DNA from: Micromonospora carbonacea
GTDB lineage: Bacteria > Actinomycetota > Actinomycetes > Mycobacteriales > Micromonosporaceae
Reading direction: 5' to 3'
DNA length: 64,000 bases
Assembly (NCBI RefSeq): GCF_014205165.1
Contig: NZ_JACHMZ010000001.1
Coordinates: forward strand, 3,764,501 to 3,828,500
Below, piece by piece: positions 1 to 64,000 of the stretch. The stretch's first letter is position 1. The number at the start of each line of letters is the position of its first letter. A model generated the notes under the pieces. It worked only from the letters and a program-made list of their open reading frames with translations. It was not told the origin of the DNA and did not search any database. The position numbers and the translations under genes were made by a program.

Positions 1-2780
1 GTCAGGCCGGTCTTCTCGGCGACCCGCACCCCGTCGAGGTAGATCCGGGCGGTGCCGGCCGAGTTCAGGGTGTACGTGAGGGTCTTCCACACGCCCCGGG
101 GGACGGCGCTGCCCCCGGTGACGGTCTGCTCGCCGGTCCAGTTGCCGAGGCTGATCGAGGTCCGGTAGTTGTTGCCGGTGGTGAACAGGTAGCCGTTGCC
201 GACGCCTGCGGAGTCGGTGTTGCCCAGACCCCAGACGAAGTACGGCGTCGCCTGGTCGGTGGCCATGTTGACGTCCATCGACACGGTGATCTCGTCGAGG
301 CCCGCCATGATGTCGTCGGGCAGGGCCACGTGGCCGTTGGTGCCGCCGAGGGCGAGGCTGCCGTCCCGCCAGCTCGCGTCGCCGGCCAGCTTCGCGTCGT
401 AGCCGTTACCGGAGTCGTCGGTGACGGTGGTGCCGCCGGCCTGGTCGAGCGCGTAGTGGGCGACGACGCCATCGGCGTTGGCGCGCACCGGCGGCGGCGC
501 GTCGTTGAGGGCGTCCAGCTCCTTCTTCGTGACCGGGATGACGGTGCCGTGCCGGGGGCTGGCGGGCAGGTCGTAGGAGGCCGGCACCTTCCAGTCCGGG
601 TGCTCCAGGTCGTCGGCGCCCAGCGGGATGTAGCCCCGGCCGCCGTACTCGTCGACGAACAGGTAGTACTTCGAGCCGGAGGTGTCGCCGGGGTTGGCCT
701 TGAAGACCGTGGGACCCTCGACGGCGGAGGTGCCGGCGTCGCGGCCGATGCACGAGTCGAGCACCGCCCAGGAGGGCTTGCCGGGCAGGTCGACGGCGGT
801 CAGCGAGGGCGACTTCTCCTGGATGATGTCGGAGCAGCCGGTGCCGCCGCCGCCCTCGTCCTTGGTGAACCGGTAGTAGGTGTCGCCCTCCCGGATCACC
901 GTGGAGTCGATGCGCGAGTCGCCCGGGTCCTGCCAGATCGTCGGCTGGCTGAACGTGACGAAGTCGCGGGTCGTCGCGGCGAGCATCCGGTTGTACGTGT
1001 TGCCGGTGTGGTTCGGGTCGTTCTCGGCGTAGAGCTTCGAGGCCCAGAAGACGAGGTACTCGCCCCGGGCGGCGTCCCAGTACGCCTCCGGCGCCCAGGT
1101 GTTGCCGGCGGCGGGCGGGGAGACCAGGACGTGCCGCTGCTCCGACCAGTTCACCAGGTCGGTGGACTCCCAGACCTCCAGGTAGCGGCTGCCCTGGCGC
1201 TGGGCGACGTCCCAGTTGCCGTTGCGGCCGATGGACAGGTCGGTGGCGATGAGGAAGAACCGGTCCCCCTCCGGGCTGCGGATCAGGAACGGGTCCCGCA
1301 GGCCCAGCGTGCCGAACGTCGACTCCAGCTTCGGCTGGCCGCCGTTGACCTCGGTCCACCGCAGCGCGTTGTTGCCCTGGCTGGCCGCGAAGTAGATCTT
1401 CTCCCCCGCGATGGAGTTGCCGGTGAAGTAGCTGAAGGCGTAGCCGGCGTAGGGGGCGGCCTCGGGCAGCTCGCGGACGGTCAGCTCGATGGCCCGCTCG
1501 GCGGTGGCCGTGCCGACGGTGACGGTCGCGGTCACGGTGACCCTGACGTCGCCGGCCCCGTGCGCGGGGCGCTTGACGACACCGTCGGGGCTGACGACGT
1601 CCGGGCGGGCGGAGCGCCAGGCGACGGTCGCGCCGTTGCTCCCGGTGCTCGGCATGGTCAGGTTGCCGCGCACGTCGCCGGCGTTCACGAGCGAGAGGGC
1701 GGCGGCAGCCGCGGCGGCCCGCGTCTGGTCGGTCTCGTTGGGCAGGACGGTGGCGGTGAACGCCTTGGTGTCGCTGCTGCCGCCCCGGCTCACGGTCGCG
1801 GTGAGGGTGACCGTGGCGGGCCCGTCGGCGGGGGCCGGGCGGGTCACCTCGCCGGTCGCGCTGACGGTGCCCGGCGCGCTGGAGGACCAGGCGATCGCCG
1901 AGCCGTACGTGCCGGTGCCGGGCAGGGTGAGCCTGCCGGTCACGGCCGACAGGTCGCCCAGGTCGAGGGCGGCGGTGTCGGCGGCGACGCGGGTGGCGTC
2001 GGGCAGCGCGATGGCGGCCACCTCGTCGGCGGGCAGCGCGCGGTCGTAGATGCGGAAGTTGGCCACCCGGCCCTTGAGGAACCGGTCGGCGGCGTAGTTG
2101 GACCGGCCGAGGTTGTTGTTGGTCGTGACGCCGTTGCCGACCGCGCCGGGCAGCACGGTGACGCCGGTGTTCTGCGCGACCTGCACGCCGTCCTCGTAGA
2201 GGGTGCCGGTGGTGCCGGTCTGCGTGTAGGTGACGGACTTCCACACGCCCCGGGCGAGGTTCGCGCCCTTGCCGGTCACCTTCTCGCCGGACCAGTTGGT
2301 GGTGGTGATGGCGGTGCGGAAGGCGTCGCCGCTGGTGAACAGGTAGCCGGTGCCGGAGTTCGACGTCGCCGGGTTGCCGAGGCCCCAGATGAAGTACGGC
2401 GTCTGCTGCGCGGGGTCGACGAGCACGTCGACGGCGACGGTGATCGACGACAGCCCGGCCATGATGTCGTCGGGCAGCCTGACGTGGTCGTCGACCCCGT
2501 CGAGGACGAGGCCCCCCTGGCCGGTCCAGGTGCCGCCGCCGGTGAGCGTGCCGTCGTTGCCCCGGCCGGAGCTGTCGGTGACGGTGGTGCCGGTGGTCTG
2601 GGTCAGGTCGTAGCGCACCAGCAGGCCGTCGGTCACGTCGGCCGCGGCGGCCGGCGCGGCGGTGGCGGGCAGCAGCCCGGCGACCAGGGCGAGGAGGATC
2701 CCGGCGACGAGTGGCCGGGCGCGGCGTCGGGAGCGGGGCGGGGCGGAGGATGGCGTTTCCGGGGGAGCTGCTTGGCGCAT
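1..2780 (-). CDS. Secreted LamG-GH43 arabinanase-like glycosidase (3' end cut by window edge)
   Basis: A secreted multidomain glycoside hydrolase, probably releasing arabinose or arabino-oligosaccharides from arabinan outside the cell. The ATG at 2780 follows a GAGGG ribosome site. A Sec signal with an Ala-rich core (about residues 20-47) is followed by a LamG/concanavalin-like domain (about 47-245), two bacterial Ig-like repeats (about 250-445), a GH43 five-bladed propeller (about 447-750) and a second LamG domain from about 767. GH43 landmarks are the LRDPFLIR motif carrying an acidic residue and TWAPEAYWD carrying the probable general acid. 926 codons are visible and no stop is reached, so the C-terminus lies outside. 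Two operator-like palindromes sit just upstream, and arabinose importer and catabolism genes follow the regulator on the same strand. The arabinan substrate is inferred from that context; GH43 also covers xylosidases and galactanases. Confidence 0.88.
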   Translation of the reverse strand, partial: MRQAAPPETPSSAPPRSRRRARPLVAGILLALVAGLLPATAAPAAAADVTDGLLVRYDLTQTTGTTVTDSSGRGNDGTLTGGGTWTGQGGLVLDGVDDHVRLPDDIMAGLSSITVAVDVLVDPAQQTPYFIWGLGNPATSNSGTGYLFTSGDAFRTAITTTNWSGEKVTGKGANLARGVWKSVTYTQTGTTGTLYEDGVQVAQNTGVTVLPGAVGNGVTTNNNLGRSNYAADRFLKGRVANFRIYDRALPADEVAAIALPDATRVAADTAALDLGDLSAVTGRLTLPGTGTYGSAIAWSSSAPGTVSATGEVTRPAPADGPATVTLTATVSRGGSSDTKAFTATVLPNETDQTRAAAAAAALSLVNAGDVRGNLTMPSTGSNGATVAWRSARPDVVSPDGVVKRPAHGAGDVRVTVTATVTVGTATAERAIELTVRELPEAAPYAGYAFSYFTGNSIAGEKIYFAASQGNNALRWTEVNGGQPKLESTFGTLGLRDPFLIRSPEGDRFFLIATDLSIGRNGNWDVAQRQGSRYLEVWESTDLVNWSEQRHVLVSPPAAGNTWAPEAYWDAARGEYLVFWASKLYAENDPNHTGNTYNRMLAATTRDFVTFSQPTIWQDPGDSRIDSTVIREGDTYYRFTKDEGGGGTGCSDIIQEKSPSLTAVDLPGKPSWAVLDSCIGRDAGTSAVEGPTVFKANPGDTSGSKYYLFVDEYGGRGYIPLGADDLEHPDWKVPASYDLPASPRHGTVIPVTKKELDALNDAPPPVRANADGVVAHYALDQAGGTTVTDDSGNGYDAKLAGDASWRDGSLALGGTNGHVALPDDIMAGLDEITVSMDVNMATDQATPYFVWGLGNTDSAGVGNGYLFTTGNNYRTSISLGNWTGEQTVTGGSAVPRGVWKTLTYTLNSAGTARIYLDGVRVAEKTGL

Positions 2781-2804
2781 GGGGTTCCCTCGTGGTGGCG
2801 GGGG

Positions 2805-2818
2805 TGTGAGCGTTAACA
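2805..2818. promoter_or_regulatory. LacI-type operator upstream of the GH43 gene
   Basis: TGTGAGCGTTAACA is a near-perfect palindrome 25 bp upstream of the GH43 start codon. It matches the sites at 2883, 12955 and 13115. A LacI-family repressor encoded next door is the obvious candidate binder. That assignment is inference. Confidence 0.65.
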
Positions 2819-2882
2819 AGCCCGAATTCTCGGCGCTACGAAACCCCGCAGTCAAGGGCCCCACCAGGCACGACGCTAGGTA

Positions 2883-2896
2883 TGTGCGCGCTAACA
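2883..2896. promoter_or_regulatory. Second LacI-type operator upstream of the GH43 gene
   Basis: TGTGCGCGCTAACA lies 78 bp from the first operator, in the 220-bp gap between the GH43 start and the regulator stop. Paired sites in one promoter fit looping or cooperative repression by a LacI protein. Confidence 0.6.
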
Positions 2897-3000
2897 GAGA
2901 TCACTGCGGCCGGACGGGTTCGGCCGCCGGGCCACGACCGGCGGGCCCGGGCGGCCGGACTGCACGGCCCTGGCGGCGCGCCGGGTGCGGCGGCGTGCGG

Positions 3001-4026
3001 TCAGCCCCTCCGGCCGCTGCTCGCGCGCACGACGAGCTGCGGCTCGACCTGCGGGTGCGGGAAGCGCCCCGCCGGGCCGTCGGCGTCGAACAGCTCCAAC
3101 AGGGCCGCCACGCAGCGGCGGCCGACCTCGTCGAAGTCCTGCCGCACGGTGGTCAGCGGCGGCGAGAGGTATTCGGCCTCGGGGATGTCGTCGAACCCGA
3201 CCACGCTGACGTCCTCCGGAACCCGCACGCCGCGCTGGTGCAGCGCCCGCAGCAGGCCGAGCGCCTGGTGGTCGTTGGCGCAGAACACGGCCGTCACGTC
3301 CGGGCGGTCGACAAGCGTCTGCCCGATCTCGTAGCCCGCGCGGGGGCTCCAGTCGCCGACGAGGACCGGCGGGACGGACCGCCCGGCCTGCTCCAGCGCC
3401 AGCCGCCACCCGTCGACGCGGTCGCGGGCCTCCAGCCAGTCCCGGGGGCCGGCGATGTGCCACACCGTCTCGTGCCCGAGGGAGAGCAGGTGCTCCACGG
3501 CCAGCCGGGCCCCGGCGACCTGGTCGACGGAGATGCTCGGCAGCTCCCGGGCGCCGCCGCTCGACTCGACCACCACGGCGGGCACGCCGGTGGGCAGGCC
3601 GTGCACGGCCACCGCCGCCGTCATCATCGGGGCGATGACGACGACCCCCGCGACCGACTGCTCGGTGAGGGCGTCGATGGCCGACCGCATCCCGGCCCGG
3701 TCGAGCTGCTCCAGGGTGACGATGCTGATGCCGTACCCTGCGGCGCGGGCGGCACGCTCGATGCCGAGCAGGGTCGCCGCCGGGCCGTAGAGGATGGTGT
3801 CGAAGCTGACCACACCGATGACCCGGGAGCGCCGCCCGGCCAGGCCCCGGGCCAGGGCGTTGGGCCGGTAGTTGAGCTGGTGCACCGCGCGCATCACCCG
3901 CTCGCGGGTCTCCTGCCGGACGCTGGGGTGGTTGTTGAGCACCCGCGACACCGTCTGGTGCGAGACACCGGCGAGCCGGGCGACGTCGTTCATCACCGCC
4001 GCGCGTGCGGCCGGCTGCTGACCCAT
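3001..4026 (-). CDS. LacI-family transcriptional regulator, probable arabinose repressor
   Basis: A 341-residue LacI/GalR regulator. The helix-turn-helix is at residues 12-32 (MNDVARLAGVSHQTVSRVLN), followed by the hinge helix and a periplasmic-binding-protein-like sugar domain ending in the VVGFDDIPEAEYLSPPLTTVRQ block typical of the family. The start at 4026 is preferred because GAGGGGAG stands five bases before it; an upstream in-frame ATG at 4047 lacks such a site. The gene is embedded between araA and the secreted arabinanase, and four matching palindromes bracket the locus, so it likely represses arabinan/arabinose genes and is released by an arabinose-derived ligand. Ligand and operators are inferred. 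Confidence 0.9.
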   Translation of the reverse strand: MGQQPAARAAVMNDVARLAGVSHQTVSRVLNNHPSVRQETRERVMRAVHQLNYRPNALARGLAGRRSRVIGVVSFDTILYGPAATLLGIERAARAAGYGISIVTLEQLDRAGMRSAIDALTEQSVAGVVVIAPMMTAAVAVHGLPTGVPAVVVESSGGARELPSISVDQVAGARLAVEHLLSLGHETVWHIAGPRDWLEARDRVDGWRLALEQAGRSVPPVLVGDWSPRAGYEIGQTLVDRPDVTAVFCANDHQALGLLRALHQRGVRVPEDVSVVGFDDIPEAEYLSPPLTTVRQDFDEVGRRCVAALLELFDADGPAGRFPHPQVEPQLVVRASSGRRG

Positions 4027-4103
4027 GGCAACTCCCCTCGTGGCCATCGTAGCCCGTCGTGATCAACAAGACGGGCGGTCAGGCTCGCTGCGCGGAGGGC
4101 GTG

Positions 4104-4137
4104 TCCGGCGTGCCCCCACCTCGGGGAGCACGCCGGA
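4104..4137 (-). terminator. Hairpin downstream of araA
   Basis: Ten-base arms TCCGGCGTGC/GCACGCCGGA enclose an inner CCCC/GGGG pairing. The hairpin lies in the 142-bp gap after the araA stop and may end or attenuate transcription before the regulator. There is no T tract, as is common in actinomycetes. Confidence 0.55.
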
Positions 4138-4168
4138 TGGCCCTGTCGTACGGTCGACCGGTCGAGCC

Positions 4169-5674
4169 TCAGAATCCCCTGGCCAACCGGTAGTAGGCCT
4201 GGTTCCACCGCAACTCGTTCGTCAGCCGGCGGGTGGTCGTCTCCGCGTCGATGACGACCAGCTCGGTGGCGACCATCTCGGCCAGGTCGTGCAGTTCCTC
4301 GACCCCGACGGCCTGCGACAGCACCGTGTGGTGCGGCGCGCCGGCCGTGAGCCACGCCTCCGCCGAGCCGGCCAGGTCCGGCCGGGGCCGCCACACCGCG
4401 CGGGCCACGGGCAGCTTCGGCAGCGGCTGCGGCGGGACGATCACGTCGATCTCGTTGGCCACCAGCCGGAACCGCTCCCCCATGTCGGCCAGCCCCAGCA
4501 CCACGGCGGGCCCCGCCTGGGCGTCGAACACCAGGCGCACGGGGTCCTCGCGGCCGCCGATGCCCAGCGGGTGGATCTCCACGGCGGGCGTGTCGGCGGC
4601 GATGGTCGGGCAGACCTCCAGCATGTGCGCGCCGAGGACGACCTCCTGCCCGGGCGTGAGGTCGTAGGTGTAGTCCTCCATGAAGGAGGTGCCGCCGGTG
4701 GTGCCCACCGACATCGCCTTGAGCGTGCGCACCAGCACCGAGGTCTTCCAGTCGCCCTCGCCGCCGAAACCGTAGCCGTCGGCCATCAGCCGCTGCACCG
4801 CGATCCCCGGCAGCTGCCGCAGCCCGCCGAGGTCCTCGAAGTTGGTGGTGAACGCCCGGAACCCGCCCGCGTCGAGGAAGTCGCGCAGGCCCGCCTCGAT
4901 CCGGGCGGCGTAGCGCAGGGAGTCGTGCCGGTCGCCGCCGGCCCGCAGCTCGGCGACGAGCCGGTAACTGTCGTCGTACTCCTTGACCAGCTCGTCGATG
5001 CGCGTGTCCGCCACCGCGTCCACGGCCGCCACCAGGTCGTTCACGCCGTAGGTGTTGACCGAGACGCCGAAGCGCAGCTCCGCCTCGACCTTGTCGCCCT
5101 CGGTCACGGCCACGTTGCGCATGTTGTCGCCGAAGCGGGCCAGCCGCAGCGACCGCAGCTCCGCGTGCCCGATCGCCGCCCGGGTCCACGCCGCGATGCG
5201 GGCGGTGACGCTCGGGTTGCTCACGTGCCCGGCGACGGTCTTGCGGGCCACCCCCAGCCGGGTCTGCACGAACCCGAACTCCCGGTCGCCGTGGGCGGCC
5301 TGGTTGAGGTTCATGAAGTCCATGTCGATCTCGGACCAGGGCAGCGCCACGTTGGCCTGCGTGTGCAGGTGCAGCAGCGGGGTGCGCAGGGCGTCCAGGC
5401 CGGAGATCCACATCTTCGCGGGAGAGAAGGTGTGCATCCAGGCGATCACCCCGACCGCGCCCTGGACGGCGGCGTCACGGCAGACGGCCAGGATGTCGGC
5501 GCTGGAGGTGAGCACCGGCTTCCAGACCACCCGGGCGGGGATGGCCGGATCGGCGTCGAGCTGCTCCGCGATCTGCCGGGACTGGTCGGCCACCTGACGC
5601 AGGGTCTCCGGGCCGTACAGGCCCTGGCTGCCGGTGAGGAACCAGACCTCGGCGGCCGGGGGTGGGTTGGTCAT
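4169..5674 (-). CDS. araA: L-arabinose isomerase
   Basis: Converts L-arabinose to L-ribulose, the first cytoplasmic step of bacterial arabinose catabolism. The protein is 501 residues, matching the roughly 500 of the family. It begins with the characteristic [17 protein letters not shown] segment and carries the conserved [19 protein letters not shown] region. The ATG at 5674 follows GGAAGG at a suitable distance; the reading frame continues further upstream but into the coding end of the permease gene, with no better start. It lies 28 bp after the permease gene on the same strand, so it is probably cotranscribed with the importer. With araB and araD present the route to D-xylulose 5-phosphate is complete. 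Confidence 0.97.
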
Positions 5675-5702
5675 GGGGTTGCCTTCCGGTGTACTGGGGT
5701 GG

Positions 5703-6695
5703 TCACTTCTTGCGGATGCCGACGAGGCGCTGGAGGAGGATGAACGCGAACAGCAGGCCACCGATCACGATCTTGGTCCACCAGGAGCTGAGGCTGCCGT
5801 CGAAGGTGATCAGCGTCTGGATCACCCCCAGCACGAGGACACCCAGCACCGTGCCGAACACGTAGCCGGAGCCGCCCGTGAGCAGGGTCCCGCCGATGAC
5901 GACGGCGGCGATCGTGTCCAGCTCCATGCCGATCGCGATCAGCGGGGCGCCCGACAGCGTGTAGAACGACAGCAGGATGCCGCCGATGGCCGAGCAGAGC
6001 CCGCTGATCGTGTAGACGGCGATCTTCGTACGCCCCACGGGCAGGCCCATGAGCAGCGCCGACTGCTGGTTGCCGCCGATGGCGTACACGTTGCGGCCCA
6101 GCCGGGTGTAGGCCAGCGTGTACGCCGCGACCGCCACCACGACGAGGGCGACCAGGACGCTCACGGTCACGAAGTTCTCGCCGATGCGGATGCGCTCCTG
6201 CGCCGCCGAGGTCCAGAACCCGTCGGTGATCGGGATGGACGTCGAGCTGATCCAGGTGCACATGCCCCGGGCGAAGAACATCCCGGCGAGGGTGACGATG
6301 AACGGCTGGATGTCGAAGAAGTGGATGACGCAGCCCATCGCGAACCCGAGGGCGGGGCCGATGAGCAGCGCGATCAGCAGCACCACCGCGGGGTGCACGC
6401 CGTCGCCGAGCAGCGACGCCGACACCATCGCGGTCATCGCCACCACGGAGCCGACCGACAGGTCGATGCCGCCGGTCAGGATGACGAAGGTCATGCCGAC
6501 CGCGACGACGAGCAGGAAACCGTTGTCGATGAAGATGTTGAAGACGACCTGGATGTTGGAGAAGGCCCGGTACTGCGAGACGCCGATGCCGTACATCACC
6601 AGCAGCAGGGCCAGGGTGGCCAGCACCGGCACCTGCCGCTGCGGCACCCGCCACCAGGCCCGTGGGCCGCGCGCGGCCAGGGGGGTCGTGGTCAT
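5703..6695 (-). CDS. Sugar ABC transporter permease, YjfF-like
   Basis: Inner-membrane permease of a CUT2 sugar importer, 330 residues, with about nine hydrophobic segments after a short basic N-terminus. The family signature [16 protein letters not shown] is at about residues 75-90. The second conserved block ([20 protein letters not shown]) lies before the C-terminal helices. The start ATG overlaps the stop of the preceding permease by four bases (ATGA), showing translational coupling. It pairs with the YtfT-like permease, the YtfR-like ATPase and the YtfQ-like binding protein. In E. coli the homologous set imports galactofuranose; the araABD neighbourhood suggests arabinose, perhaps in furanose form, here. 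Confidence 0.93.
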
Positions 6696-7762
6696 GCCGG
6701 AACCTGCTCCTTCTGCTTCTCGGCGGGCGTCGCCGGGGCTGCCGTCGGCGCGTGCCGACGCCGGAACCGGGCGCGGAACGCCGGCGCCTGGATGAGGCAG
6801 ACCGCGATCACCACGACCGCCTTGAACAGCAGGGCCGTCTGCGGGTCGATGTTCATGGCGTACACCGAGGTGGTCAGGGTCTGGATGATCAGCGCGCCGA
6901 CGATGGTGCCGCTGAGGTAGAACCGGCCGCCGGCCAGCGACGTGCCGCCGATGACCACGGCGAGGATGGCGTCCAGCTCGACCCAGAGGCCGACCGCGTT
7001 GCCGTCGGCGCTGGAGACGTTCGCCGTCATCATGAACCCGGCCACGGCGGCGCAGGCGGCGCTCACCACGTAGACCAGGAAGGTGATCCGCCGCGAGCGC
7101 ACGCCCGCCAGGCGGCTGGCCTCGGCGTTGCCGCCGACCGCCTCGATGATCATGCCGAGGGCGGTGCGGCGGGTCAGCACCGCCACGACCAGCGTCACCG
7201 CGAGGGCGATGATGATCGCGAACGGCAGCGTGAGCAGGTGCCCGACCCCGATCGTCTTGTACGGCTCGCTGTTGATCGTGATGATCTGCCCGGAGGTGAC
7301 CAGCTGGGCCAGGCCCCGGCCGGCGACCATCAGGATCAGCGTGGCGATGATCGGTTGGATGCCTATCCCGGCGACCAGGATCCCGTTCCACGCGCCGAGC
7401 ACCAGGGCCACGCCGAACGCGATCGCCACCGCCGTGAGCACGGCGCCGAGGCTGTTCTGGTCGGGCTGCTCGCTGATGTAGAGGCAGGCTATCGCGCCGC
7501 AGACGGCGGCCACGGAACCCACGGACAGGTCGATGCCGCCCGTGGCGATCACCAGGGACATGCCCAGCGCGACCAGGATCAGCGGGGCGCTGAGCCGGAC
7601 GATGTCGACGAGGCTGCCGTAGAGGTGGCCGTTCTTCAGCTCGACCGACAGGAAGCTCGGCCGATAGACGGTGTTCGCCGCCAGCAGCACCACCAGCACG
7701 ACCAGGGGCCAGAACAGCCGGTGGCCGGTGACGCCCGCGAGGCGGGTACGCGCTGTGCTCAT
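6692..7762 (-). CDS. Sugar ABC transporter permease, YtfT-like
   Basis: First permease of the CUT2 importer, 356 residues. It has multiple membrane segments and the same [16 protein letters not shown] signature as its partner permease (about residues 73-90). A charged C-terminal tail rich in Pro, Ala and Lys extends into the cytoplasm. Its start overlaps the ATPase stop by four bases and its stop overlaps the next permease start, so ATPase and two permeases form one translationally coupled unit. The likely substrate is arabinose, by context. Confidence 0.93.
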   Translation of the reverse strand: MSTARTRLAGVTGHRLFWPLVVLVVLLAANTVYRPSFLSVELKNGHLYGSLVDIVRLSAPLILVALGMSLVIATGGIDLSVGSVAAVCGAIACLYISEQPDQNSLGAVLTAVAIAFGVALVLGAWNGILVAGIGIQPIIATLILMVAGRGLAQLVTSGQIITINSEPYKTIGVGHLLTLPFAIIIALAVTLVVAVLTRRTALGMIIEAVGGNAEASRLAGVRSRRITFLVYVVSAACAAVAGFMMTANVSSADGNAVGLWVELDAILAVVIGGTSLAGGRFYLSGTIVGALIIQTLTTSVYAMNIDPQTALLFKAVVVIAVCLIQAPAFRARFRRRHAPTAAPATPAEKQKEQVPA

Positions 7763-9303
7763 ACCTTCTCCAACCCTTCCTGCGCCGCGCCGCTGGCGAT
7801 GGCCTGCATCACGCGGTCGGCGTCGAGGGTGTCGTCGTTGTCGAGCTGGGCGACCAGCCGCCGGTCGCGCATCACGACGACCTTGTGGCTGAGCCGCAGC
7901 ACCTCCTCCAGCTCGGCGGAGATGAACAGCACCGCCATCCCGCCGTCGGAGAGCTGCGCCACGAGGCGCTGGATCTCGGTCTTCGCGCCGATGTCGATGC
8001 CCCGGGTCGGCTCGTCCAGGATCAGCAGCCGCGGCTCGGTGATCAGCCACCGGGCGAGCAGCACCTTCTGCTGGTTGCCGCCGGAGAGGTTGCGCACCGG
8101 CATGTCGGGGTTGGCCGGCCGGATGCTCAGCGCCTTGATGTAGCGCTCGACCAGCTCGTCCTGCTTGCGCCGGGGCACCGGCCGCAGCCAGCCGCGGGCG
8201 GCCTGCATGGCCAGGATGATGTTCTCCCGCACCGACAGCTCGCCCACCAGGCCCTCGGTGCGACGGTTCTCGGAGCAGAAGGCGACGCCCCGGTCGATCG
8301 CGGCCACCGGGTTGCGGATCGCGGCGGGCGCGCCGTCGACCGCGAGCCGGCCCTGGTCGGCGCGGTCCGCGCCGAAGAACAGGCGGGCGACCTCGGTGCG
8401 CCCCGACCCCAGCAGCCCGGCCAGCCCGACGACCTCGCCGGCGTGGATGGTGAGGCTGAACGGCGCGACCGAGCCGGAGCGGCCCAGCCCGTCCGCCGCC
8501 ACGAGGGGCTCCCCCTGCGTGACCGCCGCGCGGTCCCGGTCGGTCTCGGAGTCGAGGCGCTCCAGTGCGTCGAGCTCCTTGCCGATCATCTTCTCCACGA
8601 GGGCGATCTGCGGCAGCTCTGCCGTCGGGTACTCGCCCACGAGGCGGCCGTTGCGTAGCACGGTGATCCGGTCGGCGATGCCGTACACCTGGTCGAGGAA
8701 GTGGGTGACGAAGACGATCGCGATGCCGTCGTCGCGCAGCTGGCGCATGATCCGCATCAGCTGGGCCACCTCGTCGGCGTCGAGGCTGGAGGTGGGCTCG
8801 TCGAGGATCAGCACCCGGGCGTTCACGTCGACGGCGCGGGCGATGGCCACCATCTGCTGCACCGCGAGGGAATAGCTGCCGAGCAGCTCGGTGACGTCGA
8901 TGTGCAGGTCGATGCGGGCCAGCAGCTCCTTGGCCCGGCGGCGCATCTCGCGCCAGTTGACGGCCCCGAGCCGGCGCGGCTCCCGGCCGATGAAGATGTT
9001 CTCCGCCACCGACAGGTTGGGCAGGAGGTTGACCTCCTGGTAGACGGTGCTCACCCCGGCCGCGGTGGCCTGCATCGGCCCGGCGAAGGAGACCTGCTGA
9101 CCGTCGAGGGTGATCGTGCCGGCGTCCGTGCTGTAGACGCCGGTCAGCACCTTGATGAGGGTGGACTTGCCGGCGCCGTTCTCGCCCATCAGGGCGTGGA
9201 CCTCACCGGGGAAGAGACGGAAGTCGACGCCGTCGAGGGCGCGTACTCCCGGGAAGATCTTGCTGATCGCGGTCATCGTCAGGACCGGATGCCTCTGCGA
9301 CAT
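7759..9303 (-). CDS. Sugar ABC transporter ATPase, YtfR/AraG-like
   Basis: Energises the sugar importer. The 514-residue protein has two ABC cassettes in tandem. The N-terminal cassette has a full Walker A (GENGAGKST, residues 40-48) and Walker B (VLILDEPTSSLD). The second has a degenerate Walker A (GLLGSGRTE), normal for this family, with an LSGGNQQKV signature and LLILDEPTRGID. The ABC signature of the first cassette is also atypical (SYSLAVQQM). Length and layout fit MglA/AraG/YtfR proteins. It lies 72 bp downstream of the binding-protein gene, with a strong hairpin in that gap. Confidence 0.95.
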   Translation of the reverse strand: MSQRHPVLTMTAISKIFPGVRALDGVDFRLFPGEVHALMGENGAGKSTLIKVLTGVYSTDAGTITLDGQQVSFAGPMQATAAGVSTVYQEVNLLPNLSVAENIFIGREPRRLGAVNWREMRRRAKELLARIDLHIDVTELLGSYSLAVQQMVAIARAVDVNARVLILDEPTSSLDADEVAQLMRIMRQLRDDGIAIVFVTHFLDQVYGIADRITVLRNGRLVGEYPTAELPQIALVEKMIGKELDALERLDSETDRDRAAVTQGEPLVAADGLGRSGSVAPFSLTIHAGEVVGLAGLLGSGRTEVARLFFGADRADQGRLAVDGAPAAIRNPVAAIDRGVAFCSENRRTEGLVGELSVRENIILAMQAARGWLRPVPRRKQDELVERYIKALSIRPANPDMPVRNLSGGNQQKVLLARWLITEPRLLILDEPTRGIDIGAKTEIQRLVAQLSDGGMAVLFISAELEEVLRLSHKVVVMRDRRLVAQLDNDDTLDADRVMQAIASGAAQEGLEKV

Positions 9304-9340
9304 CCCACCAGGCCTTTCGTGTGTCGCGGAAGCGAGCGGC

Positions 9341-9369
9341 GGGGCCGCCGCGCGTGGCGCGGCGGCCCC
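9341..9369 (-). terminator. Intra-operon hairpin after the binding-protein gene
   Basis: A perfect 13-bp stem with a 3-base loop (arms 9341-9353 and 9357-9369) sits between the binding-protein stop and the ATPase start. Such a stem-loop can stabilise the upstream message or attenuate read-through, giving more binding protein than membrane components. Confidence 0.65.
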
Positions 9370-9375
9370 CTCCGG

Positions 9376-10383
9376 TCAGTACTTCCGGGTCGGCAGAGCG
9401 GCCTTGGCCTGCTCCTGGGTGAAGGTGGTCTCCTGGGTCTCGACCCGGGCGGGGACCTCCTCGCCGGCCTTGACCTTCTTCACCAGGTCCATCAGCTGGT
9501 CGCCCAGCAGCGGGCTGCACTCGGCGATGAAGTTGAACTTGCCGTCGGCCAGGGCCTGCATGCCGTCCTTGACCGCGTCGATCGTGATGATGGTGATGTC
9601 CTTGCCCGGCACCTTGCCGGCCGCGGTGATCGCCTCCAGCGCGCCGAGGCCCATGTCGTCGTTGTGGGCGAACAGGACGTCGATCTTCGGGTTGGCCTTG
9701 AGGAACTGCTCCATGACCTGCTTGCCGCCGGCCCGGGTGAAGTCACCGCTCTGCGACGCGACGATCTTCAGGTTGGGGTTGGCGGCGATGGCCTCCGCGA
9801 AGCCCTTCTTGCGGTCGTTGGCCGGCGCCGAGCCGGTGGTGCCCTGGAGCTCGACGATGTTCACCGGGCCCGTGGCGTCCTTCTTCTGCTCGACCAGCCA
9901 CTCGCCGGAGAGCCGGCCCTCCTTGACGAAGTCCGAGCCGATGAAGGTCTTGTAGAGGCTCTTGTCGGCCGAGTCGACGGCCCGGTCGGTCAGGATGACC
10001 GGGATCTTGGCGTCCTTGGCCTCCTTGAGCACGGTGTCCCAGCCCGACTCCACCACCGGCGAGAAGGCGATCACGTCGACCTTCTGCTGGATGAAGTTGC
10101 GGATCGCCTTGATCTGGTTCTCCTGCTTCTGCTGGGCGTCGTCGAACTGCAGCTTGATCCCGGCCTTGTCGGCGGACTCCTTGATGGAGTTGGTGTTCGC
10201 CGTCCGCCAGCCGCTCTCCGCGCCGACCTGCGAGAAGCCGAGGACGATCTGGCCGTCGCCGTTGCCGCCGGACTCCGAGCCGGTGTCGCTGTTGCCGCAC
10301 GCGGCCAGGCTGGTGGCCATCAGGCCGGCGGCCAGGATCGCGCCGAACCCGCGGCGGGTGATGGTCGTGCCGGACTTGCGCAT
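9376..10383 (-). CDS. Sugar-binding lipoprotein, YtfQ-like
   Basis: Extracellular substrate-binding protein of the CUT2 importer, 335 residues. The N-terminus has a twin-arginine-like stretch (TRRGFGAILAAG) and a lipobox ending at Cys29, so it should be a membrane-anchored lipoprotein. The body closely follows E. coli YtfQ in memory: FSQVGAESGWRTANTN near the start, QQKQENQIKAIRNF, SGDFTRAGGKQVMEQF and AHNDDMGLGALEAI. AAGGAG lies upstream of the ATG at 10383. The chosen start gives an intact signal peptide. Context with araA, araB and araD suggests arabinose or arabino-oligosaccharide binding; galactofuranose-type specificity remains possible. Confidence 0.93.
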   Translation of the reverse strand: MRKSGTTITRRGFGAILAAGLMATSLAACGNSDTGSESGGNGDGQIVLGFSQVGAESGWRTANTNSIKESADKAGIKLQFDDAQQKQENQIKAIRNFIQQKVDVIAFSPVVESGWDTVLKEAKDAKIPVILTDRAVDSADKSLYKTFIGSDFVKEGRLSGEWLVEQKKDATGPVNIVELQGTTGSAPANDRKKGFAEAIAANPNLKIVASQSGDFTRAGGKQVMEQFLKANPKIDVLFAHNDDMGLGALEAITAAGKVPGKDITIITIDAVKDGMQALADGKFNFIAECSPLLGDQLMDLVKKVKAGEEVPARVETQETTFTQEQAKAALPTRKY

Positions 10384-10541
10384 GTGATGACTCCTTGCGG
10401 GGGTGGGTGGGGTACCTACATGGGCCGGGGCCGCCTCGGCGTGCCGGACGGCACGGCCAACCGGTGGTGCTGTGGTGAGGTGCGGTGGAACGGGCCGGGC
10501 CCTCGGGGTGCCGGACCGGCCGGGACGGGGTCGGGCGGCGG

Positions 10542-11231
10542 TCAGGGGGTGGCGGAGACCCCGGGCTGCCCGTAGACGTTCTGGTAACGGTCGTAGAGGG
10601 AGTCGATGTCCTCGCGGGCCATCGGCACCGGTCGGCCGAGCGTGCGGGCCAGGTGGGCGGTGCGGGCGACGTCCTCGCACATCACCGCCGCCTTGACCGC
10701 CGCGCGGGCGTCCTTGCCGATGGTGAAGACGCCGTGGTTGCGCATGAGCACCGCCGGCGAGCGGTGCCCGGACAGGGTGGCCACGATGCCCTTGCCGATG
10801 TCGTCGCCGCCGATGAGCGCGAACGGGCCGACCGGGATCTCGCCGCCGAACTCGTCGGCCTGGGCGGTGAGGTGGCACGGGATCGACTCGCCGCAGGCCG
10901 CCCAGGCGGTGGCGTAGGAGCTGTGGGTGTGCACCACGCCGCCGACCTCCGGCATCGCCCGGTAGACGTAGGCGTGCGCGGCGGTGTCACTCGACGGCGA
11001 CAGGTCACCCTCCACCACGACGCCGTCGAGGTCGCAGACGATCATGTTGTCGGGCCGCAGGTCGTCGTAGGAGACGCCGCTGGGCTTGATGACCATCAGG
11101 TCCGCGCCCGGCACCCGGGCGGAGACGTTGCCGGCCGTCCAGGCCACCAGGTTGTAGCGCACCAGCTCGCCGTGCAGGGACGCGACCTGCTCACGCAGGC
11201 GCGTCACCTCGGCGCCCAGGTCGGGGCTCAT
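10542..11231 (-). CDS. araD: L-ribulose-5-phosphate 4-epimerase
   Basis: Epimerises L-ribulose 5-phosphate to D-xylulose 5-phosphate, the last dedicated arabinose step. The 229-residue class II aldolase-fold protein shows the conserved GNVSAR, IKPSGVSYD, HTHSSYATAWA (metal-binding histidines) and MRNHGVFTIG motifs, and ends with a YGQP segment typical of AraD. The start overlaps the araB stop by four bases (ATGA). A 158-bp gap separates it from the importer; that gap could hold a promoter but no operator-like palindrome was seen there. Confidence 0.96.
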   Translation of the reverse strand: MSPDLGAEVTRLREQVASLHGELVRYNLVAWTAGNVSARVPGADLMVIKPSGVSYDDLRPDNMIVCDLDGVVVEGDLSPSSDTAAHAYVYRAMPEVGGVVHTHSSYATAWAACGESIPCHLTAQADEFGGEIPVGPFALIGGDDIGKGIVATLSGHRSPAVLMRNHGVFTIGKDARAAVKAAVMCEDVARTAHLARTLGRPVPMAREDIDSLYDRYQNVYGQPGVSATP

Positions 11232-12925
11232 GCCAACACCTCCAGGGGGACTGCGGCCTCGCCGGCCGGGGAGTGGTCGGCCGCCCGGCGGGCGGCGTTG
11301 CGGATGGTGCGCAGCCGCAGCAGGGCCTCGTCGCCGCCCCGGCCGAAGTGGTCGTGCAGCCGCCGGTACTCCGCGTAGAGCGCGTCGTAGGCGAGCGCCC
11401 GCTGCGGGTCGGGCCGGTAGACGTCGCGGTCGACCCGGCCCATCACGGCCGAGGCGGCCGGCACGTCGGGGTACGCGCCCGCGGCCACCGCCGCGTGGAT
11501 CGCCGAGCCGAGCGCCGGGCCCTGCGTCGAGCCGATGATGCCCAGCGGCCGCTTCGTGACGTCGGCGTAGATCTGCATGAGCAGCGCGTTGTTGGTCAGC
11601 CCGCCCGCGACGATGATCTCGTCGACCGGCACCCCCGCCTCGGCGAACGCCTCGATGATCATGCGGGTGCCGAACGCGGTGGACTCCAGCAGCGCGCGGT
11701 AGACGTCCGGCGGCCGGGTGGCCAGGGTCAGCCCGACGATCACCCCGCTGAGGTCGTGGTTGACCAGCAGGGACCGGTTGCCGTTCCACCAGTCCAGCGC
11801 CACCAGGCCGTGCGCGCCGACCGGCTGGGCCGCGGCGGCGGCCGTCAGCGCCTCGTGCGAGGCGAAGCCGGCGGGGGCGGCGTGCTGGACGTACCAGCCG
11901 AAGATGTCGCCGACGCCGCTCTGGCCCGCCTCGTAGCCCCAGTGCCCGGAGCTGATCCCGCCGTCCACGACGCCGCACATGCCGGCCACCTCGGCCAGCT
12001 CGGTGCCGTTGACGACGTGGCAGGTGGAGGTGCCCATGATGGCGACCAGCCGGCCCGGGTCGAGGGCCTGGGCGGCGGCGGAGGTGACGTGCGCGTCGAC
12101 GTTGCCGACCGCCACGGCGATCCCCTCGGGCAGGCCGGTCCAGGCCGCGGCCTCGGCGGTCAGCCCGCCGGCCCGGGCGCCCAGCGGCGCGAGCGGGCCG
12201 TCGATCTTGGCGACGAAGTCGGCGAAGCCCGGGTTCAGCGCGGCCAGGTACTCCCGCGACGGGTACCGGCCGTCCTGGCGGATGCCCTTGTAGCCGGCGG
12301 TGCACACGTTGCGGGTCTCGACGCCGCAGAGCTGCCAGACGATCCAGTCGGCGGCCTCGATCCACCGCTCGGCGCGGTCGTAGACCTCCGGATCCTCCTC
12401 CAGCAGTTGCAGGCCCTTGGCGTACTGCCACTCGGCGGAGATCTTGCCGCCGTAGCGGCCGATCCACGGCTCGTTGCGGGCGTGGGCTAGCTCGTTGATC
12501 CGGTCCGCCTGGGGCTGGGCCGCGTGGTGCTTCCACAGCTTGACCCAGGCGTGCGGCCGGGTACGCAGGTCGGGCAGCTCGCACAGCGGCGTGCCGTCGG
12601 CGCGGGTGGGCAGCACGGTGCAGGCGGTGAAGTCGATGCCGATGCCGATGACCTGGCGGGGGTCGACGCCGCTGGCGGCCAGGGCCGCCGGCACCGCCTG
12701 CCGCAGCACCTCGCGGTAGTCGTCCGGGTCCTGGAGGGCCCAGTCCGCGGGTAGCGCCTGGCCGTCGACGGCGAGTACCGTGTCCATCACGGCGTGTCGG
12801 TACTCGTGCACCGCCGTGCCCAGTTCGGCACCGTCACCGACCCGTACCACCAGCGCTCGACCCGACAACGTGCCGTAGTCGACGCCGACAACGTACCGGT
12901 CGCCCGGCCCTGCCGAAACGCTCAT
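11228..12925 (-). CDS. araB: Ribulokinase
   Basis: Phosphorylates L-ribulose with ATP. The 565-residue FGGY-family kinase starts with the phosphate-loop motif VGVDYGTLSGRALVVR (Asp16 to Arg23) and carries the C-terminal nucleotide-binding region IIVAGGLTNNALLMQIYADV. The length matches bacterial AraB. GGAGGA precedes the ATG at 12925. It is the first gene of the arabinose operon, and an operator-like palindrome is centred 36 bp upstream of the start codon. It is translationally coupled to araD. Confidence 0.97.
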   Translation of the reverse strand: MSVSAGPGDRYVVGVDYGTLSGRALVVRVGDGAELGTAVHEYRHAVMDTVLAVDGQALPADWALQDPDDYREVLRQAVPAALAASGVDPRQVIGIGIDFTACTVLPTRADGTPLCELPDLRTRPHAWVKLWKHHAAQPQADRINELAHARNEPWIGRYGGKISAEWQYAKGLQLLEEDPEVYDRAERWIEAADWIVWQLCGVETRNVCTAGYKGIRQDGRYPSREYLAALNPGFADFVAKIDGPLAPLGARAGGLTAEAAAWTGLPEGIAVAVGNVDAHVTSAAAQALDPGRLVAIMGTSTCHVVNGTELAEVAGMCGVVDGGISSGHWGYEAGQSGVGDIFGWYVQHAAPAGFASHEALTAAAAAQPVGAHGLVALDWWNGNRSLLVNHDLSGVIVGLTLATRPPDVYRALLESTAFGTRMIIEAFAEAGVPVDEIIVAGGLTNNALLMQIYADVTKRPLGIIGSTQGPALGSAIHAAVAAGAYPDVPAASAVMGRVDRDVYRPDPQRALAYDALYAEYRRLHDHFGRGGDEALLRLRTIRNAARRAADHSPAGEAAVPLEVLA

Positions 12926-12954
12926 GACATCCTCCGCTCACTTGCTGGCAACAG

Positions 12955-12968
12955 TGTTAGCGCTCACA
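12955..12968. promoter_or_regulatory. LacI-type operator upstream of araB
   Basis: TGTTAGCGCTCACA is the reverse complement of TGTGAGCGCTAACA, the best form of the motif seen in front of the GH43 gene. It lies 30 bp upstream of the araB start, where it would overlap or abut the promoter. Confidence 0.7.
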
Positions 12969-13114
12969 TGTCGTGCCGTCAAGATGCTTCCCGCCAAGAT
13001 CTTTCAGTCCGGTCCCCGACACGGCCCCCAGCCTGGAGTCTCTCCAGATGGCCACGTCGGCGACGATTCGGTCACGGGGCGCGACCCACGGCGGAGGCGG
13101 CCCGAGGCCGGGGA

Positions 13115-13128
13115 TGTGCGCGTTCACA
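13115..13128. promoter_or_regulatory. Distal LacI-type operator upstream of araB
   Basis: TGTGCGCGTTCACA is the fourth member of the set, 160 bp from the araB-proximal site. It is a weaker match and could be an auxiliary operator for DNA looping. Confidence 0.45.
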
Positions 13129-13631
13129 AGGAGAGGGCGAGCCGGCCGCACGGCGCGGGAGACGCCCCACCGCCGCCCGCCGGCCCCCGCCGGGCCCACC
13201 GACCCGCCGCCCGGCCGTGACGGGGAGTGAGAGCCGGCCCCCCGGCGCACCACGCCACCCGCCCGACCCGCTCCGCGCCAGAGGACGCAACACTCACACT
13301 CCGCCACCGTGCGGGATCCTTCGCAGTTCCTCGCGGAGCCGGATGCGCACCGCTCGACAAGGGCGTCGCGGCGCTGGGCACGCAGCAGAGCGCGCAGCGG
13401 CATCACGGAGACCCCCGGAGAATGACAACGCAGGGTAAGGACGATCGTCCTGATGTGGCCAGCTCCCCTTCGTCACGGAGCGCGACCGAAGCACCCAGGC
13501 TCGCAGCCCCGCCAAAGCCGTACCCCGGGCGGCCATGCCGGCCCGGGGAACCCCCGTCGGGCACCGGGCCGACGCCGCCCCGTCCGGCGGCGCCGACCCG
13601 GCCGACAGCAGACGCGGCAGCAACCCGCGCC

Positions 13632-13642
13632 CGAAAGTTTCG
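13632..13642. promoter_or_regulatory. CGAAAGTTTCG motif, distal copy
   Basis: The CGAAAGTTTCG imperfect palindrome stands 160 bp before the second lacI gene. The same 11-mer recurs at 13754. CGAA-N3-TTCG-type palindromes are known operators of LacI regulators of xylan/cellobiose genes in actinomycetes. Confidence 0.5.
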
Positions 13643-13753
13643 AGCTTGTTTCGGACCCGTGCAGACTAAGCTTTCGAGCGAAGGCGAGTCAAGCGTCACC
13701 TGTCGATGCATCGAGGCCAGACCCCGATTTCGCCCCCACCCGCCCCCAAGCGT

Positions 13754-13764
13754 CGAAAGTTTCG
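13754..13764. promoter_or_regulatory. CGAAAGTTTCG motif, promoter-proximal copy
   Basis: An exact second copy of the 11-mer, 38 bp before the start codon of the adjacent lacI gene. Its position fits autoregulation. The two copies are 122 bp apart. Confidence 0.55.
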
Positions 13765-13801
13765 GGATATGCTGCGGCGGGCCGGGAACGAGGGAGATGG
13801 C

Positions 13802-14815
13802 ATGGAACAACAGCGGGCGACGCTGGCGGAGATCGCGCAGGCGGCCGGGGTCTCGATCCCCACCGTCTCGAAGGTCCTCAACGGCCGACCGGACGTCGCA
13901 CCCGCGACGCGGCACCGGGTGCAGACGCTGCTCGACGCGCGGGGGTACACCGCCCGGGGCACCGCCCGCCCGGCCAACCGGGCGGGCCTGATCGACCTGG
14001 TGCTGCGGGATCTCGGCAGCCCGTGGGCCATGCAGATCATCGACGGCGTGGAGGAGCTGGCCTACCAGGCCGGCTTCGGCGTCGTCGTCTCCGCCGTCCA
14101 CGGCCGGCACCGCACCCGCCCCGACCGGCGCTGGACCGAGCAGCTCGCCGCCCGACGCTGCAACGGGGTGCTGCTCGTCCTCTCCGACCTCTCCCCCGCC
14201 CAGCGCGGCCAACTGGAGGACCTGGGCATCCCGGCGGTGATCATCGATCCCGCCGGGCAGCCCCCCGCCGACATCCCCTCCGTCGGGGCGACCAACTGGG
14301 CCGGCGGGCGGGCGGCCACCGAGCACCTGCTCGACCTCGGACACCGCCGGATCGCCGTCATCGGCGGACCACCCACCGTGCCGTGCAGCCGCGCCCGCGT
14401 CGACGGCTACCGGGCCGCCATGGACGCCGCCGGGCAGCGGGTCCCCACCGGCCACGTCCGCGCCGGCGACTTCCTGGCGCCCTCGGGCTACCGGGAGACG
14501 CACGCCCTGCTCGACCTGGCCCGGCCGCCGACGGCGATCTTCGCCTGCTCCGACGAGATGGCCCTGGGCGCCTACGAGGCGCTCTACGAGCGGGGACTAC
14601 GGGCGCCCGACGACATGAGCGTCGTCGGCTTCGACGACCTGGACGCCGCCCGGTGGGCCGTGCCACCGCTGACCACCGTGCGGCAGCCGCTGACGGAGAT
14701 GGCCGCGATGGCCACCCGGATGCTGCTCAGCCTGGTCAACGACGAGGAGCTGGCGAGCGACCGCATCGAGCTGGCCACCCCGCTGATCGTCCGGCACAGC
14801 ACCCGGCCCTGCTGA
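13802..14815 (+). CDS. LacI-family transcriptional regulator
   Basis: A 337-residue LacI/GalR regulator with the HTH at residues 7-28 (TLAEIAQAAGVSIPTVSKVL), a hinge, and a sugar-binding domain with the SVVGFDDLDAARWAVPPLTTVRQPL block. The ATG at 13802 has GAGGGAGA just upstream; earlier in-frame ATG codons lack a site and would add non-conserved residues. It is divergent from araB and convergent with the peptide importer. Two CGAAAGTTTCG palindromes precede it, and a related site stands before the secreted esterase gene at 22755, so it may control xylan/glucan hydrolysis. Ligand unknown. Confidence 0.9.
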   Translation: MEQQRATLAEIAQAAGVSIPTVSKVLNGRPDVAPATRHRVQTLLDARGYTARGTARPANRAGLIDLVLRDLGSPWAMQIIDGVEELAYQAGFGVVVSAVHGRHRTRPDRRWTEQLAARRCNGVLLVLSDLSPAQRGQLEDLGIPAVIIDPAGQPPADIPSVGATNWAGGRAATEHLLDLGHRRIAVIGGPPTVPCSRARVDGYRAAMDAAGQRVPTGHVRAGDFLAPSGYRETHALLDLARPPTAIFACSDEMALGAYEALYERGLRAPDDMSVVGFDDLDAARWAVPPLTTVRQPLTEMAAMATRMLLSLVNDEELASDRIELATPLIVRHSTRPC

Positions 14816-14829
14816 CCGCCCCGACCGCT

Positions 14830-14857
14830 GGCGTCCCGTCCACGTGGACGGGACGCC
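14830..14857. terminator. Bidirectional terminator
   Basis: A perfect 28-bp inverted repeat (GGCGTCCCGTCCAC followed by its complement) lies exactly between the convergent stops of the lacI gene and the peptide importer ATPase. It can serve both strands. Confidence 0.8.
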
Positions 14858-14864
14858 GCCGGGG

Positions 14865-15899
14865 TCAGGCCCCGTCCCGCATGGCGCGCACCGCCTCGCC
14901 CGCGTACAGACAGGCGGCCCGCTGACCGGGGGCCACCTCGACCAGCGCCGGGTCGACCTCGGCGCAGTCCGGCCGGGCCTGGGGGCACCGGGTCCGGAAC
15001 CGGCAGCCGGCGGGCGGGTCGACCGGGCTCGGCACGTCGCCGCGCAGGATGATCCGCCGCCGGCGCCGCTCCACCTTCGGGTCCGCCACCGGGACGGCCG
15101 ACAACAGCGCGGCGGTGTACGGGTGCGCCGGCTGCCGGTAGAGCTGCGCCGGGGTGCCGGTCTCCACGATCCGGCCCAGGTACATCACGGCGATCCGGTC
15201 ACTCATGTGCTCGACGGCCGCGAGGTCGTGGGCGATGAACAGGTACGTCAGTCCCAGGTCCCGTTGCAGCGCCCGCAGCAGGTTCATGATCTGCGCCTGC
15301 ACGCTCAGGTCGAGCGAGGCGATGGGCTCGTCGAGGACGATCAGGTCGGGCTCCCCGGCCAGCGCGCGGGCGATGCCGACCCGCTGGCGTTGCCCGCCGG
15401 AGAGCTCGTGCGGGTGCCGGCCGGCGAGGTCGGGGCGGAGGCCGACCAGTTCCAGCAGCTCGGCGACCCGGCGGCCGCGGGCCTGGGCGGAGCCGGCGAG
15501 GCGGTGCACCACCAGCGGCTCGGCGACGCTGGCCCCGATCGTGCGCCGGGGGTCCAGCGACGCCTGCGGGTCCTGGAACACCATGGCCACCCGTCGACGC
15601 AGGCCGCGCAGCCGGCGGCGGGACCACCGGGTGACGTCCCGGCCGCCGACCCGCACGCGTCCGGAGGTCGGGTCGACCAGGCGCAGCAGCGCCAGGCCGG
15701 TGGTGGACTTCCCGCTGCCCGACTCGCCGACCAGCCCGAGCGTCTCGCCCCGCCGGACGGTCAGCGACACCCCGTCGACGGCCCGCACCTGCGCGCCGCC
15801 CCCGGCCGGGAACCACACCCGCAGGTCGTCGAGCTCGGCGAGGGGCTCCGGCGGCCCGGCCTGCGGCGTCGGCGCGGCCGGGACGGTGTCGGTGCTCAT
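14865..15899 (-). CDS. Oligopeptide ABC transporter ATPase, DppF/OppF-like
   Basis: Second ATPase of a peptide importer, 344 residues. It has Walker [10 protein letters not shown], the signature LSGGQRQRVGIARAL, Walker B LIVLDEPIASLD, a H-loop AHDL, and the C-terminal Cys-bearing oligo_HPY extension (CRFRTRCPQARPDC). That extension is typical of Opp/Dpp ATPases and can bind an Fe-S cluster in some members. The ATG overlaps the upstream ATPase stop by four bases. It is the last gene of a five-gene operon ending at the bidirectional hairpin. Confidence 0.95.
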   Translation of the reverse strand: MSTDTVPAAPTPQAGPPEPLAELDDLRVWFPAGGGAQVRAVDGVSLTVRRGETLGLVGESGSGKSTTGLALLRLVDPTSGRVRVGGRDVTRWSRRRLRGLRRRVAMVFQDPQASLDPRRTIGASVAEPLVVHRLAGSAQARGRRVAELLELVGLRPDLAGRHPHELSGGQRQRVGIARALAGEPDLIVLDEPIASLDLSVQAQIMNLLRALQRDLGLTYLFIAHDLAAVEHMSDRIAVMYLGRIVETGTPAQLYRQPAHPYTAALLSAVPVADPKVERRRRRIILRGDVPSPVDPPAGCRFRTRCPQARPDCAEVDPALVEVAPGQRAACLYAGEAVRAMRDGA

Positions 15900-16933
15900 G
15901 CGTCCTCCCCGCCGGGATAGAAGGTGCGTACGTCGTGACCGGGGGCCACCGGGACCAGCGGCGGCAGCTCGTGCGCGCACCGGGCGTCGCCGCGCACCGG
16001 GCAGCGGGGCCAGAACGCGCAGCCGGGCGGCAGGTCCAGCGGGCTCGGCGGCGCGCCGTGGATCGCCGGGAGGTCGCCGCCGGCATGCTGCGGGTCCGGG
16101 CGGGCCGCCAGCAGGGCCCGGGTGTACGGGTGCGCGGGCGCGTCGAAGACGGCGTCGACGTCGCCCCGCTCGACGATCCGGCCGCCGTACATGACGGCCA
16201 CCGTGTCGGCGACCCCGGCGACCACGCCGAGGTCGTGGGTGATCCAGACGACGGCGGTGCCGAGCCGGCGGCGCAGGTCGGCGACCAGCTCGACGATCTG
16301 CGCCTGGGTGGTGACGTCGAGCGCGGTGGTCGGCTCGTCGGCGATGAGCAGGGCCGGTTCGCAGGCCAGGGCCATCGCGATGACCACCCGCTGCCGCATC
16401 CCGCCGGAGAACTGGTGCGGGTACTCGTCGACGCGCCGGCCCGGCGACGGGATGCCGACCAGGTCGAGCAGCTCCACGGCCCGGTCCCGGGCCTGCCGGC
16501 GGGTCATGCCGAGGTGCTCCTCGCACGCCTCGGACACCTGCCGGCCCACGGTGAGCACCGGGTTGAGCGAGGTCATCGGGTCCTGGAAGACGAAGCCGAC
16601 GTGCCGTCCGCGCAGCCGCCGGCGGCGCGGCTCGGGCAGCGCGGTCAGCTCCTCGCCGAGCAGCCGGACCCGGCCGGTGACCGTGGCCGCGCGGGGGGCC
16701 AGGCCGGTGGCGGCGAGCACGGTCATGCTCTTGCCGCTGCCGGACTCGCCGACCAGGGCGAGGGTCTGCCCGGCCCGCACCGACCAGTCGACGCCCGCGA
16801 CGGCGCGGGCCGGGCCACGTCGGGTGCCGATCGTCACCGTCAGGTCCTCGATGGCCAGCACCGGCGCGTCGTCGTCGCGGGCGGCGGGGCCAGGCCCGGC
16901 GTCGTCGCGGGCGGCGGGGGGTGGTGTGCTCAT
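15896..16933 (-). CDS. Oligopeptide ABC transporter ATPase, DppD/OppD-like
   Basis: First ATPase of the peptide importer, 345 residues. It shows Walker [10 protein letters not shown], the signature [15 protein letters not shown], Walker [13 protein letters not shown] and the H-loop THDL. The oligo_HPY tail contains [15 protein letters not shown]. The N-terminal 25 residues are an Asp/Ala/Pro-rich extension before the first beta strand. Four-base overlaps on both sides couple it to the permease before it and the second ATPase after it. Confidence 0.95.
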
Positions 16934-17892
16934 GTCCTGCTCCTGTTCGCCTCGCTGACGGTGAGCTGGCGCGGGTCCAGCACGTCGCGCAGCGCGTCGC
17001 CGACGAGGTTGAAGGCGAGCACGGTGAGGAAGATCGCGGCGCCGGGGAAGACGCCGAGCCACCACGCCTCGGTGACGAACCCGCGCCCGTCGTAGAGCAT
17101 CCGGCCCCAGGCGGGGTCCGGCGGCTGCACGCCGAGGCCCAGGAAGGACAGGGCCGCCTCGGAGAGGATGGCGAACGCCAGCGACAGCGACGTCTGCACG
17201 ATCAGCGGGGCCGCGACGTTGGGCAGCACGTGGCGGCGGATGATCCGCGCGTCCGACGCGCCGATGGACACCGCCGCGCGGACGAAGACCTGCTCGCGTA
17301 CGGAGAGCACGCCCGCGCGGGTGACCCGGGCGAAGATCGGTGTGTAGACCACTCCGATCGCGACCATCGCGGTGACCAGGCCCGGCCCGAGCACCGCCAC
17401 GATCGCGACGGCGAGCAGCAGCACCGGGAACGCGAACAGCACGTCCATGCCGCGCATGAGGACGTTGTCCACCCAGCCCCGGTACCAGCCGGCGAGCAGG
17501 CCCACGGTGACCCCGACCAGCAGCGCGATGCCGACGCTGACCAGGCCCACCTCCAGGGAGACCCGGGCGGCGACGAGGACGCGGCTGAGCACGTCGCGGC
17601 CCAGCTCGTCGGTGCCGAACGGGTGGTCGAGGCTGGGCGGGCGCAGCATCCGCTCGACGTCGACGTCGTTGACCCCGGCCGGCGCCAGCCACCGGCCGGC
17701 CACCCCGACGACGAGCAGCAGGAGCAGCACGACGGCGCCGGCGACGGCCGGCGGGTCGTGGCGCAAGGCGGACAGCGTGCGGCGCAGCGTGCCGTCGGAC
17801 CCGCCGCGCGCCGCGGCCCGGTCCGCTCCGCCGCTGACCGCAGCCCGGTCCTCGCCGCCGCTCACCGCAGCCCGGTCCTCGCCGCCGCTCAC
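16930..17892 (-). CDS. Peptide ABC transporter permease, DppC-like
   Basis: Second permease of the importer, about 320 residues with six membrane segments. The EAA-loop region is near [25 protein letters not shown] at 17892 overlaps the dppB-like stop (GTGA) and gives an N-terminus of three [13 protein letters not shown] nonapeptide repeats before the [11 protein letters not shown] segment where homology begins. Each repeat begins with a valine codon, so translation could also start at the second copy (17865). The repeats look like recent 27-bp slippage and are unlikely to matter for transport. Confidence 0.9.
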
Positions 17893-17905
17893 CGCAGCCC
17901 GATCC
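17827..17905. repeat. 27-bp tandem repeat in the dppC-like 5' end
   Basis: Nearly three copies of a 27-bp unit containing CTCACCGCAGCCCGGTCCTC lie at the junction of the two permease genes. They stay in frame and encode [13 protein letters not shown] repeats, consistent with replication slippage. Confidence 0.7.
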
Positions 17906-18833
17906 GCGGGTCGAGGCGGGCGTAGAGGACGTCCACCAGCAGGTTCATCAGCAGGAACAGGGCGGCGACGAAGAGCACCGCGCCCTGGAGCACCGGGTAG
18001 TCGCGGGCCTGGACGGCGTCGTAGGTGAGCCGGCCGACGCCCGGCCAGGCGAACAGCACCTCGATCACGATCACCCCGCCGACGAGGCTGGCCAACTGCA
18101 CCGCCACGACGGTGACCACGGGGATCAGCGCGTTGCGCAGCACGTGCCGGACGACCACGATCCGGGCACGCAGCCCCTTTGCCTCGGCGGTGCGCACGTA
18201 GTCCTCGGCGAGCACCTCCAGCACCGAGGAGCGGATGAACCGGGTGAGGATCGAGGCGGTGACCAGCCCCACGGCCGTGGCCGGCAGGACCACGTGCGAC
18301 GCCCACCGCGCCGGGTCCTCGGTCAGGGCCACGTAGCCCGACGGCGGCAGCCAGCCGAGCACCCCGGCGAAGAGCAGGATGCCCATGATGCCCATCCAGA
18401 AGTCGGGCACCGACACGCCGAACTGGCTGAACACCCGGGCGGCGTGGTCGAGGGCGGACCCGCTGCGCACGGCGGAGAGCACGCCCAGCGGGAAGGCCAC
18501 GAGCAGGGCCAGCAGCACGGCGGTGACCGCCAGCGACAGCGTCGCCGGCAACCGCTCCAGCACGATCGTGGTGACCGGCTGGCCGCTGCGGAAGCTCACC
18601 CCGAGGTCGCCGGTGAGCGCGTGGCCGACGTAGCTGAGGTACTGCGCGACCAGCGGCCGGTCGAGGCCGGAGCGCTCCCGCAGCGCGTCGTAGGTCTGCT
18701 GGTCGAAGCGGGTCCCGAGGGCGACCCGGACGGGGTCGCCGGGGACGAGCTGGAGCAGCAGGAAGACGACGAGCGTCACCCCGAACAGGACGACGACCGA
18801 CTGGAGCAGCCGGCGTAGGACGAAGCGTGTCAT
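17889..18833 (-). CDS. Peptide ABC transporter permease, DppB-like
   Basis: First permease of the peptide importer, 314 residues. It opens with the classical MTRFVLRRLLQSVVVLFGVTL helix and QLVPGDPVRVALG segment, followed by five further membrane helices. The EAA-type loop (YVRTAEAKGLRARIVVVRHVLRN) contacts the ATPase. The gene starts 16 bp after the binding-protein gene. Confidence 0.95.
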   Translation of the reverse strand: MTRFVLRRLLQSVVVLFGVTLVVFLLLQLVPGDPVRVALGTRFDQQTYDALRERSGLDRPLVAQYLSYVGHALTGDLGVSFRSGQPVTTIVLERLPATLSLAVTAVLLALLVAFPLGVLSAVRSGSALDHAARVFSQFGVSVPDFWMGIMGILLFAGVLGWLPPSGYVALTEDPARWASHVVLPATAVGLVTASILTRFIRSSVLEVLAEDYVRTAEAKGLRARIVVVRHVLRNALIPVVTVVAVQLASLVGGVIVIEVLFAWPGVGRLTYDAVQARDYPVLQGAVLFVAALFLLMNLLVDVLYARLDPRIGLR

Positions 18834-18849
18834 GTCTGCCCCCGTCAGC

Positions 18850-20388
18850 TCACCTGTCGAGGGCGACGTCGCGGAACCGGATGGCCCGGTCGGAGCGGAC
18901 CTGGTAACCGGTCACCTGCTTCGACCAGCCCTGCACCACGTCGGGGTTGTAGAGGTAGATGTAGCTGGCGTCGTCGACGATCTGCTTGGCCGCCTGGTCG
19001 TACGTCCGCTTGCGGGCCGCCGGGTCGGTCTCCGTGCGGCCGGCGTCGAGGAGCCTGTCGACGGCGGGGTTGCTGTACTTGTGGAAGTTGAACGTCGCGC
19101 CGGTGCGGTGCTGGGCGTAGTAGAACTCGTCCGGGTCGATGTTGCCGAGCCAGCCGAGCAGGAACGCGTCGAAGGCCCCCCGGCCCTGCTCGTCGAGCCA
19201 CTGGGCGAAGTCGAGGGTGCGGATCTTCACGGTGATCCCGACGTCTTTGAGCTGGGCGGCGATGACCTGGGCCGCGCTGACCGTCTCCGGGTACTCGGTG
19301 GTCACCATCAGGTCCAGGGTCAGCCCGCTGACGCCGGCCTGGCCGAGCAGCTGCCGGGCCTGCGCCGGGTCGTGCCGGTACGGCGCGTACTCGAAGTGCC
19401 AGGAGCTGCCCTTCGGGATCGCGGTCTGGTTGACCGTGGCCTGCCCGAACTTGGCCGCCTTCGCGATCGCCTCCCGGTCCAGGGCGAACGCGATCGCACG
19501 GCGCACGTTCACGTCGTCGTACGGCTTGCGGCCCTCGTTGAGCGCGAGGTACCAGTAGTCGGTCGACGACCGCGACTCGACGGTGACGTCGCCGCCGTTC
19601 TCCTTCAGCGCGGCGACCTGCTGGGGCGGCAGGTTGTCGGTCCACTGGACCTCGCCGCCGCGCAGGTTCTGGAGGGCGACCGTGGGGTCCTTGACGAAGG
19701 TGAAGCGGACCCCGTCGAGCGTGGGCTTCGGGCCCCAGTAGTTGTCGTTGCGGGTGAGCTGGATGCTGTCGCCGGAGGTGTAGCCGGCGACGGCGAACGG
19801 CCCGCTGCCCACCGGCCTGGTCTTGATCGCCCCGGACTCCACGTTGGACTTCTCGACGATCGCGACGCCCTTGAACCCGCCGAGGCTGGCCAGCAGGTTC
19901 GGGGTGGGCTTGGTGAGCGCGACCACCACGGTCGTCGGGTCGGGCGCGGTCACGGACTTCACGGTCTCGAACCGGTAGGACTGGTTGAGCTTCTCCGAGA
20001 TGATCCGCTCGTACGAGTAGACGACGTCCTCGGAGGTCAGCGGCGACCCGTCGGAGAAGCGCACGCCCTCGCGGAGGGTGAAGGTCCAGGTGAGCTGGTC
20101 GGCGCTGGTGGTCCACTTCGTCGCCAGCGAGGGACCCATCCGCAGGTCGGGGCCCGGCTCGACGAGGGTGTCGTAGACGTTCTCCAGCACCTGGAAGCTG
20201 TAGTAGGCCGAGGTCCGGTGCGGGTCGAGCTGGTCGGGTTCCCCGCCGATCGCGGCGTTCAGCGTGCCGCCGGCGCCCTTGCCGCCGGTGTCGCCGGCCC
20301 CGTCCACGTCGACGCTGTCGCCGGCGCCGCACCCGGCGGCGGCGAGTGCGAGCGCGAGCACGGCGCCGACCATTCTGGATCTGGTCAT
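18850..20388 (-). CDS. Peptide-binding lipoprotein, DppA/OppA-like (SBP family 5)
   Basis: Extracellular ligand-binding subunit of the peptide importer, 512 residues. The signal peptide ends at a lipobox with Cys20. The mature part carries SBP_bac_5 hallmarks: GGEPDQLDPHRTSAYYSFQVLENVYDTLV near the start, and a LREGVRFSDGSPLTSEDVVYSYERI block. It is the first gene of a five-gene operon that runs without gaps to 14865. The substrate is unknown; family members take di- and oligopeptides, nickel chelates or oligosaccharides, and nearby sugar-regulator genes leave an oligosaccharide substrate open. Confidence 0.93.
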   Translation of the reverse strand: MTRSRMVGAVLALALAAAGCGAGDSVDVDGAGDTGGKGAGGTLNAAIGGEPDQLDPHRTSAYYSFQVLENVYDTLVEPGPDLRMGPSLATKWTTSADQLTWTFTLREGVRFSDGSPLTSEDVVYSYERIISEKLNQSYRFETVKSVTAPDPTTVVVALTKPTPNLLASLGGFKGVAIVEKSNVESGAIKTRPVGSGPFAVAGYTSGDSIQLTRNDNYWGPKPTLDGVRFTFVKDPTVALQNLRGGEVQWTDNLPPQQVAALKENGGDVTVESRSSTDYWYLALNEGRKPYDDVNVRRAIAFALDREAIAKAAKFGQATVNQTAIPKGSSWHFEYAPYRHDPAQARQLLGQAGVSGLTLDLMVTTEYPETVSAAQVIAAQLKDVGITVKIRTLDFAQWLDEQGRGAFDAFLLGWLGNIDPDEFYYAQHRTGATFNFHKYSNPAVDRLLDAGRTETDPAARKRTYDQAAKQIVDDASYIYLYNPDVVQGWSKQVTGYQVRSDRAIRFRDVALDR

Positions 20389-20625
20389 GGACCCGGTCCC
20401 CCTCCGTCAGCGAGGCGCGGGAGTGCTCCCGCCTCCCGACCTCCTTGCCCGCGGTGTCCGGCGGACGAAACCTGCGTCGCCGCCCCGGCCCGCCGCCGGG
20501 CGCGGCCACGGCGGTACCGGCCCAGGTGAGGGCGGTTTCGTCACACAACCGTCATGGAACCGGGGGGTGCCCTCCAAAACCGCGTACCAGGGTGGGGGCT
20601 GCCGCCGCCGAGGAGAGGAGGCCGG

Positions 20626-21195
20626 ATGACGGTCGTACCGGACGATCGCCTGATGACGCTGATCTGCGACGACTGCGGCGACACGACGACCGGCAACGCG
20701 TGCGTGCTGCCCGACGCCGAGGTCGTCTGGACGCTGGTGTCCGAGCACGGCTGGAGCGGCTCGCCGTTCGCCGTCGGCCCGCACCGGTGCCCGCCGTGCA
20801 GCATCGCCGGCCCCGCGCCGAGCCAACTCCTCGGGCTCGACCAGGTCGACGGCTGCGACGACGCGCCCGGCCACGGCGAGGACCGGCTGCGCGCCGCCCT
20901 GCGCGACGCGGTCGAGTTCGACGGGCGGGCCGTGGTGGACCTGCACGACATGGAGCAGATCGACCCGGCCGGGCTGGGTCTGCTGGTGCGGGCCCACCAG
21001 GAGGCCCGGCAGCGGGGCGTCGTCCTGTGCCTCGCCGCGCCCTCCCGGTTCGTCCGCACCGTCCTGCACACCATGCGGCTCGACGGCCTCTTCCCGACCT
21101 TCGCGACCCGGCAGGAGGCCCTGGCGGCGACCGGCCCCGCGCTGACGGCGACCGGCCCCGCCCTGACGGCGACCGGCCCCGCGCCGGCCCGCTGA
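20626..21195 (+). CDS. STAS-domain protein with N-terminal four-cysteine motif
   Basis: A 189-residue protein with two parts. Residues 14-58 hold two CxxC pairs (Cys14/Cys17 and Cys55/Cys58), a possible zinc ribbon. Residues 85-180 form a STAS domain like anti-anti-sigma factors. In those proteins a Ser after the conserved Asp is phosphorylated by an anti-sigma kinase; here the motif reads IDPAGLGLL, so that Ser is replaced (Pro114, Ala115). The protein may thus be permanently 'dephosphorylated-like' or work differently. The ATG at 20626 follows AGGAGAGGAG. The C-terminus is a 21-bp tandem repeat encoding ATGPALT units. Confidence 0.75.
   Translation: MTVVPDDRLMTLICDDCGDTTTGNACVLPDAEVVWTLVSEHGWSGSPFAVGPHRCPPCSIAGPAPSQLLGLDQVDGCDDAPGHGEDRLRAALRDAVEFDGRAVVDLHDMEQIDPAGLGLLVRAHQEARQRGVVLCLAAPSRFVRTVLHTMRLDGLFPTFATRQEALAATGPALTATGPALTATGPAPAR
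21126..21190. repeat. 21-bp tandem repeat at the 3' end of the STAS gene
   Basis: Three copies of a unit built on GCGACCGGCCCCGC-CTGACG encode repeated ATGPALT. They are in frame and end at the stop, suggesting slippage extended the C-terminus. Confidence 0.7.
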
Positions 21196-21216
21196 CCCGG
21201 CGCGGGGCGCGGCGGC

Positions 21217-22530
21217 TCAGGCCGACCGGTCGGGCTGCGCCTGGTAGACGTCGGGCACCCCGTCCCGGTCGCGGTCGACGGTCTCGGCCTCGTGCACCCG
21301 CCGGTAGGCCCGGCTGCGGACGCGCAGGATGACGGTGGCCAGGCCGGCGGCGAGCAGGGATCCGGTGAGCACGGCGACCTTGACGTGGTCGTCGCGCTCG
21401 CTGCCCAGGCCGAAGGCGAGCTCGCCGATGAGCAGGGAGACGGTGAACCCGATGCCGCCCAGCAGCGCCAGGCCGAACACGTCGAGCCAGTTCAACCCCT
21501 CGTCGAGGTCGGCGCGGGTGAACCGGGACACCAGCCAGGTCGCCGCCATGATGCCGATCGGCTTGCCGAGCACCAGGCCGACCACGATCCCGACGGCGAC
21601 CCGGTCGGTCAGGGCGGTGGCCAGGCCGGCGAGGCCGCCGACGGTGACACCGGCGGAGAGGAACGCGAAGACCGGCACCGCGACCCCGGCGGAGAGGGGC
21701 CGGAACCGGTGCTCGAAGTGCTCGGCGAGGCCGGGACCGGCGTCCGGGCCGCCCGCGGCCCGGCTGCGGACCACCGGAACGGTGAACGCCAGCAGCACGC
21801 CGGCGACGGTGGCGTGCACCCCGGACTCGTGCATCAGCACCCAGGTCACGGCGGCCAGCGGCAGCAGCAGCCACCAGGACCGGACCCGGCGCTGCACCAG
21901 CAGCCCGAAGACCGCCAGCGGGACCAGCGCGCCCAGCAGCGGGCCGACGGCCAGGTCGGAGGTGTAGAAGACGGCGATGATCACGATGGCGAGCAGGTCG
22001 TCGACCACCGCGAGGGTGAGCAGGAAGGTGCGCAGCGCCGCGGGCAGGAAGCGGCCGACGACGGCGAGCACCGCCAGGGCGAAGGCGATGTCGGTCGCGG
22101 TGGGGATCGCCCAGCCCCGCGGAGCGTCGCCGCCGGCGATGAGGTGGTAGAGGAGGGCGGGCACGAGCACGCCGCCCATGGCGGCGGCCACCGGCACCGC
22201 CGCGCGGCGCGGGTCCCGCAGGTCCCCGGCGACGAACTCGCGCTTGAGCTCCAGCCCGGCGACGAAGAAGAAGATCGCCAACAGGCCGTCGGCGGCCCAG
22301 GTGGCCAGGCTGAGGTCCAGGTGCAGCGCCGCCGGACCCAGCCTGAGGTCCCGCAGCGCCTGGTAGCCGTCGGCCCAGGGGGAGTTGGACCAGATCAGGG
22401 CCAGCAACGCGCCGACCAGCAGGAGCGCCCCGCCCACGGTCTCCCTGCGCAGGATGCCGAAGATGCGGCTGGTCTCACCCCACGAGCGTCGGGCGAGCAG
22501 GCTGGGGCGGCGCCGGGGGGCGTCGGTCAC
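21217..22530 (-). CDS. nhaA: Na+/H+ antiporter NhaA
   Basis: Membrane antiporter exchanging Na+ for H+, about 437 residues with some 11-12 helices. Family markers are the [18 protein letters not shown] segment with the paired Asp residues of the ion site, the [16 protein letters not shown] region (here [16 protein letters not shown]) and [15 protein letters not shown] near the end. A GTG at 22530 with GAGGAG upstream is the preferred start; an earlier in-frame ATG at 22590 lacks a site. A Gly/Ala/Pro stretch interrupts the middle loop. It is convergent with the STAS gene, only 21 bp away. Confidence 0.94.
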
Positions 22531-22620
22531 GGGGAACTCCTCGTCGGCTGGGCAGCGTCGTCTCGTCGCCGACCAGACTTCCCGGCACACCGAAGCCCTA
22601 CCCTAGCCGCTTTCCGGGCC

Positions 22621-22631
22621 CGAAACTTCCG
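22621..22631. promoter_or_regulatory. CGAAACTTCCG operator-like site before the esterase gene
   Basis: CGAAACTTCCG differs by one base outside the spacer from CGAAAnTTTCG, the motif duplicated before the second lacI gene. It lies 124 bp upstream of the secreted esterase start. Control by that regulator is inference. Confidence 0.4.
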
Positions 22632-22754
22632 CTGGTTGCCACCCTCACTCCAGCTATCCATACTGATGAACGTTCCTGAGCCGGACGTGGTCGGAGGCCG
22701 GGCAGCCCCGATCGGAACCTCGCCCCATCGGCACTCTCCGGAGGAACCTGCCCC

Positions 22755-24110
22755 ATGAGATCAAGGACGAAGCTGCTGGGCGCCGCCCTGGTGGCCGCCG
22801 CAGTGGCCGCGCTCGCGGCTGTCACGGCACCCGCGCCCGCGTCGGCGGCGGCGCTGACCGAGGTCACCAACTTCGGTGCGAACCCCAGCAACCTGCGCAT
22901 GTACCTGTACGTGCCCGACCGGGTCGCGCCCCGGCCGGGCCTGCTGGTCGCGGTGCACTACTGCACCGGGACCGGCCCGGCGTTCTTCAACGGCGCCCAG
23001 TTCGACGAGCTGGCCAACCAGTACGGCTACATCGTCGTCTACCCGTCGGTGACCCGCAGCAGCCAGTGCTTCGACGTCTCCTCGCCGCAGGCGTTGCGCC
23101 GGGACGGCGGCAGCGACCCGGTGGGCATCAAGTCGATGATCGACTACGTCCGGGCGCGGTACCCCGTCGACGCGGACCGGATCTTCGCCACCGGCGTCTC
23201 CTCCGGGGCGATGATGACCAACGTCCTGCTCGGGCTCTACCCCGACGTGTTCGCCGCCGGCGCGGCCTTCGCCGGCGTCCCGTTCGGCTGCTTCGCCACC
23301 ACGAACGGCTCGGAGTGGAACAGCGACTGCGCCAACGGGCAGGTCACCAAGACCGCCCAGCAGTGGGGCGACCTGGTCCGCAACGCCTACCCGGGGTACA
23401 CGGGCAAGCGGCCCCGGATGCAGCTGTGGCACGGCACCAACGACGAGACCCTGCGCTACCCGAACTTCGGCGAAGAGGTCAAGCAGTGGACGAACGTGCA
23501 CGGGCTGAGCCAGACCCCGACGTACACGGACACCCCGCAGTCCGGCTACACCCGCACCCGCTACGGCGGCAACGGCACCATGGCGCCGGTCGAGGCGATC
23601 AGCATGGCCGGGGTCTCGCACAACCTGCCCGTGGACGCCGCGCAGGCCATCCGGTTCTTCGGCCTGGACAACGCCACCCCGCCCACGACGCCGCCGCCCA
23701 CCACTGCCCCGCCGACCACCCCACCGCCGACCACGCCGCCGCCGACCACCCCACCGCCCACGACGCCGCCGCCGACCACGCCGCCGGCCGGCGGGGGCTG
23801 CGCCGTCGGGTACACCGTCAACGCCTGGAACACCGGCCTGACCGCCGCCGTCACGATCACCAACACCGGCGGCACGACGATCAACGGCTGGAGCCTGGCG
23901 TTCACGCTGCCGGCCGGGCAGAGCATCACCGGCGGCTGGAACGCCACCTACTCCCCCGCCAGCGGCGCGGTGACCGCCCGTAACGTCTCGTACAACGGCA
24001 CGATCGCGCCGAACTCGTCGGTCAGCATCGGCTTCCAGGCCGACCACACCGGCAACACCGCCAAGCCGGCCTCGTTCACCCTCAACGGGGCGGCCTGCTC
24101 GGTCTCCTGA
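22755..24110 (+). CDS. Secreted CE1/PHB-depolymerase-type esterase with CBM2
   Basis: A 451-residue exported esterase, probably an acetyl-xylan or feruloyl esterase acting on plant cell wall. Residues 1-32 are a Sec signal. The catalytic domain (about 35-310) has the GVSSG nucleophile elbow with Ser149, a HGTNDETLRY acidic region and GVSHNLP with the probable catalytic His. A Pro-Thr linker of repeated PPTT units follows (about 313-345). A family 2 carbohydrate-binding module (about 348-451) shows the usual YTVNAWNTGLTAAVTITNTG opening and flanking cysteines. GAGGAA stands before the ATG. PHB depolymerases share the fold, but the CBM2 argues for polysaccharide. Confidence 0.9.
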   Translation: MRSRTKLLGAALVAAAVAALAAVTAPAPASAAALTEVTNFGANPSNLRMYLYVPDRVAPRPGLLVAVHYCTGTGPAFFNGAQFDELANQYGYIVVYPSVTRSSQCFDVSSPQALRRDGGSDPVGIKSMIDYVRARYPVDADRIFATGVSSGAMMTNVLLGLYPDVFAAGAAFAGVPFGCFATTNGSEWNSDCANGQVTKTAQQWGDLVRNAYPGYTGKRPRMQLWHGTNDETLRYPNFGEEVKQWTNVHGLSQTPTYTDTPQSGYTRTRYGGNGTMAPVEAISMAGVSHNLPVDAAQAIRFFGLDNATPPTTPPPTTAPPTTPPPTTPPPTTPPPTTPPPTTPPAGGGCAVGYTVNAWNTGLTAAVTITNTGGTTINGWSLAFTLPAGQSITGGWNATYSPASGAVTARNVSYNGTIAPNSSVSIGFQADHTGNTAKPASFTLNGAACSVS

Positions 24111-24153
24111 GTGCAACCCGGTGGCGGTGCGCTCCGCCACCACCGTCGCCGGC

Positions 24154-24185
24154 GAGGGCGCGCACCGCTTCCGGTGCGCGCCCTC
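24154..24185 (+). terminator. Terminator after the CBM2 esterase
   Basis: A perfect 14-bp stem with a CTTC loop (arms 24154-24167 and 24172-24185), preceded by a smaller hairpin at 24121-24140. It lies 44 bp after the stop. Confidence 0.8.
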
Positions 24186-24206
24186 GTCACGAATCCGACA
24201 TGCCGA

Positions 24207-24247
24207 CCGCCGGCACGGGGGTCCGGGCGGGACTCCCGTGCCGGCGG
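24207..24247 (-). terminator. Terminator after the TauE/SafE gene
   Basis: A 13-bp perfect stem CCGCCGGCACGGG with its complement and a 15-base loop, 45 bp beyond the stop of the minus-strand transporter gene. It can also back up the terminator of the convergent esterase. Confidence 0.7.
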
Positions 24248-24291
24248 CCCACACCGGCCCGCGCGCCGGCTACGGCGGGCCCGGCGGGCGG

Positions 24292-25215
24292 TCAGTTCGT
24301 CGCGGTGGCGGGCTCCCCGGGACCGTCCCCGGCCACGACCGGCTCGACGGTCCGGTCCGCCAGGTGCTGGCGCACCGACCAGGCCACGGCGGCCGCCCAG
24401 GCGGCGACGATGACCAGGTAGCTGGCGTACCGGATGCCGGCGGAGGCGTCGATCCAGTCGCTGAGCAGCAGGGTCCGCACGTTGGTGAGGATGATGACGC
24501 CGCCGACGGCGGAGCCGAGGACCCGCGGCGGCACCATCCGCACCAGCCAGGCGGCGATCGGCGCGGCGATCATGCCGCCGAGCAGCAGCGCGCCCACCCA
24601 GCCGAAGTTGATGCTCTCCGACCCGATCCCGACCAGGAACCCGGCGCTGGCGGCGATCGCCACCAGGAACTCGCTGGTGTCGATGGAGCCGATCACCCGA
24701 CGCGGCTCCATCCGGCCGCTGGCGAGGATGGCGGGGGTGCCGACCGGGCCCCAGCCGCCGCCGCCGGTCGCGTCGACGAAGCCGGCGACGAGGCCCAGCG
24801 GGCCCAGAAAGCGCTTGCGCAGGGGCAGCCCGACCCGGTCGCGGGGCAGCCCGGAGACGGTGAACCGGACCAGCACGTAGACCCCGAGGGTGAGCAGGAT
24901 CAACGACATGATCGGGGCCGCGGTCGCGGTGGAGAGGCTGGACAGGAACGTGGCGCCGGCGAAGGCGCCGAGGGCGCCCGGCACGCCGACCCTGCGGACC
25001 ACCGTCCAGTCGACGTTGCCGAAGCGCCAGTGGGCGGCGCCGGAGACGAGGGTGGTGCCGATCTCGGCCAGGTGAACAGTTGCGGAAGCACTCGCGGCGC
25101 TGGTGTTGATGGCCAGCAGCAGTGTTGTCGACGTCACGCCGTACGCCATGCCGAGGCTGCCGTCTACCAGTTGCGCACCGAGTCCCACAAGGGCGAGGAG
25201 AAGGAGTTTACGCAC
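24292..25215 (-). CDS. TauE/SafE-family anion transporter
   Basis: A membrane protein of about 307 residues with eight or so helices. The family pattern is clear: QLVDGSLGMAYGVTSTTLLLA in the first repeat and GLVAGFVDATGGGGWGPVGTPAIL in the second. TauE/SafE proteins move sulfite, sulfonates or other organic anions. The GTG at 25215 (reading VRKLLLLALVG) is chosen because conservation starts there; the open frame extends to 25485 without membrane character and the ribosome site is weak, so the start is uncertain. It is divergent from the sulfotransferase-bearing polyketide cluster, so a sulfur-related role is possible. Confidence 0.85.
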   Translation of the reverse strand: MRKLLLLALVGLGAQLVDGSLGMAYGVTSTTLLLAINTSAASASATVHLAEIGTTLVSGAAHWRFGNVDWTVVRRVGVPGALGAFAGATFLSSLSTATAAPIMSLILLTLGVYVLVRFTVSGLPRDRVGLPLRKRFLGPLGLVAGFVDATGGGGWGPVGTPAILASGRMEPRRVIGSIDTSEFLVAIAASAGFLVGIGSESINFGWVGALLLGGMIAAPIAAWLVRMVPPRVLGSAVGGVIILTNVRTLLLSDWIDASAGIRYASYLVIVAAWAAAVAWSVRQHLADRTVEPVVAGDGPGEPATATN

Positions 25216-26060
25216 AATATCCGCCGATCCGAAAGACAAAAGGGGGTCTGGCAGCGCCGGGCGGGGACGGCGGTCGAGGCGGACCGCACCGCCCCGGCGA
25301 GCCGAGTCTGTGCAGGTACAGGGATTGTCGTAGGCGACGCCGGCCGCCCCATTGACGGGCGACCGCGTACTAATCATTCCGACAGATTGGGTAAAACGCT
25401 CGTTAAGCGGGGCTACGGTGCCGCCGCCCGGTCGCGGTATCGGCTCGCCCAGCGCGACCGCCGGCAAGACCGTCGCTGAACTCACCGCCTGTGGTGAACC
25501 GCACTCGATGCGGTCCGCGTCGTTACCGCAGCTAGCGTGACGTGGGTCACAACACGCCGTCTACCAGGGCCTTCGCTGATCGCCCGGCGAAGCTCACCTC
25601 ACTTTCGGTGAATGTCGAAGTTAATCGATGGGTAATAGCGATGACGACATTGACAGGGATCGTTGAGGTAGTCCGCAACCCCTGGCAAGACCCGTTCCAC
25701 ATCGTGAGACAGAACGACTAGAATCACCCACTGCCAGGGAATGTCCGGAGAGCGTAAAACAATTTCGTAATGAACTCGACAATCGCCGCACCGCGGCGAG
25801 CGGTGCCGTTCGCACCCCCCGCCGTCCGAGTTCGCGGCCATTTTGCCTGGCCACCTCACCGGCAAATCCCGCCGCCTTAGTAGGAAATCTTCACCTCCCC
25901 GATCAGGTTGGTCAGATTTAACCGGGCCGTAACTGGGCGACGCTACGTTATGACCCAGCGCGACATTGACTGCCGCAAATTAGGGCCCGAGCGCCGGTGG
26001 TACGGCCGGCCGGTCCAGCCCGTCGCCCCGCGATCTTCTCGCGACCGAAGTGGGAGCCTG
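25216..26060. other. AT-richer intergenic region before the polyketide cluster
   Basis: About 845 bp between divergent genes. From about 25,360 to 25,980 the base composition falls to roughly half AT, against about a quarter in flanking genes. It holds a Crp-like palindrome and a weak sigma-70-like promoter on the plus strand (TTCCAC 25695-25700, 18 bp, TAGAAT 25719-25724). A minus-strand open frame at 25599-25865 could encode about 88 residues from a TTG, but has no ribosome site or known pattern, so I do not call it. Confidence 0.6.
25537..25551. promoter_or_regulatory. Crp-like palindrome
   Basis: GTGACGTGGGTCACA matches the TGTGA-N6-TCACA consensus of Crp/Fnr-family proteins at all but the first base. 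It lies between the transporter and the polyketide cluster and could serve either promoter. Confidence 0.45.
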
Positions 26061-29000
26061 ATGAGTACTGCACCGCACACGCGCGACCTGATCATGGTTG
26101 TCAACCCTGCCGGCGCACTGGAGCCCGGCCCACGGATCACGGCCGCCGCCTGCGCCGGTGGCGGGCTGGGCGTGCTCGACCTGGCCGGCGGCGACGACTG
26201 GTCGCTGCGCGCGCTGACCCAGGCCGCCTCCTGGTCACCCGGGCCGATCGGGGTCCGGGTGCCGGCCGGCTGCCTGGCCACCCCCGACGAGGTCGACCAC
26301 GCCGCCCGCGGCCGGGTCGACCTGGTGGTGGTCACCGCCGACAGCCCCTGGTCGCTGGCCGAGATCACCCCGCGGTACCGGGTGATCGTGGAGGTCACGA
26401 GCCGGGAGGAGGCCCGCGCAGCCGCGGCGGGCGGCGCGCACGGGCTGATCGCCCGGGGCCTGGAGGGCGGGGGCCGGGTCAGCGACCTCAGCTCCTTCGT
26501 CCTGCTCCAGCAGCTCGTCACCGACGCCACCGTCGACCTGCCGGTCTGGGTGGCCGGCGGGATCGGGCCGCGCACCGCCGGGGCCTGCCTCGTCGGCGGG
26601 GCCACCGGGATCGTCCTGGACACCCAGCTCGCCCTGATGCCCGAGTCCGAGCTGCCGGCCGACGTCAAGGCCGCGATCCGGCGCATGGACGGCTCCGAGA
26701 CGGTGCTGGCCGACGGTGCCCGGGGGATGCGCCGGGGCGGCCAGCACGACGTGCGCTCGGAGCTGCTGCCGATCGGTCAGGACGGCTGGCTCGCCGCCGT
26801 CTTCGCCGACCGCTGGGCCGACACCGCCAGCGCCGTGCGGGCCATGCGGGCCATCATGCTCGACGCCGCCGACGACCCCGAGGCGGGCACGCTGCTGCTG
26901 CCCGGCTCGCCGCTGGCCCAGGCGCTCGGCGTGCGGGTGCCCGTCGCCCAGGGCCCGATGACCCGGGTCAGCGACGAGGCGGGCTTCGCCGCCGCGGTCG
27001 CCGACGGCGGCGCGCTGCCCTTCATCGCGCTCGCCCTGAACTCCGCGGACCAGTGCCGCCGGATGCTCACCGAGACCGCCGAGCGGCTCGGCGACCGGCC
27101 CTGGGGCGTCGGGGTGCTCGGCTTCGCCCCCGAGGAGCTGCGCGCCGCGCAGCTGGCCGTCATCGAGGAGATCCGCCCCGGCTTCGCGATCATCGCGGGC
27201 GGGCGGCCGCCGCAGGCCAAGGCGCTGGAGGAGCAGGGGATCAGCACCTTCCTGCACGTGCCCTCCCCGGGCCTGCTGCGGCAGTTCCTGCGCTCCGGCG
27301 CACGGAAGTTCATCTTCGAGGGCGCCGAGTGCGGCGGGCACATCGGCCCCCGGTTCAGCTTCCCCCTGTGGGAGGCGCAGCTGCTGGTGCTGGAGGAGTA
27401 CCTCGACGCCCAACCGGACGCGGGCGCGCAGCTCCAGGTCTTCTTCGCCGGTGGCGTCCACGACGCCCGCTCGGCGGCGATGGTCGCCACGATGGCCGCG
27501 CCGCTGGCGCGCCGGGGCGCCCGCATCGGCGTGCTCATGGGCACCGCCTACCTGTTCACCGCCGAGGCGGTGGAGCACGGCGCGGTCCAGCCGCTCTTCC
27601 AGCGTGAGGCCCTCACCGCCGAGCGGACCGCCCTGCTGGAGACCGCGCCGGGCCACGTCACCCGCTGCCTGCACACCCCGTTCGTCGACGACTTCCACGC
27701 GCTGCGCGCCCAGCTGGAGCAGGCCGGCGCGGAGAACCGCGAGGTGTGGGAGCAGCTCGAACTGCTCAACGTCGGCCGGCTGCGGATCGCCAGCAAGGGC
27801 CTCAAGCGCAACGGCGAGGTCATCGAGGCGGTGGACGAGGGCGTCCAGGCCGCCGAGGGGCTGTTCATGGCCGGGCAGGTCGCCGTGCTGCGCGACGCCG
27901 CCACGACCGTGGCGGGCCTGCACGACGCCGTCAGCACCGAGGCCCGCGACCTGCACGCCGCCCGGCTCGCCGCGCTGCGCGACCGGCTCGCCCCGCCCGC
28001 CGAGATCGAGGAGCGTCCCGCGCCGCTGGACATCGCCATCGTCGGGATGGCCTGCATGCTGCCCGGCTCCCCCGACCTGGACAGCTTCTGGCGCACCGTG
28101 CTCACCGGCGCCGACGCGGTGACCGAGGTCCCCGCCGAGCGCTGGGACACCGACCTCTACTACGCCCCCGAGGTCGGGCCGGGCCAGACCGGCCGGATCA
28201 GCGTCTCCAAGTGGGGCGGCTTCATCAAGCCGGTGCCCTTCGACGCCATCGGCTACGGCATCCCGCCGACGGCGCTGGGCAGCATCGACCCGACCCAGCT
28301 GCTCGCCCTGGAGGTCTCGCACCGGGCGCTGATCGACGCCGGTTACCCGCACGACGCCGCCGGGGTCGACCACTCCCGCACCGGTGTCGTCTTCGGCGCG
28401 GAGGCCGGCAGCGACATGGGCCACGCGCAGACCCTGCGCACCATGCTGCCGGCGTACTTCGGCGAGGTGCCCGACGAGATGCAGGACCTGCTGCCCACGG
28501 TCACCGAGGACAGCTTCCCCGGGGTGCTGGCCAACGTCATCGCCGGCCGGGTCGCCAACCGGCTCGACCTGGGCGGGCCGAACTACACCATCGACGCCGC
28601 CTGCGCCTCCTCGCTGGCCGCCATGGACGCCGCCTGCAAGGAACTGGCCAGCGGCGACAGCGACATGATGATCTGCGGCGGCGCCGACCTGCACAACGGC
28701 GTCAACGACTACCTGATGTTCACCTCGGCGCACGCGCTGTCCCCCACCGGCCGGTCGCGGCCCTTCGACAGCACCGGCGACGGCATCGCCCTCGGCGAGG
28801 GCGTGGCCTGCGTCGTCCTCAAGCGGCTGGCCGACGCCGAGCGCGACGGCGACCGGATCTACGGCGTGATCAAGGGACTCGGCGGGGCCAGCGACGGCCG
28901 CGCCCTCGGCCTGACCGCCCCCCGCCCCGACGGGCAGCGGCGGGCGCTGGACCGGGCGTACCGACGCAGCGGCGTCTCCCCGCGCGACGTCGGCCTCGTG

Positions 29001-32000
29001 GAGGCGCACGGCACCGGCACCGTCGTCGGCGACCGCACCGAGCTGGAGACCCTGACCCGGATGTTCGTCGATGCCGGCGCGGAGCCGGGCGGCTGCGCGC
29101 TCGGGTCGGTGAAGTCGCAGATCGGGCACACCAAGTGCGCCGCCGGGCTGGCCGGCGTGATCAAGGCGGCCCTGTCGCTGTACCACGGCGTCCGGCCGCC
29201 GACGATCCACCTGAAGCGCCCCAACCCGGCCTGGCACCCGCAGCAGAGCCCGTTCGCCTTCTACACCGAGGCCCGCCCCTGGCCGGCCCCCGCCGAGGAG
29301 CGGATCGCCGGGGTGAGCGCGTTCGGCTTCGGCGGCACCAACTTCCACGTCGTGCTCAGCGCGCACGCCGGCGCCCCCGAGCCCCGGCACGGCCGGCGGC
29401 TCTGGCCGGCGGAGCTGTTCTGCTTCCGGGGCCTCGACCGGGCCGCGGCCCACCAGTCGGTCCGGCAGCTGCTGGACGGCCTCGCCGGCGATGCCGGGCG
29501 GGACCGCCCGGGACGCCTCGCCGAGCTGGCCGCCGCCGTGGCCGCGAAGGCCGCCGGCCGGTCCGGCCCCACCCGGGTGGCGATCGTCGCCCGGGACCTG
29601 ACCGAGCTGGAGGCGCTGCTGCACCGGGCGCTGGCCGGCGAGCACGACCCGGCCCGGGGCCTGGTGCAGCCGGACGAGGTCGAGCCGGTCGGGCCCGGCC
29701 AGGTGGCGTTCCTCTTCCCCGGCCAGGGCAGCCAGCGCCCCGGCGCCCTCGCGGAGCTCTTCGTCGCCTTCCCGGAGCTGCGGCACTACCTCGAACTCGA
29801 CCGCGACGCGGCCGAGCTGCTCTTCCCCGCCGCCGCCTTCGACCAGTCGTCGCGGCGCGAGCAGGAGGAGCGGGTCCGCGACACCCGGGTCGCCCAGCCC
29901 GTGCTCGGCATCGGCGGGCTCGCCGTCGACCACCTGCTGCGCCGCCTCGGCGTACGCCCGGACATGACCGCCGGCCACAGCTACGGCGAGCTGGTCGGGC
30001 TCTGCGTGGCCGGCGCGTTCGACGCGCCCACGCTCATGGCGCTGAGCCGGGAGCGGGCGGCGTCCATCCTGGGCGCCGCCGGCGAGGACCCGGGCACCAT
30101 GGCGGCCGTCAACGCCTCCGCCGACGACGTCGCCCAGGTCCTCGCCAGCGCCGGGCTGACCAGCGAGGTCGTGCTGGCCAACCGCAATTCCCCGAAGCAG
30201 GTGGTGGTCTCCGGGCCGACCGCGAAGGTGCAGTCGGCGGTGGTCGCGCTCAAGGAGGCCGGGCTGTCGGCCAAGGCTCTCTCCGTCGCCTGCGCCTTCC
30301 ACAGCCCCGTGGTGGCCGGCGCGGTGGAGACCTTCGCCGAGGTGCTCGCCGCCCACCGGATCGCCGAGCCGCGCATCCCGGTCTGGTCCAACCTGACCGC
30401 CGCGCGCTACTCCGGCGACGCCGGCCAGGTGCGCCACCACCTCGCCGAGCAGATCGGGGCCCCGGTCCGCTTCGTCGAGCAGGTCGAGGCGATGTACGCC
30501 GCCGGGGCCCGCCTCTTCGTCGAGGTGGGACCCGGCCAGGTGCTCACCCGCCTGGTCAAGGCCGTGCTCGGCGACCGGCCGCACCGCGCGATCGCCTGCG
30601 AGCGCGGGCCCGAGGAGGGGCTGCGCGGCTTCCTGATCTCGGTCGGGGAGCTCGCCTGCGCCGGTGCGCCGGTGCGCCCCGACTGGCTCTTCCACGGCCG
30701 CGTCGCCGCCGACGCGCCCGCCACCGCACCGACCCGTCGTCCGATCTGGACGGTCGACGGGCTGCTCGTCCGGGACCAGCACGGCAACTGTCTTCCCGGT
30801 GGCATGACCCCTCCCCGACGGATCAAGGAGTTGTCGATGACCCCAGCGAACGGTGCCGTCACCGGTACCCCCACCGGCACCGGCCCCGACGCCGGCGGCC
30901 AGGACATCCGTGGCGAGCTGCTCAACGAGTACCTGCGCGCCACCCGGGACATGATCGCCTCCCAGCGTGACGTGATGCTCGCCTTCCTCGGTGAGCCCGG
31001 CAACGGCGGGCCGGGCGGCGGCGGCCGGCTCGTCTGGCAGCCCGCCGAGACGTACCGGGTCGAGGGCCACACGCCGGCCGCGCTGCCGCAGGCAGCGGCG
31101 GCACCCGCCATCGCCCCGCCGGCACCCGCGCCCGCCGCCCCCCGGCCCCCGGCCGCCGCGCCCGCCGCGGCCCCCGTGCCGGCCGTGGCGCTGGCGACCA
31201 ACGGCGGGTCGGCCCTGGCCACGACCATCGCGCCGGCGCGGCCGGTGGCCCCGGCCGTCGTCCCGGTCTCGCCCGCCGTCGGGCCCATCACCCCCGCCCC
31301 TGCCCCGGTGCCGGCTGCGGCCCCGGTGGCCACCGGGCCGAGCGTCGCCGACTTCCAGAACGCCATCCTCGCGGTGATCAGCGAGCGCACCGGCTACCCG
31401 GTCGACCTCATCGAACTCGACCTCGACCTCGAAGCCGACCTCTCCATCGACTCCATCAAGCGCGCCGAGGTCGCCGGCGAGGTCGCCCAACGCCTCGAAC
31501 TCGCCGTCGAAGGCGACGAGTCCGAGCTGGAAGACCTCGTCAAGGCCCGCACCGTCCGCGCCATGGTCACCTGGCTCGACGAGAAGATGGGCTCGGCGCC
31601 CGTCGCCGCCCCGGCGGCCGGGCCGGTCGTCGTCCCGCCCGCCGGCACGCCGGTCGGCGTCACCACGGCCGACTTCCAGCAGGCGATCCTCAGCGTCATC
31701 AGCGAGCGCACCGGCTACCCGGTCGACCTCATCGAACTCGACCTCGACCTCGAAGCCGACCTCTCCATCGACTCCATCAAGCGCGCCGAGGTCGCCGGCG
31801 AGGTCGCCCAACGCCTCGAACTCGCCGTCGAAGGCGACGAGAGCGAGCTGGAAGACCTCGTCAAGGCCCGCACCGTCCGCGCCATGGTCACCTGGCTCGA
31901 CGAGAAGATGGGCGGCAGCGTCCACGTGTCGGTGTCCACCACCGGCCCGGTCGCCCTGCCGACCGCCCCCGTCCCCGCCGCCGCCGCGCCCGGGGCCTCG

Positions 32001-33833
32001 CTCGCCGAGTTCCAGAACGCCATCCTCACGGTGATCAGCGAGCGCACCGGCTACCCGGTCGACCTCATCGAACTCGACCTCGACCTCGAAGCCGACCTCT
32101 CCATCGACTCCATCAAGCGCGCCGAGGTCGCCGGCGAGGTCGCCCAACGCCTCGAACTCGCCGTCGAAGGCGACGAGAGCGAGCTGGAAGACCTCGTCAA
32201 GGCCCGCACCGTCCGCGCCATGGTCACCTGGCTCGACGAGAAGCTCAACGGCGCGGTCACCGCGACGGCGACCCTCACCGCCACGGCGAGCATCGCCGCC
32301 CCGGCCGCCCCCGTGCAGACCGCCCCCGCCGTGGCCCCGGCCGCGCCGGAGCCGGCCGACGCCGGGGTCGGCGTCGGGATCGCCCCGAAGCGGCTGGTGG
32401 CGCAGGAGAGCGTCCGCACCGAGCCGGTCGGCGACCCGGCCACCGTGCTCGCCGGCACCCGGTTCCTGATCACCGGCGGCGGCGCGATCGCGGCGTACCT
32501 GGCGGAGCTGCTCGGCGAGTACGGCGCCAGCGGCCAGCTCGGCGTGCTCGACAGCCAGCAGGCCGGCGAGGGCTTCGACGGGGTGCTCGTCCTCGACGGG
32601 CTCACCAACCTCGACGAGCCGCTGCTGCCCGACGTGTTCCCGCTGTTGCAGCGGGCGCTCGCGACCGGCCCGCGCTGGCTGCTGGCCGCCGGGGCCCGCG
32701 ACGCCGCCGGGGCCGCCGACGGCATGCCCGGCCTGTTCCGCACCATCGCCCGCGAGTACCCGCAGCTGACCGCCCGCTTCGTCGAGGTGGACCCGGCCGC
32801 CGCGGCGGACGTGCTCGCCCGGCAGCTCCTGGACGAGGTGCTCACCAGCAGCGAGGCGCCGGTGGTGTACCTCCGGGGCGACGACCGTTACGTCGCCGAC
32901 CTGGTGCCGGTGGAGCTGGGCGCGCTGGCCGCCGGCGGGGCCGGCCCGGCCGGCGACGGGGTGGCCGAGGCCGCCGCGATCGGCCTGGAGCCCGACTCGG
33001 TGATCGTCCTGATCGGCGGGGCGCGGGGCATCACCCCGTGGTTCGCCCGGACGCTCGCCTCGGCCAGCCGGTGCCGCATCGAGCTGGTCGGCCGCACCGC
33101 GCTGCCCGAGGGCCCGGAGGACCCGGCGCTGGCCGCGGCCGGCGACAAGCAGGCCCTGGTCGCGGCGCTGGCCCGGCAGGGCCTGCGCAACCCCGCCGAG
33201 ATCGACCGCACCGCCCAGCGCATCCTGGCCGCCCGGGAGGTCAACGCGACCATCGCCGAGCTGACCGAGCTCGGTGGCGAGGTCCGCTACCACACCCTCG
33301 ACGTCCGCGACACGGCCGCGACCCGGCACCTGCTGGGCCGCATCCACGCCGAGCACGGCCGGCTCGACGGCCTGGTGTACGCCGCCGGGATCATCGAGGA
33401 CAAGCTGATCGCCGAGAAGGACCCGGCCTCGTTCACCCGGGTCTTCGACACGAAGGTCGACGGGGCGCGCGGGCTGCTGACCGCCCTGGACGAGCTGCCC
33501 GCCAAGCCGCGCTTCGTGGTCTTCTTCGGCAGCATCGCCGCCGCCTACGGCAACCGGGGGCAGTCCGACTACGCGGCCGCCAACGACGCCCTGGACACGA
33601 TCGGCACCCGCTACGCGGCCCGCACCGGGGTCCGCACCGTGACCGTCCACTGGGGGCCGTGGGCGCCCGGCGCCGGCCACGGCGGCATGGTCACCGCCGA
33701 GCTGAGCCGGGAGTACGCCCGCCGCGGCATCGGCCTGATCGACCCGGAGGAGGGCGCGCTGGCCCTGCTGCGCGAGCTGGCCTGGGCCGACGCGGCGGTC
33801 ACCTCGGTCGTCTACACCGCCTCGGGCTGGTGA
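26061..33833 (+). CDS. PUFA-synthase-like iterative PKS: ER-like x2, KS, AT, ACP x3, KR
   Basis: A 2590-residue cytoplasmic megasynthase. Order: PfaD/nitronate-monooxygenase-like barrel 1 (about 10-215), barrel 2 (about 285-630), KS (about 655-1100, Cys848 in DAACASS, His in EAHGTGT and GHTK), AT (about 1210-1510, Ser1307 in GHSYGE), Pro/Ala linker, three ACPs with LSIDSIKR motifs (Ser1798, Ser1905, Ser2017), a degenerate nucleotide-fold segment (about 2128-2290) and a KR (about 2313-2590, VLIGGARGI and SDYAAAN). The KS-AT-ACPn-KR order and LSIDSIKR motif are PfaA-like; PfaD is normally a separate enoyl reductase but is fused here. Start 26061 has GGGAG five bases upstream; an earlier in-frame start at 25908 has no site. 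The product is probably a reduced or polyene lipid chain. Confidence 0.93.
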   Translation: MSTAPHTRDLIMVVNPAGALEPGPRITAAACAGGGLGVLDLAGGDDWSLRALTQAASWSPGPIGVRVPAGCLATPDEVDHAARGRVDLVVVTADSPWSLAEITPRYRVIVEVTSREEARAAAAGGAHGLIARGLEGGGRVSDLSSFVLLQQLVTDATVDLPVWVAGGIGPRTAGACLVGGATGIVLDTQLALMPESELPADVKAAIRRMDGSETVLADGARGMRRGGQHDVRSELLPIGQDGWLAAVFADRWADTASAVRAMRAIMLDAADDPEAGTLLLPGSPLAQALGVRVPVAQGPMTRVSDEAGFAAAVADGGALPFIALALNSADQCRRMLTETAERLGDRPWGVGVLGFAPEELRAAQLAVIEEIRPGFAIIAGGRPPQAKALEEQGISTFLHVPSPGLLRQFLRSGARKFIFEGAECGGHIGPRFSFPLWEAQLLVLEEYLDAQPDAGAQLQVFFAGGVHDARSAAMVATMAAPLARRGARIGVLMGTAYLFTAEAVEHGAVQPLFQREALTAERTALLETAPGHVTRCLHTPFVDDFHALRAQLEQAGAENREVWEQLELLNVGRLRIASKGLKRNGEVIEAVDEGVQAAEGLFMAGQVAVLRDAATTVAGLHDAVSTEARDLHAARLAALRDRLAPPAEIEERPAPLDIAIVGMACMLPGSPDLDSFWRTVLTGADAVTEVPAERWDTDLYYAPEVGPGQTGRISVSKWGGFIKPVPFDAIGYGIPPTALGSIDPTQLLALEVSHRALIDAGYPHDAAGVDHSRTGVVFGAEAGSDMGHAQTLRTMLPAYFGEVPDEMQDLLPTVTEDSFPGVLANVIAGRVANRLDLGGPNYTIDAACASSLAAMDAACKELASGDSDMMICGGADLHNGVNDYLMFTSAHALSPTGRSRPFDSTGDGIALGEGVACVVLKRLADAERDGDRIYGVIKGLGGASDGRALGLTAPRPDGQRRALDRAYRRSGVSPRDVGLVEAHGTGTVVGDRTELETLTRMFVDAGAEPGGCALGSVKSQIGHTKCAAGLAGVIKAALSLYHGVRPPTIHLKRPNPAWHPQQSPFAFYTEARPWPAPAEERIAGVSAFGFGGTNFHVVLSAHAGAPEPRHGRRLWPAELFCFRGLDRAAAHQSVRQLLDGLAGDAGRDRPGRLAELAAAVAAKAAGRSGPTRVAIVARDLTELEALLHRALAGEHDPARGLVQPDEVEPVGPGQVAFLFPGQGSQRPGALAELFVAFPELRHYLELDRDAAELLFPAAAFDQSSRREQEERVRDTRVAQPVLGIGGLAVDHLLRRLGVRPDMTAGHSYGELVGLCVAGAFDAPTLMALSRERAASILGAAGEDPGTMAAVNASADDVAQVLASAGLTSEVVLANRNSPKQVVVSGPTAKVQSAVVALKEAGLSAKALSVACAFHSPVVAGAVETFAEVLAAHRIAEPRIPVWSNLTAARYSGDAGQVRHHLAEQIGAPVRFVEQVEAMYAAGARLFVEVGPGQVLTRLVKAVLGDRPHRAIACERGPEEGLRGFLISVGELACAGAPVRPDWLFHGRVAADAPATAPTRRPIWTVDGLLVRDQHGNCLPGGMTPPRRIKELSMTPANGAVTGTPTGTGPDAGGQDIRGELLNEYLRATRDMIASQRDVMLAFLGEPGNGGPGGGGRLVWQPAETYRVEGHTPAALPQAAAAPAIAPPAPAPAAPRPPAAAPAAAPVPAVALATNGGSALATTIAPARPVAPAVVPVSPAVGPITPAPAPVPAAAPVATGPSVADFQNAILAVISERTGYPVDLIELDLDLEADLSIDSIKRAEVAGEVAQRLELAVEGDESELEDLVKARTVRAMVTWLDEKMGSAPVAAPAAGPVVVPPAGTPVGVTTADFQQAILSVISERTGYPVDLIELDLDLEADLSIDSIKRAEVAGEVAQRLELAVEGDESELEDLVKARTVRAMVTWLDEKMGGSVHVSVSTTGPVALPTAPVPAAAAPGASLAEFQNAILTVISERTGYPVDLIELDLDLEADLSIDSIKRAEVAGEVAQRLELAVEGDESELEDLVKARTVRAMVTWLDEKLNGAVTATATLTATASIAAPAAPVQTAPAVAPAAPEPADAGVGVGIAPKRLVAQESVRTEPVGDPATVLAGTRFLITGGGAIAAYLAELLGEYGASGQLGVLDSQQAGEGFDGVLVLDGLTNLDEPLLPDVFPLLQRALATGPRWLLAAGARDAAGAADGMPGLFRTIAREYPQLTARFVEVDPAAAADVLARQLLDEVLTSSEAPVVYLRGDDRYVADLVPVELGALAAGGAGPAGDGVAEAAAIGLEPDSVIVLIGGARGITPWFARTLASASRCRIELVGRTALPEGPEDPALAAAGDKQALVAALARQGLRNPAEIDRTAQRILAAREVNATIAELTELGGEVRYHTLDVRDTAATRHLLGRIHAEHGRLDGLVYAAGIIEDKLIAEKDPASFTRVFDTKVDGARGLLTALDELPAKPRFVVFFGSIAAAYGNRGQSDYAAANDALDTIGTRYAARTGVRTVTVHWGPWAPGAGHGGMVTAELSREYARRGIGLIDPEEGALALLRELAWADAAVTSVVYTASGW
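30825..30839 (+). promoter_or_regulatory. Possible internal ribosome site in the PKS gene
   Basis: AAGGAG at 30825-30830 stands six bases before an in-frame ATG at 30837 (residue 1593), exactly at the AT-to-ACP linker. It could start a separate ACPx3-KR polypeptide of 998 residues, or be a scar of a past gene fusion. Confidence 0.4.
31377..32243. repeat. Three near-identical 210-bp ACP-coding repeats
   Basis: Copies at 31377-31586, 31698-31907 and 32034-32243 encode the three ACP cores. By eye they differ only at one serine codon (TCC in copy 1, AGC in copies 2 and 3). The linkers between them differ freely. Such identity at synonymous sites indicates recent duplication or gene conversion. 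Confidence 0.9.
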
Positions 33834-33885
33834 GCGCGCCGATGCCCCGCAACGCCCCCGCCCACACCGCACGACGGAGGAACCG

Positions 33886-36800
33886 ATGAGCAACGGCGCA
33901 CCCGCGCCCGGCCAGATCGCGATCGTCGGGATGGCCGCCCTGATGCCCTCCGCCGGTGACCTGGAGAGCTACTGGCGCAACCTGATCAACGGGGTCGACG
34001 CGATCACCGACGTGCCGCCGCACCGGTGGGACGAGGAGTTCTACGACCCGGAGCAGGCGCACCGCCCGGACCGGATGTACTGCAAGCGCGGCGGCTTCGT
34101 CGACGAGTTCGCCACGTTCGAGCCGCTGCGGTTCGGGGTGATGCCCGCCTCCATCGGCGACATCGAGCCCGACCAGCTGATCACGCTGGAGGTGGCCGCC
34201 GCCGCGATCGACGACGCGGGCGGCGCCGACAAGATGCCCGACGGCGAGCGAGTCGGCGTCATCCTCGGCCGGGGCGGCATCCTCAGCCCCGCCCAGGCCC
34301 GCTACGCCCAGCGGGTGCGGATGTCCAGCCAGGTCATCGGGATCCTGCGGGAGCTGATCCCGGACGTCGACCCGGCCCGGCTGGAGCTGCTGCGCAAGAA
34401 GTTCGACGAGCGGCTCGGCCCGTACCAGCCGGAGGGGACCATCGGCCTGGTGCCGAACCTGGCCGCCTCCCGGGTGGCCAACCGGCTCAACCTGCGCGGC
34501 CCCGCGTACACCATCGACGCGGCCTGCGCCTCCTCGCTGATCGCCGTGGACCAGGGCATCACGGAGCTGCTCAACGGCCGGCTCGACGCGGTGCTCGCCG
34601 GCGGCGTGCACCACGTGCACGACATCAGCTTCTGGTCGGTGTTCAACCAGCTCCGGGCGTTGTCGCGGCAGGGCGAGATCCGGCCGTTCGACGCCGCCGC
34701 CGACGGGCTGCTGATCGGCGAGGGCACCGGCGTGGTGGTGCTCAAGCGGTACGCCGACGCGGTCCGCGACGGCGACCGGATCTACGCGGTGATCCGGGGC
34801 AGCGGGGTGTCCAGCGACGGCAAGTCCGCCAGCATGTTCAACCCGGCGGTCTCCGGGCAGGTGCTGGCCATCAAGCGGGCCTGGGAGGCCGCCGGGCTCG
34901 ACCCGACCGCCCCGGACGCGCTGGGGCTGCTGGAGGCGCACGGCACCGGCACCCCGACCGGGGACGCCGCCGAGCTGACCACCGTGGCCCAGGTGTTCGG
35001 CCCGTACACCGGCGGCCCCCGCCCGGTCATCGGGTCGGTCAAGTCGATGATCGGGCACACCATGCCGGCCGCCGGCGTCGCCGGCCTGATCAAGGCCGCG
35101 ATGGCGGTCCACCGGGGCGTGCTGCCGCCCACCCTGCACTGCGAGTCCCCCCGGGCGGAGATGGCGGCGACCCGGTTCGCCCCGATCGCCACCGCGCAGC
35201 CGTGGGAGAGCGACGGGCCGCGCCGGGCCGGGGTCAACGCGTTCGGCTTCGGCGGGATCAACGCCCACCTGGTCATCGAGCAGGCGCCCGCGTCGGCCGG
35301 CGAGCCGCTCGTCGGGTTCACCGCGCCGGCCGCCGGAGCCGGGTCGGTCACGGTCGACGAGGCCGACCAGGTGCTGTGGCTGGCCGCGTCGAGCCCGGCC
35401 GGGCTCGCCGAGCTGCTGGACCGCGACGACGAGACGGTCCGCCGCCTCGGCGCCGACCTGGCCGCGCGCTCGGGCGGCGACGCGCCGGGGCGGGCCCGCC
35501 TCGGCATCGTCAACCCCACCGACAAGCTGCTCGCCGTGGCCCGCAAGACGGTGGCCCGGGGGCAGGCGTGGCGGGGCGGGCGGGACATCTGGTTCAGCCC
35601 GCAGCCGCTGCTGGCCGACGGGGCGGGCAAGCTCGCGTTCGTCTTCCCCGGCCTGGAGGCGGAGTTCTCGCCGCGCACCACCGACCTGGCCGCCCACTTC
35701 GGGCTGCCCGACCGGGAGTGGTCCGCCGCCGACCTGGGCCGGCACGGCGCCGGCCTGATCGAGGTCGGCAAGCTGTTCAACGAGGCGCTGGAACGCATCA
35801 ACGTGCGCCCGGACGCCGTCTCCGGGCACAGCATCGGCGAGTGGACCGCGGCCGCCGTCAGCGGCCAGATCAGCACCGCCGCGATGGACGAGTTCCTGGA
35901 GCTGTTCAATGCCGACTCGGTGGAGGTCTCCGGCTACGTCTTCGCCGCCGTCGGCGCGGGCGCCGACCGGGTCACCCCGCTGCTCGGTGACTTCCCCGGG
36001 GTGGTGCTCTCGCACGACAACGCGCCGGCGCAGTCGGTGGTGAACGGGCCGGAGACCCAGGTGGACCGCCTGGTGGAGGCGCTGCGGGGCCGCAACATCC
36101 TGTGCCAGAAGCTGCCGTTCCGCTCGGCGTTCCACACCCCCGCGTTCGCCGAGGGGCTCACCTCGATCGGCGCGGCGCTGGGCCGGTGGGAGGTGCACCC
36201 GACCCGGATGCCGGTGTGGTCGGCGACCCTGCACGCGCCGTTCCCGCCCGACGAGGACCAGGTCAACCACATCTTCGTCCGGCACATGATGGAGCCGGTC
36301 TGGTTCCGGCAGACCGTCGAGGCGATGTACGCCGACGGGTTCCGCGTCTTCCTCCAGGTCGGCGCGGGGCAGCTCGCCTCGCTAATCGGCGACAACCTGC
36401 GCGGGCGCGACCACCTCGCGATGCCGGTGAACACGGCGCACCGTACCGGGCTGAACCAGCTCCGCCGGGTCGCCACCGCGCTGTGGGTGGAGGGGGCGGC
36501 CCCGGACCTGGGGGCCCTGTCGACCCCGCGGCGCACCGCGCCGGCCGCGCCGGCGAGCACCGCCCCGGCGAAGCCCACCAGCAGCACCGGTCGGCGCGGG
36601 CCCCGGGTGAAGCTCGACCTCGGCGGCCCGCTGGTCCGCCTCGGCGCGGACGCGGCCGGCCTGCTCGGGCTGGACGCCATGCCGGCCGCCACCGCCGCGC
36701 CGACGCCGGTGCGGTCCGCCGGCAACGGGGCGTCCGCCGCCCGGCCGGTGGTGGGCAACGGCACCCCGGGCCCCCGCCCGGCCGCCGGCAACGGCAGCCC

Positions 36801-38835
36801 GGCCGCCGTGCCGGTCCGGGCCGCCGGCAACGGCACGCCGGCCGCGCCGGCGGCCCCCGTCGCCCGCCCGGCCACGGGCCACGGCGCGCCGGTGGCCACG
36901 CCGGCCCGCGCCGCCGCACCGGCGACGCCGCCGGCCGTGCCCCAGGGCACCGTCGCGCAGCAGGCCGGCGCGGCGCTGTCCAAGGAGGCCAGCGCCGCGA
37001 TGACCGCGGTGAACCGGCTCGCCGGGCAGTCCAGCGCGGCGGCCGAGTTCGCGGCCCTGCTCCAGGACACCGCGCAGAGCGCGGCCAGCGTGCTGGACGC
37101 CACCGGCGGCAGCGGCACCCTGGCTCCGGCCCGCCCGGCGACGCCCGCCGGCCCGGTCCGGTCCCAGCCGCCGCGACCCGCCACCGCGCCGGCCACCGCG
37201 CCGGCCGCCTTCAAGGCCCCGACCCCGGTCGCGCGCCCCGGCGTCAATCCCGGCGAGATCGGCCGGATCACCCTGCGGGTCTCCCTGGAGACCATGCCGT
37301 ACCTGCTGGACCACTGCTTCTTCGTGCAGCCGGACGACTGGCCGAACCCGGAGGACCGGTGGCCGGTGGTGCCGGCGACGGCGCTGGTCGCGCACATGAT
37401 GGACGCGGTGGAGCAGCTGGTGCCCGGCACCCGGGTGGTCCAGGTGCACGACGCCAAGTTCAACAAGTGGCTGATCGCCGAGCCGGCCACGGACGTCGAG
37501 ATCGTGGTGAAGACCGCCGGGCCGAACCTCTACTCGGTCGTCTTCGCCGGCTACGCCCGGGCCACGATCGAGGTCGGCACCGCGTACCCGGCCCCGCCGG
37601 AGGTCTGGACGCACGATCCGGCCACCGAGCGCCCGCCCACCCTCGGCGCCGCCGAGATGTACGCGGAGCGCCTGATGTTCCACGGCCCGCAGTTCCAGGG
37701 CGTGACCGAGGTGCACGCGCTCGGCGACATGCACGTGCGGGGCATCGTCACCGCCCCGGTGCCGCCCGGCGCCCTGCTGGACAACGCGTTGCAGCTCATC
37801 GGCAACTGGCTGATCACCACGCAGCCGTTCCGGACGGTGGCCCTGCCGGTGGGGCTGGGCCGGGTGCGGTTCTTCGGGCCGCCCCCGCCGGCCGGCCGGG
37901 CGTTCGTCTGCGTCGCCCGGGTGCAGACCATCGACGACGGGAAGCTCGTCGCCGACACCCAGCTCAGCTACCAGGGACGGGTGTGGGCGCAGATCGAGGG
38001 GGCGGTCGACCGGCGGTTCGACAGCCACCCGCAGGCCCGCGTCGCGGAGCGCTTCCCCGAGCGGTACCCGATGTCGCACTTCCAGCCGGAGGGCTGGACG
38101 ATGGCCTTCGACTGCTGGACCGACCTGGTCACCCTGGGCATGGCGGCCCGGGGCATCCTCGGCGGCGCGGCCAACGCCGAGTACGAGCGGCAGCCGGCCA
38201 AGACCCGCAAGCAGTGGCTGCTCGGCCGAATCGCGGCCAAGGACGCGGTGCGCTCCCGGCTGTGGGAGCAGGGCCACACCGACATCTACCCGATCGAGCT
38301 GACCGTCGGCAACGACCCCGACGGGCGGCCGTGGGTGCGCGGTCGGCCCGGCCGCGGCCTCGACGACTGCGACGTCTCGCTCGCGCACTGCGGCGACATC
38401 GGGGTGGCGATGGCCCGGTTGCGTCCCGCCGGGTCGCCGGCCGCGACGCCGGGCGTCGGCATCGACGTCGCCGAGGTCACCGACGACCCGGACGGCACGG
38501 TCGGCTCCGCCCTCACCGACGGCGAGGCGGCGCTGCTGGCGTCGCTGGCCGGCGGGGACGCCGCCGCGCGCCGGCTGTGGTCCACCCGGTTCCGGGCGGC
38601 GAAGGAGGCCGTCGGCAAGGCGGAGGGCACGGGGCTGGACGGCAAGCCGCGCCTGTTCCAGGTGCGCGAGGCCGCCGACGGCGTGCTGACCGTCGAGGTC
38701 GGCGGGCGCGGCTACCGGGTCGGCTACCGGGAGGTCGACAACCCCGAGGACCTGCGGCCCCGGCGCTACGTCGTCGCCTGGACCTGGGGCCCCGAGCCGG
38801 CCCCCGCCACCCCGCCCGGGGTGTCCCGACCGTGA
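33886..38835 (+). CDS. PUFA-synthase-like PKS subunit: KS, AT, DH, phosphopantetheinyl transferase
   Basis: A 1649-residue partner of the upstream PKS. Domains: KS (about 10-465, Cys214 in DAACASS, His in EAHGTGT and GHTM, so apparently active, unlike the chain-length-factor KS of PfaC), AT (about 580-870, Ser649 in GHSIGEW), long Pro/Ala/Gly linker (about 880-1120), hot-dog DH (about 1125-1400, His1143 in LLDHCFF and Asp1299 in LLDNALQ), and a C-terminal PPTase (about 1430-1640, Asp1527 in GVGIDVAEV, Glu1574 and Lys1578 in KEAVGK). The integrated PPTase can activate the ACPs of the same cluster, as in enediyne and some PUFA systems. It starts 52 bp after the first PKS with GGAGG before the ATG. 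Confidence 0.93.
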   Translation: MSNGAPAPGQIAIVGMAALMPSAGDLESYWRNLINGVDAITDVPPHRWDEEFYDPEQAHRPDRMYCKRGGFVDEFATFEPLRFGVMPASIGDIEPDQLITLEVAAAAIDDAGGADKMPDGERVGVILGRGGILSPAQARYAQRVRMSSQVIGILRELIPDVDPARLELLRKKFDERLGPYQPEGTIGLVPNLAASRVANRLNLRGPAYTIDAACASSLIAVDQGITELLNGRLDAVLAGGVHHVHDISFWSVFNQLRALSRQGEIRPFDAAADGLLIGEGTGVVVLKRYADAVRDGDRIYAVIRGSGVSSDGKSASMFNPAVSGQVLAIKRAWEAAGLDPTAPDALGLLEAHGTGTPTGDAAELTTVAQVFGPYTGGPRPVIGSVKSMIGHTMPAAGVAGLIKAAMAVHRGVLPPTLHCESPRAEMAATRFAPIATAQPWESDGPRRAGVNAFGFGGINAHLVIEQAPASAGEPLVGFTAPAAGAGSVTVDEADQVLWLAASSPAGLAELLDRDDETVRRLGADLAARSGGDAPGRARLGIVNPTDKLLAVARKTVARGQAWRGGRDIWFSPQPLLADGAGKLAFVFPGLEAEFSPRTTDLAAHFGLPDREWSAADLGRHGAGLIEVGKLFNEALERINVRPDAVSGHSIGEWTAAAVSGQISTAAMDEFLELFNADSVEVSGYVFAAVGAGADRVTPLLGDFPGVVLSHDNAPAQSVVNGPETQVDRLVEALRGRNILCQKLPFRSAFHTPAFAEGLTSIGAALGRWEVHPTRMPVWSATLHAPFPPDEDQVNHIFVRHMMEPVWFRQTVEAMYADGFRVFLQVGAGQLASLIGDNLRGRDHLAMPVNTAHRTGLNQLRRVATALWVEGAAPDLGALSTPRRTAPAAPASTAPAKPTSSTGRRGPRVKLDLGGPLVRLGADAAGLLGLDAMPAATAAPTPVRSAGNGASAARPVVGNGTPGPRPAAGNGSPAAVPVRAAGNGTPAAPAAPVARPATGHGAPVATPARAAAPATPPAVPQGTVAQQAGAALSKEASAAMTAVNRLAGQSSAAAEFAALLQDTAQSAASVLDATGGSGTLAPARPATPAGPVRSQPPRPATAPATAPAAFKAPTPVARPGVNPGEIGRITLRVSLETMPYLLDHCFFVQPDDWPNPEDRWPVVPATALVAHMMDAVEQLVPGTRVVQVHDAKFNKWLIAEPATDVEIVVKTAGPNLYSVVFAGYARATIEVGTAYPAPPEVWTHDPATERPPTLGAAEMYAERLMFHGPQFQGVTEVHALGDMHVRGIVTAPVPPGALLDNALQLIGNWLITTQPFRTVALPVGLGRVRFFGPPPPAGRAFVCVARVQTIDDGKLVADTQLSYQGRVWAQIEGAVDRRFDSHPQARVAERFPERYPMSHFQPEGWTMAFDCWTDLVTLGMAARGILGGAANAEYERQPAKTRKQWLLGRIAAKDAVRSRLWEQGHTDIYPIELTVGNDPDGRPWVRGRPGRGLDDCDVSLAHCGDIGVAMARLRPAGSPAATPGVGIDVAEVTDDPDGTVGSALTDGEAALLASLAGGDAAARRLWSTRFRAAKEAVGKAEGTGLDGKPRLFQVREAADGVLTVEVGGRGYRVGYREVDNPEDLRPRRYVVAWTWGPEPAPATPPGVSRP

Positions 38836-38915
38836 ACGACAGACCGGGCCGGCCGACCGGCCGGCCCACCCCGACAGCAGGTCACCCCACCGGAACAGCA
38901 GAAGGAGCACGCATC

Positions 38916-39221
38916 ATGGCCGCGGCCCAGGACAGCATCCTCGCCGACCTCACCGAGATGATCAACGCCGTACTGGGCGACTTCGCGACCGACCAGGTCA
39001 TCACCATGGACACCACGTTCCGCGACGACCTGGGCATGGAGAGCATCGACGTCGTCTCGCTCGCCGGCCGGCTCCAGGCCCGCTACGGCGACACCGTCAA
39101 CTTCGCCCACTTCGTGGCGAAGCTGGACCTGGAGACGGTGGGCGAGCTGCGGGTCGGTCAGCTCGTCGAGCACATCGCCACCTCCCTGGAGGGCGACGGG
39201 GTCACGGCGGGCAGCCGGTGA
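38916..39221 (+). CDS. Free acyl carrier protein
   Basis: A 101-residue discrete ACP. Ser56 or so in DDLGMESIDVVSLAGRLQ is the phosphopantetheine site. The sequence is unlike the three tandem ACPs of the megasynthase, so it probably serves another step, such as handing the chain to the hydrolase or sulfotransferase. GAAGGAG stands eight bases before the ATG. Its stop overlaps the GTG of the hydrolase gene (GTGA), linking the two in translation. Confidence 0.93.
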   Translation: MAAAQDSILADLTEMINAVLGDFATDQVITMDTTFRDDLGMESIDVVSLAGRLQARYGDTVNFAHFVAKLDLETVGELRVGQLVEHIATSLEGDGVTAGSR

Positions 39222-40048
39222 CGATGGTACGGGCGAACGGGATCGAGCTGCACGTGCAGCGGCTCGATCCCGCCGGTCCGGCCCAGGCGGGCGGGACCGG
39301 GCCGACGCCGACGGCGGTGCTGATCCACGGCATGGCCTCGGACACCATGGCGAGCTGGTACTTCACCATGGCCGAGCCGCTGACCCGGGCCGGCTTCCCG
39401 ACCGTCCTGTACGACCTGCGCGGCCACGGCCGCAGCGACCGCCCGGCCACCGGGTACGCCCTCGACGACTTCGTCGACGACCTGGCGGCGCTGCTGGTCG
39501 AGCTGGACGTCACGGGCCCGCTGCTGCTGTTCGGCAACTCCTTCGGCGGGACGATCGCCTTCGGCTTCGCCGCGCGCCACCCGGACCGGGTGGCCGGCAT
39601 CGTGGCCGTGGAGTCGTCCCCGCCGACGCCGGAGTGGATGGGCCGGGTGCGAATGCGGCTGGAGCGGGTCGCCGCCCGGCTGCCCCGCGAGGGGGCGCTG
39701 GCCGAGATCGGCGCGGCCCGGGGGCGCATCGCCGCCCGTCGGGCCGCCGACACCGGCCGGATGCTCGCCGAGACCACCATGACGGCGGAGCTGCCGGCGA
39801 GCCGGCTGCCGGCGCGCGACGCCCTCGCGGCGATCGCCTGCCCGGTGCTGTGCCTCTACGGCGGCGACTCGGCGGTGGGCGAGCTGGCCCCGGCCGTACG
39901 CGGGCTCCTGCCGCAGACCCGGGTCGTCGTCCTGCCCGACCAGAAGCACTCCGTCCTGATCGACCGGCCCGACTCGGTGCGCCGGCACGTCCTCGCCTGG
40001 CTGGGCGAGGAGTGCGGGCTCGACGTGGCCCCACCCGTCACCACATGA
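39218..40048 (+). CDS. Alpha/beta hydrolase, possible chain-releasing thioesterase
   Basis: A 276-residue alpha/beta hydrolase with an intact triad: Ser108 in FGNSFGG, Asp217 in YGGDSAVG and His244 in QKHSVL. An oxyanion region HGMASDTMASW follows the first strands. The GTG at 39218 overlaps the ACP stop; an ATG at 39224 is equally possible and would shorten it by two residues. Sitting between a free ACP and a sulfotransferase, it is a good candidate to release the polyketide from the ACP. Plain esterase or MhpC-like C-C hydrolase activity cannot be excluded. Confidence 0.88.
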   Translation: MTMVRANGIELHVQRLDPAGPAQAGGTGPTPTAVLIHGMASDTMASWYFTMAEPLTRAGFPTVLYDLRGHGRSDRPATGYALDDFVDDLAALLVELDVTGPLLLFGNSFGGTIAFGFAARHPDRVAGIVAVESSPPTPEWMGRVRMRLERVAARLPREGALAEIGAARGRIAARRAADTGRMLAETTMTAELPASRLPARDALAAIACPVLCLYGGDSAVGELAPAVRGLLPQTRVVVLPDQKHSVLIDRPDSVRRHVLAWLGEECGLDVAPPVTT

Positions 40049-40074
40049 CAGCGCGACTTCCAGGAGGAATCCCG

Positions 40075-41037
40075 ATGGACACCCCGATCACGGGTCGGTC
40101 GATCATCATCAGCAACGGACGCTGCGGCTCGACGCTGCTGTCCGACCTGATCCACGAGGAGCCCGACACGCTGTCGGCCCAGGAGTTCTTCATGTCGGTG
40201 ACGCCGTGGGCGCGCAGCGCCGAGGTGATCACCGGGGCGGAGTACTGGGCGGTGCTGGCCAGCCCCAAGCCGGAGCTGGCCACGCTGTTCCGGATCGGGC
40301 TGCCGCCGAAGGAGGTCCGCTACCCGGCCACGGGCCGCTGGGCCGGCCGGATGACCGAGCTGCCCCGGATCCTGGCGATCACCCTGTCGAAGCTCACCGA
40401 CGACCCGGACGCCCTGTTCGACCAGCTCGCCGAGCGGGTGCCGAGCTTCGGCACCCAGTCGGTCGCCCGGCACCACAGCGACTTCCTGGACCTGGTGGCC
40501 ACCCTCACCGGCAAGAAGCGCTGGGTGGAGCGCTCCGGCGGCTCCAGCCACCTGGCCCCGCACCTGCTCAAGGGCTTCCCGGACTGCAAGATCGTCTACC
40601 TGACCCGGAACCGTGAGGACACGGCGAAGTCGATGAGCCGGCACTCGTCGTTCCAGCTCATCCAGCTCCGGGTGGAGTTCCTGGGCCGCTGCGGCCTGGA
40701 CCCGTTCCGGGTCACCGACGCCGACGACGTGCCGGCGGACCTCCAGCCGTTCCTGCCGCACCGGCTGACCGCCGAGGCGCTGCGCGAGCGCGGCGAGGAC
40801 ATGCGCCGCTACCTCGGGCTGTGCGCGTTCATGACCAGCCAGGCCGATCAGGCGCTGTCCGACGTACCGCCGGAGCACCTGCTGCGGATGCGCTACGAGG
40901 ACCTGGTCGCCGACCCGGTCGGCGAGCTGACGCAGCTCGGCGAGTACCTGGAGTTCCCCGAGGCCGGGAAGTGGGCGGAGCAGGTCGCCGGGCGGGTCGT
41001 CGCCCCGGCCCGCAAGCCCGCGCCCGCCGCCGTCTGA
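40075..41037 (+). CDS. PAPS-dependent sulfotransferase
   Basis: Transfers sulfate from PAPS to a hydroxyl, here probably on the polyketide. The 320-residue protein starts with the 5'-phosphosulfate loop SNGRCGSTLLSDLIH (Gly15 to Thr20). A 3'-phosphate-binding segment TRNREDTAKSMSRHSS lies around residues 178-193, and a second conserved block LLRMRYEDLVADPVGELTQL comes near the end, as in Sulfotransfer_1/3 enzymes. GGAGGAAT precedes the ATG. It follows the hydrolase by 26 bp and is the last gene before a hairpin. cysQ, cysD and cysN downstream could supply its donor and remove its by-product. Confidence 0.92.
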   Translation: MDTPITGRSIIISNGRCGSTLLSDLIHEEPDTLSAQEFFMSVTPWARSAEVITGAEYWAVLASPKPELATLFRIGLPPKEVRYPATGRWAGRMTELPRILAITLSKLTDDPDALFDQLAERVPSFGTQSVARHHSDFLDLVATLTGKKRWVERSGGSSHLAPHLLKGFPDCKIVYLTRNREDTAKSMSRHSSFQLIQLRVEFLGRCGLDPFRVTDADDVPADLQPFLPHRLTAEALRERGEDMRRYLGLCAFMTSQADQALSDVPPEHLLRMRYEDLVADPVGELTQLGEYLEFPEAGKWAEQVAGRVVAPARKPAPAAV

Positions 41038-41078
41038 GCCGCCCCACCCCACACCGCACCCAATTCTCCTGCGCGCCG

Positions 41079-41122
41079 GGGCCCGGACCACCGGGCCCGG
41101 CCGCCGGTGTCCCACCCTTTTT
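41079..41122 (+). terminator. Hairpin with T tract after the sulfotransferase
   Basis: An 8-bp stem GGGCCCGG/CCGGGCCC with an ACCA loop is followed 20 bases later by five Ts. It could end the PKS-ACP-hydrolase-sulfotransferase message. Confidence 0.5.
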
Positions 41123-41142
41123 GCTGGAAAGAGAGGCAGTTG

Positions 41143-42978
41143 GTGAATCCACTCCGGATCTCCACTCGGCGGCTGTTAGCCGCCGTTGCCGTGCTCGGGC
41201 TCGGGCCCGTGCTGGCGGTCCCCGCGGCGGCGCTCGGCGCGCCGCTCGACGCCGCCGGGGCGGCCGGCGGCCAGCCGCCGACCACGCAGCTCCTCGCCAA
41301 GGCCCCGCCGGACGAGTGCTTCGCCGGGATCGGGCAGCCGTACCCGGCGGGTCCGCCCTGCGAGACGGGGCAGGCGAAGGTCAACCAGGCGTACCTGTGG
41401 GGAATGACCCGCGCCGGCCGGACGCTGTTCTTCGGCACCGGAGCGAACGTCAACTGCCTGACCAGCGGCCGGACGCTGGAGAACACCGTGCCGACGCAGA
41501 ACGCCGACTGGGTCTGCGAGTACGGCGAGAGCCAGATCGCCAAGCGCAACCCCCAGTTGCCGGTCAAGCTGGGCGACCACCGCATCCCGCGGCTGTACAC
41601 GTACGACACCAAGTCGAACCAGCTCACCGAGAAGACCGAGTTGGTGAAGGCCGCCTCGCCCGACGACGCGACCCGGCTGCAGAACACGGTCGGCATCCGG
41701 GCCGCCGGCAACTACGGCGGCGTGGCCCTGCTGGGCGGACCGGCGCTGGGCGAGAGCATCAACCTCTTCGCCTTCGACACCGACACCGGGGCCTTCCTGG
41801 GCTCGCACAACTTCACCGCGTACGGCAACATCCGGCACTTCACCGTCGCCGACGGCGCGCTCTACGCCGGCGTGGGCGTGGGCAACAACGGCGGCAACCG
41901 CGGCCACGTGCTGCGCTGGATGGGCAGCAAGACCGACCCGTTCAACTTCGTCCAGGTGGCGACCCTGCCGGCGCAGGCCGCCGACCTGACCGTCCACGAG
42001 GGCCGGATCTTCGTCACCACCTGGCCGGGGGCGACCGAGGAGTTCGGTGAGGAGGCGACGGAGGCGGCGGAGCCGACGGAGCCGCCGGCGAGCATCGCCT
42101 CGGTGTGGATGAGCCCGAAGCTCTCCGACGGCGAGCCGGGGCTCACCCCGTCCGACGACGCCGCCTGGCAGCAGGTGTGGAACGTGGCCAGCTACGAGCC
42201 CGACCCGGTGGTCGCCTACTCCTACGGTCTCGGCGGCCTGGCCTCCTACGGCGGCTACCTCTACTGGGGCACCATGCACGTGCCGATGAAGGCCACCAGC
42301 CTGCACCTGAGCATCTACCCGCCGGTCGACGAGGCCGGGATCACCGCGACGGCCCAGAACACCCAGCGGGCGATCAGCATCTACCGGGGCAAGGGCTTCG
42401 GCTCCTCGAAGCAGAAGGTGGACCTGCTCTACGGCGCGACCGAGCTGCCCGCGTTCGACCCGGAGGCCAACAACGGGGTCGGGGCGTGGACCACGAAGTC
42501 GACCAACTACACCCCGAAGTACGGCGCCGCAGGCTTCGGCAACCCGTACAACAACTACACCTGGAAGATGGCGGTGGCCGCCGGGAAGCTCTACGTCGGC
42601 ACCATGGACTGGAGCTACCTGGCCAAGGAGTTCGGCCAGCAGACCGCCGCCCAGCTCGGCCTGTCGCCGCAGATGGGTGACGTGCTGGCCAAGGCGCCGG
42701 CCGTGGCGGCGGCACCGCCCGGAATGCGGGCCACCGCCGAGATCCCCGAGGCGGTGTACGGCGGCGACCTGTACGCGTTCTCCTCGACCCGCAAGGCGGC
42801 GACGACGATCAGCGACACCGGGGTGGGCAACTACCTCAACTACGGGGTGCGCAACATGGTCGTCGACGGTCCCAACCTCTACCTGGGCATGGCGAACCCG
42901 ATGAACCTGCGGACCGACCCGAACGACGACGTGCCCGAGGGCGGCTGGGAGCTGATCAAGCTCAAGGCCGGCTGCTGA
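41143..42978 (+). CDS. Exported propeller-like protein of unknown function
   Basis: A 611-residue protein I do not recognise. A basic N-terminus and hydrophobic core (about residues 8-33, ending LGAP) form a Sec signal. The rest has six or seven spaced units with a G-x-LYxGT/M pattern (for example DGALYAGVGVG, GGYLYWGTMHV, AGKLYVGTMDW, GPNLYLGMANP), as expected for a beta-propeller. It ends in Cys, and has two Cys pairs near the mature N-terminus. GTG at 41143 is chosen over an ATG at 41107 because GAAAGAGAGG precedes it and the signal begins there. Its place inside the cluster suggests a role in product binding or processing outside the cell. Confidence 0.8.
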   Translation: MNPLRISTRRLLAAVAVLGLGPVLAVPAAALGAPLDAAGAAGGQPPTTQLLAKAPPDECFAGIGQPYPAGPPCETGQAKVNQAYLWGMTRAGRTLFFGTGANVNCLTSGRTLENTVPTQNADWVCEYGESQIAKRNPQLPVKLGDHRIPRLYTYDTKSNQLTEKTELVKAASPDDATRLQNTVGIRAAGNYGGVALLGGPALGESINLFAFDTDTGAFLGSHNFTAYGNIRHFTVADGALYAGVGVGNNGGNRGHVLRWMGSKTDPFNFVQVATLPAQAADLTVHEGRIFVTTWPGATEEFGEEATEAAEPTEPPASIASVWMSPKLSDGEPGLTPSDDAAWQQVWNVASYEPDPVVAYSYGLGGLASYGGYLYWGTMHVPMKATSLHLSIYPPVDEAGITATAQNTQRAISIYRGKGFGSSKQKVDLLYGATELPAFDPEANNGVGAWTTKSTNYTPKYGAAGFGNPYNNYTWKMAVAAGKLYVGTMDWSYLAKEFGQQTAAQLGLSPQMGDVLAKAPAVAAAPPGMRATAEIPEAVYGGDLYAFSSTRKAATTISDTGVGNYLNYGVRNMVVDGPNLYLGMANPMNLRTDPNDDVPEGGWELIKLKAGC

Positions 42979-42985
42979 TCCCCGT

Positions 42986-43025
42986 GCCGCCGGCCCGGCG
43001 TCCCCTCCTGCGCCGGGCCGGCGGC
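42986..43025 (+). terminator. Terminator after the propeller-like gene
   Basis: A perfect 15-bp stem (arms 42986-43000 and 43011-43025) with a 10-base loop, starting seven bases after the stop codon. Confidence 0.85.
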
Positions 43026-43093
43026 CGGCAGCCCTTGCCGAACCCTGGCCCGTTCCTGACATTCCTCGAACATTCGCGGGCGAAAGTGTTCAT

Positions 43094-44170
43094 ATGATGA
43101 CTTTTTCCGATTTTCGCCCTGCCGCCGGGACGCCCGGCGGTCGGTCGCACCGACCGTCGCCCTCCCCCGCCGCCACCCGACTCGCCGGGGCGCTCGCGCT
43201 CCTCGTCGGGCTGACCCTGCTCGCCGGCTGCACCCGCGGCGGCGGCGGGATCGGTGACGGCGGGCCGGGGGCCGACCGGGCCTCCGACGGCGCGTCGACG
43301 GCGGACGTGCCCGTCGGCTCGTCCCAGCGCACCCTGACCGTCGACGGGCGCGAACGCACCTACCGGCTGTACCGGCCCGCCTCGGCGAAGCTGACCGAGC
43401 CGGTCCCGCTCGTGGTCATGCTGCACGGCGCGGCCGGCACCGGCGAACAGGCCGAGGAGGCGTACGGCTGGACGGAGGAGGCCGACCGCAACGGCTTCGT
43501 GGCCGTCTTCCCCGACGGCATCAACCGCGCCTGGGCGGTCGGGCGCGAGTGCTGCGGCGCGCCGGCCCGCGAGGGCGTCGACGACGTCAAGTTCATCACG
43601 GAGCTGGTCCGCACCGTCGGCGAGACGGTCCCGGTCGACCCGGCCCGCACGTACGTCTCCGGGATCTCCAACGGCGGGCTGCTGGCGTTCCGGCTGGTCT
43701 GCGACACCACGGTCTTCGCCGCCGTCGGCGCGGTGGCGACCACCCTCACCGGGCAGTGCGACGACCCCAAGCCGGTGTCGGTGCTGCACATCCAGGGCAA
43801 GCTCGACAAGACCATGCCCTACGGCGGCGGCCCCGGCCGGCGCGACAACGGCGGCACCGGCCGCAACCCGGTGAAGATCGACGGCCCGCCCGCCCCCGAG
43901 CTGGCCGCCCGGTGGCGCGCCGTCGACGACTGCGGCGAGCCGAAGGACACCACCGACGGCCCGGTCGTCCGCACCGCCGCCACCTGCCCCGAGGGGCGCG
44001 CCGTCGAGCTGATCACCATCACCGACGCCGGCCACCAGTGGCCCGGCGGCAAGCCGAACCCGCCCCGCGCGCAGCGGCTGCTCAACCTCGACCCGCCCTC
44101 CACCGCGCTGAACGCCACCGAGACCATCTGGCAGTTCTTCAGCGCCCACCCCAAGCCCGCCGGCGGCTGA
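43094..44170 (+). CDS. LpqC-like esterase lipoprotein
   Basis: A 358-residue surface esterase of the PHB-depolymerase/LpqC type. The lipobox TLLAGC ends at Cys46. The catalytic region shows VVMLHGAAGTGEQAEEAYGW, the nucleophile Ser192 in GISNGG, a QGKLDKTMPYGGG segment with a probable acidic residue, and AGHQWPGG with the catalytic His. The first 25 residues before the signal core are unusually long; no good ribosome site marks 43094, and an ATG three bases later is possible. Strong hairpins on both sides suggest it is transcribed alone. A link to the cluster product is possible but not shown. Confidence 0.87.
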   Translation: MMTFSDFRPAAGTPGGRSHRPSPSPAATRLAGALALLVGLTLLAGCTRGGGGIGDGGPGADRASDGASTADVPVGSSQRTLTVDGRERTYRLYRPASAKLTEPVPLVVMLHGAAGTGEQAEEAYGWTEEADRNGFVAVFPDGINRAWAVGRECCGAPAREGVDDVKFITELVRTVGETVPVDPARTYVSGISNGGLLAFRLVCDTTVFAAVGAVATTLTGQCDDPKPVSVLHIQGKLDKTMPYGGGPGRRDNGGTGRNPVKIDGPPAPELAARWRAVDDCGEPKDTTDGPVVRTAATCPEGRAVELITITDAGHQWPGGKPNPPRAQRLLNLDPPSTALNATETIWQFFSAHPKPAGG

Positions 44171-44180
44171 CGCCGCCCCG

Positions 44181-44224
44181 CGCCGTCCGCCGCCAGGCAC
44201 CCCTCGTGCCGGCGGCGGACGGCG
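44181..44224 (+). terminator. Terminator after the LpqC-like gene
   Basis: An 18-bp stem with one bulged A (arms 44181-44199 and 44207-44224) and a 7-base loop, directly after the stop and before the exporter genes. Confidence 0.8.
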
Positions 44225-44253
44225 GCACCCCGCACCCCCAGACAGGAGAGCAG

Positions 44254-45432
44254 ATGCCCAGCAGAGACGGGCCGGCCGTGGTCGAGGTCGCCGACCTCGT
44301 CAAGCGCTACCCCCGCAGCGACACCAACGCCGTGGACGGGCTGTCGTTCGCCGTCGCGCCGGGCGAGATCTTCGGACTGTTCGGGCCCAACGGCGCCGGC
44401 AAGTCCACCACCGTCGGCATCCTCACCACCCGGCTGCGGGCCACCGGCGGCCGGGTGCTGGTCGGCGGCGTCGACGTCGGGCGCGACCCCGCGGCCGCCC
44501 GCGCCCAACTGGCCGTGGTGCCCCAGCACAACAACCTGGACCGTGCCCTGACCCCCCGGCAGAACCTGGTCTACCACGCGACCTACCACGGGCTGCCCCG
44601 GCGGGAGGCCGAGAGCCGGGCCGGGGAGCTGCTGGAACGCTTCGGCCTCACCGAGCGGGCCGACCGGCGCATCGAGGCGTACTCCGGCGGGATGGCCCAG
44701 CGGCTGATGATCGCCCGGGCACTCACCCACGACCCGATGGTGCTCTTCCTCGACGAGCCGACCAACGCCCTCGACCCGCAGACCCGGCTGCTGATCTGGG
44801 GCCAGATCCGCCAGCTGCGCGAGCGCGGCGTCGCGATCGTGCTCACCACCCACGCGATGAACGAGGCGGCCCGGATCGTCGACCGGGTCGGCATCGTCGA
44901 CCACGGCAGGCTGCTCACCTGCGACACCCCGGACAACCTGGTCCGGGGCCTGGCCGGCGACGCGCTGCTCGACCTCACGCTCACCCCGGCCCCCGGCGAC
45001 GACCCGGAGGCGCTGTGCGCCGCCCTGGGCGAGCTGGACGGCGTACGCAAGGCGGAGCGGCTCGCGTCGCCCACCGTGCCGGCCGGTCTGCGGGGCGGCG
45101 CGGGGCTGCCCGGCGGAGCCGGCGGCGGCGCGGCGCTGGCGGCCCTGGCCGCGCGGGCCGGCGGCGGGGCGCGGCCCGGTGGCGGCGGCCTGGCCGCCCT
45201 GGCCGGCGCGGGCCTCCTCGGGCGCGGCGGCGCGGCGGGCCGCAACGGCGGGGGCCCGGCCGGGCGCGGCCGGCTGCGCGTGCGCCTGCACCTGGCCACC
45301 GACCCCGCCGCGCTGCTCGGCGCGGCGGTCACCGTGCTCACCACGCGGTCGGCGGCGCTCAACGCCATCGACATCGGGGAGCCGAGCCTGGAGGACGTCT
45401 TCATCGAACTGACCGGAAGGGAACCACGGTGA
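44254..45432 (+). CDS. ABC exporter ATPase, DrrA-like
   Basis: ATPase of an ABC-2 exporter, 392 residues. Walker A GPNGAGKST, a Q-loop, the signature YSGGMAQRLMIARAL, Walker B VLFLDEPTNALD and an H-loop TTHAM are intact. The C-terminal domain ends with GEPSLEDVFIELTGR, typical of the DrrA/daunorubicin-resistance subfamily. Unusual is a Gly/Ala/Leu-rich insert of about 65 residues (about 275-340) splitting that domain; its DNA is low in complexity. GGAGAG precedes the ATG. The stop overlaps the permease start (GTGA). Probable role: export of the cluster product. Confidence 0.93.
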   Translation: MPSRDGPAVVEVADLVKRYPRSDTNAVDGLSFAVAPGEIFGLFGPNGAGKSTTVGILTTRLRATGGRVLVGGVDVGRDPAAARAQLAVVPQHNNLDRALTPRQNLVYHATYHGLPRREAESRAGELLERFGLTERADRRIEAYSGGMAQRLMIARALTHDPMVLFLDEPTNALDPQTRLLIWGQIRQLRERGVAIVLTTHAMNEAARIVDRVGIVDHGRLLTCDTPDNLVRGLAGDALLDLTLTPAPGDDPEALCAALGELDGVRKAERLASPTVPAGLRGGAGLPGGAGGGAALAALAARAGGGARPGGGGLAALAGAGLLGRGGAAGRNGGGPAGRGRLRVRLHLATDPAALLGAAVTVLTTRSAALNAIDIGEPSLEDVFIELTGREPR

Positions 45433-46253
45433 CCGCTGTAGACACGCCGACCCCGCTGCGACCGGCGGTCACCCCACGCCCGCGGCCCGGCGCCGGCCGG
45501 GTGTTCGCCGCCGTGCTGCGCCGCGACCTCATGGTCACCGGCCGGGAGCTGTGGGTCATCCTGGTGCAGGTCGGGCTGACCCCGCTGTTCATGCTCTTCG
45601 TGTTCGACACGATCCTCGGCGGGCAGGGCATCGTCGGGCGCAACTTCGCCGACCTCTTCCTGCCCGGCATCATCGCGCTGGCCGCCCTCACCACCGCGTT
45701 GCAGAGCGTGGCCCTGCCGCTGGTGAAGGAGTTCGGCTTCACCATGGAGATCGAGGACCGGCTGATGGCCCCGCTGCCGACCAGCCTCGTCGCGATCGGC
45801 AAGCTGGTCATCGCCACCGTCCGCGGGCTGATCGCGGCCCTGCTGATCTATCCGCTCGGCGCGCTGGTGGTCGGCTCCGCGCCGTGGCGTCCGGAGGGGC
45901 TGCCCCTGGCGTTCGTGGTGGCGCTGCTCGGCGCGTGGATCGGCGGGGCCATCGGGATGAGCCTGGCCACCACCCTGCCGGTGCAGCGGATCAACGTCAC
46001 CTTCTCGGTGATCCTCACCCCGATCATCTGGACCGGGTGCATCCACTACCCCTGGCCGAGGCTGTCGCTGCCCTGGTACCAGGTGGTCACCGCGCTCAAC
46101 CCGATGACGTACGTCTCGGAGGGGGTGCGCGGGGCGCTGCTGCCCGAGGTGCCGCACATCCCGGCGTGGGTGTGCCTGAGCGTGCTCACCGGGGTGGCCG
46201 TGGCGCTGACCTGGCTCAGCGTCCGCTGCTTCAGTCGACGGGCGGTCCAGTGA
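45429..46253 (+). CDS. ABC-2 exporter permease, DrrB-like
   Basis: Membrane half of the exporter, 274 residues with six hydrophobic segments. The ABC-2 region shows FADLFLPGIIALAALTTALQSV and the conserved LNPMTYVSEGVRGALL segment before the last helix. GTG at 45429 overlaps the ATPase stop. Forty bases separate it from cysQ, so exporter and sulfur genes may share a transcript. Confidence 0.93.
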   Translation: MTAVDTPTPLRPAVTPRPRPGAGRVFAAVLRRDLMVTGRELWVILVQVGLTPLFMLFVFDTILGGQGIVGRNFADLFLPGIIALAALTTALQSVALPLVKEFGFTMEIEDRLMAPLPTSLVAIGKLVIATVRGLIAALLIYPLGALVVGSAPWRPEGLPLAFVVALLGAWIGGAIGMSLATTLPVQRINVTFSVILTPIIWTGCIHYPWPRLSLPWYQVVTALNPMTYVSEGVRGALLPEVPHIPAWVCLSVLTGVAVALTWLSVRCFSRRAVQ

Positions 46254-46293
46254 CCGCCCGGGCGTTACCCACCGGCCCCTGCGAGGAGCTGCC

Positions 46294-47178
46294 ATGCCGA
46301 CCCTGACCCCTCCGGAATCCGACGCGGCGCTCGCCCGCCGGCTCGCGGCCCACGCCGGCGAGCTGCTGCTGCGGGTACGCTCCGCGCACGGCCACGGTGA
46401 CCCGGCCGCGCTGAAGGCCGCCGGCGACCGGGCCTCCCACGACCTCCTGCTCGCCGAGCTGGCGTCCCACCGACCGGACGACGCGGTCCTGTCCGAGGAG
46501 GACAAGGACTCCCGCGCGGTCGGGCACGTCGACGCCGGCGGCCGGCTGACCGCCGACCGGGTGTGGATCATCGACCCGTTGGACGGGACCCGGGAGTTCT
46601 CCGAGGAGGGCCGTTCGGACTGGGCGGTGCACGTGGCGCTGTGGGCGCGCGGCGCGTCGACGCCGCACCGCCTGGTGGCGGGGGCCGTGGGCCTGCCCGC
46701 GCAGGGGCGGGTGCTGGCCACCGACGTGCCGCCGACGCCGCCGGCCCCCTCCGCCGACGCCGCCGCGCCGCTGCGGCTGGCGGCCAGCCGCAGCCGTCCC
46801 CCGGCCTTCCTGGCGGACCTGGCCGCCGAGATCGGCGCCGAGCTGGTGCCGATGGGCTCGGCGGGGGCGAAGATCGCCGCTGTGGTGGCCGGTGAGGTCG
46901 ACGCGTACGTCCACGCGGGCGGCCAGTACGAGTGGGACTCGGCCGCCCCGGTGGCCGTGGCCACCGCCGCCGGCTTCCACGCCTCGCGGGTCGACGGCTC
47001 CCCACTGGCCTACAACCAGGCCGACCCGCGCCTGCCCGACCTGCTGGTGTGCCGTCAGGAGCTCGCCGCGCCGCTGCTCGCCGCCCTCGCGCGGCAGCTC
47101 TCCGGCGCGGCGGCCCCCGGCGGCTCCGGCGTCCCCTCGACCGGAGGCGTCCCCTCGACCGGAAAGGACACGCGATGA
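46294..47178 (+). CDS. cysQ: 3'(2'),5'-bisphosphate nucleotidase, CysQ-like
   Basis: Hydrolyses PAP, the inhibitory by-product of sulfotransferases, to AMP. The 294-residue inositol-monophosphatase-fold protein has the metal motifs SEEDKDS, WIIDPLDGTREF and, near the end, EWDSAAP. GGAG precedes the ATG. Its stop overlaps the cysD start (ATGA). The last residues come from an 18-bp direct repeat encoding VPSTGG/VPSTGK. With a sulfotransferase in the same cluster, PAP clearance is the natural role; general sulfur assimilation or inositol phosphate hydrolysis are alternatives. Confidence 0.92.
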   Translation: MPTLTPPESDAALARRLAAHAGELLLRVRSAHGHGDPAALKAAGDRASHDLLLAELASHRPDDAVLSEEDKDSRAVGHVDAGGRLTADRVWIIDPLDGTREFSEEGRSDWAVHVALWARGASTPHRLVAGAVGLPAQGRVLATDVPPTPPAPSADAAAPLRLAASRSRPPAFLADLAAEIGAELVPMGSAGAKIAAVVAGEVDAYVHAGGQYEWDSAAPVAVATAAGFHASRVDGSPLAYNQADPRLPDLLVCRQELAAPLLAALARQLSGAAAPGGSGVPSTGGVPSTGKDTR

Positions 47179-48089
47179 GCAGCGGATCGGCTGCGTACCA
47201 GGTCTCCCAGCTCGACGAGTTGGAGGCGGAGAGCATCTTCGTGATGCGTGAGGTGGTTGCGGAGATGGAGCGGCCGGTGCTGCTCTTCTCGGGTGGTAAG
47301 GATTCGATCGTGATGTTGCGGTTGGCGCAGAAGGCGTTTGCGCCGGCGAGTGTGCCGTTTCCGGTGATGCATGTGGATACGGGGCACAACTTTCCCGAGG
47401 TGTTGGAGTATCGGGATCGTCGGGTGGCGGAGTTGGGGTTGCAGTTGATCGTGGCGTCGGTGCCGGAGGCGTTGGCGCGGGGGTTGGTGCGGGAGTCCGG
47501 GGACGGGATGCGGAACCGGATCCAGACGCCGGTGTTGTTGGACGCGGTGGAGAAGCACCGGTTCGACGCGTTGTTTGGTGGGGCGCGTCGGGATGAGGAG
47601 AAGGCGCGGGCGAAGGAGCGGGTGTTCTCGTTCCGGGACGAGTTCGGGCAGTGGGATCCGAAGAACCAGCGGCCGGAGTTGTGGTCGTTGTACAACGGTC
47701 GGCATCATCCGGGTGAGTCGATCCGGGTGTTCCCGTTGTCGAACTGGACCGAGTTGGATGTGTGGCACTACATCGCGCGGGAGCGGATTCCGTTGCCGTC
47801 GATCTATTTCGCGCATGAGCGTGAGGTGGTGGAGCGGGACGGGATGTTGTATGCGGTGAACGAGTTCTTCACCCCGCGGGCGGGTGAGGAACGGTTCGTG
47901 GAGGTGGTGCGGTACCGGACGGTGGGGGATGCGTCGTGTACGGCGGCGGTGCGGTCGGACGCGGCGAGTGTGGTGGCGGTGATCGAGGAGGTGGCCGCGA
48001 CGCGGGTCACCGAGCGGGGTGCGACGCGGGGCGACGACCGGGTCAGTGAGGCCGCCATGGAGGACCGTAAGCGGGAGGGGTACTTCTGA
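47175..48089 (+). CDS. cysD: Sulfate adenylyltransferase subunit 2
   Basis: Small catalytic subunit of ATP sulfurylase, forming APS from sulfate and ATP with CysN. The 304-residue PP-loop protein shows LLFSGGKDSIVMLRLA, HVDTGHNFPEV, FGGARRDEEKARAKERVFSFRD and the long conserved block FPLSNWTELDVWHYIARE. It is coupled to cysQ by an ATGA overlap and to cysN by a TGATG overlap. Codon use changes abruptly near 47,215: TTG leucine, GTG/CGG and third-position G or T dominate, unlike the C-ending codons of the genes before it. Confidence 0.97.
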   Translation: MSSGSAAYQVSQLDELEAESIFVMREVVAEMERPVLLFSGGKDSIVMLRLAQKAFAPASVPFPVMHVDTGHNFPEVLEYRDRRVAELGLQLIVASVPEALARGLVRESGDGMRNRIQTPVLLDAVEKHRFDALFGGARRDEEKARAKERVFSFRDEFGQWDPKNQRPELWSLYNGRHHPGESIRVFPLSNWTELDVWHYIARERIPLPSIYFAHEREVVERDGMLYAVNEFFTPRAGEERFVEVVRYRTVGDASCTAAVRSDAASVVAVIEEVAATRVTERGATRGDDRVSEAAMEDRKREGYF

Positions 48090-49384
48090 TGAGCATCGAC
48101 ATGGCGCCGGTCGAGGTGGAGGCGCGGCCGATGGACCTGTTGCGGTTCGCCACGGCCGGGAGTGTGGACGACGGTAAGTCGACGTTGATCGGCCGGTTGT
48201 TGTATGACACGAAGTCGTTGTTCACCGATCAGTTGGCGGCGGTGGAGGCGGTGTCGGCGGCGCGGGGGGACGAGTACACGAACCTGGCGTTGTTGACCGA
48301 CGGGTTGCGGGCGGAGCGGGAGCAGGGCATCACGATCGACGTGGCGTACCGGTACTTCGCGACGCCGCGGCGGAAGTTCATCATCGCGGACACGCCGGGT
48401 CACATCCAGTACACGCGGAACATGGTGACGGGGGCGTCGACGGCGGACCTGGCGTTGATCCTGGTGGACGCGCGTAAGGGCCTGGTGGAGCAGTCGCGGC
48501 GGCACGCGTTCCTGTGTTCGTTGTTGCGGGTGCCGCACCTGGTGTTGTGTGTGAACAAGATGGACCTGGTCGACTTCGACCGGGAGGTGTTCGAGGCGAT
48601 CGCGGACGAGTTCACGGCGTTCGCGGCGAAGCTGGACGTGCCGGACCTGACGGTGGTGCCGGTGTCGGCGCTGCGGGGGGACAACATCGTGTCCCGGTCG
48701 GAGGACATGCCGTGGTATGAGGGGCCGTCGTTGCTGCACCATCTGGAGCGGGTGCACATCGCCTCGGACCGGAACCTGCAGGACGTGCGGTTCCCGGTGC
48801 AGTACGTGATCCGGCCGCAGTCCACCACGGTGACCGACTACCGGGGGTATGCCGGTCAGGTCGCCTCGGGCGTGCTCAAGGCCGGTGACGAGGTGATGGT
48901 GTTGCCGTCGGGGTTCACCTCGCGCATCGCCGCGGTGGAGACCGCCGACGGGCCGGTGGAGGAGGCGTTCCCCCCGATGTCGGTCACCGTGCGGCTGGAA
49001 GACGAGATCGACATCTCCCGTGGAGACATGATCTGCCGGCCGCACAACGCCCCGGCGGTGGCGCAGGACATCGAGGCGATGGTCTGCTGGATGGACGAGA
49101 CCCGTCCCTTGACCGTCGGCGGCCGCTACGCCATCAAGCACACCACCCGCTCCGCGCGGGCCATCGTGCGGGGCCTGCACTACCGCCTCGACATCAACTC
49201 CCTGCACCGCGACGAAACCGCCACCGAACTCAAACTCAACGAGATCGGCCGGATCCGCATCCGCACCACCGTTCCGCTGCTCGTCGACGACTACCACCGC
49301 AACCGCACGACGGGCGGCTTCGTGATCATCGACGAGGCCACCAACCGCACGGTGGGCGCGGGCATGGTCGTGCAACGGGACTGA
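48089..49384 (+). CDS. cysN: Sulfate adenylyltransferase subunit 1
   Basis: GTPase subunit of ATP sulfurylase, 431 residues. G-domain motifs are GSVDDGKSTLIGRLL, DTPGHIQYTRNM and NKMDLVD, followed by two beta-barrel domains. No APS kinase domain is fused (a NodQ-type protein would be about 200 residues longer), so PAPS formation needs a cysC product from elsewhere. The TTG-rich codon style continues from cysD to about 49,000, then reverts within the gene to the C-ending style of the neighbourhood. That mosaic suggests recombination inside the gene. Confidence 0.97.
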   Translation: MSIDMAPVEVEARPMDLLRFATAGSVDDGKSTLIGRLLYDTKSLFTDQLAAVEAVSAARGDEYTNLALLTDGLRAEREQGITIDVAYRYFATPRRKFIIADTPGHIQYTRNMVTGASTADLALILVDARKGLVEQSRRHAFLCSLLRVPHLVLCVNKMDLVDFDREVFEAIADEFTAFAAKLDVPDLTVVPVSALRGDNIVSRSEDMPWYEGPSLLHHLERVHIASDRNLQDVRFPVQYVIRPQSTTVTDYRGYAGQVASGVLKAGDEVMVLPSGFTSRIAAVETADGPVEEAFPPMSVTVRLEDEIDISRGDMICRPHNAPAVAQDIEAMVCWMDETRPLTVGGRYAIKHTTRSARAIVRGLHYRLDINSLHRDETATELKLNEIGRIRIRTTVPLLVDDYHRNRTTGGFVIIDEATNRTVGAGMVVQRD

Positions 49385-49397
49385 CACCACCCACGGC

Positions 49398-49431
49398 GGA
49401 ACGGGGGTCGGCGGTCGCCGGCCCCCGTTCC
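49398..49431 (+). terminator. Terminator after cysN
   Basis: Ten-base arms GGAACGGGGG/CCCCCGTTCC (49398-49407, 49422-49431) lie 14 bp after the stop and close the polyketide/sulfur cluster. Convergent genes begin beyond. Confidence 0.8.
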
Positions 49432-49510
49432 TCGTGCAGCCGCCGGGACCGGCGGGCCGACCACCGGCAGCGCCGGGAACGCGGCCGGACCGCCGGGCGC
49501 GCCGCCGCGC

Positions 49511-50575
49511 TCAGGCCCCGGGCGGGTAGGCCCCGGCCGCCCAGCGGCGCAGCAGGTCGATGCCCTCGTCGAGCTGCCCGTGCTCGGTCAGCAGCGTGAT
49601 CAGCAGCGGCAGGGACCGGCGGTCGCCCTGCTCGACGGCGCGCCGCAGCAGGTCGATCGCCTCGTCCGGGCGGCCACCGGCGGCCAGCAGGGCGGCCAGC
49701 TCGACGTGCGCACCGGGATCGCCGAGGTCGGCGGCGACGCGCCAGTAGCGTTCGGCGTCCTCCGCCTCCCCCCGCTCCGCCAGCAGGGCCGCCAACCGGG
49801 CGGCGGCGTGCCCGTCGCCGTGGTCGGCGCGCAGCTGCAGCTCGTCGGTGTGCCCCCGGTCGGCCAGCAGGTCGACGAGGACGCTGCCCGCGCCCCGCGC
49901 CCCCGAGGCACCCGAGTCGGCGAGGTCGCGCAGGTAGCCGGTCGGGTCGGGCACCGGGGTCAGCCCCCCGGTCGCCTCCGACCCGAAGAACCGGCTGCCG
50001 CCGAACTCCAGGCGCAGCCGGTCGTCGAGGTCGTCGGCCAGGGCGATCATCCCGCGTACGGCCAGCAGCAGGTGGGTGGGGACGAAGTCCTGCCCGAAGA
50101 CGGGGATGGAGGCCCACACCGTGCCGCCGGTGCAGTAGACCCGGCCGACGACCAGCCCGTTGGTCAGGTCGGAGAGGCGCTGGTAGAGCGTCTGGGTCGG
50201 CTCGACGCCGGTGAGCAGCGGCGAGAAGACGTCCACCAGGGGCGGGTCGTCCTGGACCCGTACGAAGATCATGGCGGAGCCGGCGCGGATGCCCACGTCG
50301 CCGTCGGCGTCGACCCGGAGCTGGTCGGCGGTCACGCCGAGGACCGCGGCCAGGATCCCCTTCACCCGCTCGGTGAGCTTGCCGCCCTCGGCGTCCCCGC
50401 CGTCGAACACGGGCGGCGGCGGGCGGCGCGGGCCGACGACCGGCCGCGCGGCCAGCGCGGCGGCCAGCCGGGTGCGCCCGGGAACCGGCGCGGCGGTCGT
50501 GGTCGTCGTCGGGCGGGCGGCCAGCGCGGCGACCCACCGCTGCCACCGGGTGTCACGCGCCGTCATCGTGCTCAC
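49511..50575 (-). CDS. YbjN-like and TPR-repeat protein
   Basis: A 354-residue cytoplasmic protein. Residues about 65-200 resemble the YbjN/type III chaperone-like fold widespread in actinomycetes (IFVRVQDDPPLVDVFSPLL and a later VYCTGGTVWASIPVFGQDF). Residues about 240-345 are Sel1/TPR-like helical repeats with AARLAALLAERGEAEDAERYWRVA. No catalytic residues are evident; a protein-binding role is likely. The GTG at 50575 overlaps the upstream gene by 23 bp; the ATG at 50566 with GGTGAG upstream is an alternative start. Confidence 0.8.
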   Translation of the reverse strand: MSTMTARDTRWQRWVAALAARPTTTTTAAPVPGRTRLAAALAARPVVGPRRPPPPVFDGGDAEGGKLTERVKGILAAVLGVTADQLRVDADGDVGIRAGSAMIFVRVQDDPPLVDVFSPLLTGVEPTQTLYQRLSDLTNGLVVGRVYCTGGTVWASIPVFGQDFVPTHLLLAVRGMIALADDLDDRLRLEFGGSRFFGSEATGGLTPVPDPTGYLRDLADSGASGARGAGSVLVDLLADRGHTDELQLRADHGDGHAAARLAALLAERGEAEDAERYWRVAADLGDPGAHVELAALLAAGGRPDEAIDLLRRAVEQGDRRSLPLLITLLTEHGQLDEGIDLLRRWAAGAYPPGA

Positions 50576-50909
50576 CGTCCGGTGTGTCGGCGGGCGGCTC
50601 GGCCGGCGGCTCCACCCGGACCTGGTCGAACATCTTGGCGATCACCAGCGGCGCGGCCACCCCGAAGGTGAAGCTGGCGAACGCGGTGTCGGCCAGGCCA
50701 CCCGCGCCGGCCGCGGCGGCCAGGCCGGTGCCGGCCGCCGCCCGCAACAGGACGGCGAAGACGACGATCGGCCGGTCCCGTTGGTCGCGCCACGGCCACT
50801 GCCACCGGCCCCCGGACTCGCTGGTCGGGCGCATCATGGCGGAGAGGTTCAGTGCCTCCGCGACGGCGCTGCCGACCATTCCCCACATCGCGGCCATCCA
50901 TAGAGACAC
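50553..50909 (-). CDS. Small membrane protein of unknown function
   Basis: 118 residues with two or three hydrophobic segments (about 1-25, 47-70 and 72-92) and an acidic, Pro-rich C-terminal tail. I do not recognise the family. It overlaps and is probably cotranscribed with the YbjN/TPR gene. Confidence 0.65.
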   Translation of the reverse strand: MSLWMAAMWGMVGSAVAEALNLSAMMRPTSESGGRWQWPWRDQRDRPIVVFAVLLRAAAGTGLAAAAGAGGLADTAFASFTFGVAAPLVIAKMFDQVRVEPPAEPPADTPDGEHDDGA

Positions 50910-51050
50910 GTCCCAACCCTAGCGATCGAGGGAACCGCCACCGGCACCACCCCGCGGGTGGGTGGCGACGCCACTGCCCACGGTAGCCGGACGCCACAAC
51001 GGACCGTCCGATCCCGACCGTCGACGGTGGCGGGGGCCGCCGGAGCGCGG

Positions 51051-52160
51051 TCAGGAGGCCGCCGGCACGGTCAGCAGGTAGTCGTCGGCGTCGGCGCTCC
51101 ACCGCAGGTCGACGACCCCGCTGGTGGCGGCCGCCTTGCAGAACTGGAGGAAGCTGCGATAGCCGAGCTTCTTCTCGCTGAAGTCGGGGCGCGCCCGGCG
51201 CAGCTGGTTCTTCAGCCCGGACAGGGCGACGTCGCCCCCGCCGCCGGCCAGGTCGGCGACCACGGACCGGAGCAGCCCGAAGGCCACCTCCCGGTCGCCG
51301 TGCTCGGGCAGGGACACCTCCGGGTCGCCCTTCGCCGGCCCCTCGGCCAGCTCGATCACCGTCCGCCCGGCGAGGTGGCGCAGCAGCTCGCCGAAGGTGC
51401 GGAAGCCGTAGTCGGACTCGCTGAACGTCGGGTCCTTGCGCAGCAGGGTGCGCTTGAGCGTCGAGGCGGTGACCTCCCCGCTGGAGCTGCCCTGGAGACC
51501 GGCGACGGTCTGCGCCACCAGCACGCTGAGCGTGTCGACGTCGCGGGCCGGCTCCGCGCCCACCGGCTGCGCCTCGGGCTCCGCCGCCTCCCCCGCCTCG
51601 ACCTGCCCGGCCTGCTCGACCTGCCCGGCCTCCGGGCTGGGCAGCCGGGCCGGACGGCCGCGCCGGGCGCGCGCCGGCGGGACGTCGACACCCTCGAGGC
51701 GGTCGTAGTAGAGGAACTCGTCGCAGGCCGGCGGCAGCAGCGCCGAGGTGGACTTCTCCACGCCCACGCCGATGACCCGCTTGTTGAGCTCCCGCAGCTT
51801 GTGCACCAGCGGCGTGAAGTCGCTGTCGCCGGTGCAGATCACGAACGTCGAGACGTACGCCCGCTCGAAGGCCAGCTCCACGGCGTCGACGGCCATCTTG
51901 ATGTCGGCCGCGTTCTTGCGCGAGGCGCCCATGCGCTGCGGCATCTCGATCAGCTCGACGTGGGAGCGGGTGAGCATCCGCCGGTCCTCGTCGAAGTAGG
52001 ACCAGTCGGCGTACGCCCGGCGCACCACCACCCGCCCCCGCTCGGCGAGGGCGTCGGCGAGGGGACGCAGGTCGAAGACCATGCCGCCGAGGTGTTCGCG
52101 CGCCCCCAGCGCGAGGTTCTCGTAGTCGAGGAACAGGGCGATGCGGTCTTCGTGATCCAC
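51051..52160 (-). CDS. NYN-domain protein with two OST-HTH/LOTUS domains
   Basis: A 369-residue protein of the LabA/NYN type, a PIN-like fold often acting as an RNase. Acidic active-site residues appear in FLDYENLALG (Asp12), NAADIKMAVDAVE and ICTGDSDFTPLV. A charged Glu/Ala/Pro linker (about 175-205) leads to two LOTUS/OST-HTH domains (about 205-275 and 290-366), each with the KRTLLRKDPTFSESDYGFRTF-like or QLRRARPDFSEKKLGYRSF pattern. LOTUS domains bind RNA or protein partners. GTG at 52160 is the likely start, as the conserved fold begins four residues later; the frame continues upstream to 52244. Confidence 0.88.
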   Translation of the reverse strand: MDHEDRIALFLDYENLALGAREHLGGMVFDLRPLADALAERGRVVVRRAYADWSYFDEDRRMLTRSHVELIEMPQRMGASRKNAADIKMAVDAVELAFERAYVSTFVICTGDSDFTPLVHKLRELNKRVIGVGVEKSTSALLPPACDEFLYYDRLEGVDVPPARARRGRPARLPSPEAGQVEQAGQVEAGEAAEPEAQPVGAEPARDVDTLSVLVAQTVAGLQGSSSGEVTASTLKRTLLRKDPTFSESDYGFRTFGELLRHLAGRTVIELAEGPAKGDPEVSLPEHGDREVAFGLLRSVVADLAGGGGDVALSGLKNQLRRARPDFSEKKLGYRSFLQFCKAAATSGVVDLRWSADADDYLLTVPAAS

Positions 52161-52276
52161 GCAGGCCAGCGTACGCCCGGCACCGGCCCACCCGCGGCGC
52201 ACGCGCCGGACGGCGGCCGGCCCCGCCCCGCCCGAGGGCGGCACGGTTTGTCGGAGGGGGCGGCTACCGTGCCCGC

Positions 52277-52978
52277 ATGCACCTGATCCTGATCCCCGGC
52301 TTCTGGCTCGACGGCGCGTCCTGGCGCGACGTCACGCCGGCCCTCGAAGGGGCGGGCCACCGCGTGCGGGCGCTCACCCTGCCCGGCCTCGACCCGGCCG
52401 ACGCCGACCGCGCCACCGTCCGGCTGCGCGACCACGTCGCCGCGGTCGTCGCCGCCGTCGACGAGGCCGACGGGCCGGTCGTGCTCGTCGGGCACTCCGC
52501 CGGCGGGGCGATCGCGCACGCCGCCGCCGACGCGCGGCCCGGGCGGGTCGCCCGGGTCGTCCACGTGGACGCCGTGCCGTCGGGCGACGGTGACGCCCTC
52601 ACCGACCGGTTGCCGGTGGTCGACGGGATGATCCCGCTGCCCGACTGGTCGGCGTTCGGCGAGGAGAGCCTGCGCGACCTCGACGACGAGCTGCGGGCGG
52701 CGTTCCGGGCCCAGGCGGTGCCGCTGCCCGCGGCGGTCGCCTACGACCCGCAGGTGCTCACCGACGAGCGCCGCTACGACGTGCCCGCCACGGTGATCAC
52801 CTGCGAATACCCGGCCGCCCAGCTGCGAGAGTGGATCGACGAGGGGCACCCCTACGTGGCCGAGCTGGCCGCCGTGCGCGACGTCGACTACGTCGACCTG
52901 CCCACCGGCCACTGGCCGCAGTTCACGAGGCCGGCGGAGCTGGCGCAGGCGATCCTCGCGGCGGTCGACCGGCGGTGA
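52277..52978 (+). CDS. Alpha/beta hydrolase
   Basis: A 233-residue alpha/beta hydrolase of the EstC/pyrethroid-hydrolase-like group. It has HLILIPGFWLDGASW at the oxyanion region, nucleophile GHSAGGA, and a C-terminal LPTGHWPQFTRPAELAQAIL segment with the catalytic His. It is divergent from the NYN gene. No substrate can be inferred. Confidence 0.88.
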   Translation: MHLILIPGFWLDGASWRDVTPALEGAGHRVRALTLPGLDPADADRATVRLRDHVAAVVAAVDEADGPVVLVGHSAGGAIAHAAADARPGRVARVVHVDAVPSGDGDALTDRLPVVDGMIPLPDWSAFGEESLRDLDDELRAAFRAQAVPLPAAVAYDPQVLTDERRYDVPATVITCEYPAAQLREWIDEGHPYVAELAAVRDVDYVDLPTGHWPQFTRPAELAQAILAAVDRR

Positions 52979-53015
52979 GACGGCGGCCGGGCCGCGGGGC
53001 GGCGGCGCGCCGGGG

Positions 53016-53747
53016 CTACGCCGCCGGGGTGGGGGCCAGGCGGACGACGGTGAACACCGCCCCCGCCGGGTCGGCGAGCGCGGCCACCCGGCCGGTCGGC
53101 ACGTCGCGCGGCGGCACCAGCAGCCGCCCGCCCAGCGCCTGCGCCCGCCCGGCCACGTCGTCGGGGTCGGCGACGGCGAAGTAGACCATCCAGCCGGTCG
53201 GCAGCAGGCCCGCCAACGGCGGGGGCAGCGCCAGCCGGCCGGCGACGGGCCGCCCGTCGGCCAGCAGCAGGGCATACGAGTCGTCGGGCGCGCCCGGCGG
53301 CACGCTCGCCCGCAACCCCAGGGCGTCGGCGTGGAACCGGTCGGCGGCGGCGGGGGCGGTCGTCATGTACTCGTACCAGCTCGGCCGCCCCGGGCCGGGG
53401 GCGACGACGTCGGTGCCGGCGCGCAGTCGGAAGGACCCGCCGAGCGGGTCGTGCACGTCGTCGCCGTCGACGCGCGCCCCGGCCCGGCCGGCGGCGGCCC
53501 GGACGGCGTCGACGTCGCCGGCGGCGAGCACCGTCCACCAGCGGGCCGGCCCGGTGCCCGGCTCCAGCCCGGCGGCGGGCGTCCCCCCGGCGTACGCGAC
53601 GGTCGCCCCGGTCCGCCCGGCGTGCGGGCCGGACGGTGCGGCGTACGCCCAGCCGAGCAGGTCGGTGTAGAAGGCGCGGGCGGCGTCGGGGTCGGGGGTA
53701 GCGAGCGTGACGCCGCCGGGCAGCGCCGGCGCGGGGGGTGCGGTCAC
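53016..53747 (-). CDS. Two-domain VOC-family protein
   Basis: A 243-residue protein with two glyoxalase/bleomycin-resistance (VOC) halves, about residues 10-115 and 125-240. The first begins TLATPDPDAARAFYTDLLGW and the second has PSWYEYMTTAPAAADRFHADALGL. The GTG at 53747 has GGAG six to seven bases upstream. Similar tandem VOC proteins are often annotated as hydrolase-linked or antibiotic-binding; function is unknown here. Confidence 0.85.
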   Translation of the reverse strand: MTAPPAPALPGGVTLATPDPDAARAFYTDLLGWAYAAPSGPHAGRTGATVAYAGGTPAAGLEPGTGPARWWTVLAAGDVDAVRAAAGRAGARVDGDDVHDPLGGSFRLRAGTDVVAPGPGRPSWYEYMTTAPAAADRFHADALGLRASVPPGAPDDSYALLLADGRPVAGRLALPPPLAGLLPTGWMVYFAVADPDDVAGRAQALGGRLLVPPRDVPTGRVAALADPAGAVFTVVRLAPTPAA

Positions 53748-53802
53748 CTGGGTCTCCGGGGAACGGCGGGGCGGTGGTCGGGGCGCCGGGTCGGGGCGGC
53801 GG

Positions 53803-55803
53803 TCAGTGGTCGGGGCGGCGGGACGGGGCGTCCACGACGGCGGGACGGTCGTCGGGCTCCCGGTTGAGCAGGACGTCCAGGGGCACGGGGCGGCCCAGGT
53901 GGTAGCCCTGGCCGGCGTCGACGCCCAGCCGGCGCAGCGCGGGCACCAGCGCGTCACGGTCGACCGACTCGGCGACGGTGCGCATGCCCAGCCCGTGCGC
54001 GGCGCGCACGACCGCGTCGATGAGCACCGGGTCGGCGCCGCCCCGGTCGGCCTGCCGGACGAAGTCCCCGGCGATCTTGACGGTGCTGAACGGCAGGTGC
54101 TTGAGGTAGGCGAACGAGCCGAAGCCGGCCCCGAAGTCGTCCAGGCTCAGCCGGCAGCCGGCGTCGCGCAGCGTGCCGGCGAGGTTGCGCACGGCGGCGA
54201 CGTTGGTGATCGCCGCCGTCTCCGTGACCTCCAGGCCCAGCCGGCGGGCCTCGACGCCGGCCGCGCGCAGCCGCCCCACCACCCAGTCGCCGAAGCCGGG
54301 CGACTCCAGCGACCGGGCGGAGATGTTCACGTCGAAGCGGGTCCCGGCCGCCGCGGCGGCCGGGTCGGCCAGCGCCGCCGTGGCGGTGGCCACCACCCAC
54401 CGGTCCAGCTCCCGGATGAGGTCGTCGCGCTCCACCGTGGGCAGGAAGTCGCCCGGCGCCAGCTCCGGCTCCCGGCCGTCGCGCAGCCGGATCAGCAGCT
54501 CGTGGCTGACCACCTCGCCGGTCAGCAGGTCGATGATCGGTTGGGCGTCGAGGCGCATCCGGCGCTCGTCGAGGGCGTTGCGGACCCGGGCCACCACGTT
54601 GACCCGCTGCACGGCGTGCCGGTACTGCTCGGGCAGGTAGAGCCGGGCCCGGTTGCGCCCGGCGTTCTTCGCCTCGTAGAGCGCGAGGTCGGCGTGGGCG
54701 AGCGCCACGTCGCGGGTGTCGCCGGGGGCCAGCGACGCGGCCCCGATGCTCAGGGTGACCCGCAGGCCGGCGTCGACCAGCGGCACGGGGCTGCGGACGA
54801 CGGCGTTGCACAGGCCCTCGGCGACGGCGAGGGCCCCGCCGGCCGTGGCCTCGGGCAGCACGACCGCGAACTCGTCGCCGCCGAGGCGGCCCAGGAGGGT
54901 GCCCGCCGGCAGGTGCCGGACGAGGAGGCGGGCCAGCACGCGCAGCACGTCGTCGCCGACGGCGTGCCCGTGCACGTCGTTGATGTCCTTGAAGTTGTCG
55001 ATGTCGATCAGCAGCAGCGCGCCGCTGCGCCCGTCGCCGGAGGCGAGCAGGTGGTCGAGGCGGGCGAGCAGGGCGCGCCGGTTCGGCAGGTCGGTCAGCG
55101 GGTCGCGCTCGGCCAGCCGGGTCAGCTCGTCCTGGGCGCGCCGCATGGCCGTGATGTCGTGGGCCGTGCCCAGGACGCGTTCCGGCGCGCCGGTGGCGTC
55201 GGTGACGACCTCGCCGTAGCACTCGAAGACGCGGATCGTCGCGCGGTCGGGCAGGTACATGCGGTGGGTGTAGGCGAACGGCGACGCGGTGGCCAGCGCC
55301 GACTCCAGGGTCCGCTCGATGAGGCCGATGTCGTCGGGGTGCACGAGCTGGCGGTAGGACGGATAGTCCAACGTGGTGCCCGGCGGCAGGCCGAACATCT
55401 GCAGCAGCACGTCGGACCAGACGACCTCGCCGGTCGCCACGTGCCACTCCCAGGTGCCGACCTTGGCGAGCTGCTCGATGCGGGCCAGGCGCCACCGGTG
55501 GTTGCGGCCCCGCTCGCGTTCGCGGCGTTCGGCGCTGACGTCGCGCACCTCGTACACGCGCAGGGGTTCGCCGTCGGAGTCGACGCCGTGGCAGCACACC
55601 TGCAACCACCGGGTCGCCTGCTCGGCGGCGGGCCAGGGGACCTCGACGGCCGGGCCGCCCGGCTCCACCCGCGCCAGCGGCAGCTCGTCCGGCCGCACCC
55701 CGAGCCGGCCGGCGGCCACGTTCGACCAGAGGCAACGGCCGTCGGGGGCGAGCACCAGCAGGGCCGTGCAGGAGACGTCGGCCGCGACCGCCGCAAGAGT
55801 CAT
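53803..55803 (-). CDS. PAS-GGDEF-EAL cyclic-di-GMP signalling protein
   Basis: A 666-residue cytoplasmic signalling protein. One or two PAS folds occupy about residues 1-230, the second with WEWHVATGEVVWSD. The GGDEF domain (about 240-395) keeps an intact GRLGGDEFAVVLP site and should be able to make c-di-GMP. In the EAL domain (about 410-655) the signature is HELLIRL rather than EALLR, DDFGAGF is kept, but the metal-binding Asp of the usual VKID motif is Ala (TVKIAGDFV). Phosphodiesterase activity is therefore doubtful. No membrane segment is seen. Confidence 0.92.
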   Translation of the reverse strand: MTLAAVAADVSCTALLVLAPDGRCLWSNVAAGRLGVRPDELPLARVEPGGPAVEVPWPAAEQATRWLQVCCHGVDSDGEPLRVYEVRDVSAERRERERGRNHRWRLARIEQLAKVGTWEWHVATGEVVWSDVLLQMFGLPPGTTLDYPSYRQLVHPDDIGLIERTLESALATASPFAYTHRMYLPDRATIRVFECYGEVVTDATGAPERVLGTAHDITAMRRAQDELTRLAERDPLTDLPNRRALLARLDHLLASGDGRSGALLLIDIDNFKDINDVHGHAVGDDVLRVLARLLVRHLPAGTLLGRLGGDEFAVVLPEATAGGALAVAEGLCNAVVRSPVPLVDAGLRVTLSIGAASLAPGDTRDVALAHADLALYEAKNAGRNRARLYLPEQYRHAVQRVNVVARVRNALDERRMRLDAQPIIDLLTGEVVSHELLIRLRDGREPELAPGDFLPTVERDDLIRELDRWVVATATAALADPAAAAAGTRFDVNISARSLESPGFGDWVVGRLRAAGVEARRLGLEVTETAAITNVAAVRNLAGTLRDAGCRLSLDDFGAGFGSFAYLKHLPFSTVKIAGDFVRQADRGGADPVLIDAVVRAAHGLGMRTVAESVDRDALVPALRRLGVDAGQGYHLGRPVPLDVLLNREPDDRPAVVDAPSRRPDH

Positions 55804-55846
55804 CACCTGGCGGGCACCCCATCCCTCTCCCCGGGCTCGGATCGCA

Positions 55847-55860
55847 CGAGGGCGCCCTCG
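55847..55860. promoter_or_regulatory. 14-bp palindrome upstream of the GGDEF-EAL gene
   Basis: CGAGGGCGCCCTCG is a perfect palindrome inside a GCACGAGGG direct repeat, 44 bp upstream of the start codon. It may be an operator or a small hairpin ending the operon above it. Confidence 0.35.
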
Positions 55861-55904
55861 CACGAGGGACCCCGACGCATGGTCATCCGGCCGCGACGCG
55901 GAGT

Positions 55905-56900
55905 CTACCCACGGTCCCGGCCGCCGCGTGTCCCGCGCGCCGCCCGCCCTGGTCCGTCCGGCGCGGCCAGGTAGTCGGCGAGGTCGCGGCGCGGCCGGTA
56001 CCCCTGGGCGCAGGCCCGGCCGAGGTCGAGCACCATGTCGCGGGCGAGCTGGTCGACGGCGTACCGGGTCAGCGGCGGCGGGCGGCGGGTGAGGCCCGAC
56101 CACGCGGTCGCCGCCGACGCGGCGGCGTGGGCCACGCCGGCCGGCAGGTGGGCCAGCCGCGCGGGCTCGCCGACCGCGGCGAGCACCGCGCGCAGCACGG
56201 CGTCGCGCGAGTACGGCCGGGCGTCGGCGATGTTGTACGCCCCGCCCGGCCAGGCGGGGGCGGCCAGGCAGGCGTCGGCCAGGTTCTCCACGGCGGTGAG
56301 GCTGAGCCGCACGTCGGGGCCGGGCACCGGCAGCCACCCGCCCCGGCGGGCCCGCAGCAGCCGGGGCAGCAGGTGCGGGTCGCCGGGGCCGTAGACCGCC
56401 CGGGGCCGCAGCACGACCGCGCCGGCGGCGAGGGCGAGGCGCTCGCCTTCGGCCTTGGTGCGCCCGTACGCGGAGAGCTGCCCGTCGGTGGGGTGGTCCT
56501 CGGTGACCAGGGTCGCGCCCTGCGGCCGGTAGACGCTGGCGCTGCTCACCCAGACCAGGGGGCGGCCGGCGGCGGCGTCGAGCACCCGGGCCGCCCCGTC
56601 GACGTTGACGGCCCGGTAGGCGCGTTCGGCGGCCCGGCCGGGCGGCGGGTCACCGACCGCCGCGGCGAGGTGCACGACCACGTCGGCCCCGGCGAGGTCG
56701 GGGGCCGTGCGGGCGGCGTCCCACGGGACGTGCCGGCCGACCGGGCCGGGGCGGCGGCCGAGGCAGCGCACCCGGGCCCCGGCGGCCGCCGCCGCGCGGG
56801 CCACGGCGGCGCCGCAGAAGCCACTCGCCCCGGTGACCGCCACCTCGGCCCCGTGGAGGTCCACGCGCCGGCCCCGGGCGTCGGCCCCGGCGGGGCTCAC
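55905..56900 (-). CDS. NAD(P)-dependent epimerase/dehydrogenase, OleD-like
   Basis: An extended short-chain dehydrogenase of 331 residues. The glycine motif TGASGFCG (about 23-30) binds NAD(P); WVSSASVY and SAYGRTKAE supply Ser, Tyr and Lys of the active site. The C-terminal half resembles 3-beta-HSD/OleD proteins, which reduce 2-alkyl-3-ketoacids in long-chain olefin and beta-lactone pathways. A GTG overlaps the P450 stop (GTGA). Its place with KAS III- and OleC-like genes supports that role; sugar-nucleotide epimerase is an alternative. Confidence 0.82.
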   Translation of the reverse strand: MSPAGADARGRRVDLHGAEVAVTGASGFCGAAVARAAAAAGARVRCLGRRPGPVGRHVPWDAARTAPDLAGADVVVHLAAAVGDPPPGRAAERAYRAVNVDGAARVLDAAAGRPLVWVSSASVYRPQGATLVTEDHPTDGQLSAYGRTKAEGERLALAAGAVVLRPRAVYGPGDPHLLPRLLRARRGGWLPVPGPDVRLSLTAVENLADACLAAPAWPGGAYNIADARPYSRDAVLRAVLAAVGEPARLAHLPAGVAHAAASAATAWSGLTRRPPPLTRYAVDQLARDMVLDLGRACAQGYRPRRDLADYLAAPDGPGRAARGTRGGRDRG

Positions 56901-58057
56901 GCGCCGGCCCGGATCACCAGGCGCGCCCAGCCGGGCAGCGCGGCGCGCCCGTCGGCGCGGGCCCGGGTCACGACCGGCCGGTGCGGGGCGAGCGCGGCGA
57001 GGGTGTCGGCGAGCTGCGCGCGGGCCAGCCGGGCCCCGGGGCAGGAGTGCGGGCCGGCGCCGAAGACCAGCCGCGCGGTCCGGGTCGGGGCCGGGTCGGC
57101 CGGGTCGGGCCCGGCGCGGTGTGCCCCGGCGGCGTGCCGGGCGACCAGCAGCAGCCGGTCCCCGGCCCGGATGGGGCAGCCGCCGGCGGTGCCCGCCGCC
57201 GCGGCGACCCGGGGCAGCAGCGGGCTCGGCGCGGTCACCCGCAGCAACTCGTCGACCAGGGCCTCCCGGCCGGCCGGGTCGGCGGCGGCGGCCCACAGCC
57301 GGTCGTCGGCGCACCAGGCGACCGCCCGGGGCAGGCCGGAGACGGTGGTGTTGACGGCGGCGACGGCGAGCATGCCGGCCAGGCCGGCGGCCTCCGGCGA
57401 CACGCCGAGCAGGTCGGCGAGGTCGGCCACGGCGCGGCGGGCGGCGCGGGCCCGGCCGGGCGGGCGCGGGCCGGGAAGCTGGGCGGCGGCGGCCGTGGCG
57501 GCGGCGCGGCGGGCGGCGGCGGCCAGGGCGACAGGGTCGGCGTCGACGCCCAGCAGCGCCGCCGTGGTGACGCCGGCCAGTTCCGCGGCGACCGGCACCA
57601 GGTCCACCGGCTCCCCGGCGGCCAGCGGGGCGAGCCGCCGCCGCAGCACCGCCGTCCAGGCCGGGCGCAGCCGGGCCACCCCGGCGGCCCCCAGCCCGTC
57701 GTGCAGGGCGCGGCGCAGCCGCCGGTGCGCGGGGCCCTCCTGGTCGAACAGGAGCCCGTCGGCGCCGAGCCGGTGGGCGGTCCCGCCGACGGTGCCGGCG
57801 GCGGCCCGGTCCAGGGGCAGCCGGGTCAGCGCGTCGAGGTACGCCTGCGGGTCGTGCACGAGCACGGTGCGGCCCAGCCGCAGCGCCGGCCGGTGCCGGG
57901 TGGCGACGAGCAGGCCGAACAGCAGCGGATAGCGCCGCAGGTAGACGCGGCGGTCGCGGCGGCGGCCCCGGCCGGACCGCCCGGGCCCGACCGGCCGACC
58001 GGGCCCGGCGGGGGCCGCGTCGACCGGGGCCGCGTCGGCGGCGGGGCGCTCAGCCAC
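56897..58057 (-). CDS. Cytochrome P450
   Basis: A 386-residue bacterial P450. The heme-ligand loop FGAGPHSCPG places the cysteine at 339. The K-helix ExxR is in DELLRVTAP. The I-helix reads AAVNTTVSG, keeping a Thr but lacking the acid that usually precedes it, so proton delivery may differ. The first 35 residues are a disordered Pro/Gly/Arg tail. It overlaps the ligase gene by eight bases and the dehydrogenase by four. Likely role: oxidation of the operon's product. Confidence 0.92.
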   Translation of the reverse strand: MAERPAADAAPVDAAPAGPGRPVGPGRSGRGRRRDRRVYLRRYPLLFGLLVATRHRPALRLGRTVLVHDPQAYLDALTRLPLDRAAAGTVGGTAHRLGADGLLFDQEGPAHRRLRRALHDGLGAAGVARLRPAWTAVLRRRLAPLAAGEPVDLVPVAAELAGVTTAALLGVDADPVALAAAARRAAATAAAAQLPGPRPPGRARAARRAVADLADLLGVSPEAAGLAGMLAVAAVNTTVSGLPRAVAWCADDRLWAAAADPAGREALVDELLRVTAPSPLLPRVAAAAGTAGGCPIRAGDRLLLVARHAAGAHRAGPDPADPAPTRTARLVFGAGPHSCPGARLARAQLADTLAALAPHRPVVTRARADGRAALPGWARLVIRAGA

Positions 58058-59543
58058 GGCCGCCCCGCCGCGGGCTCGGGACGGGCCGGCCCGTCGCGGC
58101 GGCGGCCAGGGCGGCCGTGGCGGCCCGATCGGGCTTGCGGGACCGTCCGCTCGTCGGCACCGGGGCGATGAGCAGCGCGTCGGGGCGGGCGGCGCCCATC
58201 CGCGCGAGCACCGGGTCGAGGGCCCCGCGCAGCCGGCCGGGGTCGACGCCGGGCTCCGGCTCGACGACGGCGACGAGCCGTTCGTCGCCGTCGTCGGCGG
58301 GCACGCCGACGAGCACCGCCAGGTTGACCCCGGGCACGTGCAGGGCCGGCTCGTACAGGCCGGGGTAGATGTTCTCCGCGCCGCGCAGGATCATGTCCTT
58401 GCTGCGGCCGGCGAGGACGATGCGGTCGCCGTCGAGCCGGGCGACGTCGCCGGTGTCGACCAGGTCGTGCGGCGGCTCGCCGAGATAGCGGTGCGCCTGC
58501 CCCGGCCCGGCGAGCAGCAGCCGCCCGTCGGGCCCGACCCGGGCGTCCACCCCGGGCAGGGGCGCGCCGACGAGGTCGCCGTCGCCGGTGAAGGCGGCCT
58601 TCTCGGTCGCCTCGACGGCGGCGGCCGGGAAGAGCTCGGTGAGCGCGTACACCCCCCACGCCTGCTCGGCGCCGGCCCGGCGGGCCCGGTTGAGCAGGGT
58701 GGCGCTGACCGGCGCGGAGCCGCTGTAGAACCGGCCGGACAGCCGGGGCCGCTGCGCCAGCAGGGCGCGCAGCTGCGGCGGGGTGAGGTAGCTGGCCTGC
58801 GGGCGCAGCCGGGCCACCTGCCGGGCCAGGACCCGGGGCGAGCGGGCCGGCAGGGCCACCGGCGCGCCGCTGGCCAGGGCCGGGACGAGGACGAAGAACG
58901 TGCCGCCGAGTACCGGCGCGCCCGCGCGCGGGCGGACCAGGTCGGCGACGGCGCGCATCCCGGCGTCCAGGCCGGCACGGCGGTGCACGACCGCCCGGGG
59001 CCGGCTGGTCGTGCCCGAGGTGAAGATGATCACCGCGTCGTCGTCGGGTCCGCCCCGGTCGGGGGCCGGGCCGGGGCGGGGGCGCAGCGCCGGGGCGCAG
59101 CCGGGCAGCCGGCGGCCGACCGTACGCACCGGCCCCAGCTCGGCCAGCCGGGGCAGGGCCAGCCGCGCCCGGTCGGCCAGCGGGCGCGCCCACCCGGCGA
59201 CGGCCTGCGCCGCCGCGTCGGCGACGACCAGGGCCGGGCGGGCCAGGGCCAGGCGCGCGGTGAGCACGTCCGGGCCGGCGCTGGGGTCGAGCACCGCCAC
59301 CCGCAGCCCGAGCCGGTGCGCGGCGAGCAGCACCGACAGTGCCAGGGGGCCGGGGCGCACCGCCACCCCGAGGGTGTCCCCGGCGGCGAGGCCGTGGTGG
59401 TGCAGGGCGGCGGCGTACCCGTCGGCGAGGGCGGCCAGCTCGCCCCGGGTGGCCCGGGTGCGGGTGCGGCCGGTGGGGCCGGCGGCGAGCACGGCGGGCC
59501 GGTCGGGGTGGCGGCGCAGCACGGCGGCCAGTTCGTTGAGCAT
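58050..59543 (-). CDS. AMP-forming acyl ligase, OleC-like (possible beta-lactone synthetase)
   Basis: A 497-residue ANL-superfamily enzyme. The P-loop is FTSGTTSRPRAVVH, then GVYALTEL (A5), LVDTGDVARLDGDRIVLAGRSKDMILRGAENIYP (A7/A8) and a C-terminal Lys region (SGRSRKPDRAA). The early VRPGPLALSVLLAAHRLG and VLDPSAGP segments resemble OleC proteins, which cyclise beta-hydroxyacids to beta-lactones using ATP. An ordinary acyl-CoA or acyl-ACP ligase is the alternative. Confidence 0.82.
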   Translation of the reverse strand: MLNELAAVLRRHPDRPAVLAAGPTGRTRTRATRGELAALADGYAAALHHHGLAAGDTLGVAVRPGPLALSVLLAAHRLGLRVAVLDPSAGPDVLTARLALARPALVVADAAAQAVAGWARPLADRARLALPRLAELGPVRTVGRRLPGCAPALRPRPGPAPDRGGPDDDAVIIFTSGTTSRPRAVVHRRAGLDAGMRAVADLVRPRAGAPVLGGTFFVLVPALASGAPVALPARSPRVLARQVARLRPQASYLTPPQLRALLAQRPRLSGRFYSGSAPVSATLLNRARRAGAEQAWGVYALTELFPAAAVEATEKAAFTGDGDLVGAPLPGVDARVGPDGRLLLAGPGQAHRYLGEPPHDLVDTGDVARLDGDRIVLAGRSKDMILRGAENIYPGLYEPALHVPGVNLAVLVGVPADDGDERLVAVVEPEPGVDPGRLRGALDPVLARMGAARPDALLIAPVPTSGRSRKPDRAATAALAAAATGRPVPSPRRGGRG

Positions 59544-59573
59544 GGTGGGACTCGTTTCCGGGCGGGGGTGCGG

Positions 59574-60332
59574 TCAGCGCGGGTCCGGGGAGAGCCGGTC
59601 GCTGCCCCGGTCCAGGTACCAGGCGGCGGTCCGGCGCAGCCCGTACGCCCGCAGCCGCCGGGTGGAGTTCTCCACCACCATGGTGCGCTCGTGGACGATG
59701 GCGTCGGTGTGCCGGCGTACCCGGTTGAGGAACTCGCGGTCGGTCGGCGACGGGCGGCGGGGCATGCCCCCGGCGGCGAGGTACGCCTCGGCGGTGATCG
59801 CCATGTTGTTGCCCGCGTGCATCCGGTAGGGGGCCCGGTAGCCGGGGCCGCGGTGGGCGGGGCGCAGCCGGCCGAAGGTGGTGGCGGCGGCGACCAGGCA
59901 GCGGAACCCGGCCCGGCCCAGCGGGCCGTGCTCGTCGCGGCGGGCCTCGATCCGGCCGCACGCCATGGCCGCCCCGCCGGTGAGGGCGCGGCGGGCGGCG
60001 GCCACCCAGCCGGGGTGGGGCAGACAGTCGGCGTCGGTGCGGGCCAGCAACGTGGCGCCCTGCGCGATCGCGTGCCGGAAGCCGGTGTCGACGGCCGCGC
60101 CGACGCCCCGTTGCTCCTCGCGCAGCAGCCGGGTCGGCACCGGCGCGTGCACGGCGAACCGGCGCACCGCGTCCCGGGTGCCGTCGGTGGAGCCGTTGTC
60201 GACCACCAGCAGGGTGAAGTCCCGGTCGGTCTGCGCGGCGAGGGCGTCGAGGGTGCCGCCGACGCGGGCGACCTCGTTGTACGCGGGCACCACCACCCAC
60301 AGGGCGGTCGCGCCGTCCCCCGGGCCGGTCAC
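59574..60332 (-). CDS. Family 2 glycosyltransferase
   Basis: A 252-residue GT-A glycosyltransferase. It shows VVVPAYNEVARVGGTLDAL, the nucleotide region VVDNGSTDGT, the metal DxD-type motif ARTDADCLP and a MHAGNNMAI acceptor loop. There is no obvious membrane anchor. The GTG at 60332 overlaps the KAS III stop. It may glycosylate the operon's lipid product. Confidence 0.88.
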   Translation of the reverse strand: MTGPGDGATALWVVVPAYNEVARVGGTLDALAAQTDRDFTLLVVDNGSTDGTRDAVRRFAVHAPVPTRLLREEQRGVGAAVDTGFRHAIAQGATLLARTDADCLPHPGWVAAARRALTGGAAMACGRIEARRDEHGPLGRAGFRCLVAAATTFGRLRPAHRGPGYRAPYRMHAGNNMAITAEAYLAAGGMPRRPSPTDREFLNRVRRHTDAIVHERTMVVENSTRRLRAYGLRRTAAWYLDRGSDRLSPDPR

Positions 60333-61360
60333 GACTTCTCCCAGACCATCGTCATGAGGCTGACGCCGCCGCCGAGGCCGACGAAGAGCACCCGGTCGCC
60401 GGGGCGCAGCGTGGCGTCGACGCGGGCGAGCTGCACGCCGAGGGTGGCGCTGGCCAGGTTGCCCAGCTCGCCGACGGTGATCTCCAGCTTGTCCCGGGGG
60501 ACGCCGGTGACCTCGACGAACCGGTCGAGGTAGGGCAGGGTGACCTGGTGGACGAGGACCCGGGCGTAGTCGGCCCAGTCGAGGCCGGTGCGGCCCCGGA
60601 CCCGGTGCAGGATGTCGCCGCCGATCTTCTCGAACACGTCGCGCAGGGCGCGGCCGTCGCCGGTGAAGTAGGTGTGTTCGTCGCCGCGGGGGTGGCGGGA
60701 CCCGCCGCCGGGGATGCCGCCGACCGTCCAGTGCTCCGACCAGGTCTCGGTGTCGACGTCGACGATCCCGCCGCGCGCGACCGGCTCGACGAGGACGGCG
60801 GCCCCGGCGTCGCCGAAGGTGTAGCCGGCGAACGCGCCCCGGGCCTGGTCGAGGTCGGTGACCTGCCAGCGCATCGCCCGGGTGGGGGTCTCCCCCGTCA
60901 CGACCAGGGCGCGGCGGGCGCGGCCGGCGAGGATCGCCGAGCGGGCCAGGTCGATGCCGTTGAGGAAGCTGTTGCAGGCGTTGGTGACGTCGAGGGCGTG
61001 GGCGCGGCTGCCGAGTTCGGCCTGCACGATGTGGGCCGTGGCGGGCTCGGCGACGTCGCGGGTGGCGGAGGCGAACAGCAGCAGGTCGACCTCCTCGGGT
61101 TCCCGGCCGGCGGCGGCGAGCGCCCGCCGGGCGGCGCGCACGGCGAGGGTGGAGGCATACTCTCCGTCGGCGGCGAGCCGGCGGGAGGAGATGCCGGTCA
61201 TTCGCGCGAGCAGGCCGTCCGGCAGGGTCAGCCCGCTGGCCTCGGCGAGCCGCCGCTGCACCTCGGCGGTGGGGACGGCCTGCCCGGGGAGGCTGGCCCC
61301 GACGGCGGTGATGCCCACCCGCCCCCGGGCCGGGCTCAGTGGTGGTGTGGGGTCGATCAT
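60329..61360 (-). CDS. 3-oxoacyl-ACP synthase III family, OleA-like
   Basis: A thiolase-fold condensing enzyme of about 343 residues. The triad is Cys129 in VTNACNSFLNG, His in LVHQVTLPYLD and Asn in LGNLASATLG. The C-terminal GLGGGVSLMTMVWE is typical of KAS III. OleA joins two acyl-CoAs head to head; the OleC- and OleD-like genes in the same operon favour that over FabH. The start is uncertain: ATG 61360 gives a normal length, but ATG 61411 and GTG 61444 are in frame and none has a good ribosome site. Confidence 0.87.
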   Translation of the reverse strand: MIDPTPPLSPARGRVGITAVGASLPGQAVPTAEVQRRLAEASGLTLPDGLLARMTGISSRRLAADGEYASTLAVRAARRALAAAGREPEEVDLLLFASATRDVAEPATAHIVQAELGSRAHALDVTNACNSFLNGIDLARSAILAGRARRALVVTGETPTRAMRWQVTDLDQARGAFAGYTFGDAGAAVLVEPVARGGIVDVDTETWSEHWTVGGIPGGGSRHPRGDEHTYFTGDGRALRDVFEKIGGDILHRVRGRTGLDWADYARVLVHQVTLPYLDRFVEVTGVPRDKLEITVGELGNLASATLGVQLARVDATLRPGDRVLFVGLGGGVSLMTMVWEKS

Positions 61361-61503
61361 GCGTTGAGCTTGCCCAACGCACCCGGCCAGCGGATGAGTA
61401 GGGGTGCTCATGTTCGCCCGGCGGCCCCGGTGGCGCACGCTCACGGGCGCGCGGCGCGGCGGCGGATCCGCCGCCGACGACGAGCCGGCGTGACGGGAAT
61501 CAC

Positions 61504-61547
61504 GCGCCGCGGCGGCCCGGCGGGGTCGCGGGGCCGCCGCGCGGCGC
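61504..61547 (-). terminator. Terminator after the PhoX-like gene
   Basis: A 15-bp stem with a two-base bulge (arms 61504-61518 and 61531-61547) and a 12-base loop, 13 bp beyond the stop. It separates the PhoX-like gene from the KAS III operon. Confidence 0.7.
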
Positions 61548-61559
61548 GTCCCCGGCCCG

Positions 61560-62918
61560 CTACCTGCGGAAGGGGCCGGTGATCTCGAACGTCGTGCCGG
61601 GGGCGTAGCAGTTGACGTACATGGTCCGCCGGTCGTCGGCGAAGCAGGCCCCGGCGAACTCGCCGTACGACGGCGCGGACTCGGTGCCGAGGTTCTGCCG
61701 GTTGCGGGCGAACAGGTACGGCTCGCCGTCGACCGTGGTGCCCATCAGGTAGCTGTCCCCGTCGCCGTCCTGGCAGAGCATCAGGCCGCCGGCCGGGGTC
61801 ATGCAGATGTTGTCGGGCGTCTTGTAGAGGTCCGCCTCCGGGTCGGTGCTGCGGAACACGACGACCAGCGTCAGCGTGTTGGCCGCCGGAACGTACCGCC
61901 ACACCTGGCCCTGGTGGTCGGCCTGGGAGCCGTGCTCGCGCACCGCGAAGGAGGAGACGAAGTAGGCCGCGCCGTCGGCGCCCCACCACGCGCCCTCCAG
62001 CTTCTGCGCGTGGGTCACGCCGCCGGGGCCGTAGTCCTGCAATCGCACGGGCACGCTCGTGGCGAGGGGGTCCGGCACGTCGAGCCACTCGACGCCGCCG
62101 AAGACGGCCCCGGGCTCTCCAACGGTGGACAGGTCGGCGACGCCGGGCACCCGCATCACCTGGAGCCGCCCGCCGGCCCGCAGGCTGCCGTGGCCGCCGA
62201 GCGGCCGGCGGGGCAGGAAGCGGTAGAAGCAGCCGAACTTCTCGCCGTAGGCGTCCTCGGTCTCGTACACGACGCCGGTGCGGGGGTCGACGCAGATCGC
62301 CTCGTGCGCGAAGCGGCCCATGGCCGTGAGTGGCGTCGGGTCCACGTTGCGGTCGGTGCGCCACGGGTCGACCTCGAAGATGAAGCCGTGGTCCTTCTCA
62401 TGGCCGTCCTCGCCCCGGCGGATCTCCGTCTCCTCACAGGTCAGCCACGTCCGCCAGGGGGTCACCCCGCCCGCGCAGTTGGTGGAGGTGCCACCCAGGC
62501 TGATCTGTTCGGCCACCCCGCGGGGCCCGACGACCAGCGTCGTGGTCCCGCCGACGGCGACGGGGTCGTAGGTCAGCTCGGCGGGCGCGACCACCGGCGC
62601 GAAAGCGCCCACCCGGTTCTCGTGGTTGCGGACGAGCCGGACGTCCCGGCCGGGGCCGGCGAACGCGGCCATGCCGTCGAAACTGCTGGGCGCGACGCCG
62701 GCCGGCGCGGTGCCACGCTCCCGGGAGAGGACCCGGTAACGGAATCCGCGGGGCAGGTCCAGCAGCCCGGCCGGGTCGGACACGAGCGCGCCGTATCCGC
62801 CCCCGTGGCCCGCGAGCGCGGGAGCCGCCGTGAAGAGCGCGTCAATTGTGCCCGAGAGCGCGACACCCGCGCCCATGATTCCTGTTTGCGCGAGGAAACT
62901 TCGCCGGTCGAGACCCAA
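61560..62918 (-). CDS. Tat-exported PhoX-like (DUF839) protein
   Basis: A 452-residue exported protein. The N-terminus MGLDRRSFLAQTGIMGAG is a twin-arginine signal followed by an Ala-rich cleavage region (about 35). The body matches the PhoX/DUF839 propeller: LVRNHENRVGAF, TWLTCEETE, DHGFIFEVDP, FAHEAICVDP and KTPDNICMTPAGGLMLCQDGDG. PhoX alkaline phosphatases use Ca2+ and Fe3+, and the Cys and Glu of the TCEE motif are metal-site residues in characterised members. Many actinomycete homologues are uncharacterised, so phosphatase activity is probable, not certain. Confidence 0.9.
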   Translation of the reverse strand: MGLDRRSFLAQTGIMGAGVALSGTIDALFTAAPALAGHGGGYGALVSDPAGLLDLPRGFRYRVLSRERGTAPAGVAPSSFDGMAAFAGPGRDVRLVRNHENRVGAFAPVVAPAELTYDPVAVGGTTTLVVGPRGVAEQISLGGTSTNCAGGVTPWRTWLTCEETEIRRGEDGHEKDHGFIFEVDPWRTDRNVDPTPLTAMGRFAHEAICVDPRTGVVYETEDAYGEKFGCFYRFLPRRPLGGHGSLRAGGRLQVMRVPGVADLSTVGEPGAVFGGVEWLDVPDPLATSVPVRLQDYGPGGVTHAQKLEGAWWGADGAAYFVSSFAVREHGSQADHQGQVWRYVPAANTLTLVVVFRSTDPEADLYKTPDNICMTPAGGLMLCQDGDGDSYLMGTTVDGEPYLFARNRQNLGTESAPSYGEFAGACFADDRRTMYVNCYAPGTTFEITGPFRR

Positions 62919-63140
62919 GACAGCTCCTTAGTGCGAGAAGGCGAGCAATCGTAACCGCTCAATACCGTGGCTGTCGTTGCGCGTTACCCGTACATCGTCC
63001 GCGCCGATGCCCCTATTTGTTTTCCGGACCCCCTGTCCCGGCGCGCCGGCGGGCGTCCGGCGCGTACCCCGCGCTGCTACGGTGCGGGCGTCGCGGCCCC
63101 GGAGCGGACGGGCCGGCGCACGGGGAGGGACGGGGCCGGG

Positions 63141-63980
63141 ATGCCGCTGCGCGTCGTCACGTACAACATCTGGGGCGTCGGGACGCCCCACCGGTACTGG
63201 CGCGACCGGGCCGTCCTGCGCGGGGCCCGGGCGGGCAGCCCGGCCCTCGCGGAGGCCGACGAGCCCCGGGTGTGGCGGCGGCGGGCCGCGCTGTTGACCC
63301 GGGCGCTGGCCGACGCCGACGCCGACCTGGTCGCCCTCCAGGAGGTGCCCGCGCCGGCCGGGTCGGGCGGCGGGCGGGCGCGGGAGCTGGCCGACGCGCT
63401 GCCCGGGCGGTGGGAGGTGGCCCACTCCGAACCCGGTCCGACGCCCGGCCTGGCCGTGCTCAGCCGCGGGCCCGTCGACTCGTGCCGGGTCTTCCCCGTG
63501 CCCGGCTTCGGCGGCTTCGGCGGGCACCCGGACGTGCTGGAGGTGTCGACGCCCGCCGTCACGGTCTGGGTGACGCACCTGCCGGTCGGGCCCGACGAGG
63601 CGAAGGAGGCGTGCCTGCGGGGCCTGGAGGCGGCGGCCGCCGCGGCCCCGCCGGAGCGCCCGCTGCTGGTCTGCGGCGACCTGAACTGCCCGGCGGACGG
63701 CGCGCTGATGGGCCGGCTGCGCGACCGGGGCGCGCTGGTCGACGCCTGGGCGGCCGCAGGCGGCCCACCGGCCGCGCTGACCATGCCCGTGCCGACGCCG
63801 ACCTGGCGGCTCGACCACGTCCTCGTGCGGGCCACCGACCCGGTCCGCGCGACCCGCCCGGCGCTGCTCGGCACCGCCTGCGACGACAGCGGCCAGTATC
63901 CCTCGGACCATTTCGGGGTGGCGCTGTCGCTCGACCTCGGCGCGCCCGCGCCGGGTCCTTCCGATCTCGCCTCGCATTGA
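63141..63980 (+). CDS. Endonuclease/exonuclease/phosphatase-family protein
   Basis: A 279-residue metal-dependent hydrolase of the EEP fold. It has VTYNIWG, VALQEV (metal Glu), a VWVTHLPVG His segment, CGDLNCP and SDHFGV at the C-terminus, all diagnostic. The ATG at 63141 follows GGGAGGGA and the conserved fold begins four residues later. No signal peptide is seen from this start. Substrate may be DNA, phospholipid or sugar-phosphate. The window ends 20 bp after its stop. Confidence 0.9.
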   Translation: MPLRVVTYNIWGVGTPHRYWRDRAVLRGARAGSPALAEADEPRVWRRRAALLTRALADADADLVALQEVPAPAGSGGGRARELADALPGRWEVAHSEPGPTPGLAVLSRGPVDSCRVFPVPGFGGFGGHPDVLEVSTPAVTVWVTHLPVGPDEAKEACLRGLEAAAAAAPPERPLLVCGDLNCPADGALMGRLRDRGALVDAWAAAGGPPAALTMPVPTPTWRLDHVLVRATDPVRATRPALLGTACDDSGQYPSDHFGVALSLDLGAPAPGPSDLASH

Positions 63981-64000
63981 CCGACGACAAAGCAAGTGGG

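Follow-up and report, generated by a model that had tools for sequence, protein, structure and literature searches.

The gene cluster at 26061-49384 of the window (a 64-kb stretch, positions 3764501-3828500 of the 7.53-Mb single-contig genome of Micromonospora carbonacea) raised the question of what a PUFA-synthase-like PKS makes beside a sulfotransferase and genes for sulfate activation. The initial annotation had placed two PKSs, a free acyl carrier protein (ACP), a hydrolase, a sulfotransferase (ST), an exporter and cysQ-cysD-cysN on one strand, and all of these genes were found on the plus strand. The codon-position filter picked seven of the twelve plus-strand genes, and the ACP, the ST, the two ABC genes and cysD rest on family matches. 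Judging from the genes and their relatives, it is rather likely that the cluster makes a previously undescribed sulfated lipid that is used outside the cell.

The cluster begins with PKS1 (26061-33833), a PfaA-like protein with the domain order NMO/PfaD-like enoyl reductase (ER) - KS - AT - three ACP - KR, followed by PKS2 (33886-38835; KS - AT - DH - PPTase), the free ACP (38916-39221; PF00550, LGMESID motif), an alpha/beta hydrolase (ABH, 39218-40048) with the triad Ser108-His244-Glu132 and the PAPS sulfotransferase (40075-41037; PF13469 and PF00685). Three further genes, two of them between the ST and the exporter, had been absent from the initial annotation. SEC (41107-42978) encodes a secreted 623-aa beta-propeller protein with a signal peptide read by eye, for which no Pfam or NCBIfam family was matched; the best match listed for it was a M. 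carbonacea protein, 99% identical. The next gene (43094-44170) encodes a PHB-depolymerase-like lipoprotein esterase (PF10503; NF050058 score of 166 against a cut-off of 150) with an LAGC lipobox, also read by eye. The third, on the minus strand upstream of PKS1 and divergent from it, encodes a TauE/SafE (TSUP) membrane transporter (24292-25485; PF01925, E 9.3e-38), which is possibly a sulfate carrier and which we take to belong to the same superfamily as CysZ of Corynebacterium. Just upstream of TauE, the plus strand encodes another PHB-depolymerase-like esterase (22755-24110), which carries a cellulose-binding module. The exporter consists of a DrrA-like ABC exporter ATPase (44254-45432), under the cut-off of the DrrA model, and an ABC-2 permease (45429-46253; PF01061). 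Ahead of its C-terminus the ATPase contains an extended Gly/Ala-rich stretch, to which several relatives do not align. The cluster closes with a CysQ-like phosphatase of the Inositol_P family (46294-47178), CysD, the ATP sulfurylase small subunit (47175-48089; TIGR02039, 442.0 against a cut-off of 396.6), and CysN, the ATP sulfurylase GTPase subunit (48089-49384; TIGR02034, 570 against 336.1).

PKS1 passed the NCBIfam PfaA cut-off (TIGR02813, 1028.5 against 1010.1 bits) and PKS2 was under it with 448.2 bits. The KS, AT and ACP motifs of PKS1, PKS2 and the free ACP were intact, and the PfaD-like ER (PF03060) in PKS1 and the PPTase (PF01648) in PKS2 were both above cut-off. The two proteins share the PfaA-like KS-AT-ACP-KR, PfaD-like ER, DH and PPTase with the Pfa and secondary-lipid synthases (Shulse and Allen 2011, PMC3098273). 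In contrast to those systems, the ER is fused at the N-terminus of PKS1, the PPTase is fused to PKS2, the ST, propeller and cysQDN are attached, and Pfam reported no chain-length-factor domain (CLF). Set beside the PfaC type (KS-CLF-DH-DH), PKS2 showed a single KS and a PS-DH. Micromonospora, Actinoplanes, Salinispora and sulfotransferase each had 0 mentions in the main text of that paper. The two-protein PUFA-synthase-like line would build an acyl chain that is hydroxylated and probably unsaturated.

The named-genome scan produced 42 loci, 11 of which were from Micromonosporaceae (L005-L015). The order PKS2-ACP-ABH-ST-SEC-esterase was kept in 11 of these 11 and is therefore beyond chance, and the other 31 loci of the scan (ST identity 29-35%) gave no ABH match. 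A family-wide search of 354 genomes covered PKS1, ST and SEC. ST matches were present in 72 genomes; with an ST orthologue defined at 55% identity or more, 56 genomes with 58 loci were retained, and the remaining 16 had only 28-39% matches. PKS1, searched with its N-terminal 660 aa, was found in 57 genomes at 63% or more, and a divergent PKS1 (48-59%) in 12 further genomes. SEC (E ≤ 1e-60) was found in 56 genomes, all with PKS1. All three were common to 55 of the 354 genomes (Fisher P < 1e-60, relatedness not corrected for). The expectation that PKS and ST stay together across relatives was thus borne out, as 55 of the 56 ST-bearing genomes carried PKS1. The strays were three genomes, G174 (PKS1 and SEC; about 780 contigs), G101 (PKS1 only; 69% complete) and G171 (ST only). 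The ST of G171 is 62% identical; the 38 kb read around it contained no ABH, and neither PKS1 nor SEC was found in that genome. SEC paralogues outside the cluster were found only in cluster-bearing genomes, two of them in M. carbonacea (such counts are lower bounds, with at most three candidates scored per genome), which points to an extracellular product. Tandem SEC genes, two or three in number, were seen in the Actinoplanes-like clusters L014, L015, G030 (L080) and G012 (L082).

The 12 genomes with a divergent PKS1 provided sister clusters like this one in PKS1, PKS2, ACP and hydrolase and in their order; in three (G285, G224 and G239) a phosphodiesterase-family gene separates ACP from ABH. 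They differed in having a glycosyltransferase (GT) at the ST position and in their PKS1, which had 48-59% identity across the part of the N-terminal 660 aa that matched. The GT came after the ABH in all 12, as the next gene in nine and across a gap of approximately 0.6 kb in the three just named. No ST followed the ABH in any of the 12 within the stretch read, which in G224 ended 1.3 kb past the ABH, and SEC was not found in these 12 genomes. Conversely, GT probes gave 0 matches in the 19 other ST-bearing regions (18 with the cluster, plus G171). The PKS1 KS domains of 18 ST clusters grouped as a single clade with a local support of 0.987, which midpoint rooting placed inside the GT clusters; two of the 20 ST regions were omitted from this tree, G171 with no PKS and G336 with no PKS1 in the stretch. 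This suggests a single change of head group on the same kind of chain, and its direction from sugar to sulfate, which hangs on the rooting of the tree, is what we infer. The split between ST and GT clusters was slightly blurred by G022, which had a GT cluster plus a 35% identical ST approximately 13 kb upstream of its PKS. In this region of G022 (L138:13682-19568) the ST adjoins thioesterase, ADH, KSIII and 3-hydroxyacyl-CoA dehydrogenase genes. An ST at the position held by a glycosyltransferase in 12 of 12 sister clusters fits a sulfated lipid, and this comparative difference is the strongest new evidence to suggest one.

The initial annotation had also proposed that the cluster supplies part of its own sulfur chemistry. 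CysDN can make APS; the cluster had no PF01583 match and its CysN no APS-kinase domain, and the PAPS step would use a kinase elsewhere. The only APS kinase of the genome was located at 638 kb, in a fusion with an ATP sulfurylase part that scored weakly, and cysH adjoined sulfite reductase at 0.77 Mb. The proposal stood for APS and did not extend to an APS kinase or to the part of the cluster family that has no cysQDN attached. The CysQ-like protein fell short of the CysQ cut-off of 228.8 bits with a score of 94.4 (75.6 for the other copy in the genome) and is a probable PAP phosphatase on family resemblance and operon context. A second cysQDN set was present at 6.05 Mb in the housekeeping block glmU-prs-rplY-pth-cysQDN-galK-galE, and the possibility that the only cysDN copy lies in the cluster was false for M. 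carbonacea. With this set and the other assimilation genes, general assimilation need not use the cluster copy.

It is nevertheless conceivable, though doubtful, that the linkage of cysQDN is incidental, the cluster simply lying at the site of an existing cysQDN copy that serves general assimilation. The positions of cysD in the 58 ST loci bear on both sides of this alternative. At 11 loci, all of genus g4, cysD was 11.9-15.0 kb downstream on the same strand and was the only cysD match of the genome in ten, G024 having a second; glmU, prs, rplY and pth intervened between cluster and cysD in both g4 loci read (G012 and G030). Another 24 loci had no cysD seen nearby (10 far on the same contig, 14 on another contig or unfound), an upper bound as some of the 14 were cut by contig ends. 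In G245 (L012) the start of cysD was visible at the contig end, and one locus had a partial cysD near on the opposite strand. The 11 and the 24 loci, and the near identity of the cluster cysD and cysN to the housekeeping pair, favour an incidental linkage. Against it, 22 of the 58 loci had a same-strand cysD 2.7-6.2 kb downstream, and each of their genomes contained two or more cysD matches, whereas 52 of 55 genomes sampled from the 282 without ST match had a single one. The other three (G174, G178 and G028) had two matches, partial or distant, G174 being positive for PKS1 and SEC. Attachment also appeared piecemeal, with a cluster cysQ without cysD in G338 and cysDN with cysQ not detected in G321 and G270.

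The sequences of the two copies also bear on their history. DNA identity between cluster and housekeeping copies was 83.6-100% for cysD and 83.7-100% for cysN in 13 genomes (for the cluster cysN of G141 a partial sequence was used) and 72.6-84.6% for cysQ in 12 genomes. In M. carbonacea, comparison of 46294-49384 of the window with 6048463-6052134 of the genome showed approximately 98% identity for cysDN and 78% for cysQ. In trees read as drawn, with no support printed, the cluster copies of cysQ formed one clade (14/14) and same-genome copies were sisters in 9 of 13 cases for cysD and 11 of 13 for cysN. This pattern would fit a single ancient duplication after which gene conversion homogenised cysDN. 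A cluster cysQ that is an old clade of its own indicates a copy long kept, which argues against incidental linkage. TauE was upstream here and in 8 of the 17 other clusters with the upstream side read (3.7-9.7 kb). All nine TauE-bearing clusters carried cysQ and/or cysDN; among the nine without TauE, only G321 had cysDN attached, and G012 and G030 were near the housekeeping copy. CysZ of Corynebacterium is a likely sulfate permease (PMC1266029). Overall, cysQDN is by these comparisons an accessory of part of the cluster family, and the claim that it stays with the PKS was upheld at the 22 loci with close cysD and not at the 11 with cysD at 12-15 kb or the 24 with none seen nearby.

A second alternative concerns the sulfate itself, which would be a leaving group: with the chain still bound to its ACP, the ST would sulfate the beta-hydroxyl, and after thioester cleavage by the hydrolase, decarboxylation with loss of the sulfate would yield a terminal alkene, as in the CurM and cyanobacterial Ols pathways but here with free-standing enzymes. 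The STs of those pathways activate the chain for decarboxylation and do not decorate the final product. The ST motif GRCGSTLL was invariant in 25 aligned sequences. The predicted ST model (pLDDT 89) had CurM ST and Ols ST as best structural matches, which speaks for this alternative. The Foldseek TM-score to CurM ST was only 0.46, and protein sulfotransferases tied with these matches, human TPST2 being within 1 Z, with fewer aligned residues. The ABH triad had Ser and His in 40 of 40 sequences and Glu as the acid in 39, with Asp in one. CurM TE has a Ser-His-Glu triad too, and the olefin pathways share the ACP, the ST fold and such a hydrolase with this cluster. However, the same triad was present in 12 of 12 sister clusters without an ST after the ABH, and is thus not tied to sulfation; all 40 sequences had T, S, A or Y after the catalytic His, a position at which CurM TE has Asn. 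Here the proteins are also free-standing, the cluster genes include no fatty acyl-ACP ligase (the AMP-binding gene at 58050-59543 belongs to a separate Ole-like cluster), and secreted partners and an exporter suit a hydrocarbon less well. This alternative is therefore rather unlikely. An extended form, in which beta-sulfation and decarboxylation of the CurM/Ols kind complete the chain of an actinobacterial PUFA-type synthase and leave a polyunsaturated terminal alkene, with the sulfate recaptured by the cluster's own TauE-cysQDN set, is about equally improbable. Finally, it is very unlikely that the ST acts on another target, such as a protein or another lipid, with the PKS product merely its neighbour, as ST and PKS1 occur together in 55 of 56 genomes, no signal peptide was seen by eye in the ST whereas SEC is secreted, and SEC is missing in G171.

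For the sulfated lipid, the following route would fit the genes. The free ACP and the ABH, a probable off-loading enzyme, would release the acyl chain, and the ST would transfer sulfate from PAPS to the hydroxyl that the sister clusters glycosylate. Export would be by the ABC pair, and outside the cell the sulfolipid may be bound or acted on by the secreted propeller and the lipoprotein esterase. The CysQ-like protein and CysDN would serve as an extra copy that provides more APS and clears PAP, with APS converted to PAPS by the APS kinase at 638 kb. The sulfated polyketide lipid of the initial annotation thus gained from the co-occurrence of PKS and ST and from the ST at the GT position, and the product itself is what we infer. 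Counting against it are the nearness of the ST model to the CurM and Ols STs, the 24 loci without nearby cysD, G171, G022 and the lack of an APS kinase in the cluster. The mycobacterial sulfolipid-1 pathway similarly combines a PKS lipid, a sulfotransferase and export, with another PKS type and another sulfotransferase family (Stf0), and to our knowledge it has no linked propeller. If the proposed reading is true, one lipid assembly line swapped its sugar head group for sulfate and some lineages later acquired an additional operon for sulfate activation. The known lipids would then be joined by an undescribed actinobacterial sulfolipid (or a sulfate-driven hydrocarbon), together with a dedicated secreted propeller family, found only where the synthase is among the 354 genomes searched.

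The Ole/beta-lactone-type cluster lies at 55905-61444 on the minus strand, approximately 6.5 kb past cysN. At E ≤ 1e-20 its OleA was matched nowhere else in the genome. In the fetched stretches of the 19 other ST regions, none of OleA, OleC, the P450 and OleD was matched. The OleA-like thiolase/KSIII (60329-61444) and the OleC-like AMP-binding gene were assigned by Pfam, and a P450-like gene (56897-58057), an OleD-like SDR and a GT2-like gene were identified by reading of the translations.
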